Shown piece after piece: positions 1 through 64,000 of a DNA stretch of 64,000 nt. This stretch comes from Diadophis punctatus similis (taxonomy: Eukaryota; Chordata; Lepidosauria; Squamata; Dipsadidae), in assembly GCA_023053685.1 (NCBI GenBank), contig JALIGW010000022.1:2425001-2489000 (forward strand). The letters are read 5' to 3'. Position 1 is the first letter of the stretch. Each line of letters begins with the position of its first letter. The translations under genes were made by a program, and so were the position numbers. Under the pieces are notes generated by a model. It made no database searches. It was not told where the DNA came from and saw nothing but the letters and a program-made list of their open reading frames with translations.

Positions 1-43
1 GTCTATTAATAGCTGAGTTCAGTTGCTTGTCCTGGTGCAGGAG

Positions 44-106
44 AGGGAGGGAGGGAGGGAGGGAGGGAGGGAGGGAGGGAGGGGAGAGAGAGAGAGAGAG
101 AGAGAT
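44..106. repeat. GGGA / GA simple repeat
   Basis: A run of GGGA units passes directly into a GA dinucleotide run. It is an ordinary microsatellite with no gene nearby in the window. Confidence 0.9.
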
Positions 107-437
107 TCTCCTGCTATGATCAGTTTAGCCCCGCAAGATTAACGAAACACATTTAATCTGTTTCCTCGATTCACACACAGAGTCATTTGCAAGAGGCTAA
201 GCCACCTCTCCAAAAGTAACCAAGTTGACCAAATGGTACCATGAAGGCTTCAACTGACCTTGGGTGACTGGGCCACACAAACTCGGCCAAGTTGTCTTCT
301 TATCTTTTAGGATACGATATGGGCCACCGCTAAATCTTCCTGTAAATACTCGAAAGGAAAAAAGGGGGTCCAGGGCTAGAGATTTTGGGAAGAAAAACGG
401 GATTTTTAACAGCCTGTTTGGATTTCTCTCCCACCAG

Positions 438-467
438 ATAACAGCCTCTCCTGAAATCTACCACTTA
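438..467 (+). other. Second copy of the galectin linker mini-exon
   Basis: Thirty bases between a CCACCAG acceptor and a GTAAGT donor encode ITASPEIYHL in phase 0. They match the linker exon of the downstream galectin (3790-3819, IMTSPAIYHP). The flanking 150-200 bases also match, so a segment from about 300 to 480 was duplicated. It lies upstream of the first CRD in the window. It may be the linker of another galectin or CRD further left, or a relic of a partial duplication. Both splice sites look intact. Confidence 0.5.
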
Positions 468-499
468 GTAAGTACCAAGAGACTTGCTAACCCAGCCTG

Positions 500-1200
500 T
501 CTTTCCTTAAAAGTGATACTTCAGCTGACAGGGAATACTGGCTCTTAGCCGGTATTTTAGTCCCGGGGATCAAGCCTGTGGCACAGTCGCAGTCTCTACG
601 TGGGGGAAGGGCTGCTGCTTCTTCCTTCAAATATATCTGTGAAATCCGATTACTTGCTCTGCAGTTTGGCATTGGCTTCCCTTTGGCTTACCACCAGCAG
701 CAGCAGCAAGGGTTCCTGGGTGTCGCGGTGAAGCAAAGCCAAGTTCCCGATCTACTGAGGGATTGTGAAGTTGAGGTGGCTTGTGACATAAAGGCTTATG
801 CTTTCGGTCAAAGCAGGCTTATTGGAAGCAATGAAAATATTGGTCACTTATTTGTCAAAAGAAATTGGCCACCCTTTTTAACACAATTCCTCCCCCCCAA
901 TGTTCCAGCAAAAGTCCCACCCACCCGCCAGCCGATGAACCACGGTTCTCCTATAAAAGCTCCAGAAATGCAGAGAAAAAGACCAACTCTTGGTCCCATC
1001 AGCCTGTCCCTCACACTTGCAAAGTTTCTCCTTTCCTTAGAAGTTCCTCCAGTGCAGGGAGAGATGGGAAAAGAGGCTGGCACCCAGCCAGTTTTGCTCA
1101 ATCCACTGAGCGCCCGTAGAGCTAAAGCAGAACCGGTCCATGGTGGCAGTTCTGGTGCTTTCTCCAGACTCTCCTTCCTTTGATACATTGTGGGGGATTA
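500..1200. other. Non-coding upstream region with a possible TATA box
   Basis: No galectin exon could be supported here. A clean TATAAAA lies at 952-958, about 675 bases before the first CRD exon of the galectin gene, so a promoter is possible. The nearest ATG with reading space (1064) opens MGKEAGTQPVLLNP, vaguely like a galectin-4 N-terminus. However, no phase-0 donor follows it, so I do not call it the first exon. Confidence 0.25.
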
Positions 1201-1203
1201 ATC

Positions 1204-1471
1204 CAGAGGTGGGATTCAGCAGGTTCTGACCAGTTATGGAGAATTGGTAGCGGAAATATTGAGTAGCTCGGAGAACTGGTTGGCCTCTGGCTGGCCCCGA
1301 CCCCATCTATTATCTGCCTCCCGAGTCCCAGCTGATCGGGAGGAAATGGGGATTTTGCAGTAATCTTCCCCTGCCACGCCCACCAAGCCATGCCCACCAA
1401 GCCACGCCCACCAAGCCATGCCACACCACGCCCACAGAACCGGTAGTAAAAAAAATTGAATCCCACCACTG
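1204..1471. mobile_element. Non-autonomous hAT-like MITE
   Basis: The element begins CAGAGGTGGG and ends CCCACCACTG, so the termini are inverted and of hAT type. The flanks are near-identical 8-mers, GATTAATC on the left (1196-1203) and GATGAATC on the right (1472-1479), as expected of a hAT target duplication. The inside has short CCACGCCCACCAAG-type tandem repeats and no open frame of note. It sits just upstream of the first CRD exon. Confidence 0.75.
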
Positions 1472-1633
1472 GATGAATCCTTATCAGAGGCCTCCCAGGA
1501 GGTCTTGGTTTGACTTGGAGGCCACATGGAAAAGACGATACAAGGCACGAGTTGTGGTTGGCTGGTTTGAAAGTCTTAAGTTGTTTTTTGCAGTTAAGTC
1601 ACTGGTTTGGATCATTATTTTCATGTCTTCCAG

Positions 1634-2775
1634 GCTCTCCCTCATGATCAAACTGTCCTTGGTGGACTCCATCCTGGGATGTCTGTATATGTGAATGGCA
1701 CAGTGCCCGAAGACAGCAACAGGTAATGTTCCTTTGGAGGCTCACAGGAAGAGCAAGATGCTACCTTACTCAAAATGATAATCATAGGATTATTATGTTG
1801 TTTAGGATAGGTTGTATAATCCAAATTCTATGCCAAGATTAAAGCCTTTCTTAATTCTTCAGCCAGTTCCACTTCCTGATTCTTCCAAGTCCAACTAAGT
1901 CATGAGAGTTAGGAACGTGATTCTTCCCTTCGAGCAACACACCAGAGCAAAGGAGAAGGAAGGGGCAGAACTCTACTCTGAAATGCCTGTACTCCCCATT
2001 TAATTCTCCTCTTCTTTTTTCCTCCCTTTCCTCTAGCTTCTGGGTGGACTTTGCCTGTTGCCAGCATAAGGGGGCTGACATTCCCCTCCACTTCAGGCCT
2101 TACATTAATTCCGGAATAGTTGTGGTCAATACGTTTCAGTCTCACAGGTGGGGAAAGGATGAGAGACACCAGAATCCCTTCCGGAAGGGCGAGCATTTTG
2201 AGATCATCTTCATTGTCACTGAGGCCGAATACCAGGTTGGTACACATGACAGAGGCTCCTTTGGGACTGCAGGGGCCCCTTCATTCTCCCCACCCACCCC
2301 CAAATTCACTGTTTGTTTGGAATGACCCACAAATGAATTGTGTTGCAAAGTTAGTATTTCATCACTGTCATAATGCAAACAGTTAGTAAAGGAGGATGAC
2401 CTGTAGCTGAAAAGAAAATATTTTGGTATGGGGGGTGTGGGTGGGAGAAACCAGGTGTCGATGAAATAAAAGGCCTCTCTTTATATGTACTTATTTTGAG
2501 ATTTTTGAGTCTGTTTCTGACCATCCTGCTCTGCTTTGGGGTATGCTTTGTATTCCTGGCAAGAATACACTTTTCTTTCCTGCAAAGAAATTGGATGATC
2601 TTAAATGAGACTCGATTCCTGCTGCTTTGCCCTCTGACAGATCCTGGTGAACGGGAATCCCTTCTGCAACTATAGCCACAGATTTCCACCACAAGGTGTG
2701 CAGCTCATTAGGGTTGATGGAGACCTGGATCTGCAATCCCTGAATGTGACGGCAGGGCCAAAGATGGGGAACACA
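1634..2775 (+). CDS. LGALS4: N-terminal CRD of galectin gene 1 (three exons)
   Basis: Exons of 89, 199 and 135 nt (1634-1722, 2037-2235, 2641-2775) encode one CRD of 141 residues. The first exon starts in phase 0 with [20 protein letters not shown], aligned with TLPYYQPIPGGL of mammalian galectin-4. The second carries HFRPY in place of HFNPR, then VVVNT and WGKDER. The third carries ILVNGNPFCNYSHRFPP and VDGDLDLQSLNVT. The same exon sizes recur exactly in all 18 units of the downstream array, so this is the unamplified counterpart. The intron between exons 2 and 3 is only 405 bases and lacks the MITE found in every array unit. Confidence 0.9.
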
Positions 2776-5700
2776 GTAAGTATTTGCTATTGACAAGTCA
2801 GCACCTCTTGACTTTGATCTCTTTTGGGGAATGGATGCTGGGTTGGTTCAATCCCCATGCTGCCACTTTCTCTTTCTCCCCTCCGGTTGCTCTTCCCGTA
2901 CATCTTTCTTGACCCCTAAGAATGGCTGCCACACTGGGTCCTCAGTGGTTTTGGCATACAAATCTGCATGCTAGCAAAAATAGCCTTAGGCACGACCTAA
3001 GCATAGCTCATAAAATTATCTGTTACAACATCCTTCCTGTCAATGACTACTTCAGCTTCAACCACAACAATACATGAGCACACAACAGATACAAACTCAA
3101 AGTGAACCGCTCCAAACTTGACTGTAGAAAATACGACTTTAGCAACAGAGTGGTAAAAGCCTGGAACTCACTACCTGACTCTGTGGTTTCGTCACCAAAC
3201 CCCCAAAACTTTACCCTTAGACTGTCCACCGTTGACCTCACCCGATTCCTAAGAGGTCAGTAAGGGGCATGCATAAGTGCATCATCGTGCCTAGTGCCTA
3301 CGTCCCTGTCCTAATGTTCCCTCTTATCAGTACTCATCTTATGTATATAAACAATGTTACATCTATGTATATTACCAACACATACTTGGCAAAATAAATA
3401 AATAAATAAAATAAAATAGGATGATACCAGGGCCAGCAACTGAAGAGGGAGCCAATTTCCCCCAGGCCAGGGTCCTGCTCTCCCACTTGCAGATGCCCGT
3501 GAAGCAGTGTTTCTCAACCTGGCAGTTTTGAGACGAGTGGCCTGAACTTCCATAATGGCTTAGCTGACATCTGCCCGTCCAACAAACACCAGAAGTGTGC
3601 AATGTTGTTTTCCTATCCTTTCGAATATTATGATGAACCCAGGATATTGGCCACCACAAAATCTTCCTGTAAATACTCAAAAAGAATTTAAAAAGGGGCG
3701 GGGGCGGGGGGCAAGGACTTCCATGGCTAGCGATTTTAGAGGAAAAACAGGGGGTTGCTAATAGTCTGTTTGGATTTCTCTCCCACCAGATAATGACGTC
3801 CCCTGCAATCTACCACCCAGTAAGTACCCAGCATGTCTCTCCTTACTTTCCCCAAATTTGTGGGATGGGACAGAAACCAGGGTCTGTGTACATTCAGGTG
3901 GAATTCAAGGAACCTGGTATTTCCTAGTGTTTGGCTTTGATCATGCTTACGGTGAACAACAATGACTAGAAACTGGGAATTTTACTAAGTAATCTTCCAA
4001 ATGCTTCACCAAGCCTCTAAAATCAGATGGAAGGAAGAAAAAGGAACAATGAATGGGATATTTAAGGGAAAATTCGCTTCCTTGGGGTTAAGGGGAGGAT
4101 AATAATAATAGTGTCTTTCCCGCATGTCAAAGGCTACCGGCTCCCCATCACTCAGAAAATCTCTAGTTGAATGAGAGAAGTTGGGATGGAGGAAGGCTGT
4201 CGGGTCAATATGGGCCAGAGTAGAAAGAAAGGCCTATATATTGCACCAGGAAACCAGCTTTTAGAACCAAGGTTGATGATTTCATCTATAAACTCAGTCT
4301 TTTGTGATGCAGGCTCTTTCACAGCCTGTGATTCAAAAAGTCAACACAACAACCATGCCAGCAACATCACCACCCCACCTATTTTCTGTATTCATTGCAC
4401 ACGAAACAATAGGCTGGGCTTTGTTGGCTCCATCCAGGCTTCCATCTTGAATATTTTGACCACACACTGCAGGCAGCTCTACTGAGCAAACAAACCACTT
4501 GAACGCAGCCAATGCCTGAGTTGCCTGGTTGAAGGAAGAGATGCTTGTAACCACCTGACACAAGATCCCGCAAGCTGCCTCCCACCCATGTTGTGGGTCT
4601 CCCATTTGGCACCCCAAGACCTACTGGACTGCAACTACCTTGACCTCCAACTAGCAGGGATGAGAGCCACATGTCTGGATTGGAGAGTCTTAAGTGTAAC
4701 CTGGGTTCATGTCTATTTCAGCCGGTGCCCTACACAGGCGACATCCCTGGAGGTCTGGGAGCCGAGAGGACCATCACAGTGCGAGGGTCTATTCCGAAGA
4801 ACGCTAAAAGGTCTCAAAGGTCTCAAGTCCCTCTTTTTTTTTTTTTTGCATGATTTGGGGATTCAGGCAGAGGAATGGAATCGTAACCACTGGACATAGG
4901 TGCCTTTCTGCAGTCAGGGTCACAAGTCCCACGCTGCTGCATCTCCCTGGCATCACACATTTCAGCCCAACTTCCCACCTGGCCCAAGTGTTAGACACTG
5001 GGACTCTCTGGTTTGGCACAGCAAAGCCCCGGTGTTAGCGCCCCTCGTAGTCCTTTCCCAGTTCATCTCCTTTCTCTGACTCTCCCATCTCTACACATCC
5101 GCAGATTCGGCCCAGAGGACAAGGAGATTAAGGGGAGTGAAAGCACAATTCTGCACAGTATAAACACAGTCTGTGGAACTCACTGCCACAAGGGCTCTTA
5201 GCTTAAGGCAGGGTTCCCCAAAGTGGGGAATCAGAAGTTTGATGAAAGGTTGGATGAGTGAAAGAGTTTGGGGAATTCTGGCTTAGGAGGTGGATTTGAA
5301 GAAAGGTTTGGAGCCAAACTGTCATTAAGCAGTAATCAGCTGTTCTTCATCAGAACAATGCTAGTCACTGCTAGACTGCTGCTGAATATATATTTATTTT
5401 AGCAATATCAATAGCACTTAAACTTATACACTACCCTAAGGTGGTTTACAGCATTTTCTGAGGGGTTTACAATGTCAGCATATTGCCTCCAATAATCTGG
5501 GCCTTTATTTTACTGACTTTGGAAGGATGGAAGGCTGAGTCAACCCTGAGAACCATCGGAATCGAACTCAAGACTGTGGGCAGAGTTAGCCTGCAATACT
5601 GCGTTCTGACCTCACCATCAAGGCTCCTTAATATGTGTTTGTCTAATTTATAACTCACTGAGAGTTGGTTTAATTGTGGCAAGATGTAAATGCAATGAAT

Positions 5701-6646
5701 AAATAAATACCTAAAATGCTAACTAGAACTTACACATTCAGCAGCAGTCTACCAATAAATATTTATTTATTTATTTAGTGACATTTATATACCGCCTCAC
5801 AGTGCAAGCACTCTCTAAGCGGTTTACACCAGTAAGCAATATATATTTATATTGCCCCCAACAATCTGGGTCCTCATTTTACCTACCTCGGAAGGATGGA
5901 AGGCTGAGTCAACCTTGAGCCGGTGAGATTTGAACCGCTGACCTGCGGATCACAGTCAGCTAAAGTGGCCTGCAGTACCTGCCTCTAATCGCTGCACCAC
6001 CTTGGCTCTTGTTACCAATAAATAATATTTGGAAAAAGGAACAAGAGTTGTTGTTTTTTCTTTTAGCCTTCATCCATGGAAGGATCTGGCAGATTGCTAT
6101 TGGATTAAGGGGCGGGGGGGGGGGGGTTCAGATTTCCCTTTATTTACTCCAAAGACTGAGATGCCTGCTTTTTTCTCTCTCTTTCCAAGGTTTGAAATCA
6201 ATTTTATGGCTGGCCAAGAAATCCCTTTGCATATTACCCTTCGCATGAAACCGTGGAGAGCCGTAGTACGCAATAGTTTTTTGAATGGCAGCTGGGGAAA
6301 CGAGGAACGCAACTTGACCTTTAACCCTTTCCAGCCTGGGCTGCACTTCAAGGTGAGTTGGCTTTGATTCCAGCAGGGAGGGATGTCCACAGGGAGGAGG
6401 TCAAAAAAGTCAAATGGCTGTCACGTCTGTGCAATCGATATATTGGCCATATTTTACCTGGCTTATGCGGACACCCCTGGATTCCAGCAAAAAGCTTGTC
6501 TAGTTGCCAGCAAGAAGGCAGTGGGAAGTGGAGAGAAGATCCAGCTGGTGCCTTCCAGCCAGGGGTGGGATTTGGAGGTTCTCTGAACCGGCCATAATGT
6601 TAGCTACGGGTTCTCCTGAACCTGGCCGAACCCGTAGCAGTCCACC

Positions 6647-6713
<67 letters not shown>

Positions 6714-7039
6714 AAACAGCATGGCAGTTGTGCCCCCGCCCATTAAAGTCCCCATCCCTTATATATAGGGGGTGCTTTTTGATTTTGATGCAAGCTATGG
6801 ATGGTGTGGACTGCAGACACTCCTGTGTGGAGGACCGTAAGTGATCCAGATGTGCCAGTTCAGCCATGTTAACATCCTCCTTCTCTTCCTAGCTCTCAAT
6901 CCATTGTGACAACCATGAATTCAAGTTTTATGCCAACGACCAGCCCTTCTTCAACTACACTCATCGTTATGTCCCTCTCAAACACATCCGCACCCTGGAG
7001 ATCGATGGAGACGTGACCCTTTCCTACATTAAATACTAA
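1634..7039 (+). CDS. LGALS4: Galectin-4-like, two-CRD galectin (start exon not found)
   Basis: Galectins bind beta-galactosides; galectin-4 is a tandem-repeat galectin, known mainly from gut epithelium. Seven exons are visible: 1634-1722, 2037-2235, 2641-2775 (N-CRD), 3790-3819 (linker), 4722-4810, 6190-6352, 6893-7039 (C-CRD, stop TAA). Intron phases are 2 and 0 inside each CRD, as in known galectins. The C-CRD has VVRNS, LNGSWGNEER and a C-terminus LEIDGDVTLSYIKY, almost the galectin-4 signature. The N-CRD has [16 protein letters not shown] and WGKDER. Odd points: the N-CRD HxNPR motif reads HFRPY and the C-CRD motif reads HITLR, so both first binding strands are altered. The donor after 4810 is GTCTCA, weak. 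Exons found give about 283 residues against 323 in human galectin-4. The difference would fit a missing start exon plus one more linker exon. Confidence 0.88.
2985..3418 (+). mobile_element. CR1/L2-like LINE, 3' end fragment
   Basis: The frame reads the C-terminal end of a non-LTR reverse transcriptase, with KLDCRKYDFSNRVVKAWNSL and PDSVVSSP. A 3' UTR and an AAATA-type tail follow near 3395-3418. The start is 5' truncated, as is usual for LINEs. It lies in the intron after the N-CRD of galectin gene 1. A longer copy of the same family is at 19.06-20.05 kb. Confidence 0.75.
3790..3819 (+). CDS. LGALS4: Galectin linker mini-exon
   Basis: The 30-nt exon lies between CCCACCAG and GTAAGT and encodes IMTSPAIYHP in phase 0, so it joins the two CRDs without changing frame. 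Its length and Pro/Ser content suit a galectin-4 linker. A near copy lies upstream at 438-467. Confidence 0.6.
4313..4387 (+). CDS. Possible second linker exon
   Basis: After a TGTGATGCAG acceptor there is a phase-0 stretch of 25 codons rich in Thr and Pro (QPVIQKVNTTTMPATSPP), which then meets a weak GTATTC donor. Adding it would bring gene 1 close to the usual galectin-4 length. The donor is poor and there is no other support. Confidence 0.25.
4722..7039 (+). CDS. LGALS4: C-terminal CRD of galectin gene 1 (three exons)
   Basis: Exon 4722-4810 encodes PVPYTGDIPGGLGAERTITV. Exon 6190-6352 encodes FEINFMAGQEIPLHITLRM, then VVRNS and SWGNEER. Exon 6893-7039 encodes LSIHCDNHEFKFYAN, THRYVP and LEIDGDVTLSYIKY, then TAA. 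Sugar-binding residues N (VVRN), W, E and R are kept, but the HxNPR strand reads HITLR. This is the galectin-4 C-CRD, distinct from the N-type CRD amplified downstream. Confidence 0.92.
5400..5640 (-). mobile_element. Old SINE-like repeat
   Basis: It contains GGAAGGATGGAAGGCTGAGT and nearby text shared with the better-preserved SINE at 5762-6010, with a GAATCGAACTC-like box. It is probably a decayed member of the same squamate SINE group on the minus strand. Confidence 0.5.
5762..6010 (-). mobile_element. Sauria-type tRNA-derived SINE
   Basis: Read on the minus strand it starts AGAGCCAAGGTGGTGCAGCG. It has a promoter-like B box GGTTCAAATC, a conserved middle (CTCAGCCTTCCATCCTTCC), a GGCGGTATATAAAT 3' part and an (AAAT)n tail. 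This order is that of squamate tRNA-derived SINEs. It sits in an intron of the galectin C-CRD. Confidence 0.7.
6560..6650. mobile_element. Short MITE-like fragment
   Basis: It opens CAGGGGTGGGATTTGG and ends near CCACCCC, with inverted GAACC/GGTTC text inside, and it abuts a GT microsatellite. It resembles the element at 1204-1471. Confidence 0.4.
6650..6710. repeat. (GT)n microsatellite
   Basis: An uninterrupted GT dinucleotide run of about 30 units lies in the last intron of galectin gene 1. Confidence 0.95.
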
Positions 7040-7195
7040 GCAATGGGGGTGGGGAGAGATCAGTAGCAGCATAGACCCCCCCTCTTCTATCTCTCTGCCA
7101 GTACATTTAGAATTCTCCTGAATTTGAGTGGTCTGCAAGTATCAATCAATCAATCAGACACTCAAGAATAATTCAGAATATTAAGCAACATTTTC

Positions 7196-7201
7196 AATAA
7201 A
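7196..7201 (+). terminator. PolyA signal of galectin gene 1
   Basis: AATAAA lies 157 bases after the stop codon. The surrounding 3' UTR matches the 3' UTR of the second galectin gene, which has AATAAA at 58848. Confidence 0.75.
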
Positions 7202-7209
7202 GCGTTTGA

Positions 7210-8155
7210 TCAAGGAATGCAACAGGGTTACTTTTCTGCCTTCTGAATTTGATCTGTAGATGATACAAATATTGTTTTAAGTTGGTGCCCTCCAGATGTG
7301 TGGGAACAATGTTTCTCAAACTTGGCAAGTTTAAGATGGGTGGATTTTAACCTCTAGATATCCCCATCTCATACTAGATATTGATCCATCTTATGGCTTT
7401 GTATAATTCACAAATTGCAGGGTGGATGGATTGAGAATGGAACTTTTTCAAAAGGAAGGACAAACAAATTCCCAACTTCCCTAAAGCCTAAGATATCTAT
7501 AATTGAATCAGTTAAAGACCAGCAGCTCCATTCACACATCTTGTTTGAACCTTGGTTAGAGTGAACTCAACCCATATGGCAAATTTACCATCCATTCCCC
7601 CAAATGTGGGAATGCAGTAGCCAATTAAATGTGTCATGTGAACCCAGCCCAGGTAGTCTCTGTAGGGATTGCTGTCGAGTTACCCTTTGCTTTGCTTCAG
7701 AACGAGACTTCCCAGCATTACCCAGGAGTCCACCTCCAAGCCCTACAGGACAACCGATTGACAACATGCGCTGTAGGAGAGAAAAATCAAAGTGACTAAT
7801 GGTGCAGAATGTTTCTAGTCCTCTTGAGGACACAACCATGTCTTTACTCTTAGAAAGGCCCAGCAGTTCAAACACCTCTTTAGGCCAGAATTATTTGTCT
7901 GGGGCTCGAAAATATGGCTTCAAATTGCTGGGGGAAATCTACAGAATTCTCATGGAGCCTGAGGAACAAAAGAGAATGGATGGATCCGGATAACTATCAG
8001 CAGGTTTCTATAACTTGCTAAACACTTATACCCAGGTTAATTAAAATGGCTCTATTCCTTTCAAAGAAACCACATTACAGTTTAGCCTAGGGACTCCAGA
8101 ACCCCATTTAGCCTACTTTTTAATGGAATCCTGTCAATCCTGATGGGCTTTAGGA
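7210..8155. other. Intergenic, no gene seen
   Basis: Apart from a MITE-like edge near 7304-7340 (TTTCTCAAACTTGGCAAG), I see only short non-coding frames here. Confidence 0.6.
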
Positions 8156-8159
8156 AAGC

Positions 8160-8980
8160 CATTAAGACCGGTCCCCTTGCAGTCATATACAGCTAGTCCT
8201 CACTTAATGACCATCATTGGGACGCGCAACTCTCTTACTAAGCAATGTGATCATTAAGCAACACATTACATGACTGAGATTTGTGATTGTACTGCCAGCT
8301 TCTCCATTGATTCTGCTTGTTGGAAGCTGGCTGTAATATGTGCAAATGGTGATCACAAGACATTGTGATGGCGATAAACACAAGGACCACTCATAAAGTT
8401 ACTTCTTCAATGCCACTGCCACTTTGAACTGTCACTAAGTGAGGTAGTTGGTAAGCAAGCTTTACTTTTAATGGATTATATTGATTTATGAAATGATATA
8501 GTGGGTCTGATGGGAGAATTGTAATATTGGGTTGTTCTTTTGAGGGTACCTGGGATTGCAAGCCAGTCACAAGTAAATGAAACAGTATCTCAGCTTGAGC
8601 AAAGAAGTAAATAAATCAAGTACAGTTCTGGACTGAATGGAGTTTGGCTCCGTCCAAGTCTCTATCCCTTGTTCATTCTTCCTTGGAATTTTCCAGTTGA
8701 TATTCTGACTTCTTGTTCACTCCAAACTGTCAGAAGAGTCTCTGAGATTTCTGGGGCTTGCATCAAAATCTTTATATCTGCCAATAAAATTTCTCTAACT
8801 CACCGTTACCTCCGTTTCTGCCGTTGCAGAAGGTCGATGTTAAAATCATATCATCTACCTTGAGGGCTGGTGCAAAAAATGAGTCAGAGGGCATTCCTCT
8901 CTTTCAAAAGAGATCATGGTTGATTCCTCTCTTTCCAAATTGCAAGGCCTTCAATGGCTGTGCACTGATGATGTTGCCTG
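8160..8980. repeat. Unclassified interspersed repeat (copy 1)
   Basis: This stretch (landmarks CTAGTCCTCACTTAATGACC and CCTCTCTTTCCAAATTGC) recurs in reverse complement at about 63180-64000, with indels. It has no open reading frame that I recognise. It could be a non-autonomous DNA transposon or an LTR-type fragment. Confidence 0.6.
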
Positions 8981-9786
8981 ATTTGGTAATGAAATGTCTG
9001 TAAAAAAATCCACCAGGCTCAGAGGAACCAAGGAACCCCACAGTTCAACCCGGAGCTACGAATATTCTCTTCTATTGGTACAGCTGTTTACTCAGCAGTA
9101 TCTGAGATCCTAAAGAAGACCTGCCACCTTATTGACCCTAAAACCTCTGATAAATCCTTCTCAAATCCCAAAAATCACCGTTTTCACTTCCGCATGTATA
9201 CATAGGTGAATGCCAGGTGACAGTAGAGACAAAGAAGGGGAGACCTGGCTGTGAGTGAAAGGTATCACGTGCCCCCAATTAGAATGGTCTTGCACCCATT
9301 TCCTGCCCCAGACATGCTTCAGATTGCATTGGGGGGAGAACTCAACAAAGCCCCAGGGAGGAAGGGAGGGGTCTCCCCATGGGTGTTTTTGGGGCTACAG
9401 CACCATCTACAAAACAGCCTGCCCTGCACAAGGTCTCCAGCTGCCCCCTGAAAGGGGCTGAAGGAACAGCCACTCCCCAGGCAAGTCAGGTCAGAGAAAG
9501 AGACCCACATCCGGCCAGAGAGAGACTCAGGCCAGGCTGAAGATGAAGGCGGGAAGCCCAGCCAGGCTTGCAAGATCTGAGGCTGTGGCCTCATCATGAA
9601 AGCAGCATTAATAGGCAGCCTGGCCTGCCTCGCAGGGCTGGCACTACATGGCCCACTCCTGCTTGGAGCCCCCAGGGGAGTTTCGGGTGGGGGTCCCAAT
9701 TGGAAGAGAAGCCCAGATGGACTAGGAGACACCCAGAAGTGAGGCATGGATTCCCTTCTGAAGAACAGGGAGTGGGCCAGGTGGAG

Positions 9787-9788
<2 letters not shown>
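8981..9788. other. Intergenic, no gene seen
   Basis: GC-richer sequence with short open frames on both strands. None has a recognisable domain, and I support no gene here. Confidence 0.5.

Positions 9789-9854
<66 letters not shown>
9789..9854. repeat. (GT)n microsatellite
   Basis: A GT run of about 33 units. It creates cysteine/valine and threonine/histidine shadow frames on both strands. Confidence 0.95.
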
Positions 9855-9855
<1 letters not shown>

Positions 9856-10146
9856 GGACATTGACATATTGAGGGTACCACAAGAGGCTGCTGGACATTC
9901 CTACTTGTCAGTTACCCCTGAGGGAGAGAGGAAAATCTGCCCAGAGACAGAGAACTGAGGTAAATGCATTCGACCAATCACAAACCGCAAATCACAAATC
10001 ATCTGTTAAGCTGCATAAATACCAGTTGTGAGGAGATGCAGTGCTTGCTTTGAGAAACCTGCAAAGAAAGATTGGAATTTCATTTATGTTGCTGAACAAA
10101 GTCATTCTCTTTCATGGAAGGCTGAGTCAACCTTGAGTCCCATGAG

Positions 10147-10200
10147 GGAGGGAGGGAGGGAGGGAGGAAGGAAGGAAGGAAGGAAGGAAGGAAGGAAGGG
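10147..10200. repeat. GGGA / GGAA simple repeat
   Basis: A tandem GGGA run passes into GGAA. It follows a SINE-like scrap (GGAAGGCTGAGTCAACCTTG). Confidence 0.9.
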
Positions 10201-10239
10201 AGACATAGACAGACATGATTTGTGGTCCTTATAAACAAT

Positions 10240-12355
10240 TTTTCTATTATTATCTGCCTATTAATTTATCACCAGGCATATTGGCATTGACTCAGGAGTT
10301 GCTGCTTCTCTGTTTTTTTTTAATGTTAAATTAGATTATTGGGAACTTGGTTCTATTATTTTATGGCTATCATTATTTTTATGTTTAGGAATAACTGAGG
10401 GTATTTTAGCAATTTGCCAAACATTACATTTGCCAGGTATCTCTGGTGTAACTTTGCACTTCTCCTGCAAGGCTGACCTGGGGGGTCCTGAGGCATCACA
10501 CTTCTCTTATCTGGATTACTTTGTAGTGTGGAATCTATGCGGGGAGCTGATAAGGTGCTGGTGTTGCTGATAACAATGATGGGGGTACTTTGTGCATTGA
10601 TGGGTTTGGATTTGTTGGTGTCAGAAGAGATGGCACAAGTGAAAGCAGGTTGAGTACAATAACTACATTTTATTTATTTTATTTTATTTGGGATTCTTAT
10701 AGGCCGCCCTACTCCCTGGGGACTACATCTTGTTAGCTCCAGAGTAATACATTTTAAAGAAGTGCAACAAGAGCTGAAATCTTTTCTTTTCCTTCCATTT
10801 ATCCTGTGGGGGTTTTTTTTGGTATGTTTTTGTATGTTTTGGGGGGGGGTTGTGTGACATCTCTGTGCAGTTTTTGTTACTCTCTCAGATTCTGGCTTAA
10901 TGCTATTTTGGGAACTGTTTGAGCACCTATAATCACATCATGGGACTTGTGGGGCCACTTATCCTTATCTTGATGGTATTTCAGTATTAGATACTCTTTT
11001 GTGCTGCCTCCTTACAATTTATCAACACAATCAATTAAAGCCACCACACTGATTTCCATCAAAAGGACCTTTGCTACTCTTGGAAGTGTTTCAGAAGGGA
11101 TTATCTTCTTGTTTGCAAAAGGGAGTTAATCCCCAATGAAGAAGTATAAAAAGGCATCTGATAGAAAGGCCATCATGCTTACATAAAGCCATTTGGAGAA
11201 GGTTGATGAATCCAAATTATCAGGGTTTTGGCATCTAAAACAAAGCATAAATAGGAGCTGTGAAATTCCTCTCCTTTGGAAGAAATATTCCTTAAGGGGA
11301 GCCTAAATTAGACTTAGTTCCCATAAGGCACAGAATGAGGCACACCAATCTAGGAAAAAAAAATTGCATACACAAAACTTTCTAGCAAACTGGGCTTTGA
11401 TGATAGCAAAAAAATATGTGAAACTCAGGGTGCGGGTTACATTGTGGAAGTTCTCCTAACTAGGTTTTTGGGTTGCGGAGATTTCATCATTGTAATAGGT
11501 AAGATAAATTCCAAGATTCTGGATAAGTAGTTCATCATAGGCTGCATGTCCTTCTGTCTGTCCCATTTTTTATGGTCTCAGACTTTTCTTCACAACTTCT
11601 CTCAGTTATATCAGCTTCTCTGAGAAAATCATTTTCCCTTTACTGTTAATGAATATGACCACCATTCTTGGTTTATTTCCCTGACAAATGGCACAATTTG
11701 GAAAATATCTTCAAGTGGCAAAGAATCCACTTGAACATTAGCATCCATAATTTGCATTTTTGTGTGTGTCAGTTTCCCATGGAAGGAAATTGTTGACAAC
11801 TTCCTTTTATGCTGTTTTTTATTTCCCCAGGTGGAAACAAGTTGCTGGTTTTTAAAGCATAAAAATCTATGTTTTCTTTCAATAATAGAACAGGATAGGT
11901 GGTGACTTCATAGGCTGGATTTTCCTGTGGGCAAAATGTGCAAATTCTCTGGGTGAGCCTGATTGGAAAACTCATATACTGTTGCATTGCACCATGTCTG
12001 GTGGATTTGGAGGAGAATGGAATTAGCATTAAAACCAAAACTTCTGAATTCTGTTGGTGATTTGCAGAAGGCAGTTTCCCTGATGTTCTCTGAATCTGAG
12101 GTGTAACAGGTGTTGTGAAATACAATAGAGTTAGAAATGATGCCCCTGTTTGCCATTTCTCAATGAAAGAGACTGGATGTCAAAAGGGACAAAATAAATG
12201 TCTTGGGGAAAAGTGACCAAAAGGGCCAAATTCTAGATTGGAAAAGTCAACTAAAGAAGAAGTTTCAGATCCTTTTACTCTGATGAAGAGATGCACTTAG
12301 CAGGATCAAACTAAACTTAAATTGCTAAGAGAAACTTAGCAGTTTTTTCTTGGAG
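10240..12355. other. Intergenic, no gene supported
   Basis: AT-rich sequence with a short ATTTT-rich piece at 10665-10700. Minus-strand frames of 82 and 118 codons at 11.77-12.16 kb have no domain I recognise and overlap each other in different frames. A decayed gene or old repeat is possible but unproven. Confidence 0.4.
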
Positions 12356-12359
12356 GAAG

Positions 12360-12610
12360 AAACATCATCAGTCTTTGATATGCTGACGATTCAATTCTCT
12401 TCTCAGAAACCAAAGAAGGCCTGGAACATCTGATCAAGTACAAATACAAAGAGTTGATAGTAAAAGGAAATCAGGAACCAAAGAATACGGTGGCTGGACA
12501 CTGTCAAAGCTGACAGCAGCCAGAGCATAGAACAAACAGCTCAAAGAAGTAGTGCAAGATTGGAAGATGTGAAGAGATCTGGTCCATAGATTCACCAAGA
12601 CATGACTGAA
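12360..12610 (+). mobile_element. LINE fragment, possibly RTE/BovB-like 3' end
   Basis: Frames broken by stops read pieces such as RRWLDTVKADS close to an ACATGACTGAATGG end, similar in style to RTE/BovB LINE C-termini. It is too short and decayed for a firm family. Confidence 0.3.
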
Positions 12611-12658
12611 TGGATAACATCATTGTCATCATCACATACAGTCCAACTTCCCTTAAAC

Positions 12659-12804
12659 CAGGGGTGGCCAAACTATGGTTCTTTGAGGACCTGTGGACTT
12701 CAACTCCCAGAATTCCTAAGCCAGCCATGCATGCATGGCTAGCTCAGGAATTCTGGGAGTTGAAGTCCACAGGTCCTCAAAGAACCATAGTTTGGTCACC
12801 CCTG
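12659..12804. mobile_element. Palindromic hAT MITE with perfect 8-bp target duplication
   Basis: The 146-bp element is almost a perfect hairpin: CAGGGGTGGCCAAACTATGG at one end and its complement at the other, folded about TGCATGCATG. It is flanked on both sides by CCTTAAAC (12651-12658 and 12805-12812). The ends and the 8-bp duplication identify hAT. A related copy is at 24425-24539. Confidence 0.9.
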
Positions 12805-13725
12805 CCTTAAACTCTCAGAGCAGAAAAATAGTATTACATAAAGTCATGCTCCCCATTATTGTGTTTTACATGACTCCCATCGTCACTCGAGGGAGTGGGA
12901 TTTCTTTGTTTTAGGCAGAGCATATCCTGTATGGTATTTTCAGTTTCCTTAACTACTAGGAGGACTATGTGACTGGCTTAATCTTATTTGGGACTTTTCA
13001 GAGCCAGAGATTATTTGAAGGGGTTCATACTCTCTATTACAATGGTGAGCATCAGGACATGGATAGCTCCTTTTTTTTTTTGCAGTGAATATTCACTTGA
13101 GGAAGATGAACCTTCCTCCAATGCTTTTTAGACATAGTGTGAATCACCTCAGGGTGGGAAAACATTTAATCAGGATGGTCAACTGTGATTCCATGTAGAG
13201 CTGATTAACTATTTTATCACATTCTCCTCAGAACCAGAATTGCACTTAAGGTACAAGAAAAATCATCTTATAAAATAATAGGGTGAAGTGTTAAATGTTG
13301 GAATAGGACCAGGCAGATACAAGTGACGAGGCACTTTCAGCCACATACTTTCCATCAGTGACTTTGACTCAATCACCATCTTAGCCCAATTTTGTATGGA
13401 AAAAATGCAGGAAGATGTGTTACCTGTCTGATTTATTTATTTATTTATTTAATGTGGCGTAATATAATACAGCATTGTATGATGTTAGGACTTCACAATG
13501 GACAAAGACAAACCTTTGCCTTTTAGCTTCAGTTTAAACGTAGACAATGGACTTGTGTATGATGCAATGGAAGTTCAGCATTTCCTCATAAATAAAGTAA
13601 CAATAAAAACACTGGGTTTGTGCAATGAGGCTTAAGGATTAAGATATTAAAATGTGGCAGAGGAGCTGGATAAAGTCACTTAGAAGAACAGCAAGGGCCA
13701 GAAGAGCTGAAGAGCAACCAAGGAG

Positions 13726-13776
13726 ATGCATCTCCTTTTAATCTTCGCTTTGACTTTTACTCTTTCTGCACAGCAG
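13726..13776 (+). CDS. Candidate signal-peptide first exon
   Basis: An ATG in GGAGATGC context opens MHLLLIFALTFTLSAQQ, a textbook hydrophobic signal peptide, and then meets a CAG|GTGAGG donor in phase 0. A TATA-like GGATAAAG lies about 55 bases upstream. No second exon of a secreted protease or other secreted family was seen before the L1 insertion. The next phase-0 acceptor of a real coding exon in the window is unit 1 of the galectin array at 20814. It could be the start exon of that gene, an orphan exon of a lost gene, or chance. Confidence 0.35.
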
Positions 13777-14199
13777 GTGAGGCTGAATTTGGTGGGTTTC
13801 AATAGCCTTTCAGCTGGGGTGCCTGAAGATGAAATAAGCATTTTGTTGAGCTCTTCTTCCTTCTTTAACAGATTTCTTCATGAAGAGATTGAAAAATCAG
13901 GGAGAGGGCTTTGAGTACTTAGTCTTTTCATCATTGGGAATTCAACTGTGTCACTGGTTCTGAATTCAGGATTCCATCCTGTTCTCTGCATTGACTTTCT
14001 CAGTGTTCACCTTAGCATGAGAGTCAGAGACAACCTCATGTTGGATCTACTGAGTTGGAGCAATACAGAAAGCTGAAAATTTCTTGGGTTGGAAAGATAA
14101 GAGTAATTATGCAATATATGAGAAGAGTTTGAGATGAATAAACATAATTCATAGGTTCATTGACACTTAAGCTGCATATCATATATGGTTATATTCAGT

Positions 14200-14315
14200 G
14201 GTGGGTTGCTACCGGCTCGGACTGGTTGGCGTGAGCTGGTGGCAGAAATTTGGCCCTGTTTGCCGAACCAGTAATGATGACTGACTTGCCACGGCTCCGA
14301 ACCGGTTCCTTGGTC
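14200..14315. mobile_element. Short interspersed element fragment
   Basis: It opens CAGTGGTGGGTTGCTACCGG and contains GAACCGGTTC, a sequence style shared with the MITE-like copies at 1204 and 56637. The right end is not clear. Confidence 0.4.
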
Positions 14316-14389
14316 AGTATAGAATATTGGTAATTTATTAATATTTAATATTCAATTAGATATATAACTAGAAATTATATAATAATTAT

Positions 14390-17300
14390 ATGATAGAGTG
14401 GAATAACTTTTTCAAGATATTTAAAATGACAAGTATGACCTCAACAATAACAAAAGGTGGCAAAAAAGCAGTAACACCAATAACCTCCCCAGCTGGGCAA
14501 AGGTCAATGGAGAGTATGCTGGGAGGAGAAAAGGCAGGTTCAAATATGAATCTGCAAGGGGTACCGACGTCACTGAACTTACTACAAGAAACTAATGAAG
14601 ATGCAGGAAGTAATAACAAAAGGTTTGGATGATGTGAAAATTGAGATGAGTGAGGTAAAAAATGATATACGTAAAATTAATGATAAGGTAGGGACAATTC
14701 AGGTGGCTATAGTAAAAAACGAGCTACAAATAAAAGAAGTTGCGGACAGAACTGAACAGACAGAAAAAAGACTAGACGTGACAGATAATAAGTTAGTGGA
14801 AATGAACAAAAATCTGGAAGAGGCAATCTCCCATTTGGAGATGGAGAAGTCTATGTTCTATTTGAGATTTCAGAACATTCCTGAAACTAAAGACGAAAAT
14901 TTACCTGAGCTTATGGCAGAGGTTTTAGAACAGATACTGGATAAGAATAGGCAAGAAATCTTAAATGAATTTGATAAGGTGTACAGAATTTACACCAACT
15001 ACACCTGAAAACATAGACTTCCGAGAAAAGTACACATTAGATTTCTGAGAAAAGCAATGAGGGATGAGATCTTTAGTTGTACAAGAGGAGATCCTTTGAT
15101 GTATAAAATAAAAGAAATATTGATATTAAGATAGATCCCATGTAGGGTAAGGGAAAAAAGAAGGAGTTATAACTTTCTATTGACCCAATTGATAAAACAC
15201 AAAACTATGTTTAGATGGCTTATCCCAGAAGGGATGTTGATTACGTGGAGAGAGAAGAAATTTAGGGTTGATACATTAGAAAAGGCATAAGAATTTTATG
15301 AGCACTTTCTGGCAGGGGATGAGGAACAGGACAGCAGAGATGAGAATGATAGTAAAAGTCAGGAAGATCAAGTGTCAGAGGGTCAAATTGAGGAGCAAGA
15401 GTCTAGGGAAAGGAAAGATATAGAAAAATATGAAAGAGAAGGAGCAAGAACAAGGGCACAAACAGAAGTACGAACAAAAGGAAGCTCAAAAACAAATACT
15501 AAACAATAAAACAGAGGAAGAAGAAATTAATATATTGTCAATTAATATCAATGGTTTAAATTCACCCATCAAGAGAAAACGTGTATTGTTGGATCTTCAG
15601 AAACAAGAGATGGACATAGTCTATCTACAGGAGGTGCATATAAAAGAAAAATGTGTTAATTTTTTAAAGTATCCAAAATTAGGGAAATTATATTCAGCGC
15701 TTACCTAAACTAAAAAAAGAGGAATTGCAATTTATATAAAAGAATGGTTAAATTCGATGCTGATATATACAGACAAGAAAGGTAGGATTTTAATTGTAGA
15801 GGTAGTGACTGGGCAAAAACAAATTCTATTAGTGGGGATATATGCACCGAACAAAAATCATAATTTTTTTAATTCCAAATTACATAAAATAATAACAGAA
15901 ATAAAATGGGACAACTTATGTAGATTCGGATAATTGTTCAATTAAAAATTAGACCAATCTCACTTTTGAATTTGGACTATAAAATATTTATGACAATTAT
16001 GGCAGAAAGATTAAAAACAATATTAAACCAAATTATTCATTTGGATCAAAATGGATTTCTTCCAAAACGTCAAATTCGTAACAACACAAGGATGATTATG
16101 AACGTATTAGAATATTATGAAGTTCATTCAGATAAACAATTGGCTTTAATATTTGTGGATGTGCAAAAGGCATTCGACAATCTGGACTGGAAATTCTTTA
16201 CGATGCAATTAAAAACTATGAAATTCGGCGACAAATTCACCAAAATGATTGAAGCAATATATTCATTACAATCGGCTAAAATAATGATAAACAGCGATAT
16301 GACTGAGACAATAAGCATAATGAAAGGTGTTAGACAAGGATGTCCGCTATCACCCCTACTGTTTATACTATCACTAGAGGTGTTGTTGAACCAGATAAGA
16401 GGAAATCAGGAAATAAAAGGACTTAAAATCAAAAAAGAAGAGTATAAGACACAAGCATTCGCAGATGACATGGTGTTTATTATCGAAGAACCTCATAATT
16501 CAGGACCCAAATTACTGCAGGAGATAGAGGAGTTTGGCGAAGTTGCCGGTCTAAAGATAAACAAGGATAAAACAAAAATAATAACAAAAAATCTTACACA
16601 ACAACAGGATAGGGAATTGGAGAAACTATTGGGAATTCAGGTAGCAAAAAAGTCAAATATCTAGGGATTTGGATGACAGCAAAATGCTCCTCAATAAAAG
16701 ATGACAATTATACTAAACTGATACAAAAAATTCAAAAATATTTGGAAAATTGGACTAAATTACAAATTTCTTTAATTGGGAGAATAGCCACTATAAAAAT
16801 GAATGTATTGCCAAAAATTCTTTATTTATTTCAAACTGCTCCAATAAAATTAGGGAAAAATTTTATACAGATTTAAATAAAGCAATTTTGAAATTTATTT
16901 GGAATGGGAAGAAGGCTAGGATAAAAATAAAACTGTTACAAAATAAAAGAAAAAAAAGGAGGTTTTGGACTACCAGACTGGGAACTATATCATCAGGCAG
17001 TGGCAGTAACATGGCTAAGGGAATGGATATTGCTTAGTAATAAAAGAATATTAACTATAGAGGGTCATGATTTACAGGCAGGCTGGCACAATTTTATCTG
17101 GGAAGGAAAACACAAATCTCATAAGTACTTTCAGAGACACCATGTGAGGGAAGCACTACTAGAAGACTGGATGGAGATTAAGAAAAAATACTATATCAAA
17201 ACTCCTAAATGGATATCTCCTATGGAAGCAACAATCTACCCAAACGTTTTAGACTTGGACAAGAAAGTGACCTATAAATATCTATTGGACGAACGAAATA

Positions 17301-18112
17301 ATCTTAAATCTAAAGAAGATTTGGCTTTGGTTGGAATAAAAATATATTGGTGGCCTTACCTGCAAATTCAATCTAGGTATAAAAAAGATATGTCACAATC
17401 CGGATTTCAACAAAAATATCAAGAACTGGATAAAATTTTAACAGGAACTGAAGATAAAATGATAACAAAAACTTACAATTGTCTATTAAATGTTAAAATG
17501 GAGGAGGAAACAGTAAAAGAAGTAATGGTGATTTGGGCTCAAAATTTTGGTTACACGATCGAATTGGAGTACTGGAAGAAAATTTGGGATCAAAATGATA
17601 AACTCACAATGGCAGCATCCTATAAAGAAAATATCTATAAAATGTTCTATAGATGGCACCTACCTCTGACAAGATTGGTGAAGATATCTCCAAATATAAC
17701 AGCTAAATGTTGGAAATGTAAACACGATCAGGGGACATACTACCACTTGTGGTGGACGTGCCCAGAGGCAAAAAAATATTGGAGAAAGATTCAAAGGTGG
17801 ATAGAGGAAATTATAAAACAAAAAGTAGAACTAAAACCGGAACTGTTTTTGATAGGGATCATAAAAGGAAGGATAAATAAAAATAATCAATATCTTATAC
17901 TGCATATAACGACAGCAGCTAGAATTATTTACGCCCAACATTGGAAATCAGAAACAGCCCCTTCAAGCACAATGGTAATTAAAAAGATATTAGAATGTGC
18001 TGAAATGAATAAATTAACTATGGAAATACACGACAGAGAGGAAACAGAATTTTACAAAATATGGAACAAATGGTATAATTGGCTGGAAAATAAAAGTAAA
18101 ATTAATAGATAA
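14390..18112 (+). mobile_element. L1-type LINE, internally deleted and frameshifted
   Basis: ORF1 (about 14390-15008, broken by a frameshift near 14.6 kb) has a coiled coil and the RNA-binding start YLRFQNIPE. ORF2 begins about 15430 with an endonuclease N-terminus (INGLNSPIKRKRVLLDLQKQ). The endonuclease C-terminus and the start of the reverse transcriptase are deleted near 15.93 kb. The RT core at 15966-16664 shows DQNGFLPKRQIRNN, GVRQGCPLSPLLF and the catalytic FADD. The C-terminal part at 17000-18112 has the CWKCKHDQGTYYHLWWTCP zinc knuckle. Several frameshifts make it inactive. It lies between the candidate signal exon and the CRD array. Confidence 0.88.
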
Positions 18113-18467
18113 TGGTATGACAATAAATAAACCAAAACAAGTATGGATATTTGTATTTATGTATATAGATGCATGAAAACAAGGTGATAGATGGATATAG
18201 TTAGACAAGATGTTAGATTTTAAGAAGAAACTATATGTGGGATTTAGGAATATAAGTTAAGCAGACCAGCTGGTTTCCTGTGCTGCTTCAGTGAGCGCTC
18301 TTCAAGAGACGAGAGTTTTCGGGGGGGGGGGATCTAGCGTCCACAATGGACAGCAAAGCTAGGGTTGACTCTGGCTACTTCTCTCTGCTGTAGTGCTTCC
18401 TGAACGCTGTTTACCACTCCGAGCCCCAAGTGGCAGGAGATGAGGAGCAGCTTCTCCACCTGGGTGC

Positions 18468-18765
18468 AGGAAAGGAAAGGAAAGGGGGGAAGGGAGGGGA
18501 AGAAAGGAAAGGGGGGAAGGGAGGGGAGGAAAGGAAAGGAAAGGGGGAGGAGAGGAAAGGTGGAAAAAGAAGGGGGGGAGGAGAGGAGAGGAAAGGAAAG
18601 GAAAGGGGGAGGAGAGGAAAGGTGAAAAAGAAGGGAGGGGAGGAAAGGAAAGGGTGGAAGGGAGGGGAAGAAAGGAAAGGGGGGAAGGGGAGGGGAGGAG
18701 AGGAAAGGAGGAATGGAATGGAATGGAAAGGAAAGGGGGGAAGGGAGGGGAGGGGAGGGACTATA
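18468..18765. repeat. Purine-rich GGAAA/GGGGA satellite-like repeat
   Basis: About 300 bases are almost pure purine on the + strand, as irregular GGAAAGG and GGGGAAGGGAGG units. Such tracts can form triplexes. The long Lys/Gly/Glu and Pro/Ser frames across it are artefacts of composition. Confidence 0.9.
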
Positions 18766-19059
18766 GCTACAGCTCTGGAATATGGGACTGACTTTCCCAC
18801 CAACATCAGCAAGCCACCGTCAGTCTGCCCGTCTTTGTTTTCCTTCATTCAGATTGACCAGGCTTCTTGAGAAAAGGAACACAAAAGAGGTTTCCAGACT
18901 TTGTGCCTGGACCAGGCACTTTCTCTCGGGTCTCCCACCTGGAGGCCTCGCAGAAGCAAACAGGCCCGAAAGGCAGCTGAGCCCCCCCAGTGGGATTTAA
19001 AATTATGAATTTGGTGGTCCCTGGGGTCCAAAAGGTTGGAGACCCCTGTTGTAGACGAC

Positions 19060-20045
19060 CCCCCACTCTGTTAAGGACCTTGGAGTACTCACCTCTAATG
19101 ATCCAAGTGTCAGATCCCACTGTAACAACATTGCCAAAAAGGCATTAAGAGTTGTTAACTTAATCTTACGTAGCTTCTAATATTGAACTGCTAACTAGAG
19201 CATACAAAACATTTGCTAGACCAGTTCTCGAATACAGCTCATCTGTCTGGAACCCGCATTGCATATTGGACATTAATACAATTGAGCAAGTCCAGAGATA
19301 TTTCACGAGAAGAGTCCTCCACTCCTCTGCTCGCAACAGAATACCTTATGCCACCAGACTTGAAATTTTGGGCTTACTCAACTTAGAACTACGCCACCTT
19401 CGGTCTGACCTAAGCGTAGTATACAAAATTATCTGCTACAATTTTATTTATTTTAATTTATTTATTTATTTTGTCAAGTACGTCTTGATAATATACATAG
19501 ATATAACATTGTTTATATACATAAAATGGTACTGATAAGAGGGAACATTAGGACAGGGACAGTAGGCACGCTGGTGCACTTATGCATGTCCCTTACTGAC
19601 CTCTTAGGAATCGGGTGAGGTCAACAGTGGACAGTCTAAGGGCAATGTTCTATCTGCCAATGACTACTTCAGCTTCAACCACTACAATACACAAGCACAC
19701 AATAGATAGACTTAAGGTAAACCGCTCCAAACTCGATTGCAGAAAATATGACTTCAGCAACAGAGTGGTCAATGCCTGGAATGCGTTACCTGACTCAGTG
19801 GTTTCTTCCCCAAACTCCCACAACTTTAACTTCAGACTGTCTACTCTACTGTTGACCTCACTCCATTCCTAAGAGGTCTGTAAGGAGCGTGCATAAGCAC
19901 ACCAACGTACCTACCGTCCCTGTCCTAATGATCCCGTTCATTCCTATCCATTTCATGTATTCATTATCTTGTATATACTATATCTATTATCATATACATG
20001 CTTGACAAAACAAACAAACAAACAAACAAACAAACAAACAAACAG
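19060..20045 (+). mobile_element. CR1/L2-like LINE with nested inverted 3' end
   Basis: Reverse-transcriptase C-terminal text is visible: VKDLGVL near 19.07 kb, then QVQRYFTRRVLHSSARNRIP and RLEILGLLNLELRHLRSDLS. It then breaks at about 19440. From 19440 to 19640 is the reverse complement of the 3' tail of the same family. The original orientation then resumes (SKLDCRKYDFSNRVVNAWNA) and ends in an AAAC tail at about 19995-20043. It is 5' truncated with internal stops. Confidence 0.75.
19995..20043. repeat. (AAAC)n tail
   Basis: A tandem CAAA run forms the 3' tail of the LINE. Confidence 0.85.
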
Positions 20046-20813
20046 GTATAGGTCAAGGATTACCTATAACTGCTCTAGTAACAGTATCTGGCAAGTCTGT
20101 CACAATGGATGTTTTCCTATAAAACAGAAAAAATATGATTTCTGATTTTAATGGTTACATAGATTATAGAAAGAACAAAATTATGCTGTAGTAATAAAGT
20201 AAGAGGAAAAATTATAATTGCATTTATAACTACAGTAAAATAAATTGGAAGCTACTTTATCTCTTTTCTATTTTATTTCTTTTCTTGCATTTTTAGTTTT
20301 TTCTGTGATTTCCCATTTTCTTACTTTATATTAATTTGTGCTAGCTGTACCTTCCTTTAAAAAAATATTTAATAAAATTTTACATTAAAAATGTATAAAA
20401 AGAATCATACCCATCTTAATTTGCCCCCATCCCTCCCTTTATCTTCGGTGGGGCTTGTCTGAGACTTTTTTTACATGACTTTCTTGGGTGGGGCTGAAGC
20501 CCCCATTAAGTGACCATTGCATTTAACGGCTCTTCTGTAATGTTCCAGGACTCCAAAGTTTAGCCCTGAGAGATACACACATTCCCTTCTATGGCATAAT
20601 GAGTTGCTTTGTAACTGCTGTAGAAGAAGAAGATCTGATGTCATTTATTAAACTCCCAATTAGTTTTGTGTTTCTATTTCTATTGTTCTCTGCTCTTTTT
20701 ACCTTGTTTCGTCTTCCTGATACAAGGGACGGGCTGTGGTTGGCCGGTTTGAAAGTCAAAGTTGTGTTTTGCAATAAAGTCAATGCTTTGGCTCATCATT
20801 TTCTGTCTTCCAG
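20046..20813. other. AT-rich sequence before the array; no exon seen
   Basis: The last 100 bases (from about 20715) match the region just upstream of the first CRD exon of gene 1 (shared GGGCTGTGGTTGGC / GAGTTGTGGTTGGC text). Unit 1 therefore keeps the ancestral 5' intron. No start-codon exon was found here. Confidence 0.6.
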
Positions 20814-22363
20814 GCTCTCCCTTACCATCAACCTCTCCCTGATGGACTCCATCCTGGGATGTCTGTATATGTGCAAGGCACAGTGCCCCAAAACGCCAAA
20901 AGGTAATGTTCTTTTGGAGGCTCAAAGGAAGGGCAAGATGCTACAATATTCAAAATAATAGCAAAAAGAATATAATGTTGTTAAGAGTTGTTTATATGCC
21001 AAATTCTATGCCAAGATTAAAGCCTTTCATAGTTCCACTACCTCCTTCTTCCAACTCCAACTAAACAATGAGGGCTAGGAACTTGACTCTTCTCTTCAAC
21101 AAACACAAAACTCTTCTCTGAGATTCCTGCACCTCCCGTTTAATGTTCTTCTTCTGTTTTTCTCTCTCTCTTTCAGATTCCGGGTGGACTTTGCCTGGGC
21201 CCAGTATTACGGAGCAAACATTTCTCTCCACTTCAATCCTCGCTTTGATGAGGATAAAATTGTGCTCAACACATTTCAGGCTCACAAGTGGGGGAACGAA
21301 GAGTCTCACAAGATGCCCTTCCGAAAGGGCGAGGACTTCAAGATCATTTTCATTGTCAATGAGGCTGAATACCAGGTTGGTACACGTGACAGAGGCTCCT
21401 TTGGGACTTAAAGTACCTCTTTGTTTAAAATACAAAATTCAGCACTCATCTTGAATAAGTCACAAAGGTATTTAATACCAACTTTCCCAACTTCATATCT
21501 TCCGAACAGAGTTTAAGTGATGCACTGATCTCTATAGTGATAGTTGGGACCAGAAATTTAGTCAATAAGAAAGGTGGTCACTAAGTGAAACTATGATTAT
21601 GTTTATGCTCAAATTTCAGCTTTTCCTGTCTTACAGTTCTATGAAACTTATAAATTCTAGAATTTGTCATAAAGTTAATATTTTATCCCTGCAGTAACTG
21701 CAGTCACTAAAAAAGGATAACATAAACCTCATTGGAAAACATTTTCTTCAAGGGCAGGGGTCGGCAACCTTAAACACTCAAAGAGCCACAAAGGCCCTAA
21801 CCGGAAGCCCCCAATTCAATTCTGGAGCTAACCAGAAGTCCGGTTCCCCCACCATAGAGTCTTCTCCTAGCGCGGTGTCCATTTTCCTCTACCAGTCCTA
21901 ACCAAAAGCCCTATCAATTGTGGAGCTCACCGGAAAACCCGCCCCTTGCCATAGAGTCTCCTCCTTACATGCCCTGCTTCCCCCCCTACGCCAACTAGAA
22001 GCTCCTCTCAAAATTTTGGTGCCAACCGGCGACAGGGAGCCGCAACAGAGGGATGAAATAGCCACATGCAGCTCCAGAGCCGCAGGTTGATGACCCCTGT
22101 TGTAGGGGGAAAAATGGGTACCAGTGAAATAATGTGTTCCTGACAAAATAAACAGGGTTTTCCTGCCAAAAAAAACCACACAATGATCCCAAGTGAGACT
22201 TGATCCCTTTGGATTTGTCCTCTGACAGATAATGGTGAATGGGAAGCTCTTCTGTACCTACAAGCACAGAATGCCACCACAAATGGTCCAGGTCATCAAA
22301 ATCAGCGGAGACCTGGACCTGCAATTTCTGAACGTGACCGGAGAAGCAATAATGAGGAATATG
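20814..22363 (+). CDS. Array unit 1 CRD (ancestral-like)
   Basis: Exons 20814-20902, 21177-21375, 22229-22363. It differs from all other units: it starts [12 protein letters not shown], carries [16 protein letters not shown], and keeps IVLNT and WGNEES. Binding residues H, N, R, N, W and E are therefore present and only the last R is S. The third exon ends [12 protein letters not shown] and has GDLDLQ. The upstream intron is of gene 1 type, so this is the original N-CRD of the gene. Confidence 0.9.
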
Positions 22364-25300
22364 GTAAGGATTTGCTATCACAGTCAGCACTTTCTGATTC
22401 TTGTTCTCTCTTTAGGAATTGATTCTGGGTTGGTTCAATCCCCAAGCAGCCACTTTTTCATTCTGCTTTCTGTTCGCTCTTCTCATACACCTTTCTTGAG
22501 AATGACTTGCCCTATGTGTCCTCAAGTTGCTGATTTCGTTCACGGTTTCCTGTCTTCCAGACTCTCCCTTATTATCAACCTGTCCCTGCTGGACTCCATC
22601 CTGGGATGTCTGTATATATGCAAGGCACTGTGCCCACACACACCAACAGGTAACGTTCCTCAGGGGGCTCACAGAAAGGGCAAGATGCTCCTTGCTCAAA
22701 AGATAATAAGGTTATTATATTGTTCGGGATAGTTTATATAATCCAAATTCTGGTCCAAGGTTAAAACTTTTCTAAATTCTTTGGATAGTTCCACTTCCTG
22801 CTTCTTCCAACTCCAACTAAGCCATGAGGGCTGGGAGCTTGATTCTTCTCTTCAAGCAAAAACATAGCAACCTACAGATTCTAGCTTCAGGACAAAGGAG
22901 AAGGAAGGGGCAGAGGTCTACTCTGAGATTCCTGCACTTCCCGTTTAATATTCTTCTTCTGTTTTTCCTCTCTCTCTTTCAGATTCCAGGTGGACTTTGC
23001 CTGGTCCCAGCATGACGGAGCCGACATTTCGCTCCACTTCAATCCTCGCTTTGATGAGGATATAATTGTGCTCCACACATTTCAGGCTCACAAGTGGGGG
23101 AACCAAGAGTCTCACAAGATGCCCTTCCGAAAGGGCGAGGACTTCAAGATCATTTTCATTGTCAATGAGGCTGAATACCAGGTTGGTACACGTGACAGAG
23201 GCTCCTTTGGGACTTAAAGTGCCTCTTTGTTTTAGCCACAGAATTCAGCACTCATCTGGAATAAGTCACAAGCTTTCCCAACTTCATATCTTCCGAACAA
23301 AGTTTATGTGATGCACTGATCGCTATAGTGATAGTTGGGTCCATAAGAAATGTGGTCACTAAGTGAAACTATGATTGTGATTATAATCAAATTTCAGCTT
23401 TTCTTTTCTTACAGTTCTATGAAACTTATAAATTCTAGAATTTGTCACAAAGTAAATATTTTATCCCTGCAGTAACTGTAGTCACTAAATAAGGATATAT
23501 ACCTCATTGGAAAACATTTTGTTCTAGGACAGGGGTCGGCAACCTTAAACACTCAAAGAGCCACAAAGATCCTAACCGGAAACCCCCAATTCAATTCTGG
23601 AGCTAACCAGAAGTCCAGTTCCACCACTATAGAGTCTTCTCCTAGCGCGGTGTCCTTTTTCGTCTACCAGTTGTAACTGAAAGCCCTATCAATTGTGGAG
23701 TTGACCGGAAAATCTGCCCCTTACCATAGAGCAGTGGTGGCCAACCTTAAGCATACCATCCGCCAAATTTTTTCGCAGATGAGGTCAGATCCGCCATTAT
23801 TTATTTATTTATTTATTTGGTCATTTTTGTATGCCGCCCCACTCCCGTAGGACTCAGGGCGGCCATACAACTCAAGCACGTTTTTTACCTTCTTACTTTT
23901 GCGTTTGGGGTTGTAAAATAGGGATAGGGGTAGGATCTGCTTTGCTTAAGGGAAGAAAAGGAATAACTCAATCACGCAATTCAATTAATTAATTTACGCC
24001 ATTTCCAAAGACACGTTTATTGGAGCACCAATCTACAATAGTTAGAAATAATCTCTTGGACGAGAGTACTTTCACAAACAATACAAAACGGTTTTCCTGA
24101 TGAACTTGATATAAATAGCAACTCATTTTCCCACTGTTCATTGAATTCACGCTTACAATCACTTTCGTGGCTTCTTTTGGTCATTTTCTTTTGCACTGTA
24201 ATGGATAACAGGAAATTAAGCATAGGCTGTACGAACTGAACTGAGATCAGTTTTGTGTTGAAAATATTAAGATGGGTTCAGTTATGACACCTATTTTAAA
24301 AAAATAAGTAGGCGCAAGGAATCCATCACTATATGGCTAATTTGGCTCTGGCAGATCTCCTTTTCGTAATCTGGTTCCCTCTGAAAATTGCTTACCATAT
24401 TAATGGCAACAACTGGATCTATCACAGGGGTGGCCAAACTATGGTTCTTTGAGGATCTGTGGACTTCAACTCCCATAACCAGGAATTATGGGAGTTGAAG
24501 TCCACAGGTCCTCAAAGAACCATAGTTTGGCCACCCCTGAGTCATACATAGAATATATGATTTTAGTCTGGTGGAACTAATAGGATCATTCATTACTTTA
24601 CAGATCTTTCCTTTTTTGTTTCTTCAATGAAAATTGTTTAGTTAAATAGGGCAGACTTTTAGCTCAGTGCTTAGTAATGGTGCAAAGCCAGTTTTAAGGC
24701 CAGCTGGGAAGAAATAAAATATTACAAATGTCCATTTAACTATTATATATCAGAAATGATTAATTTAAAAAAGAATAGTATGAGATTGCTTATATTTCTA
24801 GAATATTGTTTTTAATATTAGCTCTATTTATATTCATAGGGCTACCTCTTATGTTTTCTTTGGAAGTAAAATTACTACAAATGGAGCATGTGCAATATGC
24901 TTATGCACCTCTTTCAGTAATTTACATTATGAAAATAATATAGCAATATAAAATGTATATCAATAATAATAATGTTCTATCAAGTCATTGGTTTATATTT
25001 AAAAGTTTGTATATGTATTGAGATTTTAAAATCTTCCCTCTAATTTCCAGTGAGTTTTTTTAGTGATACTAAAAAATTGCTGGAACAAGAAATTGGCAAT
25101 ATATTTTGGATGTTTTAGAAGAGAATGTAATTATGGGGAAGTCCTGTGCAAAATACTTGTTGGATTCTTTTATGGAAACATGTACTGCTCCATTCTTTTT
25201 ATGCCATGCCTCAGTGTACAAAGGTATTGGGTAATTTCAAACCCCATACTGCACTCAAAACCCCATACTTTCACAAGAACAACAATGAATTAAAAGAAAC

Positions 25301-28300
25301 TCACCAAGCGCAGGTTTCCAAAGACGTCCCTTCTCTGAAGCTTGCTCTGCAGCAACGGCAGTTTTCCCAAGAAGTCCCTTCTCTGAAGCTTGCTCCTCAG
25401 AAACGGGTGGCTGGTGTAAATTGATCCCACTCCAGACGCTCCACAGGGGGCCGGCGCTTGTGACTGACTACTTCCTCCTCTGCTATTCGCTTCTATGACT
25501 CGTGGACTTCAACTCCCAGACTTCCTGAGCTAGCATGATTGGCTCAGGAATTCTGGGAGTTGAAGTCCACAAGTCATAGAAGAGCCAACTTTGTCGCTTC
25601 GTTTTGTCACTGCCGGAGTTTGAACTGCGCGCTCTCTCCAGAATTAAGCAGGAAGGGGATCGGACAATAAGGTTAGAATCAGTTTCGCTCGCTAAAATTT
25701 AAAGTGATTCCGACCTTCTTATTGTCCGATCCCCTTCTTCCTGCATAATAAGCGTCAGCCTTTTCTGTCTGTTGGATGATTGCAATGCGCCACTTGCAAT
25801 CATCCAATGCGCCACGTTTGGCGCATGCGCCACGGTTTGGCCACCCCTGCCATAGAGTCTCCTCCTTACATGCCCTGCTTCCCCCCTCCGCCAACTGGAA
25901 GCTCCTCTCAAAATTGTGGTGCCAACCAGCGACAGGGAGCATCAACAGAGGGATGAAAGAGCCACATGCAGCTCCAGAACCACAGGTTGCTGACCCCTGT
26001 TGTAGGGGGAAAAATGGGTACCAGTGAAATAATGTGTTCCTGACAAAATAAACAGGGTTTTCCTGCGAAAAAAAAACCGATGATCCCAAGTGAGACTTGA
26101 TCCCTTTGGATTTGTCCTCTGACAGATAATGGTCAATGGGAAGCTCTTCTGTATCTACAAGCACAGAATGCCACCACAAATGGTCCAGGTCATCAAAATC
26201 AGCGGAGACGTGGACGTGCAATTTCTGAACGTCATCGGAGAAGCAATAATGGGGAAAATGGTAAGGATTTGCTATCACAGAGTCAGCACTTTCTGATTCT
26301 TGTTCCCTCTTTAGGAATTGATTCTGGGTTGGTTCAATCCCCAAGCAGCCACTTTTTCATTCTGCTTTCTGTTCGCTCTTCTCATACACCTTTCTTGAGA
26401 ATGACTTGCCCTATGTGTCCTCAAGTTGCTGATTTCGTTCACGGTTTCCTGTCTTCCAGACTCTCCCTTATTATCAACCTGTCCCTGCTGGACTCCATCC
26501 TGGGATGTCTGTATATATGCAAGGCACTGTGCCCACACACACCAACAGGTAACGTTCCTCAGGGGGCTCACAGAAAGGGCAAGATGCTCCTTGCTCAAAA
26601 GATAATAAGGCTATTATGTTGTTCGGGATAGTTTATATAATCCAAATTCTGGTCCAAGGTTAAAACTTTTCTAAATTCTTTGGATAGTTCCACTTCCTGC
26701 TTCTTCCAACTCCAACTAAGCCATGAGGGCTGGGAGCTTGATTCTTCTCTTCAAGCAAAAACATAGCAACCTACAGATTCTAGCTTCAGGACAAAGGAGA
26801 AGGAAGGGGCAGAGGTCTACTCTGAGATTCCTGCACTTCCCGTTTAATGTTCTTCTTCTGTTTTTCTGTCTCTCTTTCAGATTCCAGGTGGACTTTGCCT
26901 GGTCCCAGCATGACGGATCCGACATTTCTCTCCACTTCAATCCTCGCTTTGATGAGGATATAATTGTGCTCCACACATTTCAGGCTCACAAGTGGGGGAA
27001 CCAAGAGTCTCACAAGATGCCCTTCCGAAAGGGCGAGGACTTCAAGATCATTTTCATTGTCAATGAGGCTGAATACCAGGTTGGTACACGTGACAGAGGC
27101 TCCTTTGGGACTTAAAGTGCCTCTTTGTTTTAGCCACAGAATTCAGCACTCATCTGGAATAAGTCACAAGCTTTCCCAACTTCATATCTTCCGAACAGAG
27201 TTTATGTGATGCACTGATCGCTATAGTGATAGAGACCAGAAATTTATTCAATAAGAAATGTGGTCACTAAGTGAAACTATGATTGCGATTATAATCAAAT
27301 TTCAGCTTTTCCTGTCTTACAGTTCTATGAAACTTATAAATTCTAGAATTTGTCGCAAAGTTAATATTTTATCCCTGCAGTAACTGCAGTCACTAAAAAA
27401 GGATAACATATACATCATTGGAAAACATTTAGTTCTAGGGCAGGGATCGGCAACCTTAAACACTCAAAGAGCCACAAAGGTCCTAACCGGAAGCCTCCCA
27501 TTCAATTCTGGAGCTAACCAGAACTTCAGTTACCCCACCATAGAGTCTTCTCCTAGCGCGGTGTCCTTTTTCCTCTACCAGTCCTAACCGAAAGCGCTAC
27601 CAATTGTGGAGCTGACCGGAAAACCCGCCCCTTGCCTTAGAGTCTCCTCCTTACATGCCCTGCTCCCCCCCTACGCCAACTAGAAGCTCCTCTCAAAATT
27701 GTGGTGCCAACCGGCGACAGGGAGCCGCAACAAAGGGATGAAAGAGCCACATGCGGCTCCAGAACCACAGGTTGCTGACCCTTGTTGTAGTGGGAAAAAT
27801 GGGTACCTGTGAAATGATGTGTTCCTGACAAAATAAACAGGGTTTTCCTGCCAAAAAAACCCCACGATGATCCCAAGTGAGACTTGATCCCTTTGGATTT
27901 GTCCTCTGACAGATAATGGTCAATGGGAAGCTCTTCTGTACCTACAAGCACAGAATGCCACCACAAATGGTCCAGGTCATCAAAATCAGCGGAGACGTGG
28001 ACGTGCAATTTCTGAACGTGACTGGAGAAGCAATAATGGGGAATAAGGTAAGGATTTACTATCACAGTCAGCACTTTCTGATTCTTGTTCCCTCTTTAGG
28101 AATTGATTCTGGGTTGGTTCAATCCCCAAGCAGCCACTTTTTCATTCTGCTTTCTGTTCGCTCTTCTCATACACCTTTCTTGAAAATGACTTGCCCTATG
28201 TGTCCTCAAGTTGCTGATTTCGTTCACGGTTTCCTGTCTTCCAGACTCTCCCTTATTATCAACCTGTCCCTGCTGGACTCCATCCTGGGATGTCTGTATA

Positions 28301-31300
28301 TATGCAAGGCACTGTGCCCACACACACCAACAGGTAACGTTCCTCAGGGGGCTCACAGAAAGGGCAAGATGCTCCTTGCTCAAAAGATAATAAGGCTATT
28401 ATGTTGTTCGGGATAGTTCATATAATCCAAATTCTGGTCCAAGGTTAAAACTTTTCTAAATTCTTTGGATAGTTCCACTTCCTGCTTCTTCCAACTCCAA
28501 CTAAGCCATGAGGGCTGGGAGCTTGATTCTTCTCTTCAAGCAAAAACATAGCAACCTACAGATTCTAGCTTCAGGACAAAGGAGAAGGAAGGGGCAGAGG
28601 TCTACTCTGAGATTCCTGCACTTCCCGTTTAATATTCTTCTTCTGTTTTTCCTCTCTCTCTTTCAGATTCCAGGTGGACTTTGCCTGGTCCCAGCATGAC
28701 GGAGCCGACATTTCGCTCCACTTCAATCCTCGCTTTGATGAGGATATAATTGTGCTCCACACATTTCAGGATCACAAGTGGGGGAACCAAGAGTCTCACA
28801 AGATGCCCTTCCGAAAGGGCGAGGACTTCAAGATCATTTTCATTGTCAATGAGGCTGAATACCAGGTTGGTACACGTGACAGAGGCTCCTTTGGGACTTA
28901 AAGTGCCTCTTTGTTTTAGCCACAGAATTCAGCACTCATCTGGAATAAATCACAAGCTTTCCCAACTTCATATCTTCCGAACAGAGTTTAAGTGATGCAC
29001 TGATCTCTATAGTGATAGAGACCAGAAATTTATTCAATAAGAAATGTGGTCACTAAGTGAAACTATGATTGTGATTATAATCAAATTTCAGCTTTTCCTG
29101 TCTTACAGTTCTATGAAACTTATAAATTCTAGAATTTGTCACAAAGTTAATATTTTATCCCTGCAGTAACTGCAGTCACTAAAAAAGGATAACATATACA
29201 TCATTGGAAAACATTTAGTTCTAGGGCAGGGGTCGGCAACCTTAAACACTCAAAGAGCCACAAAGGTCCTAACCGGAAGCCTCCCATTCAATTCTGGAGC
29301 TAACCAGAAGTTCAGTTACCCCACCATAGAGTCTTCTCCTAGCGCGGTGTCCTTTTTCCTCTACCAGTCGTAACCGAAAGCCCTATCAATTGTGGAACTG
29401 ACCGGAAAACCCGCCCCTTGCCTTAGAGTCTCCTCCTTACATGCCCTGCTTCCCCCCTCCGCCAACTGAAAGCTCCTCTCAAAATTGTGGTGCCAACCAG
29501 CGACAGGGAGCCTCAACAGAGGGATGAAACAGCCACATGCGGCTCCGGAACCACAGGTTGCTGACCCCTGTTGTAGGGGGAAAAATGGGTACCTGTGAAA
29601 TGATGTGTTCCTGACAAAATAAACAGGGTTTTCCTGCCAAAAAAAAAAAAAAAACACGATGATCCCAAGTGAGACTTGATCCCTTTGGAATTGTCCTCTG
29701 ACAGATAATGGTCAATGGGAAGCTCTTCTGTACCTACAAGCACAGAATGCCACCACAAATGGTCCAGGTCATCAGAATCAGCGGAGATGTGGACGTGCAA
29801 TTTCTGAACGTCATCGGAGAAGCAATAATGGGGAAAATGGTAAGAATTTGCTATCACAGAATCAGCACTTTCTGATTCTTGTTCCCTCTTTAGGAATTGA
29901 TTCTGGGTTGGTTCAATCCCCAAGCAGCCACTTTTTCATTCTGCTTTCTGTTCGCTCTTCTCATACACCTTTCTTGAGAATGACTTGCCCTATGTGTCCT
30001 CAAGTTGCTGATTTCGTTCACGGTTTCCTGTCTTCCAGACTCTCCCTTATTATCAACCTGTCCCTGCTGGACTCCATCCTGGGATGTCTGTATATATGCA
30101 AGGCACTGTGCCCACACACACCAACAGGTAACGTTCCTCAGGGGGCTCACAGAAAGGGCAAGATGCTCCTTGCTCAAAAGATAATAAGGCTATTATGTTG
30201 TTCGGGATAGTTTATATAATCCAAATTCTGGTCCAAGGTTAAAACTTTTCTAAATTCTTTGGATAGTTCCACTTCCTGCTTCTTCCAACTCCAACTAAGC
30301 CATGAGGGCTGGGAGCTTGATTCTTCTCTTCAAGCAAAAACATAGCAACCTACAGATTCTAGCTTCAGGACAAAGGAGAAGGAAGGGGCAGAGGTCTACT
30401 CTGAGATTCCTGCACTTCCCGTTTAATGTTCTTCTTCTGTTTTTCCTCTCTCTCTTTCAGATTCCAGGTGGACTTTGCCTGGTCCCAGCATGACGGAGCC
30501 GACATTTCGCTCCACTTCAATCCTCGCTTTGATGAGGATATAATTGTGCTCCACACATTTCAGGATCACAAGTGGGGGAACCAAGAGTCTCACAAGATGC
30601 CCTTCCGAAAGGGCGAGGACTTCAAGATCATTTTCATTGTCAATGAGGCTGAATACCAGGTTGGTACACGTGACAGAGGCTCCTTTGGGACTTAAAGTGC
30701 CTCTTTGTTTTAGCCACAGAATTCAGCACTCATCTGGAATAAGTCACAAGCTTTCCCAACTTCATATCTTCCGAACAGAGTTTATGTGATGCACTGATCG
30801 CTATAGTGATAGAGACCAGAAATTTATTCAATAAGAAATGTGGTCACTAAGTGAAACTATGATTGTGATTATGATCAAATTTCAGCTTTTCCTGTCTTAC
30901 AGTTCTATGAAACTTATAAATTCTAGAATTTGTCACAAAGTTAATATTTTATCCCTGCAGTAACTGCAGTCACTAAAAAAGGATAACATATACATCATTG
31001 GAAAACATTTAGTTCTAGGGCAGGGGTCGGCAACCTTAAACACTCAAAGAGCCACAAAGGTCCTAACCGGAAGCCTCCCATTCAATTCTGGAGCTAACCA
31101 GAAGTTCAGTTACCCCACCATAGAGTCTTCTCCTAGCGCGGTGTCCTTTTTCCTCTACCAGTCGTAACCAAAAGCCCTATCAATTGTGGAACTGACCGGA
31201 AAACCCGCCCCTTGCCTTAGAGTCTCCTCCTTACATGCCCTGCTTCCCCCCTCCGCCAACTGGAAGCTCCTCTCAAAATTGTGGTGCCAACCAGCGACAG

Positions 31301-34300
31301 GGAGCCTCAACAGAGGGATGAAAGAGCCACATGCGGCTCCGGAACCACAGGTTGCTGACCCCTGTTGTAGGGGGAAAAATGGGTACCTGTGAAATGATGT
31401 GTTCCTGACAAAATAAACAGGGTTTTCCTGCGGAAAAAAAACCGATGATCCCAAGTGAGACTTGATCCCTTTGGATTTGTCCTCTGACAGATAATGGTCA
31501 ATGGGAAGCTCTTCTGTACCTACAAGCACAGAATGCCACCACAAATGGTCCAGGTCATCAGAATCAGCGGAGATGTGGACGTGCAATTTCTGAACGTGAC
31601 CGGAGAAGCAATAATGGGGAAAATGGTAAGGATTTGCTATCACAGAATCAGCACTTTCTGATTCTTGTTCCCTCTTTAGGAATTGATTCTGGGTTGGTTC
31701 AATCCCCAAGCAGCCACTTTTTCATTCTGCTTTCTGTTCGCTCTTCTCATACACCTTTCTTGAGAATGACTTGCCCTATGTGTCCTCAAGTTTCTGATTT
31801 CGTTCACGGTTTCCTGTCTTCCAGACTCTCCCTTATTATCAACCTGTCCCTGCTGGACTCCATCCTGGGATGTCTGTATATATGCAAGGCACTGTGCCCA
31901 CACACACCAACAGGTAACGTTCTTCAGGGGGCTCACAGAAAGGGCAAGATGCTCCTTGCTCAAAAGATAATAAGGCCATTATGTTGTTCGGGATAGTTTA
32001 TATAATCCAAATTCTGGTCCAAGGTTAAAACTTTTCTAAATTCTTTGGATAGTTCCACTTCCTGCTTCTTCCAACTCCAACTAAGCCATGAGGGCTGGGA
32101 TTCTTCTCTTCAAGCAAAAACATAGCAACCTACAGATTCTAGCTTCAGGACAAAGGAGAAGGAAGGGGCAGAGGTCTACTCTGAGATTCCTGCACTTCCC
32201 GTTTAATGTTCTTCTTCTGTTTTTCCTCTCTCTCTTTCAGATTCCAGGTGGACTTTGCCTGGTCCCAGCATGACGGAGCCGACATTTCGCTCCACTTCAA
32301 TCCTCGCTTTGATGAGGATATAATTGTGCTCCACACATTTCAGGCTCACAAGTGGGGGAACCAAGAGTCTCACAAGATGCCCTTCCGAAAGGGCGAGGAC
32401 TTCAAGATCGTTTTCATTGTCAATGAGGCTGAATACCAGGTTGGTACACGTGACAGAGGCTCCTTTGGGACTTAAAGTGCCTCTTTGTTTTAGCCACAGA
32501 ATTCAGCACTCATCTGGAATAAGTCACAAGCTTTCCCAAATTCATATCTTCCGAACAGAGTTTAAGTGATGCACTGATCTCTATAGTGATAGAGACCAGA
32601 GATTTATTCAATAAGAAATGTGGTCACTAAGTGAAACTATGATTGTGATTATAATCAAATTTCAGCTTTTCCTGTCTTACAGTTCTATGAAACTTATAAA
32701 TTCTAGAATTTGTCACAAAGTTAATATTTTATCCCTGCAGTAACTGCAGTCACTAAAAAAGGATAACATATACATCATTGGAAAACATTTAGTTCTAGGG
32801 CAGGGGTCGGCAACCTTAAACACTCAAAGAGCCAAAAAGGTCCTAACCGGAAGCCTCCCATTCAATTCTGGAGCTAACCAGAACTTCAGTTACCCCACCA
32901 TAGAGTCTTCTCCTAGCGCGGTGTCCTTTTTCCTCTACCAGTCCTAACCGAAAGCGCTACCAATTGTGGAGCTGACCGGAAAACCCGCCCCTTGCCTTAG
33001 AGTCTCCTCCTTACATGCCCTGCTTCCCCCCTACGCCAACTAGAAGCTCCTCTCAAAATTGTGGTGCCAACCGGCGACAGGGAGCCGCAACAAAGGGATG
33101 AAAGAGCCACATGCGGCTCCAGAACCACAGGTTGCTGACCCTTGTTGTAGTGGGAAAAATGGGTACCAGTGAAATGATGTTTTCCTGACAAAATAAATAG
33201 GGTTTTCCTGCCAAAAAAAACCCACGATGATCCCAAGTGAGACTTGATCCCTTTGGATTTGTCCTCTGACAGATAATGGTCAATGGGAAGCTCTTCTGTA
33301 CCTACAAGCACAGAATGCCACCACAAATGGTCCAGGTCATCAGAATCAGCGGAGATGTGGACGTGCAATTTCTGAACGTCATCGGAGAAGCAATAATGGG
33401 GAAAATGGTAAGAATTTGCTATCACAGAATCAGCACTTTCTGATTCTTGTTCCCTCTTTAGGAATTGATTCTGGGTTGGTTCAATCCCCAAGCAGCCACT
33501 TTTTCATTCTGCTTTCTGTTCGCTCTTCTCATACACCTTTCTTGAAAATGACTTGCCCTATGTGTCCTCAAGTTGCTGATTTCGTTCACGGTTTCCTGTC
33601 TTCCAGACTCTCCCTTATTATCAACCTGTCCCTGCTGGACTCCATCCTGGGATGTCTGTATATATGCAAGGCACTGTGCCCACACACACCAACAGGTAAC
33701 GTTCCTCAGGGGGCTCACAGAAAGGGCAAGATGCTCCTTGCTCAAAAGATAATAAGGCTATTATGTTGTTCGGGATAGTTTATATAATCCAAATTCTGGT
33801 CCAAGGTTAAAACTTTTCTAAATTCTTTGGATAGTTCCACTTCCTGCTTCTTCCAACTCCAACTAAGCCATGAGGGCTGGGAGCTTGATTCTTCTCTTCA
33901 AGCAAAAACATAGCAACCTACAGATTCTAGCTTCAGGACAAAGGAGAAGGAAGGGGCAGAGGTCTACTCTGAGATTCCTGCACTTCCCGTTTAATGTTCT
34001 TCTTCTGTTTTTCCTCTCTCTCTTTCAGATTCCAGGTGGACTTTGCCTGGTCCCAGCATGACGGAGCCGACATTTCGCTCCACTTCAATCCTCGCTTTGA
34101 TGAGGATATAATTGTGCTCCACACATTTCAGGCTCACAAGTGGGGGAACCAAGAGTCTCACAAGATGCCCTTCCGAAAGGGCGAGGACTTCAAGATCATT
34201 TTCATTGTCAATGAGGCTGAATACCAGGTTGGTACACGTGACAGAGGCTCCTTTGGGACTTAAAGTGCCTCTTTGTTTTAGCCACAGAATTCAGCACTCA

Positions 34301-37300
34301 TCTGGAATAAGTCACAAGCTTTCCCAAATTCATATCTTCCGAACAGAGTTTAAGTGATGCACTGATCGCTATAGTGATAGAGACCAGAAATTTAGTCAAT
34401 AAGAAATGTGGTCACTAAGTGAAACTATGATTGTGATTATAAACAAATTTCAGCTTTTCCTGTCTTACAGTTCTATGAAACTTATAAATTCTAGAATTTG
34501 TCACAAAGTTAATATTTTATCCCTGCAGTAACTGCAGTCACTAAAAAAGGATAACATATACATCATTGGAAAACATTTAGTTCTAGGGCAGTGGTCGGCA
34601 ACCTTAAACACTCAAAGAGCCACAAAGGTCCTAACCGGAAGCCTCCCATTCAATTCTGGAGCTAACCAGAAGTTCAGTTACCCCACCATAGAGTCTTCTC
34701 CTAGCGCGGTGTCCTTTTTCCTCTACCAGTCGTAACCAAAAGCCCTATCAATTGTGGAACTGACCGGAAAACCCGCCCCTTGCCTTAGAGTCTCCTCCTT
34801 ACATGCCCTGCTTCCCCCCTCCGCCAACTGAAAGCTCCTCTCAAAATTGTGGTGCCAACCAGCGACAGGGAGCCTCAACAGAGGGATGAAACAGCCACAC
34901 GCGGCTCCGGAACCACAGGTTGCTGACCCCTGTTGTAGGGGGAAAAATGGGTACCTGTGAAATGATGTGTTCCTGACAAAATAAACAGGGTTTTCCTGCC
35001 AAAAAAACAAACAAACACGATGATCCCAAGTGAGACTTGATCCCTTTGGAATTGTCCTCTGACAGATAATGGTCAATGGGAAGCTCTTCTGTACCTACAA
35101 GCACAGAATGCCACCACAAATGGTCCAGGTCATCAAAATCAGCGGAGACGTGGACGTGCAATTTCTGAACGTGACCGGAGAAGCAATAATGGGGAAAATG
35201 GTAAGGATTTGCTATCACAGAGTCAGCACTTTCTGATTCTTGTTCCCTCTTTAGGAATTGATTCTGGGTTGGTTCAATCCCCAAGCAGCCACTTTTTCAT
35301 TCTGCTTTCTGTTCGCTCTTCTCATACACCTTTCTTGAAAATGACTTGCCCTATGTGTCCTCAAGTTGCTGATTTCGTTCACGGTTTCCTGTCTTCCAGA
35401 CTCTCCCTTATTATCAACCTGTCCCTGCTGGACTCCATCCTGGGATGTCTGTATATATGCAAGGCACTGTGCCCACACACACCAACAGGTAACGTTCCTC
35501 AGGGGGCTCACAGAAAGGGCAAGATGCTCCTTGCTCAAAAGATAATAAGGCTATTATGTTGTTCGGGATAGTTTATATAATCCAAATTCTGGTCCAAGGT
35601 TAAAACTTTTCTAAATTCTTTGGATAGTTCCACTTCCTGCTTCTTCCAACTCCAACTAAGCCATGAGGGCTGGGAGCTTGATTCTTCTCTTCAAGCAAAA
35701 ACATAGCAACCTACAGATTCTAGCTTCAGGACAAAGGAGAAGGAAGGGGCAGAGGTCTACTCTGAGATTCCTGCACTTCCCGTTTAATGTTCTTCTTCTG
35801 TTTTTCCTCTCTCTCTTTCAGATTCCAGGTGGACTTTGCCTGGTCCCAGCATGACGGAGCCGACATTTCGCTCCACTTCAATCCTCGCTTTGATGAGGAT
35901 ATAATTGTGCTCCACACATTTCAGGCTCACAAGTGGGGGAACCAAGAGTCTCACAAGATGCCCTTCCGAAAGGGCGAGGACTTCAAGATCGTTTTCATTG
36001 TCAATGAGGCTGAATACCAGGTTGGTACACGTGACAGAGGCTCCTTTGGGACTTAAAGTGCCTCTTTGTTTTAGCCACAGAATTCAGCACTCATCTGGAA
36101 TAAGTCACAAGCTTTCCCAAATTCATATCTTCCGAACAGAGTTTAAGTGATGCACTGATCTCTATAGTGATAGAGACCAGAGATTTATTCAATAAGAAAT
36201 GTGGTCACTAAGTGAAACTATGATTGTGATTATAATCAAATTTCAGCTTTTCCTGTCTTACAGTTCTATGAAACTTATAAATTCTAGAATTTGTCACAAA
36301 GTTAATATTTTATCCCTGCAGTAACTGCAGTCACTAAAAAAGGATAACATATACATCATTGGAAAACATTTAGTTCTAGGGCAGGGGTCGGCAACCTTAA
36401 ACACTCAAAGAGCCAAAAAGGTCCTAACCGGAAGCCTCCCATTCAATTCTGGAGCTAACCAGAACTTCAGTTACCCCACCATAGAGTCTTCTCCTAGCGC
36501 GGTGTCCTTTTTCCTCTACCAGTCCTAACCGAAAGCGCTACCAATTGTGGAGCTGACCGGAAAACCCGCCCCTTGCCTTAGAGTCTCCTCCTTACATGCC
36601 CTGCTTCCCCCCTACGCCAACTAGAAGCTCCTCTCAAAATTGTGGTGCCAACCGGCGACAGGGAGCCGCAACAAAGGGATGAAAGAGCCACATGCGGCTC
36701 CAGAACCACAGGTTGCTGACCCTTGTTGTAGTGGGAAAAATGGGTACCAGTGAAATGATGTTTTCCTGACAAAATAAATAGGGTTTTCCTGCCAAAAAAA
36801 ACCCACGATGATCCCAAGTGAGACTTGATCCCTTTGGATTTGTCCTCTGACAGATAATGGTCAATGGGAAGCTCTTCTGTACCTACAAGCACAGAATGCC
36901 ACCACAAATGGTCCAGGTCATCAGAATCAGCGGAGATGTGGACGTGCAATTTCTGAACGTCATCGGAGAAGCAATAATGGGGAAAATGGTAAGAATTTGC
37001 TATCACAGAATCAGCACTTTCTGATTCTTGTTCCCTCTTTAGGAATTGATTCTGGGTTGGTTCAATCCCCAAGCAGCCACTTTTTCATTCTGCTTTCTGT
37101 TCGCTCTTCTCATACACCTTTCTTGAAAATGACTTGCCCTATGTGTCCTCAAGTTGCTGATTTCGTTCACGGTTTCCTGTCTTCCAGACTCTCCCTTATT
37201 ATCAACCTGTCCCTGCTGGACTCCATCCTGGGATGTCTGTATATATGCAAGGCACTGTGCCCACACACACCAACAGGTAACGTTCCTCAGGGGGCTCACA

Positions 37301-40300
37301 GAAAGGGCAAGATGCTCCTTGCTCAAAAGATAATAAGGCTATTATGTTGTTCGGGATAGTTTATATAATCCAAATTCTGGTCCAAGGTTAAAACTTTTCT
37401 AAATTCTTTGGATAGTTCCACTTCCTGCTTCTTCCAACTCCAACTAAGCCATGAGGGCTGGGAGCTTGATTCTTCTCTTCAAGCAAAAACATAGCAACCT
37501 ACAGATTCTAGCTTCAGGACAAAGGAGAAGGAAGGGGCAGAGGTCTACTCTGAGATTCCTGCACTTCCCGTTTAATGTTCTTCTTCTGTTTTTCCTCTCT
37601 CTCTTTCAGATTCCAGGTGGACTTTGCCTGGTCCCAGCATGACGGAGCCGACATTTCGCTCCACTTCAATCCTCGCTTTGATGAGGATATAATTGTGCTC
37701 CACACATTTCAGGCTCACAAGTGGGGGAACCAAGAGTCTCACAAGATGCCCTTCCGAAAGGGCGAGGACTTCAAGATCATTTTCATTGTCAATGAGGCTG
37801 AATACCAGGTTGGTACACGTGACAGAGGCTCCTTTGGGACTTAAAGTGCCTCTTTGTTTTAGCCACAGAATTCAGCACTCATCTGGAATAAGTCACAAGC
37901 TTTCCCAAATTCATATCTTCCGAACAGAGTTTAAGTGATGCACTGATCGCTATAGTGATAGAGACCAGAAATTTAGTCAATAAGAAATGTGGTCACTAAG
38001 TGAAACTATGATTGTGATTATAAACAAATTTCAGCTTTTCCTGTCTTACAGTTCTATGAAACTTATAAATTCTAGAATTTGTCACAAAGTTAATATTTTA
38101 TCCCTGCAGTAACTGCAGTCACTAAAAAAGGATAACATATACATCATTGGAAAACATTTAGTTCTAGGGCAGGGGTCGGCAACCTTAAACACTCAAAGAG
38201 CCACAAAGGTCCTAACCGGAAGCCTCCCATTCAATTCTGGAGCTAACCAGAAGTTCAGTTACCCCACCATAGAGTCTTCTCCTAGCGCGGTGTCCTTTTT
38301 CCTCTACCAGTCGTAACCGAAAGCCCTATCAATTGTGGAACTGACCGGAAAACCCGCCCCTTGCCTTAGAGTCTCCTCCTTACATGCCCTGCTTCCCCCC
38401 TCCGCCAACTGAAAGCTCCTCTCAAAATTGTGGTGCCAACCAGCGACAGGGAGCCTCAACAGAGGGATGAAACAGCCACACGCGGCTCCGGAACCACAGG
38501 TTGCTGACCCCTGTTGTAGGGGGAAAAATGGGTACCTGTGAAATGATGTGTTCCTGACAAAATAAACAGGGTTTTCCTGCCAAAAAAACAAACAAACACG
38601 ATGATCCCAAGTGAGACTTGATCCCTTTGGAATTGTCCTCTGACAGATAATGGTCAATGGGAAGCTCTTCTGTACCTACAAGCACAGAATGCCACCACAA
38701 ATGGTCCAGGTCATCAAAATCAGCGGAGACGTGGACGTGCAATTTCTGAACGTGACCGGAGAAGCAATAATGGGGAAAATGGTAAGGATTTGCTATCACA
38801 GAGTCAGCACTTTCTGATTCTTGTTCCCTCTTTAGGAATTGATTCTGGGTTGGTTCAATCCCCAAGCAGCCACTTTTTCATTCTGCTTTCTGTTCGCTCT
38901 TCTCATACACCTTTCTTGAAAATGACTTGCCCTATGTGTCCTCAAGTTGCTGATTTCGTTCACGGTTTCCTGTCTTCCAGACTCTCCCTTATTATCAACC
39001 TGTCCCTGCTGGACTCCATCCTGGGATGTCTGTATATATGCAAGGCACTGTGCCCACACACACCAACAGGTAACGTTCCTCAGGGGGCTCACAGAAAGGG
39101 CAAGATGCTCCTTGCTCAAAAGATAATAAGGCTATTATGTTGTTCGGGATAGTTTATATAATCCAAATTCTGGTCCAAGGTTAAAACTTTTCTAAATTCT
39201 TTGGATAGTTCCACTTCCTGCTTCTTCCAACTCCAACTAAGCCATGAGGGCTGGGAGCTTGATTCTTCTCTTCAAGCAAAAACATAGCAACCTACAGATT
39301 CTAGCTTCAGGACAAAGGAGAAGGAAGGGGCAGAGGTCTACTCTGAGATTCCTGCACTTCCCGTTTAATGTTCTTCTTCTGTTTTTCCTCTCTCTCTTTC
39401 AGATTCCAGGTGGACTTTGCCTGGTCCCAGCATGACGGAGCCGACATTTCGCTCCACTTCAATCCTCGCTTTGATGAGGATATAATTGTGCTCCACACAT
39501 TTCAGGATCACAAGTGGGGGAACCAAGAGTCTCACAAGATGCCCTTCCGAAAGGGCGAGGACTTCAAGATCATTTTCATTGTCAATGAGACTGAATACCA
39601 GGTTGGTACACGTGACAGAGGCTCCTTTGGGACTTAAAGTGCCTCTTTGTTTTAGCCACAGAATTCAGCACTCATCTGGAATAAGTCACAAGCTTTCCCA
39701 ACTTCATATCTTCCGAACAGAGTTTATGTGATGCACTGATCGCTATAGTGATAGAGACCAGAAATTTATTCAATAAGAAATGTGGTCACTAAGTGAAACT
39801 ATGATTGTGATTATAATCAAATTTCAGCTTTTCCTGTCTTACAGTTCTATGAAACTTATAAATTCTAGAATTTGTCACAAAGTTAATATTTTATCCCTGC
39901 AGTAACTGCAGTCACTAAAAAAGGATAACATATACATCATTGGAAAACATTTAGTTCTAGGGCAGGGGTCGGCAACCTTAAACACTCAAAGAGCCACAAA
40001 GGTCCTAACCGGAAGCCTCCCATTCAATTCTGGAGCTAACCAGAAGTTCAGTTACCCCACCATAGAGTCTTCTCCTAGCGCGGTGTCCTTTTTCCTCTAC
40101 CAGTCGTAACCAAAAGCCCTATCAATTGTGGAACTGACCGGAAAACCCGCCCCTTGCCTTAGAGTCTCCTCCTTACATGCCCTGCTTCCCCCCTCCACCA
40201 ACTGGAAGCTCCTCTCAAAATTGTGGTGCCAACCAGCGACAGGGAGCCTCAACAGAGGGATGAAAGAGCCACATGCGGCTCCGGAACCACAGGTTGCTGA

Positions 40301-43300
40301 CCCCTGTTGTAGGGGGAAAAATGGGTACCTGTGAAATGATGTGTTCCTGACAAAATAAACAGGGTTTTCCTGCCAAAAAAACAAACAAACACGATGATCC
40401 CAAGTGAGACTTGATCCCTTTGGAATTGTCCTCTGACAGATAATGGTCAATGGGAAGCTCTTCTGTACCTACAAGCACAGAATGCCACCACAAATGGTCC
40501 AGGTCATCAGAATCAGCGGAGACGTGGACGTGCAATTTCTGAACGTCATCGGAGAAGCAATAATGGGGAAAATGGTAAGGATTTGCTATCACAGAGTCAG
40601 CACTTTCTGATTCTTGTTCCCTCTTTAGGAATTGATTCTGGGTTGGTTCAATCCCCAAGCAGCCACTTTTTCATTCTGCTTTCTGTTCGCTCTTCTCATA
40701 CACCTTTCTTGAGAATGACTTGCCCTATGTGTCCTCAAGTTGCTGATTTCGTTCACGGTTTCCTGTCTTCCAGACTCTCCCTTATTATCAACCTGTCCCT
40801 GCTGGACTCCATCCTGGGATGTCTGTATATATGCAAGGCACTGTGCCCACACACACCAACAGGTAACGTTCCTCAGGGGGCTCACAGAAAGGGCAAGATG
40901 CTCCTTGCTCAAAAGATAATAAGGCTATTATGTTGTTCGGGATAGTTTATATAATCCAAATTCTGGTCCAAGGTTAAAACTTTTCTAAATTCTTTGGATA
41001 GTTCCACTTCCTGCTTCTTCCAACTCCAACTAAGCCATGAGGGCTGGGATTCTTCTCTTCAAGCAAAAACATAGCAACCTACAGATTCTAGCTTCAGGAC
41101 AAAGGAGAAGGAAGGGGCAGAGGTCTACTCTGAGATTCCTGCACTTCCCGTTTAATGTTCTTCTTCTGTTTTTCCTCTCTCTCTTTCAGATTCCAGGTGG
41201 ACTTTGCCTGGTCCCAGCATGACGGAGCCGACATTTCGCTCCACTTCAATCCTCGCTTTGATGAGGATATAATTGTGCTCCACACATTTCAGGATCACAA
41301 GTGGGGGAACCAAGAGTCTCACAAGATGCCCTTCCGAAAGGGCGAGGACTTCAAGATCATTTTCATTGTCAATGAGGCTGAATACCAGGTTGGTACACGT
41401 GACAGAGGCTCCTTTGGGACTTAAAGTGCCTCTTTGTTTTAGCCACAGAATTCAGCACTCATCTGGAATAAGTCACAAACTTTCCCAACTTCATATCTTC
41501 CGAACAGAGTTTAAGTGATGCACTGATCTCTATAGTGATAGAGACCAGAAATTTATTCAATAAGAAATGTGGTCACTAAGTGAAACTATGATTGTGATTA
41601 TAATCAAATTTCAGCTTTTCCTGTCTTACAGTTCTATGAAACTTATAAATTCTAGAATTTGTCACAAAGTTAATATTTTATCCCTGCAGTAACTGCAGTC
41701 ACTAAAAAAGGATAACATATACATCATTGGAAAACATTTAGTTCTAGGGCAGGGGTCGGCAACCTTAAACACTCAAAGAGCCACAAAGGTCCTAACCGGA
41801 AGCCTCCCATTCAATTCTGGAGCTAACCAGAAGTTCAGTTACCCCACCATAGAGTCTTCTCCTAGCGCGGTGTCCTTTTTCCTCTACCAGTTGTAACCAA
41901 AAGCCCTATCAATTGTGGAACTGATCGGAAAACCCGCCCCTTGCCTTAGAGTCTCCTCCTTACATGCCCTGCTTCCCCCCTCCACCAACTGGAAGCTCCT
42001 CTCAAAATTGTGGTGCCAACCAGCGACAGGGAGCCTCAACAGAGGGATGAAAGAGCCACACGCGGCTCCGGAACCACAGGTTGCTGACCCCTGTTGTAGG
42101 GGGAAAAATGGGTACCTGTGAAATGATGTGTTCCTGACAAAATAAACAGGGTTTTCCTGCCAAAAAAACAAACAAACACGATGATCCCAAGTGAGACTTG
42201 ATCCCTTTGGAATTGTCCTCTGACAGATAATGGTCAATGGGAAGCTCTTCTGTACCTACAAGCACAGAATGCCACCACAAATGGTCCAGGTCATCAGAAT
42301 CAGCGGAGATGTGGACGTGCAATTTCTGAACGTCATCGGAGAAGCAATAATGGGGAAAATGGTAAGAATTTGCTATCACAGAATCAGCACTTTCTGATTC
42401 TTGTTCCCTCTTTAGGAATTGATTCTGGGTTGGTTCAATCCCCAAGCAGCCACTTTTTCATTCTGCTTTCTGTTCGCTCTTCTCATACACCTTTCTTGAA
42501 AATGACTTGCCCTATGTGTCCTCAAGTTGCTGATTTCGTTCACGGTTTCCTGTCTTCCAGACTCTCCCTTATTATCAACCTGTCCCTGCTGGACTCCATC
42601 CTGGGATGTCTGTATATATGCAAGGCACTGTGCCCACACACACCAACAGGTAACGTTCCTCAGGGGGCTCACAGAAAGGGCAAGATGCTCCTTGCTCAAA
42701 AGATAATAAGGTTATTATATTGTTCGGGATAGTTTATATAATCCAAATTCTGGTCCAAGGTTAAAACTTTTCTAAATTCTTTGGATAGTTCCACTTCCTG
42801 CTTCTTCCAACTCCAACTAAGCCATGAGGGCTGGGAGCTTGATTCTTCTCTTCAAGCAAAAACATAGCAACCTACAGATTCTAGCTTCAGGACAAAGGAG
42901 AAGGAAGGGGCAGAGGTCTACTCTGAGATTCCTGCACTTCCCGTTTAATGTTCTTCTTCTGTTTTTCCTCTCTCTCTTTCAGATTCCAGGTGGACTTTGC
43001 CTGGTCCCAGCATGACGGAGCCGACATTTCGCTCCACTTCAATCCTCGCTTTGATGAGGATATAATTGTGCTCCACACATTTCAGGCTCACAAGTGGGGG
43101 AACCAAGAGTCTCACAAGATGCCCTTCCGAAAGGGCGAGGACTTCAAGATCATTTTCATTGTCAATGAGGCTGAATACCAGGTTGGTACACGTGACAGAG
43201 GCTCCTTTGGGACTTAAAGTGCCTCTTTGTTTTAGCCACAGAATTCAGCACTCATCTGGAATAAGTCACAAGCTTTCCCAACTTCATATCTTCCGAACAG

Positions 43301-46300
43301 AGTTTATGTGATGCACTGATCGCTATAGTGATAGAGACCAGAAATTTATTCAATAAGAAATGTGGTCACTAAGTGAAACTATGATTGTGATTATAATCAA
43401 ATTTCAGCTTTTCCTGTCTTACAGTTCTATGAAACTTATAAATTCTAGAATTTGTCACAAAGTTAATATTTTATCCCTGCAGTAACTGCAGTCACTAAAA
43501 AAGGATAACATATACATCATTGGAAAACATTTAGTTCTAGGGCAGTGGTCGGCAACCTTAAACACTCAAAGAGCCACAAAGGTCCTAACCGGAAGCCTCC
43601 CATTCAATTCTGGAGCTAACCAGAAGTTCAGTTACCCCACCATAGAGTCTTCTCCTAGCGCGGTGTCCTTTTTCCTCTACCAGTCGTAACCAAAAGCCCT
43701 ATCAATTGTGGAACTGACCGGAAAACCCGCCCCTTGCCTTAGAGTCTCCTCCTTACATGCCCTGCTTCCCCCCTCCGCCAACTGAAAGCTCCTCTCAAAA
43801 TTGTGGTGCCAACCAGCGACAGGGAGCCTCAACAGAGGGATGAAACAGCCACATGCGGCTCCGGAACCACAGGTTGCTGACCCCTGTTGTAGGGGGAAAA
43901 ATGGGTACCTGTGAAATGATGTGTTCCTGACAAAATAAACAGGGGTTTCCTCCCAAAAAAAACCCATGATGATCCCAAGTGAGACTTGATCCCTTTGGAT
44001 TTGTCCTCTGACAGATAATGGTCAATGGGAAGCTCTTCTGTACCTACAAGCACAGAATGCCACCACAAATGGTCCAAGTCATCAAAATCAGCGGAGACGT
44101 GGACGTGCAATTTCTGAACGTCATCGGAGAAGCAATAATGGGGAAAATGGTAAGGATTTGCTATCACAGAGTCAGCACTTTCTGATTCTTGTTCCCTCTT
44201 TAGGAATTGATTCTGGGTTGGTTCAATCCCCAAGCAGCCACTTTTTCATTCTGCTTTCTGTTCGCTCTTCTCATACACCTTTCTTGAGAATGACTTGCCC
44301 TATGTGTCCTCAAGTTGCTGATTTCGTTCACGGTTTCCTGTCTTCCAGACTCTCCCTTATTATCAACCTGTCCCTGCTGGACTCCATCCTGGGATGTCTG
44401 TATATATGCAAGGCACTGTGCCCACACACACCAACAGGTAACGTTCCTCAGGGGGCTCACAGAAAGGGCAAGATGCTCCTTGCTCAAAAGATAATAAGGC
44501 TATTATGTTGTTCGGGATAGTTTATATAATCCAAATTCTGGTCCAAGGTTAAAACTTTTCTAAATTCTTTGGATAGTTCCACTTCCTGCTTCTTCCAACT
44601 CCAACTAAGCCATGAGGGCTGGGATTCTTCTCTTCAAGCAAAAACATAGCAACCTACAGATTCTAGCTTCAGGACAAAGGAGAAGGAAGGGGCAGAGGTC
44701 TACTCTGAGATTCCTGCACTTCCCGTTTAATGTTCTTCTTCTGTTTTTCCTCTCTCTCTTTCAGATTCCAGGTGGACTTTGCCTGGTCCCAGCATGACGG
44801 AGCCGACATTTCGCTCCACTTCAATCCTCGCTTTGATGAGGATATAATTGTGCTCCACACATTTCAGGATCACAAGTGGGGGAACCAAGAGTCTCACAAG
44901 ATGCCCTTCCGAAAGGGCGAGGACTTCAAGATCATTTTCATTGTCAATGAGGCTGAATACCAGGTTGGTACACGTGACAGAGGCTCCTTTGGGACTTAAA
45001 GTGCCTCTTTGTTTTAGCCACAGAATTCAGCACTCATCTGGAATAAGTCACAAACTTTCCCAACTTCATATCTTCCGAACAGAGTTTAAGTGATGCACTG
45101 ATCTCTATAGTGATAGAGACCAGAAATTTATTCAATAAGAAATGTGGTCACTAAGTGAAACTATGATTGTGATTATAATCAAATTTCAGCTTTTCCTGTC
45201 TTACAGTTCTATGAAACTTATAAATTCTAGAATTTGTCACAAAGTTAATATTTTATCCCTGCAGTAACTGCAGTCACTAAAAAAGGATAACATATACATC
45301 ATTGGAAAACATTTAGTTCTAGGGCAGGGGTCGGCAACCTTAAACACTCAAAGAGCCACAAAGGTCCTAACCGGAAGCCTCCCATTCAATTCTGGAGCTA
45401 ACCAGAAGTTCAGTTACCCCACCATAGAGTCTTCTCCTAGCGCGGTGTCCTTTTTCCTCTACCAGTTGTAACCAAAAGCCCTATCAATTGTGGAACTGAT
45501 CGGAAAACCCGCCCCTTGCCTTAGAGTCTCCTCCTTACATGCCCTGCTTCCCCCCTCCACCAACTGGAAGCTCCTCTCAAAATTGTGGTGCCAACCAGCG
45601 ACAGGGAGCCTCAACAGAGGGATGAAAGAGCCACATGCGGCTCCGGAACCACAGGTTGCTGACCCCTGTTGTAGGGGGAAAAATGGGTACCTGTGAAATG
45701 ATGTGTTCCTGACAAAATAAACAGGGTTTTCCTGCCAAAAAAACAAACAAACACGATGATCCCAAGTGAGACTTGATCCCTTTGGAATTGTCCTCTGACA
45801 GATAATGGTCAATGGGAAGCTCTTCTGTACCTACAAGCACAGAATGCCACCACAAATGGTCCAGGTCATCAGAATCAGCGGAGATGTGGACGTGCAATTT
45901 CTGAACGTCATCGGAGAAGCAATAATGGGGAAAATGGTAAGAATTTGCTATCACAGAATCAGCACTTTCTGATTCTTGTTCCCTCTTTAGGAATTGATTC
46001 TGGGTTGGTTCAATCCCCAAGCAGCCACTTTTTCATTCTGCTTTCTGTTCGCTCTTCTCATACACCTTTCTTGAAAATGACTTGCCCTATGTGTCCTCAA
46101 GTTGCTGATTTCGTTCACGGTTTCCTGTCTTCCAGACTCTCCCTTATTATCAACCTGTCCCTGCTGGACTCCATCCTGGGATGTCTGTATATATGCAAGG
46201 CACTGTGCCCACACACACCAACAGGTAACGTTCCTCAGGGGGCTCACAGAAAGGGCAAGATGCTCCTTGCTCAAAAGATAATAAGGTTATTATATTGTTC

Positions 46301-49300
46301 GGGATAGTTTATATAATCCAAATTCTGGTCCAAGGTTAAAACTTTTCTAAATTCTTTGGATAGTTCCACTTCCTGCTTCTTCCAACTCCAACTAAGCCAT
46401 GAGGGCTGGGAGCTTGATTCTTCTCTTCAAGCAAAAACATAGCAACCTACAGATTCTAGCTTCAGGACAAAGGAGAAGGAAGGGGCAGAGGTCTACTCTG
46501 AGATTCCTGCACTTCCCGTTTAATGTTCTTCTTCTGTTTTTCCTCTCTCTCTTTCAGATTCCAGGTGGACTTTGCCTGGTCCCAGCATGACGGAGCCGAC
46601 ATTTCGCTCCACTTCAATCCTCGCTTTGATGAGGATATAATTGTGCTCCACACATTTCAGGCTCACAAGTGGGGGAACCAAGAGTCTCACAAGATGCCCT
46701 TCCGAAAGGGCGAGGACTTCAAGATCATTTTCATTGTCAATGAGGCTGAATACCAGGTTGGTACACGTGACAGAGGCTCCTTTGGGACTTAAAGTGCCTC
46801 TTTGTTTTAGCCACAGAATTCAGCACTCATCTGGAATAAGTCACAAGCTTTCCCAACTTCATATCTTCCGAACAGAGTTTATGTGATGCACTGATCGCTA
46901 TAGTGATAGAGACCAGAAATTTATTCAATAAGAAATGTGGTCACTAAGTGAAACTATGATTGTGATTATAATCAAATTTCAGCTTTTCCTGTCTTACAGT
47001 TCTATGAAACTTATAAATTCTAGAATTTGTCACAAAGTTAATATTTTATCCCTGCAGTAACTGCAGTCACTAAAAAAGGATAACATATACATCATTGGAA
47101 AACATTTAGTTCTAGGGCAGTGGTCGGCAACCTTAAACACTCAAAGAGCCACAAAGGTCCTAACCGGAAGCCTCCCATTCAATTCTGGAGCTAACCAGAA
47201 GTTCAGTTACCCCACCATAGAGTCTTCTCCTAGCGCGGTGTCCTTTTTCCTCTACCAGTCGTAACCAAAAGCCCTATCAATTGTGGAACTGACCGGAAAA
47301 CCCGCCCCTTGCCTTAGAGTCTCCTCCTTACATGCCCTGCTTCCCCCCTCCGCCAACTGAAAGCTCCTCTCAAAATTGTGGTGCCAACCAGCGACAGGGA
47401 GCCTCAACAGAGGGATGAAACAGCCACATGCGGCTCCGGAACCACAGGTTGCTGACCCCTGTTGTAGGGGGAAAAATGGGTACCTGTGAAATGATGTGTT
47501 CCTGACAAAATAAACAGGGGTTTCCTCCCAAAAAAAACCCATGATGATCCCAAGTGAGACTTGATCCCTTTGGATTTGTCCTCTGACAGATAATGGTCAA
47601 TGGGAAGCTCTTCTGTACCTACAAGCACAGAATGCCACCACAAATGGTCCAAGTCATCAAAATCAGCGGAGACGTGGACGTGCAATTTCTGAACGTCATC
47701 GGAGAAGCAATAATGGGGAAAATGGTAAGGATTTGCTATCACAGAGTCAGCACTTTCTGATTCTTGTTCCCTCTTTAGGAATTGATTCTGGGTTGGTTCA
47801 ATCCCCAAGCAGCCACTTTTTCATTCTGCTTTCTGTTCGCTCTTCTCATACACCTTTCTTGAGAATGACTTGCCCTATGTGTCCTCAAGTTGCTGATTTC
47901 GTTCACGGTTTCCTGTCTTCCAGACTCTCCCTTATTATCAACCTGTCCCTGCTGGACTCCATCCTGGGATGTCTGTATATATGCAAGGCACTGTGCCCAC
48001 ACACACCAACAGGTAACGTTCCTCAGGGGGCTCACAGAAAGGGCAAGATGCTCCTTGCTCAAAAGATAATAAGGCTATTATGTTGTTCGGGATAGTTTAT
48101 ATAATCCAAATTCTGGTCCAAGGTTAAAACTTTTCTAAATTCTTTGGATAGTTCCACTTCCTGCTTCTTCCAACTCCAACTAAGCCATGAGGGCTGGGAT
48201 TCTTCTCTTCAAGCAAAAACATAGCAACCTACAGATTCTAGCTTCAGGACAAAGGAGAAGGAAGGGGCAGAGGTCTACTCTGAGATTCCTGCACTTCCCG
48301 TTTAATGTTCTTCTTCTGTTTTTCCTCTCTCTCTTTCAGATTCCAGGTGGACTTTGCCTGGTCCCAGCATGACGGAGCCGACATTTCGCTCCACTTCAAT
48401 CCTCGCTTTGATGAGGATATAATTGTGCTCCACACATTTCAGGATCACAAGTGGGGGAACCAAGAGTCTCACAAGATGCCCTTCCGAAAGGGCGAGGACT
48501 TCAAGATCATTTTCATTGTCAATGAGGCTGAATACCAGGTTGGTACACGTGACAGAGGCTCCTTTGGGACTTAAAGTGCCTCTTTGTTTTAGCCACAGAA
48601 TTCAGCACTCATCTGGAATAAGTCACAAACTTTCCCAACTTCATATCTTCCGAACAGAGTTTAAGTGATGCACTGATCTCTATAGTGATAGAGACCAGAA
48701 ATTTATTCAATAAGAAATGTGGTCACTAAGTGAAACTATGATTGTGATTATAATCAAATTTCAGCTTTTCCTGTCTTACAGTTCTATGAAACTTATAAAT
48801 TCTAGAATTTGTCACAAAGTTAATATTTTATCCCTGCAGTAACTGCAGTCACTAAAAAAGGATAACATATACATCATTGGAAAACATTTAGTTCTAGGGC
48901 AGGGGTCGGCAACCTTAAACACTCAAAGAGCCACAAAGGTCCTAACCGGAAGCCTCCCATTCAATTCTGGAGCTAACCAGAAGTTCAGTTACCCCACCAT
49001 AGAGTCTTCTCCTAGCGCGGTGTCCTTTTTCCTCTACCAGTTGTAACCAAAAGCCCTATCAATTGTGGAACTGATCGGAAAACCCGCCCCTTGCCTTAGA
49101 GTCTCCTCCTTACATGCCCTGCTTCCCCCCTCCACCAACTGGAAGCTCCTCTCAAAATTGTGGTGCCAACCAGCGACAGGGAGCCTCAACAGAGGGATGA
49201 AAGAGCCACATGCGGCTCCGGAACCACAGGTTGCTGACCCCTGTTGTAGGGGGAAAAATGGGTACCTGTGAAATGATGTGTTCCTGACAAAATAAACAGG

Positions 49301-52300
49301 GTTTTCCTGCCAAAAAAACAAACAAACACGATGATCCCAAGTGAGACTTGATCCCTTTGGAATTGTCCTCTGACAGATAATGGTCAATGGGAAGCTCTTC
49401 TGTACCTACAAGCACAGAATGCCACCACAAATGGTCCAGGTCATCAGAATCAGCGGAGATGTGGACGTGCAATTTCTGAACGTCATCGGAGAAGCAATAA
49501 TGGGGAAAATGGTAAGAATTTGCTATCACAGAATCAGCACTTTCTGATTCTTGTTCCCTCTTTAGGAATTGATTCTGGGTTGGTTCAATCCCCAAGCAGC
49601 CACTTTTTCATTCTGCTTTCTGTTCGCTCTTCTCATACACCTTTCTTGAAAATGACTTGCCCTATGTGTCCTCAAGTTGCTGATTTCGTTCACGGTTTCC
49701 TGTCTTCCAGACTCTCCCTTATTATCAACCTGTCCCTGCTGGACTCCATCCTGGGATGTCTGTATATATGCAAGGCACTGTGCCCACACACACCAACAGG
49801 TAACGTTCCTCAGGGGGCTCACAGAAAGGGCAAGATGCTCCTTGCTCAAAAGATAATAAGGTTATTATATTGTTCGGGATAGTTTATATAATCCAAATTC
49901 TGGTCCAAGGTTAAAACTTTTCTAAATTCTTTGGATAGTTCCACTTCCTGCTTCTTCCAACTCCAACTAAGCCATGAGGGCTGGGAGCTTGATTCTTCTC
50001 TTCAAGCAAAAACATAGCAACCTACAGATTCTAGCTTCAGGACAAAGGAGAAGGAAGGGGCAGAGGTCTACTCTGAGATTCCTGCACTTCCCGTTTAATG
50101 TTCTTCTTCTGTTTTTCCTCTCTCTCTTTCAGATTCCAGGTGGACTTTGCCTGGTCCCAGCATGACGGAGCCGACATTTCGCTCCACTTCAATCCTCGCT
50201 TTGATGAGGATATAATTGTGCTCCACACATTTCAGGCTCACAAGTGGGGGAACCAAGAGTCTCACAAGATGCCCTTCCGAAAGGGCGAGGACTTCAAGAT
50301 CATTTTCATTGTCAATGAGGCTGAATACCAGGTTGGTACACGTGACAGAGGCTCCTTTGGGACTTAAAGTGCCTCTTTGTTTTAGCCACAGAATTCAGCA
50401 CTCATCTGGAATAAGTCACAAGCTTTCCCAACTTCATATCTTCCGAACAGAGTTTATGTGATGCACTGATCGCTATAGTGATAGAGACCAGAAATTTATT
50501 CAATAAGAAATGTGGTCACTAAGTGAAACTATGATTGTGATTATAATCAAATTTCAGCTTTTCCTGTCTTACAGTTCTATGAAACTTATAAATTCTAGAA
50601 TTTGTCACAAAGTTAATATTTTATCCCTGCAGTAACTGCAGTCACTAAAAAAGGATAACATATACATCATTGGAAAACATTTAGTTCTAGGGCAGTGGTC
50701 GGCAACCTTAAACACTCAAAGAGCCACAAAGGTCCTAACCGGAAGCCTCCCATTCAATTCTGGAGCTAACCAGAAGTTCAGTTACCCCACCATAGAGTCT
50801 TCTCCTAGCGCGGTGTCCTTTTTCCTCTACCAGTCGTAACCAAAAGCCCTATCAATTGTGGAACTGACCGGAAAACCCGCCCCTTGCCTTAGAGTCTCCT
50901 CCTTACATGCCCTGCTTCCCCCCTCCGCCAACTGAAAGCTCCTCTCAAAATTGTGGTGCCAACCAGCGACAGGGAGCCTCAACAGAGGGATGAAACAGCC
51001 ACATGCGGCTCCGGAACCACAGGTTGCTGACCCCTGTTGTAGGGGGAAAAATGGGTACCTGTGAAATGATGTGTTCCTGACAAAATAAACAGGGGTTTCC
51101 TCCCAAAAAAAACCCATGATGATCCCAAGTGAGACTTGATCCCTTTGGATTTGTCCTCTGACAGATAATGGTCAATGGGAAGCTCTTCTGTACCTACAAG
51201 CACAGAATGCCACCACAAATGGTCCAAGTCATCAAAATCAGCGGAGACGTGGACGTGCAATTTCTGAACGTCATCGGAGAAGCAATAATGGGGAAAATGG
51301 TAAGGATTTGCTATCACAGAGTCAGCACTTTCTGATTCTTGTTCCCTCTTTAGGAATTGATTCTGGGTTGGTTCAATCCCCAGGCAGCCACTTTTTCATT
51401 CTGCGTTCTGTTCGCTCTTCTCATACACCTTTCTTGAAAATGACTTGCCCTATGTGTCCTCAAGTTGCTGATTTCGTTCACGGTTTCCTGTCTTCCAGAC
51501 TCTCCCTTATTATCAACCTGTCCCTGCTGGACTCCATCCTGGGATGTCTGTATATATGCAAGGCACTGTGCCCACACACACCAACAGGTAACGTTCCTCA
51601 GGGGGCTCACAGAAAGGGCAAGATGCTCCTTGCTCAAAAGATAATAAGGCTATTATGTTGTTCGGGATAGTTTATATAATCCAAATTCTGGTCCAAGGTT
51701 AAAACTTTTCTAAATTCTTTGGATAGTTCCACTTCCTGCTTCTTCCAACTCCAACTATTTATTTATTATTATTTATTTTTATTTATTTTATTTTGTTATT
51801 CTTATATGCCGCCCAACTCCCGAAGGACTCAGGGCCGAAGGACTTAGTCCCGAAGGACTAAGCCATGAGGGCTGGGAGCTTGATTCTTCTCTTCAAGCAA
51901 AAACATAGCAACCTACAGATTCTAGCTTCAGGACAAAGGAGAAGGAAGGGGCAGAGGTCTATTCTGAGATTCCTGCACTTCCCGTTTAATGTTCTTCTTC
52001 GGTTTTTCCTCTCTCTCTTTCAGATTCCAGGTGGACTTTGCCTGGTCCCAACATGACGGAGCCGACATTTCGCTCCACTTCAATCCTCGCTTTGATGAGG
52101 ATATAATTGTGCTCCACACATTTCAGGCTCACAAGTGGGGGAACCAAGAGTCTCACAAGATGCCCTTCCGAAAGGGCGAGGACTTCAAGATCATTTTCAT
52201 TGTCAATGAGGCTGAATACCAGGTTGGTACACGTGACAGAGGCTCCTTTGGGACTTAAAGTGCCTCTTTGTTTTAGCCACAGAATTCAGCACTCATCTGG

Positions 52301-55300
52301 AATAAGTCACAAACTTTCCCAACTTCATATCTTCCGAACAGAGTTTATGTGATGCACTGATCGCTATAGTGATAGTTGGGTCCATAAGAAATGTGGTCAC
52401 TAAGTGAAACTATGATTGTGATTATAATCAAATTTCAGCTTTTCTTTTCTTACAGTTCTATGAAACTTATAAATTCTACAATTTGTCACAAAGTAAATAT
52501 TTTATCCCCGCAGTAACTGTAGTCACTAAATAAGGATATATACCTCATTGGAAAACATTTTGTTCTAGGACAGGGGTCGGCAACCTTAAACACTCAAAGA
52601 GCCAAAAAGGTCCTAACCGGAAGCCCCCCATTCAATTCTGGAGCTAACCAGAAGTTCAGTTACCCCACCATAGAGTCTTCTCCTAGCGCGGTGTCCTTTT
52701 TCCTCTACCAGTCCTAACCGAAAGCGCTACCAATTGTGGAGCTGACCGGAAAACCCGCCCCTTGCCTTAGAGTCTCCTCCTTACATGCCCTGTTCCCCCC
52801 CCTACGCCAACTAGAAGCTCCTCTCAAAATTGTGGTGCCAACTGGCGACAGGGAGCCGCAACAAAGGGATGAAAGAGCCACATGCGGCTCCAGAACCACA
52901 GGTTGCTGACCCTTGTTGTAGTGGGAAAAATGGGTACCAGTGAAATGATGTGTTCCTGACAAAATAAACAGGGTTTTCCTGCCAAAAAAAACCCACGATG
53001 ATCCCAAGTGAGACTTGATCCCTTTGGATTTGTCCTCTGACAGATAATGGTCAATGGGAAGCTCTTCTGTACCTACAAGCACAGAATGCCACCACAAATG
53101 GTCCAGGTCATCAGAATCAGCGGAGATGTGGACGTGCAATTTCTGAACGTGACCGGAGAAGCAATAATGGGGAAAATGGTAAGGATTTGCTATCACAGAA
53201 TCAGCACTTTCTGATTCTTGTTCCCTCTTTAGGAATTGATTCTGGGTTGGTTCAATCCCCAAGCAGCCACTTTTTCATTCTGCTTTCTGTTCGCTCTTCT
53301 CATACACCTTTCTTGAGAATGACTTGCCCTATGTGTCCTCAAGTTGCTGATTTCATTCACGGTTTCCTGTCTTCCAGACTCTCCCTTATTATCAACCTGT
53401 CCCTGCTGGACTCCATCCTGGGATGTCTGTATATATGCAAGGCACTGTGCCCACACACACCAACAGGTAACGTTCCTCAGGGGGCTCACAGAAAGGGCAA
53501 GATGCTCCTTGCTCAAAAGATAATAAGGCTATTATGTTATTCGGGATAGTTTATATAATCCAAATTCTGGTCCAAGGTTAAAACTTTTCTTAATTCTTTG
53601 GATAGTTGCACTTCCTGCTTCTTCCAACTCCAACTAAGCCATGAGGGCTGGGAGCTTGATTCTTCTCCTCAAGCAAAAACATAGCAACCTACAGATTCTA
53701 GCTTCAGGACAAAAGAGAAGGAAGGGATAGAGGTCTACTCTGAGATTCCTGCACTTCCCGTTTAATGTTCTTCTTCTGTTTTTCTGTCTCTCTTTCAGAT
53801 TCCAGGTGGACTTTGCCTGGGCCCAGCATGACGGAGCCGACATTTCGCTCCACTTCAATCCTCGCTTTGATGAGGATATAATTGTGCTCCACACATTTCA
53901 GGCTCACAAGTGGGGGAACCAAGAGTCTCACAATCTGCCCTTCCGAAAGGGCGAGGACTTCAAGATCATTTTCATTGTCAATGAGGCTGAATACCAGGTT
54001 GGTACACGTGACAGAGGCTCCTTTGGGACTTAAAGTGCCTCTTTGTTTTAGCCACAGAATTCAGCACTCATCTGGAATAAGTCACAAGCTTTCCCAACTT
54101 CATATCTTCCGAACAGAGTTTAAGTGATGCACTGATCGCTATAGTGATAGAGACCACAAATTTAGTCAATAAGAAATGTGGTCACTAAGTGAAACTATGA
54201 TTGTGATTATAAACAAATTTCAGCTTTTCCTGTCTTACAGTTCTATGAAACTTATAAATTCTAGAATTTGTCACAAGGTTAATATTTTATCCCTGCAGTA
54301 ACTGCAGTCACTAAATAAGGATAACATATACCTCATTGGAAAACATTTAGTTCTAGGGCAGGGGTCGGCAAGCTTAAACACTCAAAGAGCCACAAAGGTC
54401 CTAACCGGAAGCCCCCCGTTCAATTCTGGAGCTAATCGGAAGTCTGGTTCCCCCACCATAGAGTCTCCTCCTAGTGCGGTGTCCTTTTTCCTCTACCAGT
54501 CCTAACCCAAAGCCCTATCAATTGCGGAGCTGACCAGAAAACCCGCCCCTTGCCATAGAGTCTCCTCCTTACATGCCCTTCTTCCCCCCTCCGCCAACTG
54601 GAAGCTCCTCTCAAATTTGTTGTGCCAACCGGCGACAGGGAGCTGCAATAGAGGGATGAAAGAGCCACATGCGGCTCCAGAGCCGCAGGTTGCTGACCCC
54701 TGTTGTAGGGGGGATAATGGGTACCAGTGAAATGATGTGTTCCTGACGAAATAAACAGGGTTTTCCTGCCCAAAAAAAACGATGATCCCAAGTGAGACTT
54801 GATCCCTTTGGATTTGTCCTCTGACAGATAATGGTCAATGGGAAGCTCTTCTGTACCTATAAGCACAGAATGCCACCACAAATGGTCCAGGTCATCAGAA
54901 TCAGCGGAGACGTGGACCTGCAATTTCTGAACATGATCGGAGAAGCAATAATGGGGAAAATGGTAAGGATTTGCTATCAGAGAGTCAGCACTTTCTGATT
55001 CTTGTTCCCTCTTTAGGAATTGATTCTGAGTTGGTTCAATCCCCAAGCAGCAACTTTCTCATTCTGCTTTCTATTTGATCTTCTCCTTAGAGGGTGTAGC
55101 TAGCATCTAGGCATGGGTTGTCCTCGTCCATTCATCCAATAGGACTGAGTATGTAGTATTCTGTGTATAAGACACACCCAAATTTTAACCCTCTTTTAAG
55201 TGGGGAAGAAAGTGGATGTTATACTTCAAAAATATGGTAATTCCCAAATTATTCCATTTGAGTTCGTGTAAATGACAAATCACCAGATGTAGCCTTAAAG

Positions 55301-58300
55301 AGGGGCAGGCTTATCGAAGCACAAACCTCGGGAATTTACAACCCACGCACCCCCACCTTTTGGTCTCTGCCTCCCAGCAATTTGCCTCCTTGCAGCAAAC
55401 AGCGCACAGTCTGATTAGCACAAGCTTGTCGGCCTTCCGACCATCAGCTGTTTCAAGTGCAGGCAGGAATAGGCTATGGCAGTGATGGCGAACCTGTGGC
55501 ATGCGGAGCCATATCTGCCGGCACGCGAGCCGTTGCCCTAGCTCAGCTCCAGTGCGCATGTATGTGCCCGCCAGCTGATTTTTGGCTCACGCGGAGGCTC
55601 TGGGAGGACGATTTTGGCCTCTGGAGGGCCTCCAGGGTGGCGGGGGTGGAGCGTTTTTGCCCTCCCCAAGCTCCAAGAAAGCCTCTGGAGCCTGGGGAGG
55701 GCAAAAAATGGGCCTACCAGGCCTACTGGAAGTCGGGAAACGGGGAGTGGGATGGGTCGCGCACGCATGCACAGGGGGGTGGGGCGAGTGAGGGGCTTTG
55801 AATTATGGGTGTGGGCACGCACACACGTGCGATAGCGCGCACGTGCACTATTTCGGCACTCGAGGAAAAAAAGGTTCGCCATCACTGGGCTATGGCAATC
55901 CCTGCAGTCTGAAACTATTAGCTGCTTGTGCTAATCAGGCTGACTAAATCTGAAAGTGAAACGGGCTGTTTGCTGTTTGCTGCAAAGAGGTAGAGGTAAC
56001 TGGGAGGTAGAGGCAGTTTTTTATTTTCTTATGCTAATCAGGCTGTGCTGAAACTGGCTGTTTGCTGCAAGGAGGTAAGTCAATAACTATAAATGCCTAT
56101 AGAATGTTCAAATTATTAGACTTATTTTTTAAAGACTGCTTTATTATTGTTCTAGACAACTTAACAAAATGAAGAAGCTTTTTAAAATAAATGCTTGATC
56201 TGAAGAGGCCCAGTGCTATTGTATCTTCTTTTAAATAGCAGAGAATAATGTATACTTTCAGAAAGCCACATCAATTTTAACAGCATCTGTAGAAGTATAG
56301 TCTGAAATGTAATAGTGTCCTGTTGTAGTATTAAGATAAGGCAGCTGAGTTAGACCCTGATTTAGTCATGTTTGGAGTAGATCTATTTAAATAATTGGGA
56401 GGAGTTAGTGTGACGACATTTAAAAAAACTTTCTGGCATTAATATACTGCCATAATGTACATTTCTCCAATTCTTTGCTATTTCTATGGGTCAGGCACAC
56501 ATGCACAGAAATACACAGCAAACAGTGTATATCATCTGTACTGTTTGCTGTTTGCTGCAAGGAGGCAAACTGCTGGAAGGCAGAGGCAGATTTTTTTCTG
56601 TCTCTGCCTCCCAGCAATTGTGGTAAAAAATGCTACCGGTTCAGGTGAACCGGTATAGCCGACGATCAGCTGTGCGACGATCAGCTGTGCCACACGATCT
56701 AGATTAGCTAGAAAGCAGGATTTCTAGCTAATCTAAATCGTGCGGCACAGCTGATCCCCACCTCGCTGTTCTACTTACCTTTGCAGACTCTGATGGCTTC
56801 AAAATGCTCCTTTTTCAGCGCTGCACAGTAGTGCCTGCGCCGCACATGTGTGCACAGTGCGCGCAAACCGAACTGGTAGCAGACTTCAGAAGATTTCACC
56901 CCTGGTTGCACGCCTGGATTTTTGGCATCTCAATTCCAGGCAGCTCCAGATGTGATGCTGGTGGAAACTGTAATCCACCACAGAAGGAGGGCAGAAAGAG
57001 TCATGTCTTGGGACAGAGGAAAACTCATGTCACCTGTCTCTCCAGGGCAGCCAGAGGAAGGAAATACATCCATGGACTTCAATATGATTGGTGGTTTCTT
57101 TTAATGAGGATTGTGAGAAACAAATGAGATCAGTTACTATATCTTGCGTTTTTGTGCATTTTTTCTGCTCTGCAGCAAGCGTCTAACTATGGGAATCCAC
57201 ATAATCCTGTCAAGGAGAGCAACCGTGATTCAGCTCTCCCTGAAAAATCTTTGCCTACACAACCTTTGCCTGGTGCCCACTTACACAATGAGTCTGTCCC
57301 CTCTGGTGCTCTTAGTTCTCAATATTCTGCTGACCCTGCATCCCCACAACCTGCCCCTGCTGCCTCTGAACGTGTGGCCCTGGTCAAACCTGACTCTACT
57401 CTCTGCACAACCTGACCATGCTGCCCCTGCACGTACCCACACTGCCTCTGCACAACATGCCCGTGCAACCCTTGCACAAGGTACCCGTGCGACCCTTGCA
57501 CAACATACCCATGCAACCCTTGCACAAGGTACCCGTGCAGCCCTTGCACAACGTACCCGTGCAACTCTTGGACAAGGTACCCATGCGGCCCTTGCACAAC
57601 CAACCCATGCGGCCCTTGCACAATGTACCCATGCAACCCTTGCACAACGTACCCATGTGGCCCTTGCACAACCAACCCATGCTGCCTCTGCACAATGTAC
57701 CCATGCAACCTTTGCACAACATACCCATGTGGCCCTTACACAACGTACCCATGCAACCCTTGCACAACGTACCCATGTGGCCCTTGCACAACCAACCTGT
57801 GCTGCCTCTGCACAACATACCCATGCAACCCTTGCACAACGTACCCATGTGGCCCTTGCACAACCAACCCATGCAGCCCTTGCACAACATACCCATGCAA
57901 CCCTTGCACAACGTACCCATGCAACCCTTGCACAACGTACCCATGTGGCCCTTGCACAACCAATCCATGCTGCCTCTGCACAACCTGACCAAGGAGCCAG
58001 CAGGGAGGCATCTCTATACAAAGGTGGTCAAAAAAATTAATATAGCTATGCAATGGATGTCTTGCCCCTATTTTACCCGGATTCCAGCAAAGAGTTTGGC
58101 TGGTTGGCTGGTGGTAATGCAAATAGGCAGGCAGTGGAGTGGACTGAAAATCCAACATGGTGCCTTATAGATATGCAAGATTCCATCTTCCATAATTTCC
58201 AACTAGCACAGCCTTGAAGAATTAAAATCTGAACCTCTTTGAAGGCTAGTGGAATAAATACCCCCTCTAGTGGAGAAGAGTGGAATTGCTTCTCCAGAGA

Positions 58301-58682
58301 GTGATTCAGAATTCCATTTCTAGCTCTCTTCTGGAAAATTGTCCTCCGGAGTTTTGGGGTGTTTTTTTTTTAATGTGGGAGCTACAACTCCCCGATTGAA
58401 GTCCCACCCCTTATGTATGGGGGGGTGCTTTTTGATTTTGATGCACCTGTGGATTATGCATCCTCCTCCCTGGAGGATTGGAAATGATCCAGATGTGTTG
58501 GTTCAGCTGTGCTAACATCCTTCCTCTCTTTCCAGCTCTCAATCCGCTGTGGCAATTATCAATTCATTGTTTATGCCAATAAGGAATACTTCTTCAGCTA
58601 TACCCATCGTTACATCCATTTCCCACAGATCAACATACTCGAGATTAGAGGAGATGTGGCCATTTCCTACATCCAATATTAA
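20814..58682 (+). CDS. LGALS4: Giant poly-CRD galectin-4-like gene: 18 tandem N-CRDs, repeat linker, partial C-CRD
   Basis: Eighteen complete three-exon N-type galectin CRDs are followed by a linker exon (57176-58022) and a last exon (58536-58682). All 54 CRD exons have canonical AG acceptors and GT donors and open frames. Each unit is 423 nt, and phase 0 at both ends lets any unit join the next. No unit has its own ATG, stop or polyA signal; the only 3' end is at 58680-58853. Spliced in full, the CRDs alone give 2,538 residues. The gene is a paralogue of the two-CRD gene at 1.6-7.0 kb, which shares the upstream intron, the last intron and the 3' UTR. Problems: no start exon is proven, the linker exon changes frame near 57.37-57.41 kb, and the C-CRD lacks its first two exons. 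It may be a real giant lectin, a set of alternatively spliced forms, or a decaying locus. The very uniform open frames favour function or very recent expansion. Confidence 0.7.
21755..22099. mobile_element. hAT MITE present in the second intron of every array unit
   Basis: It begins CAGGGGTCGGCAACCTTAAA and ends GGTTGATGACCCCTG, with GAGCCACA text near the left end and a GAGCCACATG / GAGCCGC hairpin near the right end. The flanking 8-mers are TTCAAGGG and TTGTAGGG here, and TTCTAGGG / TTGTAGGG in later units, fitting a decayed hAT target duplication. The same insertion is in all 18 units but absent from gene 1. It therefore predates amplification and postdates the split of the two genes. Confidence 0.8.
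22561..26260 (+). CDS. Array unit 2 CRD, interrupted by a hAT element in its intron
   Basis: Exons 22561-22649, 22983-23181, 26126-26260. It is the first unit with the [12 protein letters not shown] start and the IVLHT / WGNQES binding-site changes. The third exon reads FCIYKHR and [11 protein letters not shown]. The second intron is enlarged by a 2.1-kb insertion (23732-25849). Confidence 0.88.
24425..24539. mobile_element. Palindromic hAT MITE nested in the unit 2 insertion
   Basis: A hairpin with CAGGGGTGGCCAAACTATGG ends, the same family as the copy at 12659-12804. The centre is shortened and the flanking 8-mers do not match, so the target duplication has decayed. Confidence 0.75.
25499..25586. 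repeat. Inverted repeat related to the palindromic MITE
   Basis: TGGACTTCAACTCCCAGA and its complement TCTGGGAGTTGAAGTCCA form a hairpin around a short centre. It is a partial MITE without the outer ends. Confidence 0.6.
26460..28047 (+). CDS. Array unit 3 CRD
   Basis: Exons 26460-26548, 26881-27079, 27913-28047. It has [14 protein letters not shown] where other units have HDGAD, then IVLHT and WGNQES. The third exon ends [11 protein letters not shown] with an N-glycosylation sequon. The acceptor tract before exon 2 (CTGTCTCTCTTTCAG) is shared only with unit 18. Confidence 0.88.
28245..29839 (+). CDS. Array unit 4 CRD
   Basis: Exons 28245-28333, 28667-28865, 29705-29839. It carries [12 protein letters not shown] (D for A) and [17 protein letters not shown] long A-run before exon 3 is the unit's own mark. 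Confidence 0.88.
30039..31625 (+). CDS. Array unit 5 CRD
   Basis: Exons 30039-30127, 30461-30659, 31491-31625. It has [12 protein letters not shown], and the third exon keeps the NVT sequon ([12 protein letters not shown]). Confidence 0.88.
31825..33407 (+). CDS. Array unit 6 CRD
   Basis: Exons 31825-31913, 32241-32439, 33273-33407. It has [19 protein letters not shown] and NVIG. The first intron has a 6-base deletion also seen in units 11, 13 and 15. Exon 2 and the second intron match unit 8. Confidence 0.88.
33607..35200 (+). CDS. Array unit 7 CRD
   Basis: Exons 33607-33695, 34029-34227, 35066-35200. It has [19 protein letters not shown] and [16 protein letters not shown] with the NVT sequon. 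It matches unit 9 at a spacing of 3,581 bases. Confidence 0.88.
35400..36988 (+). CDS. Array unit 8 CRD
   Basis: Exons 35400-35488, 35822-36020, 36854-36988. It is a near copy of unit 6, 3,575 bases away ([11 protein letters not shown], same intron marks), but lacks unit 6's 6-base first-intron deletion. Confidence 0.88.
37188..38781 (+). CDS. Array unit 9 CRD
   Basis: Exons 37188-37276, 37610-37808, 38647-38781. It is a near copy of unit 7, with FKIIFIV, IKIS and the NVT sequon. Confidence 0.88.
38981..40574 (+). CDS. Array unit 10 CRD
   Basis: Exons 38981-39069, 39403-39601, 40440-40574. It has [12 protein letters not shown]. It alone reads VNETEYQ instead of VNEAEYQ. The third exon has [16 protein letters not shown]. 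Confidence 0.88.
40774..42361 (+). CDS. Array unit 11 CRD
   Basis: Exons 40774-40862, 41190-41388, 42227-42361. It has [12 protein letters not shown] and NVIG, with the 6-base first-intron deletion. Units 13 and 15 repeat it at exactly 3,575-base spacing. Confidence 0.88.
42561..44149 (+). CDS. Array unit 12 CRD
   Basis: Exons 42561-42649, 42983-43181, 44015-44149. It has [28 protein letters not shown] and a CCTCCCAAAAAAAACCCATG tract before exon 3. Units 14 and 16 share these marks at 3,575-base spacing. Confidence 0.88.
44349..45936 (+). CDS. Array unit 13 CRD
   Basis: Exons 44349-44437, 44765-44963, 45802-45936. Copy of unit 11 type: [20 protein letters not shown], 6-base first-intron deletion. 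Confidence 0.88.
46136..47724 (+). CDS. Array unit 14 CRD
   Basis: Exons 46136-46224, 46558-46756, 47590-47724. Copy of unit 12 type: [20 protein letters not shown]. Confidence 0.88.
47924..49511 (+). CDS. Array unit 15 CRD
   Basis: Exons 47924-48012, 48340-48538, 49377-49511. Copy of unit 11 type: [20 protein letters not shown], 6-base first-intron deletion. Confidence 0.88.
49711..51299 (+). CDS. Array unit 16 CRD
   Basis: Exons 49711-49799, 50133-50331, 51165-51299. Copy of unit 12 type: [20 protein letters not shown]. Confidence 0.88.
51499..53178 (+). CDS. Array unit 17 CRD, mosaic intron and a short insertion
   Basis: Exons 51499-51587, 52024-52222, 53044-53178. It has [12 protein letters not shown] and the NVT sequon. 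The first intron carries a 103-base insertion (51758-51860). The second intron begins with unit 2-type sequence (TTGGGTCCATAAGAAATG) and then becomes like unit 6. Confidence 0.88.
51758..51860. mobile_element. Short TTTA-rich SINE/LINE tail insertion
   Basis: The insert is a TATTTATT run joined to ATGCCGCCCAACTCCCGAAG text, also seen near 23800 and, in part, at 10670. ACTA occurs at both junctions (51754-51757 and 51857-51860), a possible target duplication. Confidence 0.6.
53378..54962 (+). CDS. Array unit 18 CRD (last full unit)
   Basis: Exons 53378-53466, 53799-53997, 54828-54962. It is more diverged: [22 protein letters not shown] for [10 protein letters not shown], and [21 protein letters not shown] and WGNQES are as in the other units. 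After the third exon the intron stays repeat-like to about 55080 and then becomes unique. Confidence 0.88.
55480..55887. mobile_element. GC-rich hAT MITE with perfect target duplication
   Basis: It begins CAGTGATGGCGAACCT and ends AGGTTCGCCATCACTG. Both flanks are GGCTATGG (55472-55479 and 55888-55895). It is GC-rich internally with no intact transposase frame. The ends and the 8-bp duplication are diagnostic of hAT. Confidence 0.92.
56637..56915. mobile_element. Interspersed element with internal hairpin
   Basis: It opens with GCTACCGGTTCAGG, contains a near-perfect inverted repeat around GCAGGA (TTAGCTAGAAA and TTTCTAGCTAA, 56705-56735), and ends near TTTCACCCCTGG. It is similar in style to the ACCGGTTC elements at 1204 and 14200. 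Confidence 0.5.
57176..58022 (+). CDS. Linker exon: Pro-rich start plus about 24 octapeptide repeats, with a frame break
   Basis: After a TCTGCTCTGCAG acceptor the phase-0 frame reads [20 protein letters not shown] and then a Pro/Ala/Ser-rich stretch, as expected of a galectin-4 linker. This frame stops at TGA 57413-57415. From 57415 the +2 frame is a tandem octapeptide array, [Q/W/L/R]PLHN[V/I/Q]P[M/V], about 24 copies to 57985. It then reads [11 protein letters not shown] and meets an AAG|GTGGTC junction in phase 0 for the last exon. The two correct-looking frames differ by one base step. The step must fall between the TGA of the repeat frame at 57367-57369 and the stop at 57415. It may be a sequence error, a true frameshift, or an unseen splice. 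Confidence 0.65.
57418..57990 (+). repeat. 24-nt coding minisatellite
   Basis: Tandem 24-nt units such as CCATGCAACCCTTGCACAAC with small variants. Because 24 is a multiple of three and no unit contains a stop, all three forward frames stay open. Only the PLHN frame joins the final galectin exon. Confidence 0.9.
58536..58682 (+). CDS. Last exon: final third of a galectin-4 C-CRD
   Basis: It has the same 147 nt as the last exon of gene 1. It encodes [28 protein letters not shown] and [14 protein letters not shown], then TAA. The intron before it matches gene 1's last intron. The exons that should carry the first strands and the WGxEER motif are missing, so this half-domain cannot form a normal sugar site alone. 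Confidence 0.85.
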   Translation, partial: LSIRCGNYQFIVYANKEYFFSYTHRYIHFPQINILEIRGDVAISYIQY

Positions 58683-58847
58683 GGGGGGTTCAAAAGACAA
58701 ACACTGGTAGAGATCTCCTTTTTTCTCCCTCTCTGCCAGGATACTCAGAGTTCTGCTGAACTGGAGTGATCTACAAAGCTCCAGTAAATCAATCAATTGG
58801 ATCAATCAGACACTTGAGAAAAATAAAGAGTATTAAGCAATGTTTTC

Positions 58848-58853
58848 AATAAA
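58848..58853 (+). terminator. PolyA signal of the poly-CRD gene
   Basis: AATAAA lies 166 bases after the stop, in a 3' UTR homologous to that of gene 1. It is the only such 3' end after the array. Confidence 0.7.
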
Positions 58854-59066
58854 ACCTCTTGATCAAGCAAAGCAAGCTTTATTTTTTTGCCCTCTGAAAT
58901 TTAAAGACAAGAGTAAACTTAGAAATTTTTAAAAATAACCCCCAGTTCCCAAGGCAGGTTCCAGGTAGTTGGTTATGCACTCTCTGCTGGGTCATGTTTA
59001 ATTCTTGTCTTCTCCTAGGTGTATGTATAGGGATTATCTTTAATAAATTGTGGGTTATATCTATTC

Positions 59067-59190
59067 TATAACAGTGTTTTTTAAACTTGGCAATTTTAAG
59101 ATGCATATATTTCCATTCCCAGAATTCCCCAGTCCCAATTGGGAATTCTGGAAAAAAAAACATATCTTAAAGAGCCAAGTTGAAAACCAC
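59067..59190. mobile_element. Small hAT-like MITE
   Basis: CAGTGTTTTTTAAACTTGGC on the left pairs with GCCAAGTTGAAAACCACT on the right, with an inner TTCCCAATTGGGAA-like hairpin. Half copies occur near 3508 and 7304. Confidence 0.55.
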
Positions 59191-59265
59191 TCATCTATAC
59201 ATACGTCTATCAATTAGTATCTGTAGAATCTTTAACTTGACACTTCCAAATATAAAGAAAGCTCC

Positions 59266-59460
59266 ATGAGGCAAGATGGCTGAGTGGCTTAATGATGCTG
59301 GACATGGTCTTTTCTCCAGTGATTCGAGTCCTAGCAATGCACAGCGGGCTGAGCTCCTGTCACTTGCCTCAGCTTCTGCCCACCTAGCAGTTCAAAAGAA
59401 TGTTCTATACAAGTAGATAAATAGGTACCAGTTTAATGGGGAGACGAGCTGGCGCTTTAT
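59266..59460 (+). mobile_element. tRNA-derived SINE
   Basis: It carries an A box TGGCTGAGTGG and a B box GATTCGAGTCC about 50 bases apart, the pol III promoter of tRNA-derived SINEs. A unique body follows. It is not an intact tRNA gene because the cloverleaf does not close. Confidence 0.6.
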
Positions 59461-61250
59461 GTGGTTAGAATCCTGCCGGTGCTGAACCTTCCTGGCTGCA
59501 ACGCCTGTTTGTAAGATGGCTTTGGTGGAGGGAGGGAGCCTTGGATGACATTTCAGGAGTCATTCGTTTTTCTTTGTGATGCAGAGCTAGCTTGCCTTCC
59601 TGTGGCACACCTTGGGAAGCACACGAGAGTGAACCGAACAGGGGTAGCAAACAGGCAGTCAAACTACTGCTCTGCATTAGCACTGTAGTCTCCTGGCTAA
59701 CATAGCATTGCCATACATACACTAAATAAAATAAAAACCATCTCCATCACTTACTTTGATAGTAAAAATTTTTTAAAAAATTTCCATTGAGAAATAGCCT
59801 CTCAAGAGGAAAGATAGGAGCTGACTTGAAAATATCCACTGAATTCATAACCAAGTTACTGATTTTATTCATGTACAACTCAAAAGCACATTTATATTCA
59901 AAAATACACACAAAAATCGTGTTTATAGCAGCAATAGAATAACTAGAGTTTGTTCAGATCCAGCAACTACAAAGAGCAACTGCTGCAACATTTGTCTACT
60001 TTTCTGGAAACCTCAGAATTGTGCTCCCTTAGTCAGAAAAGCCCATTTGCCCACTGGGACCGACCAGAGAGGTTTATGACTAGAGGGGAGGTCCACTCAA
60101 ATCTCCAGCAACCATGTACGAGGAATGTTGAGTTGCACATGCAACTAATTTATGATGAGTCTTTAAAGACAAACATCAGTGATCATAAAAGAGATACGTA
60201 TTCATAGCCAGGTTAATGTCTCTTTCTGCCTGAGGGCATTCAAACCCTAATATATTGTCTAAACTAGCAAATGACAAAGGCTTGGCTAGGAAAACTACTG
60301 AACCATATCTCTGAACTAAGCAATTATTTCCATTTCATTGTTTCACAAATGCACTCAAATCATGCAGGAATTTGGTCTACTACAGAATCGAGGTAGGAGG
60401 GATATTCTTCTGCTGAAGATAGCCCTCATATTTCAAAGAGATATTTTCACAAGGCTGTTTGTGCAACCAGTGGCCTGGTAAGTTTTGAACTTCTCGCTCA
60501 TGAATAAAACATTATCTTCTACCTGCTTTATAAATATTCATCAATGAACATATGCTATGAGTCATCCAGGATCACAACCTGATGATGAAAAAAAGATCTC
60601 CTGAAATGGCTTGTATCTAATCCTTCTATGGATTCCTTCCACTAGCATAATGATAAATCCTCCCTTCAAGCTAGTGCCATCTAGCAGGTGGGGTCATGAA
60701 AGTCAAGATGGTGCCTTCAATTATAGGATCAAAGCCTCACCATTTTCACATGAAGCATCTCCAAAAGGGGTGAGGCTTTCAATGGCACCTGCTTCAATCC
60801 ATAACCTTCCTGGGGATCTACAGTCTCCCCAACATCACCAAAACTGTCACGTAGAAAAAAAAATGAAGATCTATAAATTCCAAGGACAATCAAATCCCAT
60901 TGGCACTGGAAGCAGAAAAACCCGTTTTCTGAGTCAAAATCTCATTTCCTAGCCTGGCAGGGGGAAAAAACCACAATCAAACTACCCTGTTAAGAATCTA
61001 CTGCTCTTTCCACACCAGACTAAAAGAGTGCCCTGCAGCAGCTTCTGCCCTGTGTCTCTTTGCAGGACTGGCCCACTTAGCTTTGCCCCACCCTGTACTT
61101 CCTTCCCTCCCACCCAGATTGTCTCTGATCTGAAGTTTCCTTGATTGCCCAACCTTTGGTTTTTCTCCACCAGGAGCCGGCAGAGCCGGTGAAGTTGCCT
61201 TGTGGGCATCAGGTCACAGCTGCAGGGTTGGTGTCACCCTCCTGGGGAGG
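59461..61250. other. Intergenic, no gene seen
   Basis: Short frames on both strands with no recognisable domain. The region is not repeat-dense to my eye. Confidence 0.5.
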
Positions 61251-61252
61251 CC

Positions 61253-61261
61253 TGACTCAGC
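61253..61261. promoter_or_regulatory. Maf/AP-1-like site
   Basis: TGACTCAGC is a half Maf-recognition element, about 120 bases before the MAVEFETF start codon. The motif is short and may be chance. It is of interest because lens-expressed GRIFIN is a candidate for the downstream exon. Confidence 0.3.
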
Positions 61262-61323
61262 GTGCCCTGATGAGTGTGGGCAGGGCTGCTGCAGGGAAGA
61301 TGCTCAGGGTAGTCCCGGACATC

Positions 61324-61329
61324 TATAAA
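61324..61329 (+). promoter_or_regulatory. TATA box of the downstream gene
   Basis: TATAAA lies 53 bases before the ATG at 61377, suitable for a short 5' UTR. Confidence 0.5.
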
Positions 61330-61376
61330 GAGACTGGGCCGTGCTGCCAGCTTGCCTCCAGCCCAGCACCGTAGAG

Positions 61377-61400
61377 ATGGCCGTAGAATTCGAGACTTTT
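61377..61400 (+). CDS. First coding exon of a further galectin-like gene, possibly GRIFIN
   Basis: ATG follows GTAGAG and the 24-nt exon encodes MAVEFETF, then GTAAGT in phase 0. Galectin genes typically have a very short first coding exon. GRIFIN, a lens galectin relative, begins with a similar hydrophobic/acidic octamer (MALxFEAF-like). I could not find the second exon before the window ends, so the identity is tentative. Confidence 0.4.
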
Positions 61401-61419
61401 GTAAGTAGCACAACCGTTA

Positions 61420-62430
61420 TGATTAATGGAACAGTTCCAGCTTGTATGTTGCCTTGACGGGGAGGCAGGGAGAGGGGAAGGGGATGTCATCATTAATGGC
61501 TGTGTTCAGGCATGTCTGCAGGGGATGGTCCAAAAAGTCAAAATGGCAGCTACAATGGTACAATCAAAATAATAGTGACTGCATATAAAAAACAGGTATG
61601 GCTTTATCTTTCACATTTGCACTCGCCATCTTGACTTCATGGACCACCCTCTGCCTGGGAGATGCAGAGGTCCTGTGTGGGGTTGACATGATCTGACTTG
61701 CACAATGGGTTACAGAAATCCCACCAACTCAATAAACCAGGATGGCACCAATCTCATCTTAGCATAAACCTGAAGCCGGTCGGAGAAGCAGACACACGGC
61801 AGCTTCTCATCTGATCTATTCCATGGAGCTTGGATTTCAAGCCCAGCATCCCCAAAGAAAGGAGTGCATTTCCCCCCCCCCCCCAAAATTCACATTTTCC
61901 AAACATTTCTTAGCCCAACCTGGACAGAAACTACCTTTGAGGCCAACTGGCTTCCCCATGTGCACTTTATATCCCTTGACCTCCATCTGGAGCAAAGAAT
62001 GGGAGCGATTTGCTGCGTTGTGCAATGCTGGGGGTACCTGGGGGTCCAGAAGGTTGAAAAAGAGAGATGCAAAACCAGACCAAACCCAGGATTCCGGGAG
62101 CTTGAAGCAGACTTGCAGATGGCACCATTTCTCTCATCCAGAGACCATTCAGGGGGGCTGCCAAAGGTTTTCCAGGTCCGAAATCCTATCCATTCGGGCA
62201 CAGGCTGCCAAGTGGTAGCTTTGCAAAACCCAGTGGCCTGACTTTGCTTTGGAGGATAGAGGGTTGGGCTGAATTGTTTTCTTCTGGCCGTGGGGGGGGG
62301 GATCACGGTTTGCCCCCTCTCCCTCCAATCTGGCCAGGCCTACCCAGCCTGCCCTCTTTTCCACCAAGAGTACACGGGTGCAAGACAGCTGCCAACCGGT
62401 TCCGAGACCGGTTTGTCCTCTTGGGTGTGA
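61420..62430. other. Probable intron or intergenic, no exon seen
   Basis: Several frames of 100-138 codons overlap on both strands at 61.8-62.3 kb. They disagree in frame, contain a poly-C tract and show no domain. Confidence 0.4.
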
Positions 62431-62464
62431 GTGGAAGTCCTGCCTGCCGCGGCAGCGTTCCGGG

Positions 62465-62477
62465 ACTACGTTTCCCA
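62465..62477. promoter_or_regulatory. ZNF143-type motif
   Basis: ACTACGTTTCCCA followed by GCATTCC matches the known ACTAYRNNNCCCR promoter motif. It sits in a CpG-richer region and could mark a housekeeping promoter. Confidence 0.4.
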
Positions 62478-62799
62478 GCATTCCTTCAGCAGCAGGCTGG
62501 AAGATCCACATTCGCCGTTCAGAGTCGCCCTACCTGTATATGAGGGAGATGGGCGGTTTTTTTCTTTTTTCTTTTCTTTTTAAGGACACGTAAAAAAAAA
62601 TACATTCTGAAGCAGAGTTTCTAACCCTTGCTGCCTGGGAGTTGGCCCACACCCCTTTATACTGAGGAAACTCTGCTCTAAAGCTTTGGCCGGTTGTAAA
62701 GTTGGTTGGTTGGTGAGCCAAATAATCATCGAAAGAGGGCTGGGAATCGATTTCGGACTCCATTTCTGTGCGGAGACCAACAGCTTTCCCCCTCAGACC

Positions 62800-62990
62800 C
62801 GAAGAAAAAGAAGCGCGCGCCGAATCCCCTCACAACGGGTGTTTATACCGTTTGTCGATGACGTCAGCGGTCATCCGTTTAGCTCCGTTTTGGCGGGCTT
62901 TCTCCGTCTCCGGGCAGATTTTCCTCGCTCCCTCAAGGGAGCGTCTGGTAGCCCCCAGCAGCCTCTTGTGGTGCCTCAGGCGTAGGTGTG
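62800..62990. promoter_or_regulatory. CpG-rich stretch with a full CRE
   Basis: Many CpGs (GCGCGCGCCG at 62813-62822 and others) lie around a palindromic TGACGTCA at 62859-62866. It may be a small CpG-island promoter. No coding start could be assigned. Confidence 0.4.
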
Positions 62991-63179
62991 ATTGTGTCCA
63001 TCACAACCACACCTATGTTCACACCCATCCACCCCTGGTTGTACTGTTACACGCTCGTGTTCACTTTTCTAAACAGAAGGAAGCGAAAAAATGATTTTGG
63101 GGTTTGCTTCTTCAGAGGTTTTAGGGTAACTGGATTAAAAAGATGGCAGTGACTCTTTAGGATCTTAGCTGTTGCTCAG

Positions 63180-64000
63180 TAAACACTATGAAAGATCCTG
63201 CAATTTGGAAAGAGAGGAACCAACAATGATCTCTGTTGAAAGAGATCTGACTCACTTTTTTTACACCCCTCTGGAGGTGGATGACACTGTCTTCACATAA
63301 ATGTTCTGCAACAGCGGAAATGCAAGAAACAATGGCTTAGAGAAATTTTCTTGGTAAGAGATTTCAATGCAAGACCAGAAATCCCCGAGACTCGTCTGAC
63401 AGGTTGAAAGCCACCAAGAAGTCAGTCATAGCAAAATCAACTGGAAAACTCCAGGATGGCATGAATAAAGGGCAGGGACTTGAATAGATTAGATTCCTGA
63501 TCATTTAAATTCAATCCAAAACTTGATTTATCTATTTCTTTGCTCAAGCTCAGATGCCACTTCGCTTGTGACCTGTTCACATTTCCATGTGCAGTCAAAA
63601 GGGTAGAACAGCCAACGTAATAAAACCCAATAATACAATTCGCTCATCATACCTAGCATATCATTTCATAAAACAATGTAATCCATTAGATATATTCGCC
63701 ACTATTGCAGAGGTACTGCAATAGTAGTGACTGCTTTACTTTGTGACAGTTCAAAGTGGCACTAAAGATGTAACTTTACAATGAGTCCTTGCACTTACAA
63801 CCATCACAACCTCTTAAGGTCGTGTAATTGCCATTTGTACGCATCACAGCTGGCTTCCAACAAGCAGAGTCAATGGAGAAGCTGGCTGTACAATTGCAAA
63901 TCGTGGTCATGTAATGTATCACTTAGTAACCATGTTGCTTAGCAACAGAGTTGCCACTCCCATGGGTGGTTAAGTGAGGACTAGCTGTATATGATTGCAA
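63180..64000. repeat. Unclassified interspersed repeat (copy 2, inverted)
   Basis: Reverse complement of the repeat at 8160-8980, with indels. It runs to the window end (GGTTAAGTGAGGACTAGCTG). Confidence 0.6.

Follow-up and report, generated by a model that had tools for sequence, protein, structure and literature searches.

The question raised by this locus is whether a long run of galectin CRDs in a snake genome is a single gene, and what kind of protein such a gene would specify. The usual description of vertebrate galectins is of proteins with one or two CRDs, exported without a signal peptide. The window, by which we mean the whole stretch of 64,000 nucleotides analysed (C134:2425001-2489000), comes from an assembly of 1.78 Gb in 419 contigs, the species' own. 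We consider it fairly probable that the locus is one colubroid galectin-4-derived gene (colubroids being advanced snakes), made of a signal-peptide exon (exon X), 18 N-CRDs and a C-CRD tail, and that its product would be a secreted multivalent glycan binder.

Eighteen units in one frame

A tblastn search with peptides read from the window located 18 first (A), 18 second (B) and 18 third (C) exons on the plus strand, all between 20814 and 54962 (Table 1). They make up N-type galectin-4 CRDs, complete in 18 of the 18 units, each with three open exons; the splice dinucleotides AG or GT are present at 108 of 108 positions (six per unit). Every unit has 89 + 199 + 135 = 423 bp of coding sequence and is in phase 0 at both ends. 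The joined coding sequence of 7614 bp (2538 codons) contains no stop; the coding sequence of a single unit, with its bases shuffled, was open in 16 out of 20 000 trials. These counts bear out the sequence-only reading, which had described 18 complete CRDs of this type standing head to tail with intact splice signals. Relatives in PDB include the galectin-4 chains 2dyc and 5duu (E about 1e-33), and in the own-genome search the array's B exons scored 57-62.7 bits, over the PF00337 cut-off of 22.1 bits; C exons, among the matches listed, scored 31-34.9 bits.

Table 1. Features of the array gene, in window positions (exon joints marked by a slash)
Feature	Position	Strand	Remarks
Proposed first coding exon X	13726..13776	+	signal peptide MHLLLIFALTFTLSAQQ; phase-0 donor CAG/GTGAGG
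Unit 1	20814..22363	+	exons 20814-20902, 21177-21375, 22229-22363; sugar-site N and E kept
Unit 2	22561..26260	+	exons 22561-22649, 22983-23181, 26126-26260; long intron with PAR2 fragments
Unit 3	26460..28047	+	exons 26460-26548, 26881-27079, 27913-28047
Unit 4	28245..29839	+	
Unit 5	30039..31625	+	
Unit 6	31825..33407	+	
Unit 7	33607..35200	+	
Unit 8	35400..36988	+	2 substitutions vs unit 6
Unit 9	37188..38781	+	2 substitutions vs unit 7
Unit 10	38981..40574	+	
Unit 11	40774..42361	+	first half of 3575-bp block
Unit 12	42561..44149	+	
Unit 13	44349..45936	+	block copy 2
Unit 14	46136..47724	+	
Unit 15	47924..49511	+	block copy 3
Unit 16	49711..51299	+	
Unit 17	51499..53178	+	first intron 436 bp, about 100 bp above most units
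Unit 18	53378..54962	+	59-72 substitutions vs each of units 2-17
24-bp minisatellite	57431..57984	+	stops just before match to intron after upstream gene's second C-CRD exon
Last exon	58536..58682	+	third exon of C-type CRD, phase 0, stop TAA
Two AATAAA poly(A) signals (58822, 58848)	58822..58853	+	region homologous to upstream gene's 3' end

A copy of F2RL1 (proteinase-activated receptor 2) lies in two pieces at 24333-25230, inside the 2.9-kb second intron of unit 2 (best PDB hits PAR2), and a dispersed repeat of ~350 bp occupies 34582-34940 in the second intron of unit 7, the unit queried, being about 88-93% identical to many genome sites.

The intron leading from the last exon of one unit to the first exon of the next is 197-199 bp long in 17 out of 17 cases, and a motif scan found neither A[AT]TAAA nor TATA in any of these 17 inter-unit introns; the second (B-C) intron carries at least one A[AT]TAAA in 18 of 18 units. 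With inter-unit gaps this short and free of poly(A) and TATA motifs, the array is most simply read as one transcription unit; since unit ends are in phase 0, any number of units could be joined or skipped in frame. The earlier inference of a single gene spanning all units is well supported by these introns, by the phase-0 joints and by an Erythrolamprus protein whose incomplete model has its two units joined at the same point (P0065, see below).

Evidence for constraint on the exons is moderate, since independence of sites is assumed and a genome-wide repeat lies in the second intron of the queried unit: variable sites were rarer in exons (21/423) than in introns (129/1370) among units 2-18 (Fisher P = 0.0018), the exon and intron counts being 14 and 83 among units 3-17 (P = 0.016) and 44 and 195 among all 18 (P = 0.024). 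Indel patterns numbered 0 in exons vs 17 (units 2-18), 10 (units 3-17) and 25 (all 18) in introns; the chance of zero exon indels, if evenly spread, was 0.010, 0.068 and 0.0012, respectively. Between unit 1 and five other units pN/pS was 0.91-1.18, thus giving no sign of purifying selection between them. Pooled pN/pS among units 2-18 was 0.42; as the pairs are not independent, we relied on the exon/intron counts instead.

A block of 3575 bp occurs three times, as units 11-12, 13-14 and 15-16, and its copies differ pairwise by 1, 3 and 4 bases; units within the three copies show 0-3 base differences, and the pairs 6/8 and 7/9 show 2 each. The near-identity of units 11-16 shows that intactness owes something to recent copying. 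Divergence tends to be highest in the edge units 1, 2, 17 and 18, and the array as a whole falls into 12 unit groups at least 10 substitutions apart from one another. Near-identical two-unit blocks point to unequal crossing-over, as in human LPA kringle IV-2; as every unit is in phase 0 with 423 coding bases, CRDs could be gained or lost in this way without a frame break. The exact unit number may be variable, or affected by assembly. Human LPA kringle IV type 2 is an in-frame multi-exon domain cassette repeated in kilobase units (PMC11201333, PMC6314250). The array resembles it in having frame-neutral, multi-exon phase 0-0 units that are tandem-homogenised; it differs in that the repeated unit is a three-exon lectin domain and in that the array is known from one assembly.

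A galectin cluster and a shared candidate leader exon

In the flanks examined (C134:2280001-2430000 and 2489001-2509000) the galectin genes follow the order g0; T1, T2, g1; the array; and a further galectin from window position 64380 on. The first of these, g0, is a canonical LGALS4 whose first exon, MTYFPAPGYMPVYNP, encodes no signal peptide; an extra partial C-CRD lies behind it. Its N-CRD is identical to that of Erythrolamprus at 132/141 residues and to that of Pantherophis at 128/141. By such comparisons the window's galectins come closest to those of colubroid snakes.

Two N-CRDs and one C-CRD are found in each of T1, T2 and g1. We infer that those of g1 form one gene, that the apparent two-CRD gene at 1634-7039 is the rear of g1, and that the first N-CRD of g1 lies 2.8 kb before the window; Pantherophis P0003 has two N-CRDs and a C-CRD in one chain. 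The second-exon acceptors of the first N-CRD of T1 (C134:2332480) and of the second N-CRD of T2 (C134:2394602) look displaced or out of phase; these two CRDs may be broken or may use other acceptors. A second N-N-C galectin gene, T1-like, was seen on another large contig (C112:210197292-210209984; L026, L027). An inverted repeat of 71% identity (1662 columns) stands on both sides of the array gene, at 7393-8944 and from 63199 to 774 bases past the window end.

Before T1, T2 and g1 (C134:2298051-2422204, L010-L023) we observed a signal peptide followed by a helical domain encoded by many short exons. The AlphaFold model of Vipera P0008 has helices at low confidence there (block pLDDT 34-58, residues 21-170). 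Among the three snake proteins scanned against Pfam, the only family over cut-off for the helical domain was MgtE_N, in one of the three; WIF was over cut-off in one of the three.

One copy of exon X, which encodes a hydrophobic leader, precedes each of T1, T2, g1 and the array. The array copy is identical to those of g1, T2 and T1 at 51/51, 50/51 and 49/51 positions, and the 140 bp before it at 132/140, 131/140 and 126/140, respectively. Further upstream identity is about 60% (96/160 with g1, 96/157 with T2 and 101/160 with T1); beyond 120 bp downstream it is 234/274, 232/278 and 95/275. Exon X with its near surroundings is 94-100% identical to the two closest copies. A peptide of this type opens 7 of the 26 related proteins compared (P0001, P0008, P0009, P0010, P0019, P0021 and P0180), 25 of the 26 being from snakes. 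Pantherophis P0021 starts with exactly the T1 version of the peptide. In Naja P0019 the leader is joined directly to the first exon of an N-CRD (SAQQ/ALSYY), which is the joint proposed for the array (SAQQ/ALPYH). According to PMC10343441, a classical secretion signal is typically absent from deuterostome galectins.

Exon X of the array would be spliced to 20814, the start of unit 1. This 5' splice is uncertain, as exon X lies 7 kb upstream across LINE-like sequence and no helical-domain exons were detected before the array: the search there gave only 12 chance-level matches up to E 0.5 (the best, 0.01, in LINE-like sequence), with 9/9 exon peptides found in the control before g1, the source of most of the peptides. 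The helical domain follows the leader in six of the seven exon-X-type proteins and has genomic matches before T1, T2 and g1. As judged by eye and from repeat matches, the LINE-like sequence (14600-18200 and 19080-20030) fills much of the proposed first intron.

Two other candidates for the array's start were rejected. A g0-like first exon (MTYFPAPGY...), sought by Smith-Waterman alignment at positions 7200-14000 and 14000-20820, scored below the best of six shuffles; by tblastn the g0 first exon had only weak matches outside g0, and no convincing second copy in the 229 kb searched. A TATA-bearing segment before the second N-CRD of g1 (872-1204), common to copies at g0, T2 and the first N-CRD of g1, had no counterpart before the array, and its ATG is missing from at least one of the four aligned copies.

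The 3' end, the predicted protein and its relatives

The gene end at 58682 given in the sequence-only reading agrees with the last exon and its stop codon. The sequence around this exon is homologous to the upstream gene's 3' end, at 71% over 528 columns; Naja P0006 and Erythrolamprus P0056 have a similar last exon (FFSY...YIHFPQI). A search of 55000-58500 for C-CRD exons A and B was negative: matches up to E 50 were minus-strand chance matches only and none reached E 0.05; the predicted C-CRD of the array gene is degenerate, reduced to its last exon. Since its first two exons were not found, we rejected a plain galectin-4 with extra N-CRDs. The 24-bp minisatellite adjoins the slot expected for the second C-CRD exon. 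It was considered as a coding linker: one frame is open from 57180 to 58020, but nothing ties the minisatellite to the gene.

The model protein has 2603 residues; removal of a 15-residue leader would leave about 299 kDa. The canonical galectin sugar site reads H-N-R ... N-W-E-R, with the N and E positions contacting the sugar. In comparison with mouse galectin-6, HFNPR and W are kept in 18 of 18 units; units 2-18 have H for N and Q for E at two canonical sugar-site residues, which unit 1 keeps. The last R of the motif is S in 18 of 18 units, so that none of them carries the canonical motif in full. The sequence-only reading had mentioned neither these residue changes nor exon X, the shortened C-CRD or the block pattern. 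The galectin beta-sandwich was assessed on the close relative Erythrolamprus P0065, standing in for the array protein: its AlphaFold model (mean pLDDT 89.9, pTM 0.60) is a predicted fold of two galectin CRDs, and one of these (137 columns) superposes on the N-CRD of human galectin-4 at 1.2 A. From this model and the changed residues, the array units have very likely kept the galectin fold, and their ligand has very likely been changed or weakened. The array protein would most likely be a secreted multivalent scaffold, for which glycan cross-linking is plausible. A precedent (PMC11237159) is the glue of the tomato frog, where a one-CRD galectin binds a large glycoprotein in a cross-linked secretion.

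A close relative is P0065, with two units that fall in the array clade (support 100/99, in a tree of 24 rows with 6 of 21 inner branches well supported), are joined as GEAIMEKR/TLPYY and share the N-to-H and E-to-Q changes with array units 2-18. Its model, annotated with 268 residues, is incomplete, with an internal Met as its start and read-through of a donor at its end, and so says little for a long transcript. Identity among array units 2, 10 and 18 is 95-97%, and between them and P0065 67-70%; the two units of P0065 are 86% identical. These values fit homogenisation within species. Naja P0006 carries three or more closely similar N-CRD copies; as the two compared group with the first N-CRD of g1, this expansion appears to be independent of the array.

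The array shares with LGALS4 the exon trio and sequence of the N-CRD and the fold seen in P0065, and has the canonical gene g0 in its neighborhood; unlike LGALS4, it has 18 N-CRDs in place of one, no complete C-CRD, a proposed signal peptide and altered sugar-site residues. Nor does it have the two different CRDs, N and C type, of a tandem-repeat galectin, all 18 being N-type and the C-CRD one exon. With the snake galectins P0021, P0008 and P0180 and with T1, T2 and g1 it has in common the exon X type, galectin-4-type CRDs and the same cluster; those genes, in contrast, have two to three N-CRDs, usually an intact C-CRD, and the multi-exon helical domain.

Proteins with many galectin domains were found at greater distance. 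Galectin stretches number 18 in each of the predicted eel proteins P0121 and P0122, and 13 in each of catfish P0124 and snail P0131; none of the 58 long matches, among the 7986 candidates sharing most words, was squamate-named. The eel proteins and the catfish protein resemble the array in carrying many galectin domains in one predicted chain, but they are 28-38% identical to the query and no exon X-like start was seen among those listed. The sequence-only reading put known vertebrate galectins at one or two CRDs each; this is contradicted by these eel proteins and by a lamprey gene encoding four CRDs (PMC10343441). Thus, having many CRDs is no novelty in kind, and the number 18 is equalled by two eel proteins. 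Among the matches listed from open-licence literature, in titles and starts of abstracts, no multi-CRD snake or eel galectin was described; the open-licence matches listed, in the same parts, likewise included no signal-led snake family, no LPA-like near-identical galectin array and no changed sugar site.

Alternative readings and what the gene would mean

Could the array be one transcription unit whose protein is no longer made, a recently amplified relic of a galectin gene without C-CRD? We regard this as unlikely. The missing C-CRD exons A and B, a pN/pS of about 1 between unit 1 and five other units, and the change of two canonical sugar-site residues in 17 of 18 units would all suit a relic, and recent duplication alone could keep units 11-16 intact. 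On the other hand, stops are absent and splice dinucleotides complete in all 18 units, including the more diverged units 1, 2, 17 and 18; the 25 intron indel patterns have no counterpart in exons; and P0065, from another snake genus, retains both the changed residues and open frames. The 18-CRD gene might have some other, undetected first exon, its product being cytosolic or unconventionally secreted as other galectins are; with the X-to-unit-1 splice inferred and the neighboring g0 starting with MTYFPAPGYMPVYNP, without signal peptide, this deserves consideration, and still it appears a little less likely than a relic. A search of 229 kb gave no convincing second g0 first exon; exon X, in phase and near-invariant, has a matching place before four genes, and Naja P0019 uses its type directly before an N-CRD.

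That the unit number is in part an assembly artefact, an over- or under-expansion of identical blocks, is improbable, even with units 11-16 being three blocks that differ by 1, 3 and 4 in 3575 bases; the 12 diverged unit groups mean that a long array remains whatever the exact number, and an own-genome search with unit 7 revealed no second array (best 39 of 3489 candidates, common words skipped). Least credible of all, and in our view very improbable, is a series of separately transcribed short genes, each with one or a few CRDs. The A[AT]TAAA in the B-C intron of each unit and the annotation of P0065 as a 268-residue, two-unit protein could be taken in its favor, but 197-199 bp without the scanned motifs leaves no room for the 3' end of one gene together with the promoter and start exon of the next, and the unit joints are in phase 0.

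For the single secreted protein that we prefer, the course would be as follows. The conserved exon X would be spliced in phase 0 to the 18 head-to-tail N-type CRDs, with a short C-terminal tail contributed by the last exon of the degenerate C-CRD. Once expressed, the protein, a chain of galectin domains, would take the classical secretory route out of the cell. Unequal crossing-over would add or remove CRDs, homogenising unit number and sequence as in LPA kringle IV-2, so that individuals could differ. Its likely job would be multivalent binding or cross-linking of secreted or cell-surface glycans, with a shifted sugar specificity in units 2-18.

One could go further and suppose, tentatively and with rather less than even confidence, a colubroid family of classically secreted galectins that has here produced one copy-number-variable, 300-kDa poly-lectin with a re-tuned glycan site, serving as a gel-forming or agglutinating scaffold in secretions, in parallel with the predicted giant galectins of eels. 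The parallel with the predicted eel and catfish proteins suggests that many-CRD galectins arose more than once. If true, a galectin of 18 CRDs behind a signal peptide would stand at the extreme of galectin valency and represent a new route of galectin secretion; it would also make a lectin domain the unit of a coding VNTR, and individuals could then differ in valency itself.
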